Shown here: in pieces, positions 1-31,148 of the stretch
How positions within the stretch are numbered: position 1 is the first letter of the stretch
How the letters are laid out: every line of letters begins with the position of its first letter
Source: a virus
DNA length: 31,148 nt
Reading direction: 5' to 3' (one strand)
Virus record (IMG/VR): IMGVR_UViG_3300009183_000252
Span: 1 to 31,148 of that record
Program-made: the position numbers and the translations under genes
The notes under the pieces: generated by a model
The model's database searches: none
Told to the model about the DNA's origin: nothing
The model's input: the letters and a program-made list of their open reading frames with translations, nothing else

Positions 1-415
1 CTTCGCCACCGTTCCTTTGGTCACCTTTTTTATCGGCAGCCGTATTGCCTTCTACAGTAGTTACAGTTCCATCTAAATTATCTTTTACAACAACTCCAAC
101 ATGTGAGATTCTATCTACTCCATCACCAGGAAAGTCGAAGAAAACAATATCGCCTGCTTGAGGTTTAGACTCTTCACCTTCGAACCAAGTTTTGTTTTTC
201 TTAAAAGCCTCGGCTCCAGCAAGGGTGCTTACACAATTAGGAATTTTAACTCCCGCTTGGTCAGCGCACCACATAACAAATGAACCGCACCATGGTTTGA
301 AATTGGCTTTCGCAAATTTGCCGTATTTAGTTTCATTATCTTTAGGACCTTCAATAGTTCCTACTTCGGCTTGGGCAACTTCTACTAATTTCGCTGCCGT
401 TCCTAAATCTGCCAT
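1..415 (-). CDS. CHAP-domain endolysin, C-terminus cut by window edge
   Basis: This is the N-terminal 138 residues of a cell-wall hydrolase; the rest lies beyond position 1. It shows the CHAP (NlpC/P60-like) cysteine peptidase/amidase pattern: a catalytic Cys43 in PWCGSFVMWC, His105 in RISHVGVV, and an acidic/polar pair in VEGNT (Glu122, Asn124). AGDIVFFDF at 87-95 is the usual strand before the His. CHAP enzymes cut peptide cross-links or the sugar-peptide amide bond of peptidoglycan, so the likely role is host lysis. The ATG at 415 overlaps the upstream stop as TAATG. Holin-like genes just upstream support the lysis role. A tail-associated lysin is possible but less likely so far from the tail genes. 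Confidence 0.88.
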   Translation of the reverse strand, partial: MADLGTAAKLVEVAQAEVGTIEGPKDNETKYGKFAKANFKPWCGSFVMWCADQAGVKIPNCVSTLAGAEAFKKNKTWFEGEESKPQAGDIVFFDFPGDGVDRISHVGVVVKDNLDGTVTTVEGNTAADKKGDQRNGGE

Positions 416-555
416 TACTTACTCCTCTTAGTTTTCTCACGCGGATACTTTTCAATTCTTTCTCGAATCTTACCATCTTTGCCTACGCGAACTATCCAAC
501 CATCTTTAATTTGCATAGGGTTAAAAGGGAAACATCTTTTGTAAGCAGCGGTCAT
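415..555 (-). CDS. small basic protein of the lysis cassette (46 aa)
   Basis: This short reading frame is linked by one-base TAATG overlaps to the genes on both sides (stop 417-415, start 555-553), which argues that it is translated. The product begins MTAAYKRCFPFNP and ends with a strongly basic stretch rich in Lys and Arg. The middle, IKDGWIVRVGKDGKI, looks like a beta hairpin. I recognise no family and see no membrane segment. Being wedged between a holin-like gene and the endolysin, it might help lysis, but that is inferred from position only. Confidence 0.6.
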   Translation of the reverse strand: MTAAYKRCFPFNPMQIKDGWIVRVGKDGKIRERIEKYPREKTKRSK

Positions 556-851
556 TATTTGCCTTTACGGGCTGCGGTCTTTCCATCTACATCGGCAAAG
601 GCTTCGTTAATTTCAGCACTTGATAATTTACCATCTACTAAGTAAGAACGAGATAGTTGTTCGACTACTGTAACAACCCCTAAAGTTCCTGCCAAGATAA
701 CGGCTTTAATCGTATCTATGCCAATGATGGCTCCAGCGCCAATTACTGATAATCCACTAGCCAAAAATACTGCGAAAATTCGCTTAACTATGCTAACAAT
801 TTTCTCCATAAAAGTAGTACCTTCCAATTTATTCTTCCCAGTAGATACCAT
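555..851 (-). CDS. putative holin or small membrane protein with two helices
   Basis: The 98-residue product has a polar N-terminus, two hydrophobic segments (about residues 25-43, FAVFLASGLSVIGAGAII, and 46-63, ending LAGTLGVVTVV) and a charged, Lys-rich C-terminus. This is the usual layout of class II holins and of small membrane proteins beside actinophage endolysins. AAGGAG lies nine bases before the ATG at 851, so I keep this start; a second ATG at 809 would give a shorter dual-start form of the kind holins sometimes use. It is followed by the 46-aa gene and the CHAP endolysin with one-base overlaps. Another holin candidate lies at 1491-1778, so which one sets lysis timing is open. Confidence 0.6.
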   Translation of the reverse strand: MVSTGKNKLEGTTFMEKIVSIVKRIFAVFLASGLSVIGAGAIIGIDTIKAVILAGTLGVVTVVEQLSRSYLVDGKLSSAEINEAFADVDGKTAARKGK

Positions 852-852
852 T

Positions 853-1410
853 TTACTTTCTCCTTACGGCTTTTTTAGGTTGGGGCTGAGTGTAGTAGAT
901 AAACGGCGCACTTGTATAGGCGTCATTCCTCGCTGATATTTCTAACGCTTCTGAGAGGCTGGCTCCTGCTTCTAAAGCCCCGATAGCGTAACTACTTCCT
1001 GAACCTACTCCAAAGAATCCCGTATCAGTTAAACTAACGCTCATATCGTCGGCTATTTCGAATACCTGCCCACCGATAGCAATTAAGAAGCAAAACTTGG
1101 CTTCATCATCATCTGTATCCCATTTATATTCGTTCTCCTTGAAAACTGCTTTCAAAGAAGGAACTACTTTAGCAATCATAAAATGATAAAGGTCTTGCCA
1201 CTCGTTACCTGTGGGTCTAGGAGGGTTCCAAATATGTTGCGCAATATCGCAAGGGGCACATTCGCCGCTTCCAGCAATAATAAAAGGGCCGCGCTCGCTT
1301 ATCTTTATCATTTCTTTATGCTTTTGAACTCGACCATTACCTGCAGTTACTTGGCTATCAGCCCCGAACAGAACTTTATCTTTTTGCTGGATAGCGATAA
1401 TGGTCGTCAT
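853..1410 (-). CDS. proteasome beta / HslV-like Ntn-hydrolase (threonine protease)
   Basis: The 185-residue product starts MTTIIAIQQKDKVLFGADSQ, closely following HslV and 20S beta subunits, where Met removal exposes the catalytic Thr1. Counting from that Thr, Asp falls exactly at position 17 (GAD), and Lys31 is a candidate for the family's Lys33. GSGSSYAIGALEAG at 136-149 matches the GSGG-Y-A signature, and IIAGSG at 44-49 matches the IAG-G strand. The ATG at 1410 is preferred over an in-frame TTG at 1431 because it places Thr at position 2. These enzymes form compartmental rings and need an unfoldase partner; none is encoded here. The gene sits between two holin candidates, directly after a terminator. 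Its target (host regulator, lysis protein or capsid component) cannot be read from sequence. Confidence 0.8.
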   Translation of the reverse strand: MTTIIAIQQKDKVLFGADSQVTAGNGRVQKHKEMIKISERGPFIIAGSGECAPCDIAQHIWNPPRPTGNEWQDLYHFMIAKVVPSLKAVFKENEYKWDTDDDEAKFCFLIAIGGQVFEIADDMSVSLTDTGFFGVGSGSSYAIGALEAGASLSEALEISARNDAYTSAPFIYYTQPQPKKAVRRK

Positions 1411-1433
1411 GGGGATAAGGGTACAAGCCAATT

Positions 1434-1477
1434 AAATAAAAAACGGCTAAGCAGTGAATCCCCTCACCGCCTAGCCG
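1434..1477 (-). terminator. intrinsic terminator upstream of the Ntn-hydrolase gene
   Basis: Read on the minus strand, a 13-bp stem (CGGCTAGGCGGTG pairing with CACTGCTTAGCCG, all positions pairing if three G-U pairs are allowed) encloses an eight-base loop and is followed at once by TTTTTT and ATTTAAT. This is a textbook rho-independent terminator. It lies between the 1491-1778 holin gene and the protease gene, whose ATG starts only 24 bases beyond it. The downstream lysis genes must therefore rely on read-through, antitermination or a promoter overlapping the hairpin. Confidence 0.85.
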
Positions 1478-1490
1478 AACTAATTATATG

Positions 1491-1778
1491 CTACTTGACT
1501 GCCTTTTTACTTGGTCTTGACTTAGCATTTATCTTCTTACCGACCTCTTTAGCAACAGATTCTGCTACTTTACCAAAGGCTGGGTCTTTACTATTAAAAA
1601 ATCTCATTGCAACTGGAACGATAGCCACCCATACAGAGTTTGCTACTGCCCACCAATCGCCTGAAGCAAAATCTACAGGGGACTTACCTGTAAGCGCTCC
1701 AATGGCTGCTACACCTGCTATAACGGCTCCTAATAAGTGTCTACCGTAACTATCTAGCATTGCTTTATTCAACTTCAT
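1491..1778 (-). CDS. holin (two transmembrane segments)
   Basis: The 95-residue product has two hydrophobic helices (about 14-30, LLGAVIAGVAAIGALTG, and 44-60, VANSVWVAIVPVAMRFF) joined by a short acidic loop. FFNSKDPAFGK and a basic tail follow. The N-P/K-DPAFG segment after the second helix is typical of holin-like proteins of actinobacterial and marine phages. The start overlaps the preceding gene's stop as ATGA, and GGGAG precedes it. A strong terminator follows directly. Holins pore the inner membrane to release the endolysin; the role here rests on topology, motif and position. Confidence 0.72.
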   Translation of the reverse strand: MKLNKAMLDSYGRHLLGAVIAGVAAIGALTGKSPVDFASGDWWAVANSVWVAIVPVAMRFFNSKDPAFGKVAESVAKEVGKKINAKSRPSKKAVK

Positions 1779-2077
1779 TTTGACTCCCTAATTGCCAATT
1801 GTTTAACCATGTCGTAAATATCATCTATTCGACTTACGACTCCCGCTTGGCGTTCCTCTAATCTTATCACTTTGTCTGCCAAACTACTGCCCCCATTGGG
1901 AGATAATTGGCTCAACTGGGCTTCCATAGGCTTAAGTCTTTCGTCTAGCATTTCTAAGATATCTCTAGTGATATTTTTTTTCATAGGTCTCCAAATAAAT
2001 TTACTTGCGATAGTTAGAATTGCCAATAGAGAGGCGGTTGTAGCCGCGACAATTTCAGCGTATTGGTAAGTAGACAT
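1775..2077 (-). CDS. small membrane-anchored coiled-coil protein
   Basis: The 100-residue product has one N-terminal membrane helix (about residues 8-28, ending LLAILTIASKFIW) followed by a basic stop-transfer segment (RPMKKNITR) and a long charged helical region with a heptad-like pattern (IRLEERQAGVVSRIDDIYDMV). Many actinophages carry such a bitopic coiled-coil protein between tail and lysis genes, annotated only as a membrane protein, and sometimes proposed as a spanin-like or lysis helper. It is translationally coupled to the holin by a four-base ATGA overlap. I see no enzymatic motif. Confidence 0.65.
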   Translation of the reverse strand: MSTYQYAEIVAATTASLLAILTIASKFIWRPMKKNITRDILEMLDERLKPMEAQLSQLSPNGGSSLADKVIRLEERQAGVVSRIDDIYDMVKQLAIRESK

Positions 2078-2131
2078 GACTTAAAGGATACCAATATGCC
2101 ACCGCTATATGAAGACACAATAACTTATGTC

Positions 2132-2371
2132 CTAGGCTAATTTTCCTAAAACAAATATATCGCCCGCGTTAATTAAGCAAAAAACTTTATCTGAGGCGGT
2201 TGGTGTGTAACTTGATAGATAACGAATACCAGTTAAATTAGTAGTATCTCCGCTGAGGCGAATAGTTAAAGAGGCTGGCGGTCCTGCTACAACAGTCTGA
2301 ACTACGGCTTGGTGGATAGCGATACGAGAGTTTTGTTCAACTAGTCCTTTAATAATGGTAGAAAATTCCAT
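2132..2371 (-). CDS. small OB-fold-like tail-tip protein
   Basis: The 79-residue product is nearly all predicted beta strand, with the pattern VVAGPPASLTIRLSGDTTNL, IRYLSSYTPTASDKVFCL, and a closing GDIFVLGKLA. This is the pattern of the small proteins found just after the tail-hub gene in many actinophages and marine phages, in which an OB-like barrel ends GD-x-x-V-LGK. It likely belongs to the tail tip or a fibre attachment. It follows the 2377-3513 tail gene with a five-base gap. The functional assignment comes from position and pattern only. Confidence 0.6.
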   Translation of the reverse strand: MEFSTIIKGLVEQNSRIAIHQAVVQTVVAGPPASLTIRLSGDTTNLTGIRYLSSYTPTASDKVFCLINAGDIFVLGKLA

Positions 2372-2376
2372 AACGT

Positions 2377-3513
2377 TTAACCTATACTCTCATCGGCGTC
2401 AACTAATCTTACAGTTCGGGCTGAGGCAGACATAACATCTTGGGGCGATAAAGGAATAGTTAAAGTATCTAAAATAACGACTCTATCTACTTTGGCGCCA
2501 ATAGATTTTACATAAACAATATCCTGCACATCTAAAGCGGGATTGACTAAACCTTCCCAATTGATAGTTTCTTGGGCTCCAATATAAGTGTTTAGTAATA
2601 AAGTCGCGGCGGTAATGGCTGCTGCTGAAGTGCTTAAAAGGTTAGTACTAATAAAGGTAGGAACTTGGCCGAATTTTCCGTAGCGGTAAGTTGGACTTCC
2701 AGAATCTTCGTCCCATACCTCAACTCTAATCGGAGTTGAAACGTTACTTCCTTCTACATAATAAATAACGCCGTTGTAAGTTTCTTTAGTACTTATAGAC
2801 CTGTTAAGGCTAGTAACTGTAGTTCCTTCGCCTTCTACGAAAGTAGCAATAGGGCTCGTTCCATCTAAAGTAGGAAACTGCTTCATCGTTACTACGCCTG
2901 TAGCGTCAAAAAATAAATCAAAGCCAACTAACTCACATATCTCAACAGCGTCTTTCCAAGGGTCGTTATCATTTTCGGCACCTAGAATAACTTGGTTGAT
3001 AGTAACGTTAGTTGTGGGGAAAGAAGTAACTACCTCGGGGTATCTATTCGCTAACAAAGCCGTAATAGAACTTTCTAAAGTTCCTGTTACTAACTGGTAT
3101 GGTGAAGTCCATTTATTCCGGCTTATGACAAGCGACCTATCTTCACCACTTACTTCTATAGATACTCCGTCATTAGTATCTGAAATACTAACGTCAGTAA
3201 TAACAAATACACCTAGAGGAACATACTCATCAGTTCCGCTCGCGAACCTGACACCTCTATAAAGCCTAATTTCATTTCCGAAGGGGTTAAGTAAGTCGAA
3301 TTGGTTATCAGGAACTAAATTGTTATTCGTCCTATCAGTTATTAAATTTACTTTGCAGGACCTTCTAATTGCATTAGATGTAGATATTTCGACTGTTCCT
3401 GATTCAATATCTATTTCGGCTAATTTTTGGTCTACCGACCATATTTCCGCTTTACTGACTACTGTATGATTAGTCGATATGGCCGTTCTAAAGTCAGCAC
3501 TAGTAGGAAACAT
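2377..3513 (-). CDS. minor tail protein, DUF5047-like tail hub
   Basis: The 378-residue product begins MFPTSADFRTAISTNHTVVSKAEIW, matching the start of DUF5047-type minor tail proteins of actinophages (residues that read S-x-x-F-x-x-A-I-x-x-S-H). It contains the hub-like stretch LGVFVITDVSISDTNDGVSI (about 100-119), and further on a WKDAVEICELVGFDLFFD segment of the kind seen in gp27-like baseplate hub domains. It is likely part of the tail tip that connects the tube to host-recognition proteins. It is coupled to the preceding gene by TAATG at 3513. Confidence 0.7.
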   Translation of the reverse strand: MFPTSADFRTAISTNHTVVSKAEIWSVDQKLAEIDIESGTVEISTSNAIRRSCKVNLITDRTNNNLVPDNQFDLLNPFGNEIRLYRGVRFASGTDEYVPLGVFVITDVSISDTNDGVSIEVSGEDRSLVISRNKWTSPYQLVTGTLESSITALLANRYPEVVTSFPTTNVTINQVILGAENDNDPWKDAVEICELVGFDLFFDATGVVTMKQFPTLDGTSPIATFVEGEGTTVTSLNRSISTKETYNGVIYYVEGSNVSTPIRVEVWDEDSGSPTYRYGKFGQVPTFISTNLLSTSAAAITAATLLLNTYIGAQETINWEGLVNPALDVQDIVYVKSIGAKVDRVVILDTLTIPLSPQDVMSASARTVRLVDADESIG

Positions 3514-5039
3514 TAGCCATCAACCTCAACATAGGCTAATTCTATGTCGCGGTAGATAACTCCGTTTTGGAAAGATTCAGCCGCCCATGTTCTACCAACC
3601 ACGCGAATAAACTTTTGGTTAAGTTGTGGGTCTTGAACTAATAAAGTTCCTTGGTGCTCAATAATTGGATAGAAGTCGTCCCACTCAGTTTCAGATAAAG
3701 TTTTAATTTGATAGATACCATCTTCACCTTGAATAGGGCCATCAACTACAATAGGGCGACTTTCTCCCAATGGGCGAAATACTGTATTTGGTTCTTCAAC
3801 ATTAGTATCTAATTGTGCTAAGACCCTTACGCTACCGATATTTATAGAGGGCTTACTGATAGCCTTAAACCACCAAGTTTCATCGCTCACTACATACACT
3901 TGAACTACAGCACTATAAGCGGAAGGAATTTCAACTCCCCCTGAAGTAGTCGCTATAGACCTAGTTCGGTAATAAGCGCTTGCGTCTCTTGGGGCTTCAT
4001 AATCAATTACTGAAGCAATAAAACTTCCGCTAGGAGTTAGTTCATCTCCATCTCTTACTAGGGTATAAGTTGTTCCTGAATCGTCTGACCTATAAATTTC
4101 AAATACTTGGCTCGCGAATCCTCCTGATACGGCTACACCTGTTGCAGTCAAAGTCGTGTAGTTATCGTCGTTACTATAAACAGCAGATAAAGAAGGACCT
4201 GTTGGCAAAGTGTTATTTATTACAAATCCGCTGTAAGCCCAATCTGAATAAAAAGGCGAGTTATTAACTGTCTTTCCAACTTTCATATACGCCCTATATG
4301 TAGCGTTAGCAAGTAAAGCGCCAACTACGTCATTAGTATCGGCAGAACCAATTACGCCTGAATCATAAGTCGAAGTAGATGTTTCAGGGTCAAATCCACC
4401 CGCACCATACTGGGCAGCAGTAAAAACTTTTATCTGGTAGTAACTCTGGGTATCTCCATCTGTATCTGTAAAAGTCCATGAAACATCAGGGCTAGCAGTG
4501 TTTGTAATAGTTCCGTTAGGGGTAGTAACTGATACTGTCGGTTCGCTAACAATATCTACATCTACATAAAGTTCGTAAAGGTTTGATATATCTGTTGAGT
4601 CTTGATACTCAGTAACTTTAACCCTAAGATTATTTATATCAGTTTGAGTCCATGCTAATCCATTAGGGGCAGCGACTTGGTATGCTCCAGTTAAGGTAGT
4701 AATACTTGAGTAAGTTCCACGAAGTTGTAACGGAGAATGGTAGTAGTTTTCATTATCAATACGAGAACCTAAATAAACGTTTAACTTGCCTGTTGCAGAG
4801 GCTCCAGTTTTAATTCTTGCTCTGACTCGTACTCTTTTAACTTTTTGACTTGCCGTTAAGGTAGTTGTGCCAAAGTCATAAAGAATAGAAGCGATGCCTG
4901 AAACTGATGTCTTTTTAGAAATGTAAGTAGTATCGCTTGCGTCATTTACGGCAGCATGAAAAGAAGCAGCGCCTCCTGTATTATCAAAATTACCTGAACC
5001 TGTTACTGTGGCGTTAGCCAATACTGTTGTAACTGCCAT
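3513..5039 (-). CDS. minor tail protein with fibronectin-III-like repeats
   Basis: The 508-residue product begins with a beta-rich domain that includes RVRARIKTGASATGKLNVYL. It then has at least two FN3-like units: one opens SVTTPNGTITNTASPDVSWT and carries QSYYQIKVF, and a second contains ASQVFEIYRSDDSGTTYTLV and YYRTRS. A C-terminal domain (from about WWFKAISKP) resembles the end of distal-tail or minor tail proteins. FN3 repeats are common in tail-tip proteins that touch carbohydrate. It lies directly after the tape measure gene, where distal tail proteins sit, and joins both neighbours by one-base TAATG overlaps. Confidence 0.75.
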   Translation of the reverse strand: MAVTTVLANATVTGSGNFDNTGGAASFHAAVNDASDTTYISKKTSVSGIASILYDFGTTTLTASQKVKRVRVRARIKTGASATGKLNVYLGSRIDNENYYHSPLQLRGTYSSITTLTGAYQVAAPNGLAWTQTDINNLRVKVTEYQDSTDISNLYELYVDVDIVSEPTVSVTTPNGTITNTASPDVSWTFTDTDGDTQSYYQIKVFTAAQYGAGGFDPETSTSTYDSGVIGSADTNDVVGALLANATYRAYMKVGKTVNNSPFYSDWAYSGFVINNTLPTGPSLSAVYSNDDNYTTLTATGVAVSGGFASQVFEIYRSDDSGTTYTLVRDGDELTPSGSFIASVIDYEAPRDASAYYRTRSIATTSGGVEIPSAYSAVVQVYVVSDETWWFKAISKPSINIGSVRVLAQLDTNVEEPNTVFRPLGESRPIVVDGPIQGEDGIYQIKTLSETEWDDFYPIIEHQGTLLVQDPQLNQKFIRVVGRTWAAESFQNGVIYRDIELAYVEVDG

Positions 5040-8000
5040 TACTTTCCTCTTCTTTGAGCAAGGGCTTTAGCAACTGCACTCGCAACTGTATTAGAAGTAA
5101 CTGTCGGCGTAACTTTTTGAGTATTGATATTTACACTCACATTAGGGTTACCAGCGCCATAAGTAAAGTTAGACTTACTAGAACTAGGTGTAGGGATACC
5201 TGAGTAGCCACCACTTGTAGTAGTTTTTTTAACAGGCGGAACGACTTTCGTACTGCCACTACTGCCACCGCCCACAGCGCCACTTATGCCTCCAATAGAA
5301 GCGAAAGCAGCAGCAATAACAGCAACCATTTGTTCGGCAATACTCTGAGCAGTCCCTACTAAACTTGCTCTTTGGGCTTCTAAAGCGTTCATCATGTTTA
5401 AGGCTAAATCTGTTCCTAAATTAGTTCCCTCATTTCTTAATGGGGCGAGCATTGAAACGATAGAGTCTTTAATGAAAGTCATTTGTAGATTTATGTTTTC
5501 AACTTCCGCTTGCGCGCCTGCTACGAAGGCTTGAGCCATACTTACTGCGTTGCCATAAAAGACAGTCGCCATGTCTGTTCCAAAGGTCGTTGAGGCTGAG
5601 TTAATTTGGTCGTATAAAGAGTTAATTGAACTTATTTGTTCTTGACTTGCTGTAGTTAAAGTCTGAGCAGTTAAGGAAGCAGTTTCAGGACCAGCCTCTA
5701 GTAATTGACGGACATACTCTTGGTTCAGTCCTGAGGCTAGAAGTTTCTTTATATTGCTAGAGAAAGAGGTAATCATTGCTAAGCGGTCTTGTAACTGCTT
5801 AGTAATTGATTCTAGCCCACCTGATGAGGCTTTAATTTGAGAGATAACATAACCAGTGGCGGTCTTGGCTACATTGTAAACGGCTGCGCTATCGGCTTTC
5901 GATAAATCAACCAAGGCAGTTGCGTACTTCTTTAAGTTACCTGTTACAGTTTTATTAAAGTCTGCTTGGTCGGTTAAAACGCTTTCTAAATTCTTTTGGG
6001 CTTCTTCTAATACTTTAACAGCCTTTTCTCTACGCTTTGCGAGCGCGATAAGTTGTTTAGTTTGTAACTCTAAGAAGTTAAGCATCTTTTGTCCAGAAGC
6101 AGGGTCAATACCAGCGTATCGTTTATTTATTGCCGCAGTTAATTGGTCATACATACCAATAATTGAACTAACATCAGCCTCAGCGCTTGAAAGGGCTTTA
6201 GTTAAAGCACTTGCTTCACCGAAAGGCATACGAAGGATATCGGCTAATTCAGCAGCGCCATCGGCTCTACTCTTTAGTACATCTTCGTAATTGCGCTGAG
6301 CGTCTTCTAGTTTTTTAGTTACTTCTTCTAACGCCTTAGCATTGGCTTCCGCTTGAGGTATAAACGCTCTAAGAGCCTCATTTAATTTATCGTAGCCTGC
6401 TTTCATCTTAGCCGCGGCTTTACCTGAAAGTTCTTTGCCCATAAAGTCAAATACTTTTTTAACTTGTTCTGTGCTTTGAAGGATAGTATCTCTAGCCTTC
6501 TCTGCTCCGCCTTCGAATCCTTTACGGAAATCATTATTTATGTAATCGTTATAGCCTTGCATAATATCGGCTAAAGAATCGTTAATGCCTTTCTTAATTT
6601 TAGCCTTTTTATCATTGCCGCCAAAAATCCTATCTGAAGACCCTAATAGTCCTAGGTCGGGCATTGTTACGCCATCTACGCTACCAGTAACTCCAATTTT
6701 AACGGGCTTATTTAATTTATCTAAATTGTCGCGATAACTTTCAACTTTTTTAGAGGCATTGTCGAAGAAGCCACCTACATTATTAGTGAAATCTTTTAAT
6801 TTATTGTAAGCATCTTTAGCCTCAGGACTAAAGAAACTCATAGCCTTTAGGAACAATTTAACAGGGCCAGTTATTAAGTTCGCTAACGCTTCTGCGTAAA
6901 TACCTGCAAACTTTATCATTCCGCTAAATACAGTTACTCCAACTTTTCCAATTGAAATCATAGCCTTGCGGAAAGTTTCTGACCTGTTCCATAACAACAT
7001 AAAGCCTGTTACTAACATGGCGGCTGCCGCTACTACTAACCCAATAGGGTTCATACGCATTACTAAATTTAAGCCTTTGAAGGCTTTAACTAAACCGCTT
7101 GTGGCCATAGTTTTAGCAGCCGTCAGGGCTAACATAACTTTTGATACAGCGTTGTATAGTTTTACTTGAAGTATGTAAGCAGCCATACCTATGGCGACTG
7201 TCGCTACGACTCCCGCTAGAACTTGAAATACTTTTATGTTACTTTGTATAAATCTACCGATTACTCCAAGGGCTTTGATTAAACCGATTACTGCTCCAAC
7301 TGCTAATTCGATGGCAGGAACTATTAGTCCTGTAAATATCGGAGCGAATACTGAAGCAACGGCTTTAGAAAAATCAAAAATGTCTTTGACTAAACCTTTT
7401 ATGAAACCTACGAATCTTTCAATAGCCGCCCCATCTTTGAACTTAGCCTGCAATGTTGCAAAGGCTGGAGTTAAAACTGAACTAAGGGCAACAGCCACTT
7501 GGCCTATTATTGGGATTAAAGCCTTACCGAAAGCCTTTTGAGTATCTGTAACACCTTTAGTTAAATCTCTTTGCGCCTTTTGGGCTGGAGTTAAAGCATT
7601 TTGTGCGAAATCTCTATAGGTCGTTCCTAAAACTTTTACGATAGCCGCGGCTCGTTCGTTTTCAGTGCCTGACTTAATCATATTTTTTGTCTCTTTATCT
7701 AGTACGAAGCCAGTTCTAGTCAAAGAAGCGAATTGACCGTTTAATGCTTGAGCAAGACCATTAGTCATTGCCCTAAATTCATCGGCAGAAGCGCTCGCGC
7801 CTTTTTCAGCAACTACATAGTCCAAAATAGCAGGGGTAAGCATTCCAATCGTACTTCCATGTAAATCGAAAGTAGCCAACTGCGATTGGATAACAGTTAT
7901 ATTTTCCGAAGAAATACTAGTTAACTTTTCAAGGGCGGCTGCTTGTTGATTTAATACTTGGACTTGTTCCGCAGTCGCGCCATTTGTGTTGTAGAGCAAA

Positions 8001-8251
8001 CGAGCAAGGCGATTTTGGGCCGCACCTGATTGTTGGGCGGCGCGAACTGAATCAACGCCTAATTTAATAGCGAAAGCACCAGCCGCTGTTGTTGCAGCAG
8101 CAAAGGCTAACTTAAATTTACCGCCTAAAAAAGAAGCAGTTGTATTAGAGGACTTAGTTAAATTCTCAGTAGCCTTTTGAGCCTGCGACATGGCAGTAGT
8201 AAATTGAGAAGTGTCGGCCTTAAGCCTAGCAAGTACATCAACGACTGCCAA
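5039..8251 (-). CDS. tape measure protein
   Basis: At 1070 residues this is the longest gene in the window. It lies directly after the gpG/gpGT genes, as tape measure genes do. The N-terminus (LARLKADTSQFTTAMSQAQK) is the usual start of such proteins. Long helical, Ala- and Lys-rich coiled-coil regions alternate with hydrophobic stretches (for example IGLVVAAAAMLVTGFMLLW) that may insert into the host membrane. The C-terminus is Gly/Ser/Thr-rich. The start is a TTG at 8251 preceded by AGAGGAAG; no better ATG is near. By the rough 0.15 nm per residue rule the tail would be about 160 nm. No lysozyme or peptidase motif is visible. Confidence 0.92.
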   Translation of the reverse strand: MAVVDVLARLKADTSQFTTAMSQAQKATENLTKSSNTTASFLGGKFKLAFAAATTAAGAFAIKLGVDSVRAAQQSGAAQNRLARLLYNTNGATAEQVQVLNQQAAALEKLTSISSENITVIQSQLATFDLHGSTIGMLTPAILDYVVAEKGASASADEFRAMTNGLAQALNGQFASLTRTGFVLDKETKNMIKSGTENERAAAIVKVLGTTYRDFAQNALTPAQKAQRDLTKGVTDTQKAFGKALIPIIGQVAVALSSVLTPAFATLQAKFKDGAAIERFVGFIKGLVKDIFDFSKAVASVFAPIFTGLIVPAIELAVGAVIGLIKALGVIGRFIQSNIKVFQVLAGVVATVAIGMAAYILQVKLYNAVSKVMLALTAAKTMATSGLVKAFKGLNLVMRMNPIGLVVAAAAMLVTGFMLLWNRSETFRKAMISIGKVGVTVFSGMIKFAGIYAEALANLITGPVKLFLKAMSFFSPEAKDAYNKLKDFTNNVGGFFDNASKKVESYRDNLDKLNKPVKIGVTGSVDGVTMPDLGLLGSSDRIFGGNDKKAKIKKGINDSLADIMQGYNDYINNDFRKGFEGGAEKARDTILQSTEQVKKVFDFMGKELSGKAAAKMKAGYDKLNEALRAFIPQAEANAKALEEVTKKLEDAQRNYEDVLKSRADGAAELADILRMPFGEASALTKALSSAEADVSSIIGMYDQLTAAINKRYAGIDPASGQKMLNFLELQTKQLIALAKRREKAVKVLEEAQKNLESVLTDQADFNKTVTGNLKKYATALVDLSKADSAAVYNVAKTATGYVISQIKASSGGLESITKQLQDRLAMITSFSSNIKKLLASGLNQEYVRQLLEAGPETASLTAQTLTTASQEQISSINSLYDQINSASTTFGTDMATVFYGNAVSMAQAFVAGAQAEVENINLQMTFIKDSIVSMLAPLRNEGTNLGTDLALNMMNALEAQRASLVGTAQSIAEQMVAVIAAAFASIGGISGAVGGGSSGSTKVVPPVKKTTTSGGYSGIPTPSSSKSNFTYGAGNPNVSVNINTQKVTPTVTSNTVASAVAKALAQRRGK

Positions 8252-8257
8252 TTAAGT

Positions 8258-8787
8258 TCACTTCCTCTTTTTAGATGCTTGTTCCTGTTCCCATATCCGC
8301 AACCGCTCAAGCGATTCCCACTCTGCTAATTCATAAGCGGAAATCGCTTTGTAAGTTGAACTGCCATACAAAAGTTCTTCGACAGTTCTTCCTAAGCGTT
8401 CTGCGAGGTCGAAGACAAATCTTCGGTAGCCGTTGCGGAGGAATCTTTTCCCTGCGCATCAGCCGACTCTTGTGTGAATCCTGATAACCTCATACCAACT
8501 CCTGCTAAGCGGTCTAATGCTGTAGCGGCTTTGGCTAATAGGGCATCGCGGTCTGCGGGCTTAAAGATTTGAACGCCACTCTCTACATCGAAAGAAGTAG
8601 CGATTACAATTTCAGGATAGACAAATTGCAGATTAACTCCGCCTTTGTTATCAATTGCTAAATCCATGATACGAGTACGCTCTGCGCCTGTCATACCACG
8701 AACTTCTACTTTAACGCCCCACTCTGGAACATCTACCATCTCTGACGGAATATCCTGAGCAGATAAAATTTGGTCTCTAATGGACAC
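8258..8787 (-). CDS. tail assembly chaperone gpGT, made by -1 frameshift
   Basis: The gene at 8392-8787 has a perfectly phased G GGA AAA heptamer (8452-8446). A -1 slip there continues into a second frame that stays open to a TGA at 8260-8258, giving a 176-residue fusion. The T-part includes FVFDLAERLGRTVEELL and ISAYELAEWESLERL, exactly the pattern of gpT-type domains (R-x-x-V-E-E-L followed by ELAEW). In lambda and most siphophages, gpG and gpGT coat and load the tape measure protein during tail assembly. The T frame has no good start of its own and ends seven bases before the tape measure start, both as expected. Confidence 0.9.
8392..8787 (-). CDS. tail assembly chaperone gpG (no frameshift)
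   Basis: The 131-residue zero-frame product begins MSIRDQILSAQDIPSEMVDV and holds a compact alpha/beta domain (WGVKVEVRGMTGAERTRIMD), typical of the actinophage tail assembly chaperone. It ends in a polar, Ser/Thr/Ala-rich tail after the slippery site, as non-frameshifted gpG proteins usually do. It lies between the tail tube and tape measure genes. ATG at 8787 is preceded by AAGGAG. The ratio of gpG to gpGT is normally set by frameshift efficiency. Confidence 0.9.
   Translation of the reverse strand: MSIRDQILSAQDIPSEMVDVPEWGVKVEVRGMTGAERTRIMDLAIDNKGGVNLQFVYPEIVIATSFDVESGVQIFKPADRDALLAKAATALDRLAGVGMRLSGFTQESADAQGKDSSATATEDLSSTSQNA
8446..8452 (-). other. -1 ribosomal frameshift site GGGAAAA
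   Basis: The minus strand reads G GGA AAA in phase with the gpG frame (G at 8452 is the third base of a CAG codon). It fits the X XXY YYZ slippery rule and is a heptamer known from tail chaperone genes. Slipping one base back joins residue 112 of gpG to the gpT frame. Confidence 0.88.
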
Positions 8788-8845
8788 GTTTTCTCCTTTT
8801 GGTCTCGTTGGACTCGGTTATCTGGATTCTACTACTTTTTAATTA

Positions 8846-9262
8846 TTATGCGTAAGCACCGCGGGTAACGGCACCTGTAATTTGGAACTCTGCTGAATAG
8901 GAAACAATGTCGCCTACTCCTGCTGAAGTTTCGTATGAAGTCAAGAAGCACTCGCCTGTGTACTTTGTATAAGTAGCAGTTGAACCTTCAGGACCATACT
9001 CAAATGAAACTGAGTCAGTCTTTCCTACGATAGCAGCCAAGTGCGTATCTACAGTCGCGTCAAATGAACCTTCAACGCTGATAGTTGCGCCTGTAAAGCC
9101 AATTACGTAAGAACGGTCAGAGGAACCAAATGAGGTTGTCTCTAAAGTTTCTGCTTCCCGAGGGAAAGAAACTGAATTAAGTGTATTGCTAATATCGGTA
9201 AGTGAGCCAGCGTTATTGTCTACTTTGAATACGGCCGATTTACCATGTCTGAATGTTGGCAT
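8846..9262 (-). CDS. tail tube / major tail protein, short copy
   Basis: The 138-residue product starts MPTFRHGKSAVFKVD and contains ETLETTSFGSSDRSYVIGF followed by GATISVEGSFDATVD. This is the signature of actinophage tail tube proteins, which stack as rings around the tape measure. It ends with a beta-rich segment, ECFLTSYETSAGVGDIVSYS. Its length fits a plain tail tube protein with no added domain. It is directly upstream of gpG, the normal place for the tube gene. A clear AAGGAG lies before the ATG at 9262. It is a paralogue of the neighbouring 9267-9995 gene, sharing the first eight residues and the FGSSDRSY core. Confidence 0.82.
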   Translation of the reverse strand: MPTFRHGKSAVFKVDNNAGSLTDISNTLNSVSFPREAETLETTSFGSSDRSYVIGFTGATISVEGSFDATVDTHLAAIVGKTDSVSFEYGPEGSTATYTKYTGECFLTSYETSAGVGDIVSYSAEFQITGAVTRGAYA

Positions 9263-9266
9263 ATTA

Positions 9267-9995
9267 TTATCTCCTTGAAAATGCGACGCTACGGGTTATA
9301 GCACCTGTGCCTGTTGCGATTGTGGTTCTTGTCCTCAAGTAACGATTTACTGTCGTTCCTGAAGCAACTTCAACTCTTTCTGAATCTTTTCCAGAAAGTG
9401 CTACCGTGCCGAATACAACTAAATCAGCCCATGTTGAGTTATCGGCTGAATGTTGTACTGCGATTACAGTAGTTGCTGTTCTAGCGTTTGTAGTTACGTG
9501 CATATGTGCTACCCCACCATTAGTAGATGAAGCCGCGTTATCAACACTTGTGGTGTTGGTAGTTGTAGATACGGCAGTTTGGCAAACTAACCAAACTCCT
9601 GAATCTAATCCCCCATCTGCTATCGCTTCCGCTGATACAGAAACAACATCAGTTAAAGGACTACTAATCTCGTATGAGGTTGAGGACGCTGCCGCAAGAA
9701 TTGCTCGTCCCCCTATGCTAGTGCTGTCGTTAGATACTGTTACTACTTTATCAGTAGCATTACCTAAAGCGGCGTGAAAAATGGAATCTGCGCTAGAAGT
9801 AGTTCCATCGAATAAACCTTCGAATGAAATAGTTCCCTCGTTATGACCGACAATATAAGAGCGGTCAGATGAGCCGAAAGTTGTAGTTTCTGCGGTATCA
9901 ACCGAATAAGCGGCAGTGGCGCTATTTAAGTAAGTAGTTAGGTCAAAATCATCACTTAATACTGTGGTGTTCTTACCATGGCGAAATGTAGGCAT
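9267..9995 (-). CDS. second tail-tube-like protein with extra C-terminal domain
   Basis: The first about 115 residues repeat the plan of the 8846-9262 protein: MPTFRHGK start, ETTTFGSSDRSYIVGH core, then GTISFEGLFDG. From about residue 125 onward there is an added beta-rich domain (LDSGVWLVCQTAVSTTTNTT, then TTVIAVQHSADNSTWADLV and NRYLRTRTTI) of the kind found on phage decoration or tail-surface proteins. It may be a longer tube subunit, a tail terminator-side ring, or a tube protein that displays an adhesin domain. The start ATG at 9995 overlaps the previous stop as TAATG. Confidence 0.75.
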   Translation of the reverse strand: MPTFRHGKNTTVLSDDFDLTTYLNSATAAYSVDTAETTTFGSSDRSYIVGHNEGTISFEGLFDGTTSSADSIFHAALGNATDKVVTVSNDSTSIGGRAILAAASSTSYEISSPLTDVVSVSAEAIADGGLDSGVWLVCQTAVSTTTNTTSVDNAASSTNGGVAHMHVTTNARTATTVIAVQHSADNSTWADLVVFGTVALSGKDSERVEVASGTTVNRYLRTRTTIATGTGAITRSVAFSRR

Positions 9996-10261
9996 TAGTT
10001 TGTCTCCTCAACTGAGCGTTGGAATTCTGTTCCATCTTGGACGAAGCCGTCCTTATCGCCATCTGTTGCTTTAGGGTCAAAAGTAACTTCAGGTTCGATT
10101 ACGGGTTCAATTTTTTTGGCTTTACCATCAGAGGATTCAATTAAGCCTTGCTCAAGTAACCACTTGGCTGATTTCTCTGGAATATCTGAAACAATAGTCC
10201 CTGACTCTGCTCGCTTGTCAGGTGGGTAATCTATACCTACTAAAACTCGGTATTGTGTCAT
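9995..10261 (-). CDS. small actinophage structural-region protein
   Basis: The 88-residue product starts MTQYRVLVGIDYPPDKRAES, then DIPEKSAKWLLEQGLIES. This pattern (GIDYPP-x-K-R, then KS-x-KWLLEQG) is recurrent in actinophage tail or connector regions with no known function. The C-terminal half is acidic (DGDKDGFVQDGTEF), resembling a Ca-binding loop, DGDKDGF, although one loop alone is weak evidence. It precedes the tail tube paralogues. A Shine-Dalgarno GAGGAG lies before the ATG. Confidence 0.65.
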   Translation of the reverse strand: MTQYRVLVGIDYPPDKRAESGTIVSDIPEKSAKWLLEQGLIESSDGKAKKIEPVIEPEVTFDPKATDGDKDGFVQDGTEFQRSVEETN

Positions 10262-10386
10262 TGAATTTCTCCTCTGGGCAACACGGACCCAACTACCTTA
10301 GGCCTAATGGCTCTGCATGTAGTGGGGTCTCAATGGACTCGTTATGTAAAGATTAGCACTAATTTACTTAATAAAGTGGCTACGGC
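10262..10386. other. intergenic gap, 125 bases
   Basis: This is one of the largest gaps in the window. It holds the GAGGAG ribosome site of the gene starting at 10261 and a perfect 10-base palindrome TTAGGCCTAA at 10298-10307. I see no open frame with a plausible start, no U-tract terminator and no convincing promoter hexamers on the minus strand. Confidence 0.5.
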
Positions 10387-11598
10387 TTACTTTAGTATTG
10401 CTATATCTGTAACTCTTATTTCAGGATACATGCAAAAAGTTAAAACTCCTGATTCAGATTTTTCGCCTGTAATCTCTCTCCACCAATCACTTCCGCCATC
10501 CATAGCAGGGGCTTGTAACCAAACGCAACCCCCCCAATCTGCGGCTCTAAAATGATGGTAATGTCCCGAAACTAATACATCAGCACCACCGACACTTTGG
10601 CGACCTAATGACTGCCCTTCTAGCCATCTTCTTAATTTTCCTTCTACTCCCTGACCACCTCTTCTTGCGGCATGGCCGTGCGTGATACCTAATACCCACC
10701 CCGCGACTTCTGCTGTAATACTTAAGCGGTTTTTTGGAATAGCGAACTGAATATGCCCGAAAGCCTCTTGATTAGTTTCTAAGATTTCAGCGACTTGCTC
10801 TACTATCGCTACATCATCGTTATCGTTTAGAGTCGTATAAGACTTTCCAGAACTATTCCTATTTTCTCCATGGTTGCCCGCAACTGCCATAACTTGGACC
10901 TCTACGAAGTATTTGCTCCAACGCATTAAAGCATCTCTTAATAAACGCCTTGCTATTTTAACTTGGTCTCGGCGGTCTAACTCAACGCTGAAAGTTTGTT
11001 GGGCGTAATGGCCCACGCAACCTTCTATAGAATCGCCAGTCCATAAAACTACTAACTTACCTATCGGTCTTTTTAATTTTTCTAATTCTTTTATACGGGT
11101 TTCTACTTTATCTATTCCATTAAGGATACGTTCAATAGTTCCTTTTAATCCATCTCCATCTGCTTTACCGATTTGCCAGTCAGATAATACAACTATGAAA
11201 GCGCCCGTCCCAGCAAAATTACTTTTTAACTTAGGCTTATATTTTTTAATTTCGTTTTGTAATTCGGTAAACTCTTCTTTCTTATCACTATCTTTAACTT
11301 GAACGACTTTGCCTTTCCATTGGCGATTTAACGCACCATCAGGATTACCCCATACGTTAAATAAAACGGGCTCAATTACGCGGAAGTTATCAGGGTCTAA
11401 TCCCCAAATACGAAGTATGGCGTCCCAGTTAGGCGCTTCTTCTAAAGGTAAAGCGGTAGTAGTAATCGTTCCTTCGTTACCATTCCAAATAACTCCAGCC
11501 TGCCACTCGGCTCCAATTTTATTTAACTTTGGCTCGTTAGTTGGGCTAGTAGTAGTACTTAAAAGTTTATCTATCTCGTCGTCTAAATTCATGGACAA
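10387..11598 (-). CDS. calcineurin-like metallophosphoesterase
   Basis: The C-terminal 270 residues of this 403-aa protein carry the five metal-binding blocks of the calcineurin/Mre11-type superfamily in order: SDWQIG (139-144, with Gln where the canonical DxH has His), GDSIEG (188-193), AGNHGE (240-245), ITHGH (305-309) and SGHYHHF (344-350). The N-terminal about 125 residues are a separate region (NFRVIEPVLFNVWGNP) of unknown role. Members act as nucleases or phosphatases on nucleic acid or nucleotides. The gene is common in actinophage structural regions, where its purpose is not settled. Placed between connectors and tail, it may process DNA ends or host nucleotides. ATG at 11598, with an alternative at 11592. 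Confidence 0.85.
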   Translation of the reverse strand: MSMNLDDEIDKLLSTTTSPTNEPKLNKIGAEWQAGVIWNGNEGTITTTALPLEEAPNWDAILRIWGLDPDNFRVIEPVLFNVWGNPDGALNRQWKGKVVQVKDSDKKEEFTELQNEIKKYKPKLKSNFAGTGAFIVVLSDWQIGKADGDGLKGTIERILNGIDKVETRIKELEKLKRPIGKLVVLWTGDSIEGCVGHYAQQTFSVELDRRDQVKIARRLLRDALMRWSKYFVEVQVMAVAGNHGENRNSSGKSYTTLNDNDDVAIVEQVAEILETNQEAFGHIQFAIPKNRLSITAEVAGWVLGITHGHAARRGGQGVEGKLRRWLEGQSLGRQSVGGADVLVSGHYHHFRAADWGGCVWLQAPAMDGGSDWWREITGEKSESGVLTFCMYPEIRVTDIAILK

Positions 11599-11948
11599 CT
11601 ACAACCCCCGCCTTTAGCCCTTCGTCGGTGGCGGCGCATAACTTCTGCACTAACACCAAAGTCAAATTCTTTTAATAATTTAACTAGGTCTAAAGAAAGG
11701 ACTGATGAGTTAGCCATTAGGGCGACTAATTTAGTTTTAGTTGGGTCTTCTAAACTATCTAAAACTTTTTTAACTGAACACACCATACCATTAGATTTTT
11801 TAGTAGGTGTGAAATTATTTAATGCGTCATCAAAACTAAGCAACTTGCTGGTTGGTTGCTTTACATCTTCCGCAGTTGAGTTTCCATGGTCTAGAGAGGA
11901 ACTCAGCAAGGATTCTGTTACAGCGCCAACATCTTGGATATTCGTCAC
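11589..11948 (-). CDS. small HTH-like DNA-binding protein, GTG start
   Basis: The 119-residue product has a disordered N-terminal third and a C-terminal helical domain: VCSVKKVLDSLED, KTKLVALMANSS, LDLVKLLKEFDFGVSAEVM, then RRHRRRAKGGGCSCP. Small actinophage proteins with this plan (CSV-K-x-L, ALAD-like helix, recognition helix, RHRR, terminal C-x-C) are regarded as helix-turn-helix DNA-binding proteins. The GTG at 11948 has an ideal GAGGAG six bases ahead. Its first 37 codons overlap the zinc-ribbon gene in another frame. DNA binding is inferred, not shown; the target is unknown. Confidence 0.65.
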   Translation of the reverse strand: MTNIQDVGAVTESLLSSSLDHGNSTAEDVKQPTSKLLSFDDALNNFTPTKKSNGMVCSVKKVLDSLEDPTKTKLVALMANSSVLSLDLVKLLKEFDFGVSAEVMRRHRRRAKGGGCSCP

Positions 11949-12018
11949 GATTATCTCCTCGGGCGTAAGGGTCTCGTTTACCCTCTTGCTCGGCCAAGTT
12001 TACACATCCACATGGCAA
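11836..12018 (-). CDS. Com-like zinc-ribbon protein (60 aa), overlapping the next gene
   Basis: The product holds two CxxC pairs, PRCWRCNRILAEFLSRPW (Cys30, Cys33) and LNCGRCKATN (Cys49, Cys52), the exact layout of Mu Com-type zinc ribbons: C-x2-C-N-R-x-L, then C-x2-C-K-x-x-N. Com of phage Mu is an RNA-binding translational activator, but many phage homologues are uncharacterised. Start is uncertain: a TTG at 12018 overlaps the end of the 12000-12404 gene and has no clear ribosome site, so it may be reached by reinitiation. It overlaps the HTH gene by 113 bases in a different frame; the strong Cys pattern is why I count it as real. Confidence 0.7.
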   Translation of the reverse strand: MPCGCVNLAEQEGKRDPYARGDNRDEYPRCWRCNRILAEFLSRPWKLNCGRCKATNQQVA

Positions 12019-12404
12019 TCTAGGTTAAACACCACACGCGGCCTGTCTAATTGGTCTGCACCAAGAGGATACAAACCTCCAGAGGAAGATACCCTCATTA
12101 CAGTTACGCCCGCGGCAGTTACATTTCTCATACCTGAAACTAAAGTCCTTAAAGTGTCCGCTAAGTCGCGAGCAGTAGGGTAATCATCTCTGCCAGCCCT
12201 AACTACGATTTGAATACTAGGGCGGTCTACTTCAAAGGCAGTTGCCCCGAAAGTTTCTAAAGGAGCCAGTCCTTGGTACTCATAAAGACAGACGCATAGG
12301 TCAGGAGAGTCAGGCATTTTGGCTAAAAATAAATTAGTTCCAATAGTTAAAGTAGCATTGTTAGAGTCAATATGACTTCCAATTGCTTCAAGGGCTGTAG
12401 CCAT
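12000..12404 (-). CDS. tail terminator / minor capsid-type connector protein
   Basis: The 134-residue product has the pattern of phage tail terminator or minor capsid proteins: an N-terminal helix (ALEAIGSHIDSN), then LCVCLYEYQGLAPLETFG, VDRPSIQIVVRAGRDDYPTA with the following helix ARDLADTLRTLV, and a C-terminal strand ending FNLDCHVDV. These proteins cap the tail tube at the head end. It follows the gp10-like protein and is TAATG-coupled to it, as in the usual connector order. Confidence 0.72.
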   Translation of the reverse strand: MATALEAIGSHIDSNNATLTIGTNLFLAKMPDSPDLCVCLYEYQGLAPLETFGATAFEVDRPSIQIVVRAGRDDYPTARDLADTLRTLVSGMRNVTAAGVTVMRVSSSGGLYPLGADQLDRPRVVFNLDCHVDV

Positions 12405-12805
12405 TATATTCCTAACGCTCGGGCGACTGAGGCGGTCAAACGAGTTGCCATGCCTTTTGTTTGCCTTTTAAGAGGACCTTCTAAAAATTTAGCATTAGTT
12501 CCTGGGTTATGGCGGGCTTCTAAATCTTCATGAACATAAATGCCGTAATCTGCAGCCGCGCCTCCATAACTGATTTCTACTACCACCTGCCCGCTTTCAG
12601 AAAAAGGCAGACCTAATTTACCTGAGTTTCTTAAATTGCCTGTATCAACTGGAACTTCGACTTGGCTTTGGGCGAACACGGCCGCCGCTTCCCTATAAAG
12701 ACTTTGCTCTAAGGCTTTCGCTGCTTTAGGTCCGCCTTTAGTTAATAATTCAGTTAGTTTACGGGCGTCAAATTGAACCTCTACAGTTTTTTTGGCACTA
12801 GCCAT
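12404..12805 (-). CDS. HK97 gp10-like neck protein
   Basis: The 133-residue product contains EVPVDTGNLRNSG (about 54-66) and DYGIYVHED further on, the hallmark of HK97 gp10-type head-tail connector (PF04883-like) proteins. It has an N-terminal amphipathic helix region (ALEQSLYREAAAVFAQSQ). It overlaps the upstream connector gene by eight bases and is followed through TAATG by the tail terminator. The start ATG at 12805 lies within that overlap. Confidence 0.82.
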   Translation of the reverse strand: MASAKKTVEVQFDARKLTELLTKGGPKAAKALEQSLYREAAAVFAQSQVEVPVDTGNLRNSGKLGLPFSESGQVVVEISYGGAAADYGIYVHEDLEARHNPGTNAKFLEGPLKRQTKGMATRLTASVARALGI

Positions 12806-13163
12806 TTAAGGCTCCAAAAGTAACTACTGTATGGTGAACAGTAGAAGTTCCATTTGCCATGTATTTGACTTTCTTCACACTTATTATACGAGGGTCTATG
12901 GCGGTGTCTGGAAGGTCTAATTTATCGCCAGTATCTATATTTGCGTCAGACATTATGTAAAGTTTTCCGCCTTCAGAAACTTGCTTACCTTGTTCATCTC
13001 GACTTGAAGACTTTTCTAAAACTAAGTGGCAACTATAAGAGGTTCCGCTGCCTGAAATAGTTTGTTTGCCGTAATTATCCAAAGATGAAGCACTATAGAC
13101 AGTAACTGTATGGGTCATATCTCCTAACCAGTGGGCAGGAGCACCTGTTACATAAGTAGGCAT
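12798..13163 (-). CDS. head-tail joining / head closure protein
   Basis: The 121-residue product is beta-rich: HTVTVYSASSLDNYGKQT, YSCHLVLEKSSSR, GGKLYIMSDANIDTGDKLDL and IISVKKVKYM. This is the plan of small head-closure (gp16/gpFII-like) proteins, with the DNYG-K and DTGD elements in the expected places. The gene sits between the adaptor (13173-13583) and the gp10-like protein, the standard connector order. Assigned mainly from position and strand pattern. Confidence 0.7.
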   Translation of the reverse strand: MPTYVTGAPAHWLGDMTHTVTVYSASSLDNYGKQTISGSGTSYSCHLVLEKSSSRDEQGKQVSEGGKLYIMSDANIDTGDKLDLPDTAIDPRIISVKKVKYMANGTSTVHHTVVTFGALNG

Positions 13164-13172
13164 TTTGAACTC

Positions 13173-13583
13173 CTAAACGGTGTAGTCGTGGATACCAGTA
13201 TGAAAATCTGTGTTGTAAGTTGTTACTGCTTTCGCGGCTGTTGATATTATTGCTGCGGAATTGACTATTGGTGTAGGTGGGTAAAGGTCATTCTTTTGCG
13301 CCCTTAATCGGTCTGCTAACTTGAAGAACTCTGAAGCAGAAGTTTGGTAACTTTCAGATATAGATAAATCGCCTATGCTTCTAGAGTAGTTAGTTTTTTG
13401 AGCGAAGTTGCCAGCAATAATTTCTGCCCCTGCGATAGCCGCGTCAAAAACATTAGGGTAAAGACTTAGTAAATAAGTTATTTCTGCGTCTTCTAAATTG
13501 TAATCAGTTGAGTCAGTATCGCTAATTAAGAAACGAACTTTGTCGCGATTACCGCTTGAAGGGTCTACATAAGTGAATGCCAT
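13173..13583 (-). CDS. head-tail adaptor (gp6-like connector)
   Basis: The 136-residue product begins MAFTYVDPSSGNRDKVRFLI and continues SDTDSTDYNLEDAEITYLLS, the common start of actinophage head-tail adaptors: a D-x-VRFLI-GDT-like motif followed by a helix bearing LxDxEI. The rest is helical (EFFKLADRLRAQKNDLYP). Adaptors form a ring under the portal. It is followed by the head-closure gene. Confidence 0.8.
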   Translation of the reverse strand: MAFTYVDPSSGNRDKVRFLISDTDSTDYNLEDAEITYLLSLYPNVFDAAIAGAEIIAGNFAQKTNYSRSIGDLSISESYQTSASEFFKLADRLRAQKNDLYPPTPIVNSAAIISTAAKAVTTYNTDFHTGIHDYTV

Positions 13584-13584
13584 T

Positions 13585-13890
13585 TTATACTATCTCTACT
13601 CCGCAGATATGAAAATTTACTTCAGCGTTAGAAGCGTTTCCTGTTATTAGTTGCCCTGTGGTTAAAGGCTGAGAGATATTATAGATTTGAGTTGCGCCTG
13701 CTGTGATGCTTACAGTTCCAAATAATTGAATGCTGTTGAGCGAGATAGTGAAGGTCCTTGTTGAAGCACCCTCATTACAAACTACGATACTGGTAACAAT
13801 AGTAGTTGTTGAAGCAGGAACTGTGTAAAGAGTGGAAGAACCAGTTTGGGCTGCTGCGCGGTGAAGTATTTTAGGTGTTATTACTGACAT
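13585..13890 (-). CDS. small beta-sandwich structural protein, paralogue 1
   Basis: The 101-residue product opens ITPKILHRAAAQTGSSTLYT then VPASTTTIVTSIVVCNEG and ends EVNFHICGVEIV. It is about half identical by eye to its neighbour at 13890-14192, and a third relative lies at 17085-17414. The fold looks like an Ig-like or jelly-roll sandwich of the kind used in decoration or fibre proteins. It starts one base before the end of the previous gene (TGATG at 13890). Function is unknown; a head- or fibre-surface role is likely. Confidence 0.65.
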   Translation of the reverse strand: MSVITPKILHRAAAQTGSSTLYTVPASTTTIVTSIVVCNEGASTRTFTISLNSIQLFGTVSITAGATQIYNISQPLTTGQLITGNASNAEVNFHICGVEIV

Positions 13891-14192
13891 CAGGTTATCT
13901 CCACTCCTGCTATAAAGAAGTTAATATCTGTGGCTGATGCCAAGCCTTTAATCGTTTTCGTCGCTGTTAAGGTTTGCTTCATTGAATAAGTTGTAGTTGT
14001 GTTGGCTGCAATACTTAGAGTCTTAAATAAATCTACATCATCTAACAGAATAGAAAAAGTTAAAGAACCACTTGAAGTATTAGTAACCGTAATTTCAGTG
14101 ACTACTGTAGTAGTGGACGCAGGGGTTGTATAAAGAGTCGCGCTTGAAGTAGCAGCAGCCGTCCGTGAAAGTATCTTTGGGGTTACGGCCAT
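13890..14192 (-). CDS. small beta-sandwich structural protein, paralogue 2
   Basis: The 100-residue product opens VTPKILSRTAAATSSATLYT then TPASTTTVVTEITVTN and closes INFFIAGVEIT. It is a tandem duplicate of the 13585-13890 gene with the same length and ends, so the duplication was probably local. No catalytic residues are seen. The start overlaps the stop of the 46-residue gene upstream as TAATG. Likely a virion surface component. Confidence 0.65.
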   Translation of the reverse strand: MAVTPKILSRTAAATSSATLYTTPASTTTVVTEITVTNTSSGSLTFSILLDDVDLFKTLSIAANTTTTYSMKQTLTATKTIKGLASATDINFFIAGVEIT

Positions 14193-14332
14193 TAGTCAGC
14201 CTTCATTATGCGCATGATTTGGAAGTCGTCGAACTCAGCATCAGCGTCATCTGCTAAGTTTTTCAAATCAGTATGGACCGCAGGGGTTGCTGCGGCTAGG
14301 GGGTATCTCAAACCTCGACCAGTAGTTGCCAT
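14192..14332 (-). CDS. 46-aa phage structural peptide
   Basis: This gene is short but has a strong ribosome site (AAAGGAG, four bases before the ATG at 14332) and a TAATG junction with the next gene. The product, MATTGRGLRYPLAAATPAVH then TDLKNLADDADAEFD, matches the short N-terminal element (G-RYP, then H-x-D-x-x-NLADDxD) found at the start of many actinophage tail-fibre or head-fibre proteins. It could be a separate capsid- or tail-binding foot for the beta-sandwich proteins that follow. Confidence 0.7.
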   Translation of the reverse strand: MATTGRGLRYPLAAATPAVHTDLKNLADDADAEFDDFQIMRIMKAD

Positions 14333-14355
14333 TTTTACTCCTTTATGACTTAAGA

Positions 14356-14364
14356 ATTTTAGCA
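14356..14364 (-). promoter_or_regulatory. candidate extended -10 promoter element
   Basis: The minus strand reads TGCTAAAAT, which fits the extended -10 consensus TGnTATAAT with one mismatch in the hexamer. It lies about 25 bases upstream of the ATG at 14332, in a 74-base gap at the junction between the fibre/cargo block and the connector genes. No clear -35 hexamer is at the right distance. Confidence 0.35.
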
Positions 14365-14406
14365 CAAAGGCGATTAGATAGGCGCCAGTACCTTCGTTTT
14401 AGAGAG

Positions 14407-15099
14407 TCAATTAAAGTCTTTTTTATTCCAGAACCTAGTGCGATAAGAATTAAAGATATTCACCTTCAATTCATGACCTATTTTCGCTGATTTTATTTCA
14501 TCTTCGCTATCGCCGAATTTCATTTGCCATTTTTCTCGCTTAAAAGGTATTACTTGAACAAGGGGAGTGCCAGCAGGTATGAGACCTTCGAACTCGTTTA
14601 CCTTAAATAAAAAAGGGAAATTTACAGGAGCGTAATAATTATCTGTATCCACTAAACCTGATAAAACTTCGAAGTAAGGGTTAGGATTATGAGCAGGAGG
14701 CATAAAGAAGCAAGAGTAGCCTTTTGGAGTTCTTATACTCCATGGATTTTCAAACTTATGCGCCCCACCTGCGCTCATGTTTGCAGGATAATGTGCTATC
14801 TGAGTTATAGGGTGGAAGCCGAACTTCATATTTCTATCTCCCGAATAGAATGTGCAATTACCGTCTTTAATCGTTACCCAAATGTCAGCCCAAGTAGGTA
14901 TTATGTATCCCGCCGTCATCATATCTAAAACGGGAACACATTTTTTTACTGTAGTACCGGGCCCTGACTCTGTAACGCCTTTTTTATCACCAATATAAGA
15001 CCTAGTATCTTTATACCATTTTGGAGTGAAGTTTTTAGCAGGAGCGGGAAAGTAGTCAGAAGTAACTCCCATAGTGTCGGTAAATAAAATATCTTTCAT
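14407..15099 (-). CDS. TPKGYS-family phage protein (DUF6065-related), copy beside the sulfotransferase
   Basis: The 230-residue product shows conserved blocks in order: PKWY at 26-29, TVKKCVPVLDMMTAGYIIP at 50-68, NPWSIRTPKGYS at 118-129, GLVDTDNYYAPVNFPF at 148-163 and IPAGTPLVQVIPFKRE at 174-189. Proteins with these blocks are frequent in cyanophages and other marine phages and have no established function; the last two blocks are also present in DUF6065. It shares its blocks with the 26310-27041 and 27083-27835 genes next to the halogenase. This copy follows the sulfotransferase. A beta-sandwich with a small-molecule or peptide pocket is a guess. Confidence 0.7.
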   Translation of the reverse strand: MKDILFTDTMGVTSDYFPAPAKNFTPKWYKDTRSYIGDKKGVTESGPGTTVKKCVPVLDMMTAGYIIPTWADIWVTIKDGNCTFYSGDRNMKFGFHPITQIAHYPANMSAGGAHKFENPWSIRTPKGYSCFFMPPAHNPNPYFEVLSGLVDTDNYYAPVNFPFLFKVNEFEGLIPAGTPLVQVIPFKREKWQMKFGDSEDEIKSAKIGHELKVNIFNSYRTRFWNKKDFN

Positions 15100-15150
15100 G
15101 ACTTCACCTTAGCATATTCTCTAAAATTCGGCTAGGTAACTGACCTTCCT

Positions 15151-15869
15151 CTAATTAGATTTCGTTTGGCCATTATTAAAAAATAACGAAGGAGTAAAAT
15201 ATATCTCAGAGTCTAAAGGACTAAGTTCATATAAGTACTTTTTCTCTTTTTCGCTTAAGGCTGTATAGACTTGAAAGGACTCGTCAGTTATCCTATATTG
15301 GGATTTTTTCCGTATTGGCGTTATTTGCGGCGGAATTTCGAAATTGAAATCTGTCGAGATTTTAGCCATAGCCGCTTCGCAAGTTATATTATTCCATTGG
15401 TTATCTCGCAGTAGTATATTGACTTCTAACACTCGGGCTAGGAGAGTTTTTTCATCCATAGTTATTGCTAAAAAATCAGGGTCTAGCATCTCTAAAGGGT
15501 TAATGTATTCAAAGCGAAATTTTTCTTCTCGTATAAAAAATTCTTTGATTGGTAGTTAGCAAGTAAGTTTTGATAAGTTTCTACCCAAGGCATGAAATCT
15601 AGTATGTTAGTTTGTCTTGAGTTGCGTCTGCCGCCTCCCATTTTGTAAAACGCGTAATGGCTAGCAGTTCTTTTTACAGGGTCTCTAAAAGAGGACAATA
15701 CATAATTTTTTTGGCGGTTCAGCCAACCTACATGGTAAGCCCCATTAAGAGTAAAAATACTATTAGCCCATAAAGCCTCAAATAACGGCTCAACGAGAGT
15801 ATTGTATAGATATGTGCCACCCGTTTTACCTATGTGAAAATGATAAAACGACTCGTAGCGAGCACTCAT
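15151..15869 (-). CDS. sulfotransferase-like protein, split at a -1 slippery heptamer
   Basis: The first frame (15869-15492, 125 aa) holds the two PAPS-binding blocks of the PF03567-type sulfotransferases: FHIGKTGGTYL at 11-21 (5'-phosphosulfate loop) and SSFRDPVKRTASHY at 59-72 (3'-phosphate loop). It then stops early. The -1 frame continues without a stop from the slip point, FIREEKFRFEYINPLEM, to 15151. A single -1 slip at T TTT TTA gives a 239-aa protein of normal family length. Without it, the first frame lacks the helical C-terminal half. A lost T in a run would look the same, so this is either programmed frameshifting, a pseudogene or an assembly error. Substrate unknown. TAATG couples it to 15869-16189. 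Confidence 0.72.
15534..15540 (-). other. -1 slippery heptamer TTTTTTA in the sulfotransferase
   Basis: The minus strand reads T TTT TTA in phase with the upstream frame (the first T is the third base of AAT). It is the same heptamer as the HIV-1 gag-pol slippery site. After slipping back one base the next codon is ATA and the following frame is open. A one-base change in the run of six T would also explain the broken frame. Confidence 0.55.
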
Positions 15870-16189
15870 TAGTTTTGGTTGAGTTCGCTCTCTAGTTTTT
15901 GGCGAAGGGCTTCACCTGATAAAACTGGCACATCAAAGTCAAGTTGAGGTAAGCCCCATGCTTTACTTTCTTGTATCCATTCATATTCCACACCACTAAC
16001 TGGCGCAGGCTTTTCAGGTATGCTAATTGCTCCGTCTTTCACAATCTCATTATATGCCAAGCGCTTGAAAGAATCTGCTTCCAAATTTGTTTTGAAAGTG
16101 TTTAATTCTTCTTCAGGCACGCTCGACTTAAAAACTAAAACGTTTATGACGGAGCCGTTTTTAATAAAGGCTACTTCTATGGTGTCCAT
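15869..16189 (-). CDS. unrecognised small protein between fibre and sulfotransferase genes
   Basis: The 106-residue product begins MDTIEVAFIKNGSVINVLVF, a beta hairpin, followed by helical segments and, at about 66-82, VEYEWIQESKAWGLPQ. The plan (Y/F-I-x-N-G-x-V, then W near the end) loosely recalls small phage proteins that accompany tail fibres, but I cannot name the family. It overlaps the glycine-rich fibre gene by 13 bases and leads into the sulfotransferase through TAATG, so the three are probably co-translated. Confidence 0.6.
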   Translation of the reverse strand: MDTIEVAFIKNGSVINVLVFKSSVPEEELNTFKTNLEADSFKRLAYNEIVKDGAISIPEKPAPVSGVEYEWIQESKAWGLPQLDFDVPVLSGEALRQKLESELNQN

Positions 16190-17085
16190 CTAAGTACCAA
16201 TACCCTTCCACTAGAACCTACGTTAGGAGTATTAGGGCCAGGTCTATTAGCGCCATTGCCTCCAGCCTGACTTAATTCAGCGTTTGTGACACCTAGATAA
16301 ATATCAGTATTGGCAGGTAAAGAAGGAGTCCCTTCAGTACCCTGTGTGTTGACAGACCCACCATTGCCGCCAGTAGACGTTAAATTAAAAGCATTCGTAA
16401 CGGCGCCTTGTCCTCCTGAACCAGCGCCTCCACCGAAACTGTTAGAGCCAGCGTTGCCGCCTGCGCCAATCGTAATGGCATAAGTTCCAGTTAGAGCGAA
16501 AGCCGTAGTAGTGGCTGACACTCCACCATTTCCTCCCGCGCCTCCAGCCGAGCCGTAAGGACCATATCTCGCTTGGTTCCAGTTGCCTCCACCGCCACCA
16601 CCGCTTGCACCAGCAACGATTACGTGGGCGTATTGTCCTGCTGAGTAGCCATTATTTGAACCTGTTACGTTGCTTGAACCAAGACCGTAGTTACCTGAAG
16701 TTGTTAATTCTTCTAAAACCATCGTTCCGCCAGCAGTTGTAATTTTGGCGTTTACTGGGCTAATACTCAAATCTAAAGCACCGCTCGCTACGCACTCAAT
16801 TCGGTGAAAGTTAGAGGCAATAGCGTTATTCGAAGAAGTTGAGTTTACGTTAATCTCTTGAATCAAATCGTAATTAGTATCATAAACATAAAGTATGGCG
16901 GTTCCAGTACTAGTTACACAAGCGTAAGTTCCTGCCGTGGTTTGCGGCATTAAAAGCCAAACACGAGTTGTATTGGCTATCGCGAAAATAGAGGTAGCCG
17001 TCGCCTTGCCTGTAAGAGCGCTATTGAGTTGGGCTATAGGTCCTAATTTAGTTGCTACAGGTGAGCCGTTTTCTAAGAAAGCCAT
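16177..17085 (-). CDS. glycine-rich tail fibre / adhesin
   Basis: The 302-residue product begins LENGSPVATKLGPIAQLN and has a beta-rich N-terminal half (VWLLMPQTTAGTYACV). From about residue 155 it becomes glycine-rich: GASGGGGGGNWNQARYGPYG, GGAGGNGG, GAGGNAGSNSFGGGAGSGG. It ends GSSGRVLVLRWTP. Gly-rich tip domains of this kind, ending in a short hydrophobic strand, are found on phage fibre tips that contact the host and vary quickly. It is not collagen-like because there is no Gly-X-Y period. Coupled by TAATG to 17085-17414. Confidence 0.75.
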   Translation of the reverse strand: MAFLENGSPVATKLGPIAQLNSALTGKATATSIFAIANTTRVWLLMPQTTAGTYACVTSTGTAILYVYDTNYDLIQEINVNSTSSNNAIASNFHRIECVASGALDLSISPVNAKITTAGGTMVLEELTTSGNYGLGSSNVTGSNNGYSAGQYAHVIVAGASGGGGGGNWNQARYGPYGSAGGAGGNGGVSATTTAFALTGTYAITIGAGGNAGSNSFGGGAGSGGQGAVTNAFNLTSTGGNGGSVNTQGTEGTPSLPANTDIYLGVTNAELSQAGGNGANRPGPNTPNVGSSGRVLVLRWTP

Positions 17086-17414
17086 TACGCAATCTCACTT
17101 CCGAAGGCGTTAAATGATTGACTTGCTGAAGAAGCATAAACAGTAATTACATCTGCCGCGTTAAGAGTTACACCGATTGTGTAAGTATGCGTAGAGTTGG
17201 CAGGTAAAGCAACATCGTAAGCGAGATAATGTTTGGCGGCTAAAGACTCACCGTCAGGCCTGATTGCCAAGCGATAAGTTCCTGCTGATGCTGCTTGATT
17301 TGCTACTACGACAGTACTTAATACAGCCTCAGTTGCAGAAGGTACTGTGTAAAGGGTTGTTGCGGTTGTTGCGCTTGGGTTAGATTGTCCGAGCACCTTG
17401 TAAGTAGTTGCCAT
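17085..17414 (-). CDS. beta-sandwich structural protein, paralogue 3
   Basis: The 109-residue product has the same plan as the proteins at 13585 and 13890: a YKVLGQSNPSATTATTLYT start, VPSATEAVLSTVVVANQAAS in the middle and FNAFGSEIA at the end. It is more diverged. It sits in the fibre block directly before the glycine-rich adhesin, which supports a fibre-shaft or attachment role for this paralogue family. No catalytic motif is seen. Confidence 0.6.
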   Translation of the reverse strand: MATTYKVLGQSNPSATTATTLYTVPSATEAVLSTVVVANQAASAGTYRLAIRPDGESLAAKHYLAYDVALPANSTHTYTIGVTLNAADVITVYASSASQSFNAFGSEIA

Positions 17415-17417
17415 GGT

Positions 17418-18095
17418 TTAGCCTCCTATGAATAAGAACGAGTTTAGCACGCCTGTAGTTAGAGATTGGGCGGACACGAGACTCGCTGATGATGAAATTG
17501 ACGCGTTTTCTGTTTGAGTTTGGTAGGTAGAAAAAAAACTTGGTACTGTCGTCCAAGTTATATTAGTTAGTGCTGTATAAGTAGCCGCTCGCGCATTTAG
17601 AGCCGTATAAGTGGCATTTCCTAACTGAAAGTATCTATACTTGCCACTAAATACATAACTCGAAAGGGCTTGGTCTATTTGCCCGTCGAGGATATCGATA
17701 TTGGCTGTAAGTACATTCCATAAAGAATCTGAAACTAATCCAACGTAAGTATCGGCAGTTATTGCGGGACTTATATCGGCTAAGTTAAGAGTTCCTGAAG
17801 TTGTGTAAGGCAAACTAATTGTATAGGTTCTGCCTTTAGGGAAGGCTTCTTCGACTGTGATTGTATAAGGGATAGGGACAAGGTCGGGGTCATTAGTAGC
17901 AGGTAACGTAGTACTAAAGGAGCCGTTAGCGTCTAAAGTAACTGACTTAGTAGATGGAACTATCATTTGGTTATCTGTTCCATTTTGCAGTAAATCACTT
18001 AAAGTAAATTTAACTTGTCCGCTAATAGCGGCACCTGTGTAGTCAACATAGTTGCCTGCTAATGCCACAGTAGTTATTGCTGCGCCTAGTGCCAT
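17418..18095 (-). CDS. fibre protein with carboxypeptidase-regulatory-like domain
   Basis: The 225-residue product begins GNYVDYTGAAISGQVKFTL, then LDANGSFSTTLPATNDPDLV, then EEAFPKGRTYTISLP. This G-x-Y-x-D-x-x-G-x-x-x-x-G-x-V-x-F pattern is that of the carboxypeptidase-regulatory-like beta domain used at the base of phage fibres. The C-terminal part is Ser/Thr-rich, ending NSFLFIGG. It is a paralogue of 18288-18827 with the same domain and a related end. The domain likely anchors the fibre. Coupled to 18095-18286 by TAATG. Confidence 0.65.
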   Translation of the reverse strand: MALGAAITTVALAGNYVDYTGAAISGQVKFTLSDLLQNGTDNQMIVPSTKSVTLDANGSFSTTLPATNDPDLVPIPYTITVEEAFPKGRTYTISLPYTTSGTLNLADISPAITADTYVGLVSDSLWNVLTANIDILDGQIDQALSSYVFSGKYRYFQLGNATYTALNARAATYTALTNITWTTVPSFFSTYQTQTENASISSSASLVSAQSLTTGVLNSFLFIGG

Positions 18096-18286
18096 TAGGC
18101 ACCTACCGCTAAGAATGGATTAGCAACTAAAGGAACGAGGGCTTGGACCGCTGCTAAATCGCTTGTGACATCTGCGCTCGCAACATTTATAGCCGTAGAA
18201 ATAGTTCCACCAATAGCAGTTACAGGGGTTATTCCTGCCATGGTTGCTGTGTAAGTAGTAAATGCCGCAATTCCTACGTTAGCCAT
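18095..18286 (-). CDS. small 63-aa protein with conserved hydrophobic C-terminus
   Basis: The 63-residue product is Ala/Thr/Val-rich (MANVGIAAFTTYTATMAGIT) and ends LVPLVANPFLAVGA. The end resembles those of three neighbouring fibre proteins. It has no membrane-type helix long enough to count and no recognised domain. It is TAATG-linked to the next fibre gene. Likely a small structural element of the fibre complex. Confidence 0.55.
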   Translation of the reverse strand: MANVGIAAFTTYTATMAGITPVTAIGGTISTAINVASADVTSDLAAVQALVPLVANPFLAVGA

Positions 18287-18287
18287 T

Positions 18288-18827
18288 TTATAGTCCCATC
18301 AGTAAATACGGGCTTAAAGATACTTTAGTTATATTTCCAACTTCATTAGAAACTAGTATAGCATTAGCCGTAGCAGTATCGGCAATGTCAGGTGCGCTAT
18401 CTAAAGTAGCAAAGGTTCCATTAGCAGCGTTATATGAGGCTAAAAGAGTATTGTACTGAGTGGTAGTTACAAATCCTGCTGCCTCAGCACCACTTACTGC
18501 TTCTGATAAATCAGATAAATCGTAAGTTGCTGTTCCTGAGGGCAAAGTTATGTAAAAATCTCTACCACCTGAAAAAATTTCCTCAACTTGGTAAGCGATT
18601 GGATTTGGTGTATAGTCTGTATCATTAGTAACTGGTAAAGTTACAGTGAAAGTACCATTAGTATCTAAAACTTTAGTTATGGCTTGTCCTACTACTATTT
18701 GATTTTGGTCAGTATCAATTACATTACAAATTGGAGTAAAGCGAACTGAGCCCGCTTGTGCGGCACCAGTAATATCAACATAGGTGCCATTTAGTACACA
18801 GGTAGAGATATCGCCGCTTAAAGCCAC
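18288..18827 (-). CDS. fibre protein with carboxypeptidase-regulatory-like domain, paralogue
   Basis: The 179-residue product repeats the plan of the 17418 protein: LNGTYVDITGAAQAGSVRFT, then LDTNGTFTVTLPVTNDTDYT, then VEEIFSGGRDFYITLP and DLSDLSEAVSG. It ends VSLSPYLLMGL. The two genes are tandem-type duplicates with different C-terminal regions, which suggests swapping of tip segments on a shared base. ATG at 18827, directly after 18837-19046. Confidence 0.65.
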   Translation of the reverse strand: MALSGDISTCVLNGTYVDITGAAQAGSVRFTPICNVIDTDQNQIVVGQAITKVLDTNGTFTVTLPVTNDTDYTPNPIAYQVEEIFSGGRDFYITLPSGTATYDLSDLSEAVSGAEAAGFVTTTQYNTLLASYNAANGTFATLDSAPDIADTATANAILVSNEVGNITKVSLSPYLLMGL

Positions 18828-18836
18828 TTTGAACTC

Positions 18837-19046
18837 CTAACCCATTAACATAAAGGAATCAAATCCTCCGCTTGCTGGTGATGCCCATTTTACTCCGCCT
18901 GACTCATTTGAGTCGGCTGTAAGAACTGTATTATTGGCGCCAACTGATAATTTACCTACAGTGTTGTCGCTTGTAGCAACGAACATATCGCCCTTGCTAT
19001 CTACAAGTACTTGAGGAACTGGATACTGAATAATCGAAATAGCCAT
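18837..19046 (-). CDS. short fibre-tip segment (69 aa)
   Basis: The product contains KGDMFVATSDNTVGKLSVGA and TVLTADSNESGGVKWASPA, a very common unit in phage tail-fibre shafts and tips (KGDLLVAT-x-DNTV-x-x-L-x-VG, then VLTADS-x-x-x-G-x-KWA). It ends GGFDSFMLMG. Here the unit is encoded as a free small protein rather than inside a long fibre. It probably joins the neighbouring small fibre proteins in one complex. Confidence 0.7.
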   Translation of the reverse strand: MAISIIQYPVPQVLVDSKGDMFVATSDNTVGKLSVGANNTVLTADSNESGGVKWASPASGGFDSFMLMG

Positions 19047-19048
19047 GA

Positions 19049-19321
19049 TTAAACTCCTTGTCGGATAACGCCCACAGTTTGAGTGCTCGAAGCAACTACG
19101 CCATAAATGCCTTCGCCGTCTTGTAATTCAATAGCGAAAGCAGTTCCTGCTAAAAGTAAAAAGCCATAAGAGGCTGTGGTAACACCTGTGCCACCAATAT
19201 AAACACTTTGACCAGTGGTTGGATTCTGTACTAAAACTGTTTGGCCATCTCGTCCTGCTCCTGTGGCAGAAAGTAAGGTAGCAGTAGTGCCTACTGAAAC
19301 TTGTGCGTGAGTTAGTGCCAT
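19049..19321 (-). CDS. small beta-rich virion protein (90 aa)
   Basis: The product runs MALTHAQVSVGTTATLLSAT, GRDGQTVLVQNPTTGQSVYI, GGTGVTTASYGFLLLAGT and GEGIYGVVASSTQTVGVIR. This plan is typical of small phage proteins that pad or decorate capsid or fibre surfaces (VGTTATLL, then GxTVLVQN, then GGxGVTxxxYG, then YGVVAS). It follows a stable hairpin and has a GGAG ribosome site before ATG 19321. No enzymatic residues seen. Confidence 0.65.
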   Translation of the reverse strand: MALTHAQVSVGTTATLLSATGAGRDGQTVLVQNPTTGQSVYIGGTGVTTASYGFLLLAGTAFAIELQDGEGIYGVVASSTQTVGVIRQGV

Positions 19322-19334
19322 AGTTGCTCCTTTA

Positions 19335-19374
19335 AGAAAGAGTGATACCCCATTACTGAAGTATCACCCTTTCT
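19335..19374 (-). terminator. stable hairpin in the gap after the capsid genes
   Basis: A 14-bp stem (AGAAAGGGTGATAC pairing with GTATCACTCTTTCT on the minus strand, one G-U pair) with a 12-base loop lies in the 71-base gap between 19393 and 19321. The stem ends in U-rich sequence but is not followed by a free U-tract, so it may be a weak terminator, an RNA processing site or an mRNA-stabilising 3' end. Its place after the highly expressed capsid genes fits partial transcript ending. Confidence 0.55.
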
Positions 19375-19392
19375 AAATAATTAAGTAGATCT

Positions 19393-19791
19393 TTAGGCTA
19401 TGCGGTAAATCGATACTGTCGTTGGAGCAGTTACAACTACTTGCCAGCGAGATGCTTGTCCAGCAGTCGCGGCAGTTGTTGCAAGTCCTACGATTGTTAC
19501 ACCAGTTCCACCAGCCAAAGTAGCAACATAAGCCGCTAAGTTGATATAACTGAACTTAAAACTTGTTCCTACAACAGAGCCTGTTGCTGCAATAATCGCA
19601 GCGGCAGTTGGAGTAGTAATAGTTCTTGCTGTTGTAAGAGTCGCAGTAGTAATACCACCTTGCATGCCCGCTACTGTGTGTACCATTGAGGCACCATCAG
19701 CGATATTTGTTACTGAACGAATCTGTTGCATGTTACCAGTTACAGTAAGTCCACCAACAACCGCATTTCCTCGCGTAATTCTATTAAACAT
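19393..19791 (-). CDS. small structural protein downstream of the major capsid gene
   Basis: The 132-residue product is rich in Ala, Thr, Val and Gly, with TTARTITTPTAAAIIAATGS, VGTSFKFSYINLAAYVATLAG and WQVVVTAPTTVSIYRI. The last part has the feel of a jelly-roll domain of the type seen in capsid fibre or decoration proteins. It follows the major capsid gene and precedes the fibre set. No recognised family. Confidence 0.6.
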   Translation of the reverse strand: MFNRITRGNAVVGGLTVTGNMQQIRSVTNIADGASMVHTVAGMQGGITTATLTTARTITTPTAAAIIAATGSVVGTSFKFSYINLAAYVATLAGGTGVTIVGLATTAATAGQASRWQVVVTAPTTVSIYRIA

Positions 19792-19811
19792 ATTTCTCCT
19801 TATTTTGGAGA

Positions 19812-19837
19812 GGGAGAGGCTTTTTAGGTCCCCTCCC
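19812..19837 (-). other. hairpin between capsid gene and next gene
   Basis: On the minus strand GGGAGGGG pairs with CCTCTCCC (one G-U) around a ten-base A-rich loop, just after the major capsid stop codon. There is no U-tract. It may slow decay of the capsid mRNA from the 3' side. Confidence 0.4.
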
Positions 19838-19849
19838 TACTCAATTTAA

Positions 19850-20827
19850 TTAAGCGACTACTGAATCCCAGAACCAACCTAGATCAGAAGCAATAACTTT
19901 ATTGTCAAAAGCCATTTCTCCTTCAATACGGTCTGCCTTGAGAGATTCCATACGGAATGAACTTACGCCAACTGTTGAACCGATACCGCCTGATACACCT
20001 GTCCATGAGAAAGAGTATCCAGCAGAAGGAGTCAACAAGCCTGGTGTTGGAGCAACATAAGCAAGAAGGGCTTTCTTTCCTGAGGTAAATGAATACGCAG
20101 CAGTTGCACCTTCGTTGTTTGTAGCCTTAACACCTTTAGAGATGATAACGCGAGGAATATCAAACATCGCGGCTAACATATCTGAAGTAACAGTCTGTGC
20201 AGATGTGTACTTGATACGGTCTACGATATCAGGGTGATTCTTTAGTGCACGGAATACATCGTATCCCAATACTAAAGTGTTTGGTTCCATACCAGTTGTT
20301 GAAAGAATACCTGCCTTAGCGTCTTCGATATCATCAATTGGATCTGAAGCAGCATAGTCTGACCATTGCTTTACTTCGTTTGTTGAAGGAGTTCCTGAAA
20401 CGCCATCGTAATCATTTGCCCATACGCCACCAGCAAAGAAGTCTGTGTTCCATTGGATTTCCTTACGAAGCATTAAACGACGAGTTACAAACTCTGTCGC
20501 TTCGCGAAGTGGGTTGATAGGTGCGTCTGAGTTAGCAAGAGTCTGGTCATCTACGTCCTTATGGAACGCAAATACATCTGCGCTATAAGAACCAGTTGAT
20601 AGACCGTAGCCTCCACCAGCAGATTCAGTTCCACCAGCGCGGCGTTGTGCCTCATCGCGGAACCAATCGTTCTTAGTGTAGGTAAAGAACTTGTCAGACT
20701 TCTTGTCCACAGGAATTACTGGGAACACCTTGTCTGCAATAAAGTTGTCTTGATTTTGTAGGTAGGCAATTGAGATGTTAGTCAGAATCGCGTCTACGTG
20801 TACTGAGTTGATATTTGGCTGTGGCAT
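19850..20827 (-). CDS. major capsid protein (HK97 fold)
   Basis: The 325-residue product begins MPQPNINSVHVDAILTNISI and follows AYLQNQDNFIADKVFPVIPV, TYTKNDWFRDEAQRRAGGTE and LSTGSYSADVFAFHKDVDD, the order seen in major capsid proteins of actinophages and related siphophages. The later part, LVLGYDVFRALKNHPDIVDR and ESLKADRIEGEMAFDNKVIA, gives the P- and A-domain elements. The gene follows scaffold and decoration genes, the classic head order. A Shine-Dalgarno GGAGCG precedes the ATG at 20827. Its N-terminal NSVHVD peptide recurs in the maturation protease. Confidence 0.93.
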   Translation of the reverse strand: MPQPNINSVHVDAILTNISIAYLQNQDNFIADKVFPVIPVDKKSDKFFTYTKNDWFRDEAQRRAGGTESAGGGYGLSTGSYSADVFAFHKDVDDQTLANSDAPINPLREATEFVTRRLMLRKEIQWNTDFFAGGVWANDYDGVSGTPSTNEVKQWSDYAASDPIDDIEDAKAGILSTTGMEPNTLVLGYDVFRALKNHPDIVDRIKYTSAQTVTSDMLAAMFDIPRVIISKGVKATNNEGATAAYSFTSGKKALLAYVAPTPGLLTPSAGYSFSWTGVSGGIGSTVGVSSFRMESLKADRIEGEMAFDNKVIASDLGWFWDSVVA

Positions 20828-20841
20828 TTTTTATTCGCTCC

Positions 20842-21234
20842 TTATGCTGCTCTGCCAGCGTTGGCGCAAGCGACAACGACGGTTACGATTTCGCCAGACG
20901 CTCCACCTGTAACGGCTTGAGCAACGGCGTACTTAGTTGTATCTGTTCCATGAACGATTGCAACGCCTGCACCTGCTGATGAAGTACCAACAACTGCTGC
21001 TGCGGCAACTGTGCCACCTAGAACTAACTTGCTACCACCTGCAACAAGAACTTCTGCTTCTTGTCCTGATGTTGGAGCATTTTGTAGAATGCCAATTGGC
21101 AAATCTGTTGCTGCGGCTACTGCGATTGCTTGACCGCTTGAGTTCAACTTTACAAATGTGTACTGTAAAGCAGATAGGTCAGCACCCGCAACGAGCGTTA
21201 ACTTTACTGAATAATTACTAATTTCATATGCCAT
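20842..21234 (-). CDS. capsid decoration / stabilisation protein, DUF2190-like
   Basis: From the ATG at 21234 the product is 130 residues, MAYEISNYSVKLTLVAGADL, then YTFVKLNSSGQAIAVAAATD, LPIGILQNAPTSGQEAEVLV and GGSKLVLGG. The pattern GADLS-x-LQY-x-x-V-K, PIGILQN-x-P and E-V-x-V-x-G is that of DUF2190-type capsid cement proteins. A GTG at 21246 would add four residues, but it lies tight against the GAAGGG ribosome site, so I prefer the ATG. It follows the scaffold and precedes the major capsid gene, the usual order. Confidence 0.82.
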   Translation of the reverse strand: MAYEISNYSVKLTLVAGADLSALQYTFVKLNSSGQAIAVAAATDLPIGILQNAPTSGQEAEVLVAGGSKLVLGGTVAAAAVVGTSSAGAGVAIVHGTDTTKYAVAQAVTGGASGEIVTVVVACANAGRAA

Positions 21235-21235
21235 T

Positions 21236-22099
21236 TTACTTAGCACCCTTCTCGTTTAGGTATTGATTGTACAAGTCAGTGTTTTTAGCAACAGCGTTAG
21301 CAAACGCCTGTTCGAAAGTTACACCATCTGTTCCAGCAACAGCCTTAGCCATAGAAGTTAACTGCTCGTAAGCAGAACCGCTAGTAGGTGTTGATGACTT
21401 GCCGATTTCGGCAAATATATTTGCTGACTCCGCTTGAGCATTAACTGAGTTAAGTGCGTCTTCGAAAGACTTTGCTAACTCTTCGTTAATTTCTGCTAAC
21501 TGGCGAAGTGCTGGGCCAATTTTTTCAGCATCTAGACCTAGGAATTTCCAAGCCTTTGCTTTCTCAATTGACTCACTATCAGCGCGTGCAACTCTTTCTG
21601 CTTTTAGAACTTCTTCTGCACTATTAGCACGAGCGGTTGCTTCTGCTGCTGACTTCTCTAAATCTTCTAACATTTTACGAAGTGGCTCTGGAGCCGACTT
21701 CACTAATGAAGCGGTATCAATTACAACTTCATCGTCTTCTGACTTCTTAAGTTTTCCTTTAGCAGTTGCTAATTCGTCCTCAAGCATTTTGATTTTTTTC
21801 ATCATTTCGTCGTAAGACATTTTTTTCTTGTCTTCTTGCATCGCCTTATCTACTTCTTCAGTAGACACGACTTCAGAAGTTACTTCCACGTTATTATTTT
21901 CTGACATGGCTTCCTCCTCAGTCCCGTTCTGGAACTCGTTTGAGTTATTTGTATTATTACTTAGGTCTGAAAGAAGGTCGTCCACGCCAGTTAAATTCTC
22001 TGACTTGATGACTAACCAACCTTCATGAAGGTGAGCAGGGTGGTCAACGCCACTAGTTTCCTCGATATTGAGAGCAACCATTTTGCGGGCCTTGGCCAT
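21236..22099 (-). CDS. putative capsid scaffold protein
   Basis: The 287-residue product starts KARKMVALNIEETSGVDHPA, a motif seen at the start of actinophage scaffolds and at the end of XkdF-like proteases. It then has an acidic, Asn/Glu-rich disordered stretch, a Lys/Glu-rich coiled coil (MMKKIKMLEDELATAKGKLK) and a helical C-terminus (FEQAFANAVAKNTDLYNQYL), the classic scaffold layout. Scaffolds guide procapsid assembly and are then cleaved or released. Its place directly before decoration and capsid genes supports this. AAGGAG precedes the ATG at 22099. Confidence 0.78.
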   Translation of the reverse strand: MAKARKMVALNIEETSGVDHPAHLHEGWLVIKSENLTGVDDLLSDLSNNTNNSNEFQNGTEEEAMSENNNVEVTSEVVSTEEVDKAMQEDKKKMSYDEMMKKIKMLEDELATAKGKLKKSEDDEVVIDTASLVKSAPEPLRKMLEDLEKSAAEATARANSAEEVLKAERVARADSESIEKAKAWKFLGLDAEKIGPALRQLAEINEELAKSFEDALNSVNAQAESANIFAEIGKSSTPTSGSAYEQLTSMAKAVAGTDGVTFEQAFANAVAKNTDLYNQYLNEKGAK

Positions 22100-22138
22100 A
22101 CTTCTCCTTTTTCATAGATAGTTCCTACGTACGCGGTC

Positions 22139-22160
22139 CTATTCCGATAGAATAGTAACA
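22139..22160 (-). promoter_or_regulatory. candidate promoter with overlapping inverted repeat, capsid operon
   Basis: In the 111-base gap before the scaffold gene the minus strand has TGTTACTAT (22160-22152), an extended -10-like element. An inverted repeat, CTATTC-5 bases-GAATAG (22155-22139), overlaps its end. A second repeat, CTAGCC-9 bases-GGCTAG (22205-22185), lies just upstream, without a U-tract. The -35 region is not recognisable. The position fits a late promoter for the head genes; confidence is low. Confidence 0.3.
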
Positions 22161-22210
22161 CGATAGTCTTTAGTTTAGCGAGTACTAGCCTTGATTTTAG
22201 GCTAGAGGAT

Positions 22211-22357
22211 TCACTTTGTTGGCGTGTTTCGATTCTTAAAATCTAAACTTTTTCTTACATAGCAGTCGTTGCAAATTACTTGAGTTCCCCATGGCTGTCC
22301 GCCAAACTTTGGGTTGAAAATTTTGCTGCAAAAAGGACAAGGTCTAGGACTAGCCAT
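22211..22357 (-). CDS. 48-aa protein with zinc-finger-like Cys pairs
   Basis: The product, MASPRPCPFCSKIFNPKFGG then QPWGTQVICNDCYVRKSLDF, has two CxxC pairs (Cys7, Cys10 and Cys29, Cys32), so it likely binds zinc. The short length is normal for phage treble-clef or ribbon proteins. It has only a weak ribosome site (GAGG 14 bases ahead), and follows the 22374 gene by 16 bases. Function is unknown; DNA or RNA binding is a general possibility. Confidence 0.68.
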   Translation of the reverse strand: MASPRPCPFCSKIFNPKFGGQPWGTQVICNDCYVRKSLDFKNRNTPTK

Positions 22358-22373
22358 TAAAAGTTATTTAACC

Positions 22374-22778
22374 TCACTTAACAGGTCCGCCTACTATCCA
22401 AGCATCACAAGTGCGTTTACTGGCGCACTTAAAATCAAAAGCCTCACAATATCCGAGGTCTCCAGCCCTAGTAGTATCCCAAGCATTAGCCGCGCTATCT
22501 CCAGCCGCTAATCCGTCTTTAATACAGTTGAGCATCTTTGGAGTTTGTATAAATGCCGCGCAATTTCCGCACTTAGATTTCTTCGCCTCGGCGACTGTTG
22601 TATCCCAACGGTCTGCTTTCTTTTGCCAAAATTCAGTATTAGGTTCATTTGGATTTAACGGACCATAAGCCGCTTTATCAATTGCGTCTTTTCGGTTGGC
22701 TAAATTTTTTTCTACGTCAGTAGTCGCGACAGGGCAACCTTCTGCTTTGTTAACGTAGAAACTAGTTAAATCGACCAT
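22374..22778 (-). CDS. Cys-rich marine-phage-type protein (134 aa)
   Basis: The product carries a distinctive C-terminal half: KKSKCGNCAAFIQTPKMLNC, then AWDTTRAGDLGYCEAFDFKC, ASKRTCDAW and IVGGP. The paired Cys residues suggest a metal or iron-sulfur site, or structural disulfides. I have seen this pattern in phages of marine bacteria and cyanobacteria, always near structural genes, without known function. It is TAATG-coupled to the small membrane protein before it. The N-terminal part is helical and charged. Confidence 0.65.
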   Translation of the reverse strand: MVDLTSFYVNKAEGCPVATTDVEKNLANRKDAIDKAAYGPLNPNEPNTEFWQKKADRWDTTVAEAKKSKCGNCAAFIQTPKMLNCIKDGLAAGDSAANAWDTTRAGDLGYCEAFDFKCASKRTCDAWIVGGPVK

Positions 22779-22948
22779 TACTCCTCTTCAGAATTCCTTA
22801 GCGGGAAAGTGGCAATCCATAATACGCTGGAAAGAATAATAGCATAACCTACTACAGTTTTCGCGGAACCGTCAAGGACGACCCAAGCAACAAACATACC
22901 TAGCAAAGTCCAAATTTGGTTAGCAATATCTGAGAACCATTTTTTCAT
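22778..22948 (-). CDS. small membrane protein with two helices (56 aa)
   Basis: The product starts MKKWFSDIANQIWTLLGMFV and has two hydrophobic helices (about 13-26 and 31-49, the second GYAIILSSVLWIATFPLR) with a short DGSAK turn and an acidic end, NSEEE. The two sides are joined by TAATG overlaps (stop 22780-22778, start 22948-22946), which supports real translation. Its ribosome site, AGAAGGAGG, sits in the last Arg codons of the preceding gene. Similar two-helix proteins are common in phages of marine bacteria. Function unknown. Confidence 0.65.
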   Translation of the reverse strand: MKKWFSDIANQIWTLLGMFVAWVVLDGSAKTVVGYAIILSSVLWIATFPLRNSEEE

Positions 22949-24432
22949 TACATCCTCCTTCTATAACTAGCGCTACCTGCTAAGGCTGCGGAAGCGGCAG
23001 ATTGGACTGCTATTCCACTTACGATAACTGCGGCAACGATTGTTTGTTCTGACTCGGCCCGTTCCTCATCAGACATATCTGCTCCGATACTGCTAATAGC
23101 CAATAAGGCTTGAGCAGGGTCGCTAAAAATAGTTGTAAGTAATTCTACTGGACTCTCTAATACAACTAAGGCTGCGGCAACTTCAGCAGTTACGATTACT
23201 TCATTTCCGTTAGCGTCTTGGCGTACTTCAACAGGCGTAGAAGGTGGAAGGTCGTCTAAAGTAATTCCCGCTTCAGCGATAGCCTCTACTGTTACTGCTT
23301 CACCTTCAGCCGACTCAATTAAGGCTTCAGCAACTAATTCTCTTTCAGACTCAGTGAAAGTTCCATCGGCGCTTAATGCTTCAGAGAGATTATTTACTTC
23401 ATCTTGAGTAATTTCTCCGTCTTGAGATAAGGTTTCTAGTATCTCTACTGCGTCCTCTGTTGTAACTTGCCCGTTTGAAACTAAGTCCTCAACTAAATTA
23501 TTCATTTCGGCTTGTGTAATAGGTTCTTGGCTTTCTACCATTTCGTTGGTAGGCTCGTCTTGTGGTCCTTCCAACTGACTTTCTTGCTCTAGTTCTTGTG
23601 TCGCTTGTTCTAGTGTTTCTTCTATCAAAGACTCGCCAACAGGAACAGATTCCCCATCAGTTAAAAGTTCTTCTATGGGTGGCTCAGGTATTAGTTCTTC
23701 TATCGTGGGCAATGGCTCTAGGTTTGTATCTATCACAATAATCTGAGGGGGAATATATGGATTTACTATCTCTGGTGTTATCACTGGTGGCTCTACTGGA
23801 ACAACAGGTGGCACTACTACTGGCTCTACTGGCGTAGGCGTTACTGGTTCAGGGGCAAGTTCTACAGGCGCAGTAACTTCAGTTATGCCGATTGCCTCTA
23901 ATGTTACGATACTTCCATCATTTAATCTAGCCCCAGTTCTTTCATCGCCATACAAAGGTCCTTCTACGTTATAGGTATATTCAACTTGGCCTGTAAGAGT
24001 TATTTGCGCAGTAATTACGATATTAGTAACGGCACCATTTAGAGTTCCGTAAGGGCGATAAGCCCCATCTACTTGAAAACCGCCATCGCTGACTCTAATT
24101 ATGAAATGGGTATCAGGCATACGGTTTGGCAAAGCCCACCAGTCCCTAGATTCAATAGATACAGAAGGAGTAGTGGGATAGGTCCAATAAGTTCCGTCAG
24201 GATTACCAAAAGTTATTACCGAGTTAGTCGTTGCGTAAACATTTGAATAAGTTACTTCATCAAAAATAACTGTAGTTGTTAAGGGTACTTGATAACTAAC
24301 ATCATCTCCGCCATTAGTAACAATAACAGTTACAGCAGGTTCAGGTGCAGGCTCTCCTTCAGCGTAGGCAGGAGTAATAAATAGCCACCCTGATAACAAG
24401 TAAGCAGCAAATAATAAACGCAGAGTTTTCAA
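22948..24432 (-). CDS. secreted, membrane-anchored protein with EF-hand-like repeats
   Basis: The 494-residue product has a signal peptide (residues 1-24, cleavage after PAYA), then a beta-rich domain (about 34-180: VPLTTTVIFDEVTYSNVYAT, ITFGNPDGTYWTYP, SRDWWALPNRMP), a Pro/Glu/Val linker (189-305) and three tandem units SNGQVTTED, QDGEITQDE and SADGTFTESE (about 319-363) that resemble half EF-hands. At the C-terminus is a hydrophobic helix (465-487) and a basic RRRM end. This layout predicts export and anchoring in the host membrane with the bulk outside. It starts with TTG at 24432 and likely has its own promoter. Possible roles are exclusion of other phages or a virion surface protein; I cannot tell. 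Confidence 0.78.
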   Translation of the reverse strand: MKTLRLLFAAYLLSGWLFITPAYAEGEPAPEPAVTVIVTNGGDDVSYQVPLTTTVIFDEVTYSNVYATTNSVITFGNPDGTYWTYPTTPSVSIESRDWWALPNRMPDTHFIIRVSDGGFQVDGAYRPYGTLNGAVTNIVITAQITLTGQVEYTYNVEGPLYGDERTGARLNDGSIVTLEAIGITEVTAPVELAPEPVTPTPVEPVVVPPVVPVEPPVITPEIVNPYIPPQIIVIDTNLEPLPTIEELIPEPPIEELLTDGESVPVGESLIEETLEQATQELEQESQLEGPQDEPTNEMVESQEPITQAEMNNLVEDLVSNGQVTTEDAVEILETLSQDGEITQDEVNNLSEALSADGTFTESERELVAEALIESAEGEAVTVEAIAEAGITLDDLPPSTPVEVRQDANGNEVIVTAEVAAALVVLESPVELLTTIFSDPAQALLAISSIGADMSDEERAESEQTIVAAVIVSGIAVQSAASAALAGSASYRRRM

Positions 24433-24444
24433 GCGTAATCCCCA

Positions 24445-24467
24445 TTAAGTTAGTTCCAGTAACTTAA
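24445..24467. repeat. perfect inverted repeat in the leader of the secreted-protein gene
   Basis: TTAAGTTA and TAACTTAA flank a seven-base centre. It lies between the candidate -10 at 24473-24481 and the TTG start at 24432, so it could be an operator or a leader hairpin next to the ribosome site. Confidence 0.6.
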
Positions 24468-24472
24468 TAGTT

Positions 24473-24481
24473 ATTATCGCA
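24473..24481 (-). promoter_or_regulatory. candidate extended -10 promoter for the secreted-protein gene
   Basis: The minus strand reads TGCGATAAT, a TGn element followed by a hexamer matching TATAAT in five of six positions. It begins eight bases after the halogenase stop and lies about 40 bases before the TTG at 24432. A perfect inverted repeat follows directly. No -35 hexamer is clear, as is usual for extended -10 promoters. Confidence 0.4.
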
Positions 24482-24488
24482 TAGAGGC

Positions 24489-26021
24489 TTAAGCAATGGC
24501 GGTTAAAGCCGTTAAAAACTCCTTATGGTTCATAAACTTAGCAATCAAAGCATTATCTTTAGCAATTAAGTTTGCATACTCTTGCCTCTTACTTGGCGTT
24601 AGGTATGGTTCTCCTAAACGTAATAAAGTTTGCTTATCTATTAAGCCATTGCCAATTAAAATCCAATTAACCGCGATACTCTCAAATAAAGCGCTTTCAT
24701 AGAAGTCGAAATTCCTAGTCAAGACTTTCTCTTTGGCTACATCTAAAAGGTATTGGACTCTGTGAGATGCTTTATTCCTAGTAGAAAAGTCTTTCCAAAA
24801 TTCAGTATCTTTCCTCGCTGAGGCGTAGTGGAGATATAAGAAATCTACAGTTTCCAAAGTCTGGGCTAAAAAGACTGTATTCAACTTATCTCTTATTTGG
24901 TCGCTTCTAACTTCTAAATTGGCAACATTACTCATAAACTTTCTTAACATTACGATGGCCTGCATAATAGAAGTCGCTTCTAACGGTTCGATAAAACCTG
25001 TAGAAAGTCCTACACCGAAAGCATTCTTAATCCATATCTTTTCATAACACCCTGCTGTGAAATCAAACGCACCTTTATCTGCCCTAGGATAATGAGGCTC
25101 ATAGCCTAAGTAACTTTCTATCTCTTCCGCGGCTTCTTTTTCTGAAATATAATCGCTATCGAATACATACCCGCAACCATATCTATTCTGTAAAGGTATT
25201 TTCCAAATCCAGCCATACTTCATAGCGATAGCCTCTGTATAAGGCGGAACGTCTTCACCCATTTCTATAAAAAAAGGAAGTGCCTTTTTACAAGGTAACT
25301 TGTCAGTATGTGACTTCCAAGTACTCTTATAGAAATTGCCAATTATTAACCTTCTAAAACCTGTGCAGTCAAAAACGAAATCGCACGGCAAAAAAACCTT
25401 ATTAGTTTTTAGGGCTGTTATGTAGCCTTCTTCATCGCTAACAATTTCAGAGATGATTCCTTCTTCATGCTTTACTCCACGGCTTATGGCAACAGACTTT
25501 AAGTATGCCGCTAATAAGCGAGCGTCGAAGTGTAAAGAGAAACTACTATGGGGTTCTATCAGCATTGTTTCTGGGTTTTTAACAAAAGGAACTTTATTAC
25601 TTTCCCCTGACTTTTCGAGGAATGAATAATCCTTCAAGTCGTCATCAAAAGTAGGGGCGACTAAATGAGCGTAGTTCGTTACTTCTTCTTCATAAAGGCT
25701 TTTAAGGCTCCATGAATAATCATTAGTAACGCTATCTTTCACATAGAAGGGTTGATGATAAGACTTTCGCGAAGAACTCCAATTAGTAAATTTAATACTA
25801 GTTTTGATAGTCGCTTGGCAATTTGCAATAATTTCAGGAATAGATATTTCTAAAAACTCTAAAACTTCTACTAGGTGCGGTGTACCGCCTTCACCTGCTC
25901 CTAAAATGCCATACTCTTCACTTTCAATTAAAGTAATATCAGCGAAAGGAAAGGTGCGTTGAGCATATAAGGCTGTTAGCCACCCTGCTGTTCCCCCACC
26001 TGCAACGATTATTTTTTTCAA
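24489..26021 (-). CDS. flavin-dependent (tryptophan-type) halogenase
   Basis: From a TTG at 26021 the product is 510 residues, full length for the family. It has the FAD-binding GGGTAGW (8-14), GEGGTPH (43-49), a Lys73 in TIKTSIKFTNW that aligns with the catalytic Lys79 of PrnA and RebH, the halogenase signature WIWKIP (271-276), and GLSTGFIEPLEATSI (338-352), whose Glu345 matches the conserved catalytic Glu. All key residues are present, so it should be active with reduced flavin, O2 and halide, given a host flavin reductase. The start overlaps the stop of the membrane gene as TTGA. A longer form from 26087 adds 22 residues before the FAD motif and is less likely. Substrate unknown; VirX1 of a cyanophage is a precedent. 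Confidence 0.93.
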   Translation of the reverse strand: MKKIIVAGGGTAGWLTALYAQRTFPFADITLIESEEYGILGAGEGGTPHLVEVLEFLEISIPEIIANCQATIKTSIKFTNWSSSRKSYHQPFYVKDSVTNDYSWSLKSLYEEEVTNYAHLVAPTFDDDLKDYSFLEKSGESNKVPFVKNPETMLIEPHSSFSLHFDARLLAAYLKSVAISRGVKHEEGIISEIVSDEEGYITALKTNKVFLPCDFVFDCTGFRRLIIGNFYKSTWKSHTDKLPCKKALPFFIEMGEDVPPYTEAIAMKYGWIWKIPLQNRYGCGYVFDSDYISEKEAAEEIESYLGYEPHYPRADKGAFDFTAGCYEKIWIKNAFGVGLSTGFIEPLEATSIMQAIVMLRKFMSNVANLEVRSDQIRDKLNTVFLAQTLETVDFLYLHYASARKDTEFWKDFSTRNKASHRVQYLLDVAKEKVLTRNFDFYESALFESIAVNWILIGNGLIDKQTLLRLGEPYLTPSKRQEYANLIAKDNALIAKFMNHKEFLTALTAIA

Positions 26022-26320
26022 AGTAGTAGCCCAAAGTGTTTCAGTATAAATATCAACGCGAGCGCACTCCAAAGTATGTTGAACCAAATTAAAGTAGGAA
26101 TAGTTTTAACAGTCGAGGACCAAATTAAGCCGAGGCTACTAATTAAAGCAAAGATATAAAACCACCAGATACTTACATCAAAAAGCAAGCCCGGAATTAT
26201 TATTATGCCCTTAGCAAGAAAGGCAAAAAACTCTACTGTATTAGCCCGCGTCCAGTATTTTTTATGCCGCATAGTTCCAAGCGCTACCACCCAAGCCATG
26301 TGATTTCTTTTAGAGTTCAT
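26018..26320 (-). CDS. small three-helix membrane protein beside the halogenase
   Basis: The 100-residue product has a basic N-terminus (MNSKRNHMAW, RHKKYWTR) and three hydrophobic segments, about 31-47, 50-67 and 73-93 (LIWFNILWSALALIFILKH). It is coupled to the halogenase by a four-base TTGA overlap and to the upstream gene by 11 bases. Position suggests it works with the halogenase, perhaps anchoring it, moving substrate or product, or transporting halide. I do not recognise the family. Confidence 0.7.
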   Translation of the reverse strand: MNSKRNHMAWVVALGTMRHKKYWTRANTVEFFAFLAKGIIIIPGLLFDVSIWWFYIFALISSLGLIWSSTVKTIPTLIWFNILWSALALIFILKHFGLLL

Positions 26321-27041
26321 CTGATATTGCCTGTAGCCCTCCGCCTGATTTTGAGTTAATTCTAGTCTGTGATGCTTCTATATTATACGCATCTCTTTTT
26401 TTCATAAATCGATATACAAAGTTAGTCTTCTTTTTCTTAAAAGTCATGTAATGTACTAAAGGTTCCCCTTTTTTGATATTTACTTCTTCGCCATCGCCAA
26501 AATAAAATAATTGCTGGCTTAAAGCGTGAGAAAGCCAAGAGTCCCACATACCTGCGGCTATTTGCCAATCGCGGTCCGCGTGGTAGAAAAGAGGTAGTTG
26601 TAGAGTTGAGTACCCTTTAGGAGTTTTTAAGAACCAAGGGCAATTCAGTTTGAAAATTAGTTGGGCTTTATCGCCTCTATGTTTGTAATCCATATAGTCT
26701 AACATTTGGTCTTGAGGGTGCGCTTTAATAGTGTAATACTCTCCAATGCCAGCCTGAGCCCACCATTGGTTGCTTTCTTTATCGTACTTAAAAGACATAT
26801 CGCACCAAGCGGGAAGTATTACCCCTGTAGTAAACCAATCAACAAAACTAGGACAAGTTTTAATCGTTCTTCTTCTTTGGCTCTTTAATCCAAAATTACC
26901 TAAGGGTGAAAATCGCGGAACCTTCTTCCAAGCGTCAGGAATGAATTTCATTGCAGGTTGCGGTTGGCATAAAGGGTCTTCTGCTAAGCCCGGAACATTA
27001 GTAAGGAAAGTCATTAGCGGTTCTTTTTTGCGATTGAACAT
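26310..27041 (-). CDS. TPKGYS-family protein beside the halogenase
   Basis: The 243-residue product shares blocks with the 14407-15099 protein: IPDAW at 34-38 (versus PKWY), TIKTCPSFVDWFTTGVILP at 59-77, NCPWFLKTPKGYS at 133-145, and IKKGEPLVHYMTFKKK at 189-204. The aromatic-rich middle (YSTLQLPLFYHADRDWQ) and a basic C-terminus follow. It begins at ATG 27041, with a possible second start at ATG 27014 (MTFLTN). Such proteins are common in marine phages and unexplained. It overlaps the membrane gene, so it is in one transcript with the halogenase. Confidence 0.72.
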   Translation of the reverse strand: MFNRKKEPLMTFLTNVPGLAEDPLCQPQPAMKFIPDAWKKVPRFSPLGNFGLKSQRRRTIKTCPSFVDWFTTGVILPAWCDMSFKYDKESNQWWAQAGIGEYYTIKAHPQDQMLDYMDYKHRGDKAQLIFKLNCPWFLKTPKGYSTLQLPLFYHADRDWQIAAGMWDSWLSHALSQQLFYFGDGEEVNIKKGEPLVHYMTFKKKKTNFVYRFMKKRDAYNIEASQTRINSKSGGGLQAISDEL

Positions 27042-27082
27042 GTTACCAGCCTAGTTTATTTACTTAAGTAGCACAAGTCCTC

Positions 27083-27835
27083 TTAAGGTTTTTGATGGTC
27101 TAAAAATTCGTTGCCATAAACATCTTGGCCTTTGAAGTACAGCCTTCCTATATTGTTTGTAAGGCTATCTTCTACCTCTCGCCTATGAGTTACTGTATCT
27201 ACTAGAGTTTGAAGACTTTCTTGCATTGTTTCTTCGTCAAAAACTTCCTCTGCTAATTTCAATGAAAATGAATCAGCGTAATATCTTGGAATTGGAATGA
27301 AACCAGCAAGCGGAGTTCCCGCAGGTATAAATACTTTAAGATTAGGCATTTGAATTTTTAAGTTGAATGTAAAGGGGTTATTTAAGTTATCTGTCTCTAC
27401 CACTCCAGTCATAACAGTTATATTTGGAATAACATAGTTAGGTGGGTTTATCGTCATTAAATTAACGCCCTTAGGAGTTTTTAGCGTGATAGGTGGACTT
27501 ATAGTTATGATTCCTGAACCGAAATGACTCTCTATCATAAATAGTTTTCTATCGAGAGTTTCTCTTTCTTCATAAAAATCAAAAGTTACAGCGCCTATAT
27601 CACTCCCGCCGTCCCAAGTAAAAGAAAAGTCGAACTCATTCGTAACGATAAATCCATATTGGTTGCCTATAGTTAAAGGCAAGCATCTATAAAAGTGCGG
27701 CGTAAACCAATCTCTAGTTTTCTTTGGCCTTTGTATTAAATTAAGTACTCTTTTTTCTACTGAACTAGAGTTATCAACTAGTGGGCTTATTACCACCGCG
27801 ATAGTTTTATCAGGGACTTCTTTACCTTTTGGCAT
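27083..27835 (-). CDS. DUF6065-like protein
   Basis: The 250-residue product has the DUF6065 order of blocks: FYRCLPLTIGNQYGF at 48-62, FTWDGGSDIGAV at 72-83, ESHFGSGI at 102-109, LKTPKGVNLMTINPP at 118-132, TGVVETDNL at 143-151 and IPAGTPLAGFIPIPR at 170-184, ending near GRLYFKGQDVYGNEF. DUF6065 is known from bacteria and phages without a confirmed function. The TPKG and IPAGTP blocks are shared with the two TPKGYS-family genes in this window, so all three are probably distant paralogues. It heads the halogenase gene group. Confidence 0.75.
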   Translation of the reverse strand: MPKGKEVPDKTIAVVISPLVDNSSSVEKRVLNLIQRPKKTRDWFTPHFYRCLPLTIGNQYGFIVTNEFDFSFTWDGGSDIGAVTFDFYEERETLDRKLFMIESHFGSGIITISPPITLKTPKGVNLMTINPPNYVIPNITVMTGVVETDNLNNPFTFNLKIQMPNLKVFIPAGTPLAGFIPIPRYYADSFSLKLAEEVFDEETMQESLQTLVDTVTHRREVEDSLTNNIGRLYFKGQDVYGNEFLDHQKP

Positions 27836-27875
27836 TGCCTTGAATTTACCTTATTTACTAAGGCCTTACAAGCAC

Positions 27876-28130
27876 TTACTTAGTTAGAGAACTCATTTTA
27901 TGGCCGACTTGAATATCTGTTTCTTTACCATCTCGATATAATTGAATTAGTACGGCAGGATTATCTTTTTCGCCTTTAATCTTAAACTTAGTATTAGGAA
28001 TATCTAAAGTGCCATAATCCATGATATGGACTACTTTACCTGTTGCCCTACCGCCTGATGAGTTCCATGAAACCATATCTCCTTCTTTTAAGGACTTGGC
28101 TTTATCTAGTGCAGTGTTATAGAGAAACAC
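27876..28130 (-). CDS. HVA1/DUF2945-like Tudor-domain protein
   Basis: The 84-residue product holds LKEGDMVSWNSSGGRATGKV, then LDIPNTKFKIKGEKDNPAVL and QVGHKMSSLTK. This is the pattern of the HVA1/DUF2945 SH3-like barrel (GD-x-VSWNS-x-GG, then I-x-GT-x-NPA-L, then GHK), a short domain often encoded near phage head genes. It starts with a GTG that overlaps the stop codon of the preceding gene (TAGTG). The hosts' or virion function is not known. Confidence 0.75.
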   Translation of the reverse strand: MFLYNTALDKAKSLKEGDMVSWNSSGGRATGKVVHIMDYGTLDIPNTKFKIKGEKDNPAVLIQLYRDGKETDIQVGHKMSSLTK

Positions 28131-28564
28131 TATAAGTCTCCATATTGAGCAAGTGCTGAGGTAGCGGCATTTACATAACCAACCATTTCTGCGTAACCAT
28201 CTTGAAGTGGTGCTAATGTGCCAGGTGCTTTCATTATTTGTGCTGCTTTGGAATTTCTTTTGACCCTGACTTGCTTCATTTTGTTTTTATTACCTAATGC
28301 GCTCTGAACATCTTTGAAGCCTCTAACTGCGCCTCTTGCCATATCAAAAGACCTTCTATCTTTAGCGTTATCAACGAGTTTCTGGGCTCCTGCCATCATA
28401 TTACTTAGGCCTTCGTGCGCTTCGACTAATTTATCTTTGAACTCCTCTGGCGCCTGAGAACCGCCACCGCCACCCCCGCCTTTTCTTCCGTGGCTAGATT
28501 GGTTATGGCTACCATGTTTAGCAACTTCTTCTTCTAAGCCGTGATCGTTTAAGAATATCCCCAT
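28130..28564 (-). CDS. small head-region protein with KHGSHNQSSHG motif
   Basis: The 144-residue product starts MGIFLNDHGLEEEVAKHGSH followed by NQSSHGRKGG and a run of Gly residues. The remainder is helical and charged (LVDNAKDRRSFDMARGAV, then KQVRVKRNSKAA). The His-rich motif (KHG-x-H-N/D-Q-x-S-H-G) occurs in many phage head proteins; a related form, KHLQGRHNQKTHG, sits in the MuF protein of this window. Its role is unknown; a protein-protein docking or metal-binding tag is possible. It is linked by TAGTG to the Tudor-like gene. Confidence 0.7.
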   Translation of the reverse strand: MGIFLNDHGLEEEVAKHGSHNQSSHGRKGGGGGGGSQAPEEFKDKLVEAHEGLSNMMAGAQKLVDNAKDRRSFDMARGAVRGFKDVQSALGNKNKMKQVRVKRNSKAAQIMKAPGTLAPLQDGYAEMVGYVNAATSALAQYGDL

Positions 28565-28567
28565 TAT

Positions 28568-28693
28568 CTATTCCGCCTTTTTTTCTTTAGGAATTTGTAT
28601 AACAAGATTGGACTCAGATACAGCAACAGAGCAAGCGCACTCGCTCGAACAGCAGGACGATTGCGGTAAGAATCTAAAATCTTTCTCATCCAT
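28568..28693 (-). CDS. short Cys-rich protein (41 aa)
   Basis: The product, MDEKDFRFLPQSSCCSSECA then CSVAVSESNLVIQIP, has four Cys in eight residues (positions 14, 15, 19, 21), suited to metal or disulfide binding. The ATG at 28693 overlaps the protease gene's end (8-base overlap), with GAAGAA ahead of it. The short length makes the call moderate; I recognise no family. Confidence 0.55.
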   Translation of the reverse strand: MDEKDFRFLPQSSCCSSECACSVAVSESNLVIQIPKEKKAE

Positions 28694-30014
28694 TTTTCTT
28701 CTTTCGTTTTGATGGTTTCATTATAGTATCAACATGAACGCTATTAACGTCAGGGGAAGATAACTCCACTTTGACTTCTTCAGGCTCAGGTAAGTCCGCA
28801 CTTATTCTCTTTGCTTTGCCACCGATTGAATAGCCTCTTAACTTTCCTGCCTTTACTAAGTCCCAAGCCCAATCATTCCATTGAACTACCATGAAAACTG
28901 TATTAGGTGGATATGTAACTTGGCTTGTCGTACCATTGGCTTTCATCATAGGAACGCTTAACTCATAAGGGAAAGTCATTACTTCTAACCACTCACCCGC
29001 AACTACATCTTTGTTATGTTGTAAGCGGATTCTTCTATCGCCTGACTTTACATACTCCCATACTGCAACCTGTAATTCATCAGCATCGGTCCATTCAGAG
29101 TGAGCGTCTTCTGTATTAGGAATATAAAGGGGTCCTAAGGTAAATTTTCTTTCATCGGCTTTCATAAAAGGTTCTTCATAGCGTAAAGACTTTTCTACAC
29201 CGTCAATAATTCCACTTACCCAACTCTTTGCAGGGTCTCCGCCCCAAGCGTCCCAAGCAACTCTACCGCCACTAGGAAAGCCATCTTCCCCTTGACTAAA
29301 ACCTTTTCCTGCTTTATCACTTTCATGGCGGGCTAAGAAAGAATTCATGCGGCGAATAGTCCTTAAACTTACTGGGCGTCTTGCGGCTAATTGAGCAGCG
29401 CGAGCGCGACCAACGCTAGTAAAGCCTCCACCAGCATGTCCTTCTCTAATCCATTCCAATGCTCTTTTAGCAGCGCGAGCAACTGAAGCAGGTGGAGTAT
29501 AAGTATCTGTATCTGAGGCCTTTTCTAATTCATCTTCAATAGGTTCAACTAAAGTAGTTACGCCATCTCCAGTTAATCCAAAGGCAACTTTATAGTAATC
29601 GTACTCGCCTTCTTCCCATTGGTCCACGTATTTTTCAACCAGCATCTCTTCACCATTAAATAGTTCTTCTAGTTCGATTCCGTCAAATACTAATTCAGTA
29701 TCTAGAATAACTGGCGTATTAAACGCTGCGTCCTTACTGAAATCTAAACCGCGCTTAGTCAATTCGGCTGTTATGTAGTGATGTGTGACTAGCGCGGCTG
29801 AATTAAGTTCCTCTTGATTTAACTTCTCATAAAGGCTTAATAGTTTTTCTGCCGTGGCTTTTTGAACCGCGTCAGGAACATTGGCATACAAGGCTCTTAC
29901 ATGGGCTGCTGCTTCACCTTTAGTTTGGTGGCAAGCAACCATTTCTCCTGTATTAGGTTTAATCACGGCATAGGCAGAACAACCTTCGACATCTGTAGCG
30001 ACTTTGTATGGCAT
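28686..30014 (-). CDS. capsid maturation protease, XkdF-like
   Basis: The C-terminal domain (about 283-404) is XkdF-like (PF14550): FTLGPLYIPNTEDAHSEWTD, then IRLQHNKD with His333, then GKLRGYSIGGKAKR with Ser396 as likely catalytic residues. The middle (174-265) has VARAAKRALEW, LAARRPVSLRTIRRMNSFLA and GGRVAWDAWGGDPAKSW, a DNA-binding-like domain common in phage head proteins. The N-terminal part (DVEGCSAYAVIKP) is a further small domain. It should cleave scaffold and capsid N-termini during maturation. The end carries NSVHVDTIM, nearly the same as the MCP N-terminus. ATG at 30014. Confidence 0.85.
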   Translation of the reverse strand: MPYKVATDVEGCSAYAVIKPNTGEMVACHQTKGEAAAHVRALYANVPDAVQKATAEKLLSLYEKLNQEELNSAALVTHHYITAELTKRGLDFSKDAAFNTPVILDTELVFDGIELEELFNGEEMLVEKYVDQWEEGEYDYYKVAFGLTGDGVTTLVEPIEDELEKASDTDTYTPPASVARAAKRALEWIREGHAGGGFTSVGRARAAQLAARRPVSLRTIRRMNSFLARHESDKAGKGFSQGEDGFPSGGRVAWDAWGGDPAKSWVSGIIDGVEKSLRYEEPFMKADERKFTLGPLYIPNTEDAHSEWTDADELQVAVWEYVKSGDRRIRLQHNKDVVAGEWLEVMTFPYELSVPMMKANGTTSQVTYPPNTVFMVVQWNDWAWDLVKAGKLRGYSIGGKAKRISADLPEPEEVKVELSSPDVNSVHVDTIMKPSKRKKKNG

Positions 30015-30023
30015 AGACTTAGT

Positions 30024-30179
30024 TTACCCCTTAACAGGCTTTTTGAAGGCTCCGCGCCTCTGCAACTCTTTCAATGCCTCTAAATTATCTTCTGCTGCCA
30101 TTTCCATTAGAACTTGGTCAGGCATAGTTCCATAATTTAATTTAGTACAAGTATTTAGTACTGGAGTTACTTCTTCCAT
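30024..30179 (-). CDS. small protein of 51 aa between MuF and protease genes
   Basis: The product is MEEVTPVLNTCTKLNYGTMP then DQVLMEMAAEDNLEALKELQ and a basic end (RRGAFKKPVKG). The second half looks like one amphipathic helix. It overlaps the end of the MuF-type gene by 13 bases and stops ten bases before the protease ATG. I see no domain; the packing and lack of a better frame favour it being real. Confidence 0.55.
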   Translation of the reverse strand: MEEVTPVLNTCTKLNYGTMPDQVLMEMAAEDNLEALKELQRRGAFKKPVKG

Positions 30180-31148
30180 GGTTTATCCCATCCGAACGTT
30201 TGAGCCATCGCCATTACTAATGGATTAACTGATGGCTTACCTCTGTCTTGACCTACAACATAATCTAAGAACCCTTCAGCAAAGGCTTCAGAAGGGTCGC
30301 TATTGCCGTAAGTGCTCATTAGTTTAGTGCCTGCCACATCTAGGCCTAGTGATTGATAAGTGCGACTTAAAGTATCGTTGATTAACTTATCTTTAGAAGT
30401 AAAGTCCAATGGTATATCAGGGCTATCGATAGCGTGACCCCATTCATGAGTAAGAACATAAGTTCTAACCCCTGTCTTAAATTGAGCGTCCATTGCATAT
30501 CCGCCTTGCCGCATTTGATTTGGATTAAGCGCATCACCTTTAATCCACATTAACCGACCTCCTTGACCGCCTCGTACTGTCGCGCCAAAAGCCGTATCTT
30601 TAGTAACATTTGTAATATCGTCGCCTATTCTAATTACTAATTGGTCTAAGGGATATTTTTCTTGTAAGTCATCGACATCTCTCATAAACGAGGCTTCGTT
30701 AATTTCTGTATGATACGGGCTAGCAGACTGATTAGAAAAAACCACTATCTTACCATTTTTGTAAACTCTTGTAGGTTTATCTATTAAGTACCCTTCAGCA
30801 TTTAAGGCGTAATCCCTATTCCATTCCGTCTTAGTAATAACTCTTTTCTCGGACTTTCCTGTTGCTAACCTATTAGAGTCGCTAATAAAACTAACATACT
30901 CTTTATCATTCATTTGATGCCACTCGCCCTTTTGCCAGTTAGGACCCATACCGCCGCCGTGAGTTTTTTGGTTGTGGCGCCCTTGTAAATGTTTAGCAAA
31001 AGATTCTTCGGCAGGTACAATTACCGCAGTACAACGACAATTAGGGTGGGCAGGTGGCATTTGGTCGCCTGTACTAAAATTCATAGTCCACGAAATTTCC
31101 AAACCGTTCATTGGTCCGCAAACATCACAAGTTCTTTCATCTCTTGCA
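30167..31148 (-). CDS. MuF-type minor head protein fused to HExxH metallopeptidase-like domain, N-terminus outside
   Basis: The frame is open to the window edge. The visible part begins with residues ARDERTCDVCGPMNGLE and MPPAHPNCRC, the end of a MuF/SPP1 gp7-like head morphogenesis domain with its CxxC and CxC metal ligands. A KHLQGRHNQKTHG motif follows (40-52 counting from the Met at 31111), and then a 250-residue domain with VLTHEWGHAID (HExxH at 222-226) and DPSEAFAEGF (272-281) as the likely third ligand. This predicts a zinc protease. MuF proteins can carry toxin-like C-terminal domains that are packaged with the virion. A protease acting on virion or host proteins after entry is plausible; the substrate is unknown. 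Confidence 0.82.
   Translation of the reverse strand, partial: ARDERTCDVCGPMNGLEISWTMNFSTGDQMPPAHPNCRCTAVIVPAEESFAKHLQGRHNQKTHGGGMGPNWQKGEWHQMNDKEYVSFISDSNRLATGKSEKRVITKTEWNRDYALNAEGYLIDKPTRVYKNGKIVVFSNQSASPYHTEINEASFMRDVDDLQEKYPLDQLVIRIGDDITNVTKDTAFGATVRGGQGGRLMWIKGDALNPNQMRQGGYAMDAQFKTGVRTYVLTHEWGHAIDSPDIPLDFTSKDKLINDTLSRTYQSLGLDVAGTKLMSTYGNSDPSEAFAEGFLDYVVGQDRGKPSVNPLVMAMAQTFGWDKPWKK

Follow-up and report, generated by a model that had tools for sequence, protein, structure and literature searches.

A phage protein family with a predicted dUTPase fold repeatedly lies beside oxygenases and, less often, halogenases

In the 31,148-nt window (the whole stretch of lake-virus DNA that was analysed) no tRNA or Rfam features were found. 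The genes discussed here, all of them minus-strand and placed as in the prior open reading frame listing, are the following:

27083..27835, minus strand: family member C (DUF6065 proper), 250 aa; PF19541 E 7e-35, phrog_7084 E 1.7e-15
26310..27041, minus strand: family member B, 243 aa; phrog_7084 E 2.4e-36
26018..26320, minus strand: membrane protein (TM), 100 aa; open reading frame with an 88% identical copy at the matching place in the relative L361
24489..26021, minus strand: flavin-dependent (tryptophan-type) halogenase, 510 aa, TTG start; PF04820 E 1e-99, phrog_2928 E 2e-103
22948..24432, minus strand: proline-rich protein, 494 aa, signal-like N terminus; syntenic in relatives
16177..17085, minus strand: glycine-rich tail-fibre-like protein, 302 aa; phrog_863 (tail fibre assembly) E 1.4e-4
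15869..16189, minus strand: 106-aa protein between fibre and sulfotransferase; open reading frame, homologue likewise placed in L378
15151..15869, minus strand: sulfotransferase-like gene in two frames (15492-15869 and 15151-15489); phrog_3347 E 0.002
14407..15099, minus strand: family member A, 230 aa, after the tail-fibre module; phrog_7084 E 2.6e-59

C, B, TM and the halogenase form an overlapping gene run, in which the TM gene shares 11 bases with B and its stop shares 4 bases with the TTG start of the halogenase at 26021. This bears out the initial annotation, which had placed a complete halogenase in a group with C, B and a small membrane protein. The enzyme is intact: it keeps both the GGGTAGW and GWIWKIP motifs as well as Lys73 and Glu345, which are invariant positions, and its assignment to the flavin-dependent tryptophan type follows from the PF04820 match, the GxGxxG and WxWxIP motifs and the active-site Lys and Glu. 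Against the PDB, the best halogenase match reached E 1.7e-63, and VirX1 (6qgm) E 1.2e-46. Searches with profiles that included Pfam revealed no family match for the TM protein, and the profile search likewise gave no confident family match for the 22948..24432 protein. The gene for the latter lies directly after the halogenase, yet it is kept in relatives without the cassette and is syntenic in L348, L349, L352, L364, L365 and L378.

The cassette that holds the halogenase is accessory, and its insertion site is empty in close relatives. The B-TM-halogenase overlaps recur at the matching place in L361. Orthologues of B have 71% identity in L009/L361 and 67% in L378, and since B is present in L378 without a halogenase, the halogenase link is dispensable. 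Values of dN/dS between 0.07 and 0.18 (0.09 for the halogenase against L361) indicate purifying selection, and dS of 0.9-3.0 in the cassette genes compared with 0.18 in the capsid gene suggests that the cassette genes have been exchanged.

Member A adjoins the sulfotransferase-like gene, as had been noted; the gene occupies two frames here, and its label comes only from phrog_3347 at E 0.002 and PAPS-loop-like motifs recognized by eye, with no family call from Pfam or NCBIfam searches. L036, a further contig from this phage, shows no difference across 3.2 kb bar one gap and reads the gene as a single 239-aa frame, so the split is a one-base artefact or polymorphism. A programmed frameshift at the slippery-looking A AAT TTC was rejected on the same single-frame evidence. 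The orthologue of A in L378 likewise adjoins a homologue of the sulfotransferase-like gene, and no more than two phage lineages showed this pairing.

A, B and C are one family, all three matching phrog_7084 over most of their length, and the TPKG and late (I)PxGxP blocks, previously reported for all three, therefore reflect homology rather than chance, although the spelling of the blocks was only partly right: the first reads TPKGYS in A and B and TPKGVN in C, the second IPAGTP in A and C and IKKGEP in B. For DUF6065 (PF19541, curated cut-off 26.6 bits), C scores 121 bits, A 14.7 bits and B gives no match; many A-type relatives also pass the cut-off. Members occur in phages, haloarchaeal viruses, Proteobacteria (Caulobacter vibrioides among them), Verrucomicrobia and Acidobacteria. 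In L332, L334 and L335, apparent long N-terminal fusions were rejected as spurious upstream frames in GC-rich DNA.

AF2 models reached pLDDT 85 for C, and pLDDT 92 with pTM 0.87 for A. Both proteins are predicted to adopt the dUTPase (beta-clip) fold, a single shared fold for A and C in keeping with the relationship first proposed. In Foldseek comparison with the PDB, the top matches of C were all dUTPases and those of A dUTPases and dCTP deaminases, at modest best E-values of 8e-5 for A and 4e-4 for C and with TM up to 0.71 over dUTPase; the viral library again returned dUTPase-type matches, ranking behind the family's own members. A PDB sequence search with the family profile gave nothing significant, dUTPase appearing only at E about 1, and profile-profile alignment to dUTPases gave a weak local match for the A-type only. 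Column composition in 73 sequences revealed that motif 3, with its catalytic Asp, is kept in a GIVDTD-like form, G-[IV]-[VI]-[DE]-[ST]-D, with Asp or Glu at position 151 in 73/73 and Asp153 in 70/73; Cys54 and Gly64 are invariant (73/73) and Arg188 is present in 71/73. The motif 1 Asp and the Arg-Ser of motif 2 (PRS) are absent across the 73 sequences, the columns being matched through the weak profile alignment, and the family appears to have lost dUTPase catalysis.

The commonest enzyme partner of the family is a 2OG-Fe(II) oxygenase rather than a halogenase. Relative to random positions within the same loci, an oxygenase adjoins 13/53 C-type viral clusters (4.4 expected, p 2e-5), 18/81 A-type clusters with loci fetched by halogenase included (7.5 expected, p 1e-5) and 5/13 bacterial clusters (1.0 expected, p 4e-4), and on the tree this adjacency is conserved by clade, with 13 changes in 47 rows. 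In the gammaproteobacterial locus L113, for example, DUF6065 (7411-7995) is followed by its 2OG oxygenase (7992-8726). The tally of neighbouring domains, with six 2OG domains near and three far, was by itself too small to be decisive. DUF6065 is moreover fused to Cupin_8/JmjC domains in five loci of Alphaproteobacteria and once, in the same class, to SapC, which lies directly 3' of a Trp halogenase in two genomes. Most members have no detected oxygenase or halogenase inside two to three genes; the family gene of Hyphomonadaceae stands alone, close to kdsA-like genes.

The halogenase link is weaker than the oxygenase link, but it recurs at scattered places on the tree, with at least 17 changes in 20 rows. 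A halogenase lies within three genes of 7/64 A-type clusters (2.7 expected, p 0.002), and a family member within two genes of 12/86 halogenase clusters (6.0 expected, p 0.005); for C-type clusters halogenase proximity was not above chance in the comparison with random positions, and no halogenase was found near the bacterial DUF6065 loci. The enrichment beside modification enzymes that the initial annotation anticipated thus holds for the oxygenases of C-type, A-type and bacterial members, and less so for halogenases; for sulfotransferases there is the pairing in the two lineages above. Taken together, the pairing with tailoring enzymes looks real, because phage and bacterial relatives repeatedly adjoin or are fused with oxygen-adding and, less often, halogen-adding enzymes.

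A-type copies often terminate tail-fibre modules, relatives carry theirs at the same tail-fibre site, and fibre-type domains are commoner near the family than far from it (Gly_rich_2 in 10 members versus none listed, fn3 in 9 versus 2). In halovirus HF2, VP1 and the genes for host range are three to four genes away from a member (PMC7230728). Bacterial members occur without tail fibres. A small tail-fibre-assembly-like protein (cluster c2) is common upstream of A-type genes; after dereplication it was marginal over random positions and was rejected as a specific partner.

The reading we tentatively favour, at a probability of roughly 0.45, is that the family is a former dUTPase serving oxidative tailoring enzymes as a substrate-binding or adaptor subunit, probably for the maturation of virion adhesins. 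Its main partners would be 2OG-Fe(II) oxygenases together with JmjC/Cupin_8 proteins, and flavin-dependent halogenases would be a recurrent further group. By fold homology a member may form a trimer, in which the former nucleotide pocket would hold the molecule awaiting hydroxylation or halogenation. For these phages, maturation of host-binding virion parts is the likely setting, since tail-fibre modules often end in an A-type copy and the HF2 member lies near receptor-binding genes. Support for the partnership comes from gene context and domain fusions; its chemistry and target, as well as the trimer, the use of the pocket, the adaptor role and the virion destination, we infer. Counting against this reading are the majority of members with neither enzyme close by, the solitary gene of Hyphomonadaceae, the bacterial members without tail fibres, B without a halogenase in L378, and the modest fold E-values and weak profile alignment to dUTPases. 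A bolder version, in which the repurposed protein is a general adaptor handing host-binding virion proteins, or other proteins in the bacterial case, to oxygenases, halogenases and sulfotransferases, with phages thereby chemically decorating and even halogenating their own adhesins, strikes us as rather improbable.

A possible but unlikely alternative makes the family an enzyme in its own right, of new chemistry and dUTPase/dCTP deaminase ancestry, which acts in a shared pathway either ahead of the oxygenase or halogenase or following it. The near-invariant polar residues Cys54, Asp/Glu151, Asp153, Arg188 and His/Asn137 resemble an active site, the C-terminal tail is conserved, a catalytic Cupin_8 fusion equally fits a two-step enzyme, and members are common, with no halogenase, in bacteria and archaeal viruses; however, the motif 1 and motif 2 catalytic residues of the fold are gone, the family has no known activity, and the conserved residues would have to come together in a single site. 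It is still less probable that these are functionally unlinked accessory genes hitch-hiking into hypervariable loci with oxygenases, halogenases and fibres. The presence or absence of the cassette at a single site among close relatives, its high dS and a halogenase enrichment of only about two-fold, with none for the C-type, would suit such traffic, whereas the clade-conserved oxygenase adjacency, which extends to bacterial chromosomes, the domain fusions and the gene overlaps shared with L361 do not.

That the family is itself the protein modified by the oxygenase or halogenase, as had also been suggested, is highly improbable: a small conserved protein beside several different modifying enzymes, with Trp, Cys and Pro positions invariant or nearly so, might be expected of a substrate, but it is fused to catalytic domains in five loci, has a globular fold predicted at high confidence without an obvious modifiable tail, and is also found without such enzymes. 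Nor can much credence be given to a working dUTPase or dCTP deaminase of nucleotide metabolism, despite the predicted fold, the ribonucleotide reductase near members in HF2 and S-RIM4, the thymidylate synthase in HRTV-7 and the annotation of the S-CREM1 copy as a triphosphate nucleotidohydrolase, as the 73 sequences lack the motif 1 and motif 2 residues, a regular dUTPase is present in 14/16 of the bacterial genomes that carry DUF6065, and in HF1-group viruses the dCTP deaminase is a distinct gene (PMC7230728).

There is no agreement on the biological substrate of VirX1 and other phage halogenases, free tryptophan or protection of the host from antibiotics having been suggested (PMC2984593, PMC9964418). 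With its predicted fold and the JmjC-type oxygenase fusions of its bacterial homologues, a conserved accessory protein offers a handle on both the partner and the substrate of these enzymes, and a widespread family of unexplained proteins gains a predicted fold and a testable role.

Among known systems, phrog_7084, matched by A, B and C, and DUF6065, matched by C, are listed without function; the predicted fold, the oxygenase partners and the Cupin_8 and SapC fusions are what the present analysis adds. The trimeric dUTPase/dCTP deaminase superfamily (PF00692 and relatives) shares the predicted fold and the motif 3-like sequence, whereas the A/B/C family lacks the motif 1 Asp, the motif 2 PRS and a sequence-family match and has an additional N-terminal region and an insertion. 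In the Trp halogenase-SapC-TonB receptor clusters of Alphaproteobacteria, the halogenase neighbour SapC is the domain also fused to DUF6065, but DUF6065 was not found inside those clusters and the phages have no TonB receptor. At the VirX1 locus of cyanophage Syn10, as in S-CREM1, genes for a halogenase, a phrog_7084-type member and an oxygenase are consecutive; the present window differs in host and phage type, in a halogenase identity of 26-28%, and in having an extra membrane protein and no 2OG oxygenase.

The most likely reading of proteins A, B and C is that they form one family of dUTPase-fold proteins, distinct from true dUTPases, which would serve as substrate-binding or adaptor partners for oxidative tailoring enzymes, with the maturation of host-binding virion parts as the probable setting in these phages. 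It builds on a single family, a predicted fold, motif loss, neighbour enrichment, gene fusions, accessory state and selection. A (E 2.6e-59), B (2.4e-36) and C (1.7e-15) all match the PHROG family phrog_7084, thus representing one phage protein family, and C also matches DUF6065. The family had been catalogued earlier without a function; the fold and the partner evidence are new. The IMG/VR record (31,148 bases, possibly a genome fragment) carries every gene named in the initial annotation on its minus strand, at two sites.

Site 1, in order: protease, 144-aa protein, TUDOR protein, C, B, membrane protein (TM), halogenase, proline-rich protein, scaffold, capsid
27876-28130: small protein adjoining the capsid protease and kept in many relatives; Hva1_TUDOR domain at E 8e-11
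27083-27835, minus: C, 250 aa
26310-27041, minus: B, 243 aa
26018-26320, minus: TM, 100 aa
24489-26021, minus: halogenase
22948-24432: proline-rich protein, 494 aa
Site 2, in order: tail fibre, 106-aa protein, sulfotransferase-like gene, A
16177-17085, minus: tail-fibre-like protein
15869-16189, minus: 106-aa protein
15151-15869, minus: sulfotransferase-like gene
14407-15099, minus: A, 230 aa

The pairing of family members with enzymes proposed in the initial annotation is real: the genes and family matches are borne out, the halogenase is full-length with the expected active-site columns, and the sulfotransferase-like gene, split by a one-base break into two frames in the window, is a single unbroken 239-aa frame in L036, another contig of this phage (5848-6567; 0 mismatches and 1 gap over 3.2 kb compared). 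The B and TM genes share 11 bases, TM extends 4 bases into the start of the halogenase gene, and the related contig L361 has an identical C-B-TM-halogenase order. A 145-aa cysteine-rich (CxxCxxCC-like) protein, missing from the window, lies in L361 (4903-5340) between the halogenase and the proline-rich gene. The product of the latter has a signal-like N terminus and a hydrophobic C terminus and may be a virion or envelope protein; its gene is kept at this site in the capsid module whether or not a halogenase is present.

AlphaFold2 models of A and C (pLDDT 92 and 85) matched dUTPases and dCTP deaminases first in a PDB structure search (best E 8e-5 and 4e-4; TM ≤0.71 normalised to dUTPase), and a viral structure library returned uncharacterised phage proteins followed by dUTPases. 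Since the sequence evidence for this fold is weak, the assignment rests on predicted structure for A and C, and B is placed with them by homology. All 73 members compared have Cys54 and Gly64, almost all have Asp153 and Arg188, and motif 3 persists as G-[IV]-[VI]-[DE]-[ST]-D; a column check found neither the Asp of motif 1 nor the Arg-Ser of motif 2. The resemblance was partly visible beforehand, as the S-CREM1 record already annotates its own copy as a triphosphate nucleotidohydrolase. The oligomer, the pocket, the role as adaptor and the target are all inferred.

Among 50,697 phage records, 56 contain relatives of A, and almost all of these are Hafunaviridae-type haloarchaeal viruses and cyanophages. 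For C-type relatives, 190 matches were confirmed in viral contigs and bacterial contigs yielded 37 loci, with DUF6065 above cut-off in 34/289 alphaproteobacterial genomes. In Hyphomonadaceae (L124-L130), DUF6065 stands alone in a conserved chromosomal neighbourhood adjoining a kdsA-like gene, which suggests a housekeeping role without an oxygenase partner.

Neighbours were counted against random positions within the same loci; kinship was handled by clustering at 70% identity, and the p values, which assume random placement per locus, still include shared ancestry beyond that. A 2OG-Fe(II) oxygenase lies within one gene of C-type members in 13/53 clusters (4.4 expected, p 2e-5), of A-type members in 18/81 (7.5 expected, p 1e-5, including halogenase-fetched loci) and of bacterial members in 5/13 (1.0 expected, p 4e-4); in the first set, with A alone as query, directly adjoining oxygenases were not in excess. 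Halogenases lie within three genes of A-type members in 7/64 clusters (2.7 expected, p 0.002, halogenase-fetched loci left out) and near C-type members no more often than chance (2 versus 1.8 expected). Conversely, 12/86 halogenase clusters have a family member within two genes (6.0 expected, p 0.005), and 18/80 halogenase loci have one anywhere. On a FastTree phylogeny with several long branches, oxygenase proximity largely follows clades, with 13 changes for 47 rows, and halogenase proximity is scattered, with 17 changes for 20 rows. The suggested functional partnership gains support, with oxygenases as chief partner rather than the halogenase and sulfotransferase first singled out. In three viral contigs (L176, 5322-6008; L228; L217), a family member sits between or beside two to three halogenase-like frames.

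The main rival is that the family is a separate enzyme acting in the same pathway. Hitch-hiking, in which halogenase and sulfotransferase pairs arise without functional partnership, accounts for these pairings almost as well, but leaves unexplained the clade-conserved oxygenase link and the fusions, namely DUF6065-Cupin_8/JmjC (L136, L328, L329, L331, L333) and DUF6065-SapC (L330). In two alphaproteobacterial genomes (L454, 4827-7262; L455, 4384-6854), the gene directly after a Trp halogenase encodes SapC, in clusters that include large genes judged receptor-like by eye; no halogenase was found near DUF6065 in the bacterial DUF6065 loci examined.

Among relatives compared at both sites (capsid protein about 78-100% identical), the C-B-TM-halogenase cassette of the window is shared only with L009/L361; it is missing from L348, L349, L352, L364 and L365, and L378 has B alone. 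At site 2, L378 carries fibre, 106-aa protein, sulfotransferase-like gene and an A-orthologue (62%) with an oxygenase beyond, L365 and L366 carry fibre, A-type gene and oxygenase without the sulfotransferase-like gene, and many relatives show none of these. This varying occupancy marks both sites as accessory positions. Relative to L361, dS is 0.9-3.0 for the cassette genes versus 0.18 for the capsid gene, which points to exchange of the former, and dN/dS values of 0.07-0.18 indicate purifying selection.

Fibre-like domains predominate near the family (Gly_rich_2 10, fn3 9, Collagen 2 and Mtd_N 2 among 147 neighbours, versus fn3 2 and Collagen 1 among 147 far genes). The HF2 member is found three to four genes away from VP1 and the genes downstream of VP1, which have been tied to host specificity (PMC7230728). 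In S-CREM1, a halogenase lies on one side of the member and several oxygenases in a row on the other, with a collagen-like gene nearby, and Syn10 has the same gene order, its downstream genes being annotated as hypothetical.

Follow-up and report, generated by a model that had tools for sequence, protein, structure and literature searches.

A phage-only membrane protein gained and lost with a flavin-dependent halogenase: a probable accessory halogenation module of actinophages

The first viral halogenase to be characterised was VirX1 of cyanophage Syn10 (PDB 6qgm; PMC8407142), and halogenases are present in 20 of 153 cyanophage sequences (PMC10452541). Such enzymes, with substrates in vitro, have been described, but the purpose they serve in phages has been open since VirX1. 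Because such enzymes are already known from VirX1 and the cyanophages, the halogenase analyzed here is, taken alone, another member. It is encoded on a 31,148-base IMG/VR virus fragment, referred to as the window. The features of the window that bear on the analysis are the following:

24489..26021, minus strand: halogenase (PF04820), 510 residues; assigned by Pfam, PHROG and solved-structure sequence matches
26018..26320, minus strand: halogenase-linked membrane protein, 100 residues; assigned by helix prediction and co-occurrence with the halogenase
26310..27041, minus strand: DUF6065/phrog_7084 protein, predicted to adopt a dUTPase-like fold; assigned by PHROG and fold search
27083..27835, minus strand: second DUF6065 protein, paralogue of the 26310..27041 gene; PF19541, 7e-35
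14407..15099, minus strand: third DUF6065-family copy, remote from the halogenase module
28686-30014: XkdF-type maturation protease
22948-24432: 494-residue protein with no family match, adjoining the halogenase on the major-capsid side
21236-22099: protein that may be a scaffold; its sole match is a PHROG of unknown function
19850-20827: major head protein
9267-9995: major tail protein
5039-8251: tape measure

The protease, head, tail and tape measure genes of the window phage form a siphovirus-like structural operon. A sequence-only reading of this DNA had placed the halogenase between the maturation protease and the scaffold. The protease side of that description stands; on the capsid side, the neighbor is the 494-residue protein and not the scaffold. 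This neighbor begins with a signal-peptide-like segment and contains an extended Pro/Glu-rich region, and its L002 version is 80% identical. The head-region location itself, put forward as an unusual feature, is not significant: relatives of the halogenase belong to various modules, among them replication, head and tail, and modification of the virion, suggested by the placement, was rejected on the same ground. Elsewhere in the window, the product of 853-1431 matches a phage-encoded HslV-type peptidase family (phrog_1040).

The halogenase gene starts with TTG and encodes 510 residues with no internal stop; an alternative upstream TTG at 26087 would extend the protein by 22 residues. The product matches the Pfam family Trp_halogenase (PF04820) over residues 3-464 (E 9e-100; 335 bits, cut-off 21), PHROG 2928 'tryptophan halogenase' (2e-103) and 30 solved halogenase sequences, the top one being the Trp 5-halogenase 8fov (1.7e-63). 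Its catalytic residues were compared in an alignment of 118 phage and bacterial halogenases. The FAD loop, GGGTAG, occupies residues 8-13, and Gly8, Gly10 and Gly13 are invariant, as are the catalytic Lys73 (equivalent to PrnA Lys79) and Trp271. The WxWxIP motif is represented by WIWKIP at 271-276 (GWIWKIP at 270-276), with Trp273 present in 111 and Pro276 in 114 of the 118 sequences. An intact tryptophan-type halogenase carrying the FAD loop, Lys73 and WIWKIP, as described from the letters alone, is thus what we find, but the catalytic glutamate had been misplaced at residue 345. Glu345 is the first, invariant glutamate of GFIEPLEATSI, and the offset of the PrnA alignment identifies the second, Glu348, as the equivalent of PrnA Glu346; a glutamate occupies this position in 114 of the 118 enzymes. 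PrnA Ser347 corresponds to Ala349, an alanine also found in the HTVC008M and P-SSM2 enzymes. The C-terminal substrate-binding region, where free-tryptophan halogenases of the PrnA/RebH/PyrH type have their Trp-binding residues, shows little conservation and many gaps in the alignments.

The alanine in place of Ser347, together with the histidine that replaces the catalytic glutamate (EPLHATS) in three membrane-gene-linked halogenases (among them L100 6291-7742), would fit an inactive or re-purposed flavoenzyme, either an oxygenase or a producer of hypohalite without a defined substrate. We regard this as very improbable for the window protein, which retains Lys73, both tryptophans and Glu348 and whose relatives are under strong purifying selection. 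Nor does the tree place it among inactive homologues; the catalytic residues persist throughout a wide range of phage and bacterial enzymes. Full-length homologues with up to 65% identity, the conservation of catalytic residues and dN/dS values of 0.06-0.11 between related phage halogenase pairs, indicative of strong purifying selection, argue against a chance match. Judged by these comparisons, phage halogenases are maintained enzymes, and the window protein is apparently an active, flavin-dependent, phage-borne halogenase. No flavin reductase was identified beside its gene, so that FADH2 would need to come from the host.

The overlapping membrane gene mentioned in the sequence-only reading was confirmed at 26018..26320. 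It shares four bases (TTGA) with the halogenase gene, where its stop codon overlaps the halogenase TTG start, and 11 bases with the DUF6065 gene at 26310-27041, so that three genes overlap in series; the membrane and halogenase genes are probably translationally coupled. The protein has predicted helices at residues 25-47, 52-68 and 75-95 and invariant Trp, Tyr, Lys and Asn positions; the invariant or near-invariant aromatic residues are W10, Y22, W23, W52, W53, Y55, W67, W79 and W84. It has no match in Pfam, PHROG or NCBIfam. Scanning with an alignment of this protein recovered the family in at least 529 IMG/VR stretches; it was absent from the 50,697 GenBank phages and 72,556 plasmids searched, was confirmed, with the patterns applied, in none of 84,980 prokaryotic species genomes, and was not found in 80 bacterial halogenase loci. 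On the last two counts, a bacterial origin of the gene pair was rejected.

The association of the two genes was analyzed in metagenomic contigs, sampled by their similarity to the window. A first, halogenase-based scan located 17 further loci in which the membrane gene flanks a halogenase on one side or the other. When two scans were pooled, the membrane gene lay within 150 bp of a halogenase in 71 of 109 distinct members and within about 3 kb in eight more. The halogenase comes first in 42 of the 71 adjacent pairs and the membrane gene in 23; five pairs are on opposite strands and one is fused. Among the 30 contigs without an adjacent halogenase, 11 carry one elsewhere, including nine of the ten contigs longer than 30 kb.

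To control for background, lineage relatives were chosen by marker genes unrelated to the pair. In the lineage defined by a primase marker, represented by 40 contigs at least 23 kb long, nine contigs carry both genes, three the membrane gene only, three the halogenase only and 25 neither (Fisher 1.3e-4, a p-value that ignores relatedness); the three contigs with only the membrane gene are all 34 kb or less and may be fragments. A second lineage, defined by a different marker gene, comprises 29 contigs, of which 16 carry both genes and 13 neither, with no exceptions (Fisher 1.5e-8, again ignoring relatedness). Independent of these p-values are the empty sites: in L492 and L493 a DUF2061 gene is followed directly by a nuclease gene, and in L495, L496 and L010 the halogenase and membrane genes are inserted between the two; the empty-site junction is clean up to the start codon. 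Across the contigs compared, the membrane gene is a phage-only partner whose gains and losses coincide with those of the halogenase.

These data also bear on the possibility that the halogenase is a stand-alone, VirX1-like auxiliary enzyme and the membrane gene a passenger of the same cassette, for example one serving superinfection exclusion. Small exclusion membrane proteins are indeed common in phages, and cyanophages and other phages frequently have a halogenase but no membrane gene. A mere passenger would, however, hardly be expected to show perfect joint presence and absence in the second lineage, to recur beside distant branches of the halogenase tree in both orders, or to co-occur with the enzyme even where the genes lie kilobases apart, and we consider this explanation improbable.

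Other genes accompany the pair in some loci only. The pair-less phages L492 and L493 have a 2OG-Fe(II) oxygenase-like family gene just behind the nuclease gene (6108-6677 and 6042-6611, respectively). An AhpD-like, peroxidase-related protein adjoins the membrane protein or lies a few genes away in L083 (6303-6842), L098 (5460-5993), L101 (7940-8461) and L110 (2339-2875), in some cases with no halogenase beside it. Neither family was accepted as a fixed part of the module.

The 118-row tree shows how often the partnership has changed. The paired state requires 13 changes, at least 12 of them on well-supported branches, and paired halogenases are interleaved with bacterial and cyanophage enzymes. 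The window halogenase groups with those of L002, L256, L074 and L118. The mean identity is 67% for the membrane proteins and 35% for the halogenases, the distance matrices of the two proteins are weakly correlated (r 0.37), and membrane proteins that are 89% identical pair with halogenases just 24% identical in opposite gene order. Because near-identical copies are combined with such different enzymes, in either order, the membrane protein is probably not a scaffold tailored to one enzyme; it would rather serve something common to the halogenase reactions.

This pattern weighs on the idea that the membrane protein is a recruiter, anchoring the soluble halogenase at the inner membrane near a membrane-bound substrate (a quinone, a carotenoid or retinal, or a lipid-linked intermediate) or a membrane flavin reductase. 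Such a role would be in keeping with the overlap of the genes, in either order, and with a contig, L101 (the same contig as L268), in which 4840-6285 encodes halogenase and membrane protein as a single-frame fusion beside a second full-length halogenase. The exchange of divergent enzymes between near-identical membrane proteins is ill-suited to a tailored interface, and so is the weak correlation of the distances. The fusion was down-weighted as proof of interaction, as it occurs in one contig only and lacks about 60 internal residues of the halogenase. A recruiter is accordingly unlikely, although we rate it above the passenger.

An alternative in which the membrane protein is itself the substrate, with its conserved Trp and Tyr residues being halogenated, draws on the number of those residues, on the adjacency of the genes and on the higher conservation of the membrane protein (67% versus 35% for the enzymes). 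Most of the aromatic residues, however, lie inside the predicted membrane helices, where a soluble enzyme could hardly reach them, the genes are 7-8 kb or more apart in one lineage, and there is no leader/core architecture like that of ribosomal peptides. We therefore attach very little weight to it.

The fold of the membrane protein was approached with an AlphaFold2 model based on 84 sequences, which consists of three long helices (mean pLDDT 78.5). For this model the best Foldseek hit had an E value of 2.9 and none was significant; weak hits with E values over 4 repeatedly included SemiSWEET and the mitochondrial pyruvate carrier. In VIA, Z was at most 7.7; the pyruvate carrier reached 7.6 and SemiSWEET 6.2, and the unrelated ExbB scored equally high. 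Profile comparison by hhalign against five SemiSWEETs gave a probability of 0.3%, and the membrane protein has PG where SemiSWEETs have the PQ motif. A SemiSWEET/PQ-loop identity, prompted by the architecture and the weak structural hits, was not borne out by profile comparison or, statistically, by fold, and is retained as a lead; the membrane protein may be a carrier.

The third overlapping gene belongs to a family for which a literature search found no description. Foldseek with the DUF6065 protein of 26310-27041 gave a probability of 1.00 and an E value of 1.7e-3, all of the top 50 hits being dUTPases or dCTP deaminases, and VIA gave a Z of 10.7 over 115 residues, with 222 chains at Z 8 or more. 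The protein is accordingly predicted to have a dUTPase-like barrel fold. Profile comparison with dUTPases is weak; the DUF6065 consensus contains a motif-III-like GIVDTD and lacks the glycine-rich motif V (RGxGGFGSTG tail), so that the set of dUTPase active-site motifs is incomplete. The window phage has three diverged copies, and DUF6065/phrog_7084 proteins also occur in haloarchaeal tailed viruses, where no neighboring halogenase was noted. Of 118 distinct phage halogenases, 38 have a DUF6065 gene no more than 3 kb away, versus 0 of 98 bacterial ones. DUF6065 also stands behind two tandem halogenases in two cyanophage operons, that of VirX1 (Syn10) and that of P-TIM40: L370 2932-6809 (Syn10) contains overlapping genes for VirX1, a second halogenase and a DUF6065-like protein, and L410 1187-5121 (P-TIM40) has the same order. 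Its presence in both the window and the VirX1 operon suggests that the two systems are related in function.

The hosts can be narrowed down by WhiB, which is taken as a marker of actinophages, a group with cultured freshwater representatives (PMC10202952). WhiB is encoded in 24 of 26 membrane-gene-positive contigs versus 3 of the 13 halogenase phages that lack the membrane gene, and the module would therefore be mainly actinophage, with hosts mostly among the Actinobacteria. A motif scan did not find WhiB in the window fragment. The relatives of the window phage's capsid (nearest are Arthrobacter phages, 57%) and of its tail (Rhodococcus phages match one tail protein) point the same way, to an actinobacterial host.

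Taken together, the comparisons make it probable that the two genes form an accessory halogenation module of actinophages; its least certain part is the handling of substrate or product by the membrane protein at the host membrane. By analogy with the enzyme family, host-supplied FADH2 and O2 would form a C4a-hydroperoxide, which a halide would convert to hypohalous acid; at the tunnel's far end, an aromatic substrate would then be halogenated under the direction of Lys73 and Glu348. The membrane protein would most likely bring the substrate to the host inner membrane or carry the halogenated product across it, a role suggested by the way the protein is conserved and by a loose likeness in structure. 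Host metabolites, a signal or a free aromatic compound, named in the sequence-only reading, are candidate targets. Candidate benefits are the poisoning of competitors, the silencing of a host signal or the alteration of a host envelope molecule. More tentatively, the soluble flavin-dependent halogenase and the phage-only protein with three transmembrane helices could constitute a membrane-coupled, two-component actinophage system that makes and delivers a halogenated compound, or installs it at the membrane, for host takeover or competition between phages, with the dUTPase-fold DUF6065 protein, common to the VirX1 operon, as an optional third part. The partner suggests that the chemistry is linked to the host membrane, it directs attention to a tractable group of hosts, and its gain and loss with the enzyme provides a genetic handle, either gene being deletable.

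Compared with known systems, the window halogenase has the common fold family, the FAD loop, the catalytic Lys and Glu and the WxWxIP motif of the bacterial Trp 5- and 6-halogenases (PyrH, Thal; PDB 8fov, 6nsd, 5lv9), which are its best solved-structure matches. It differs in being distant from them (218 bits at best) and in its C-terminal substrate-binding region, which is poorly conserved, and the 80 bacterial loci compared have no membrane partner. VirX1 is likewise a phage-borne flavin-dependent halogenase, with a second halogenase and a DUF6065-type protein in its operon. The phylogeny with VirX1 and bacterial halogenases, proposed along with the sequence-only reading, was run and puts VirX1 in a separate clade with 100% SH-aLRT; together with an identity of 30% over 423 residues, this rejects a close relationship. 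VirX1 moreover has EPLESNG for the EPLEATS of the window enzyme and lacks the membrane partner. The nearest relative in a GenBank phage, the halogenase of Pelagibacter phage HTVC008M (41.6%), is also encoded among structural genes, between the terminase subunits, but its neighbor is a 2OG-Fe(II) oxygenase, and the membrane partner is nowhere in that genome. Actinomycetia phage DSL-LC01 (PMC10611076) is a freshwater actinophage that likewise has WhiB and a halogenase; its enzyme, however, is 24% identical and the membrane partner was not found. Full-text literature searching turned up nothing pertinent that pairs a membrane protein with phage flavin-dependent halogenases. What sets the window apart from these systems, and is to our knowledge undescribed, is a phage-only membrane partner that is gained and lost jointly with the halogenase, mainly in actinophages.
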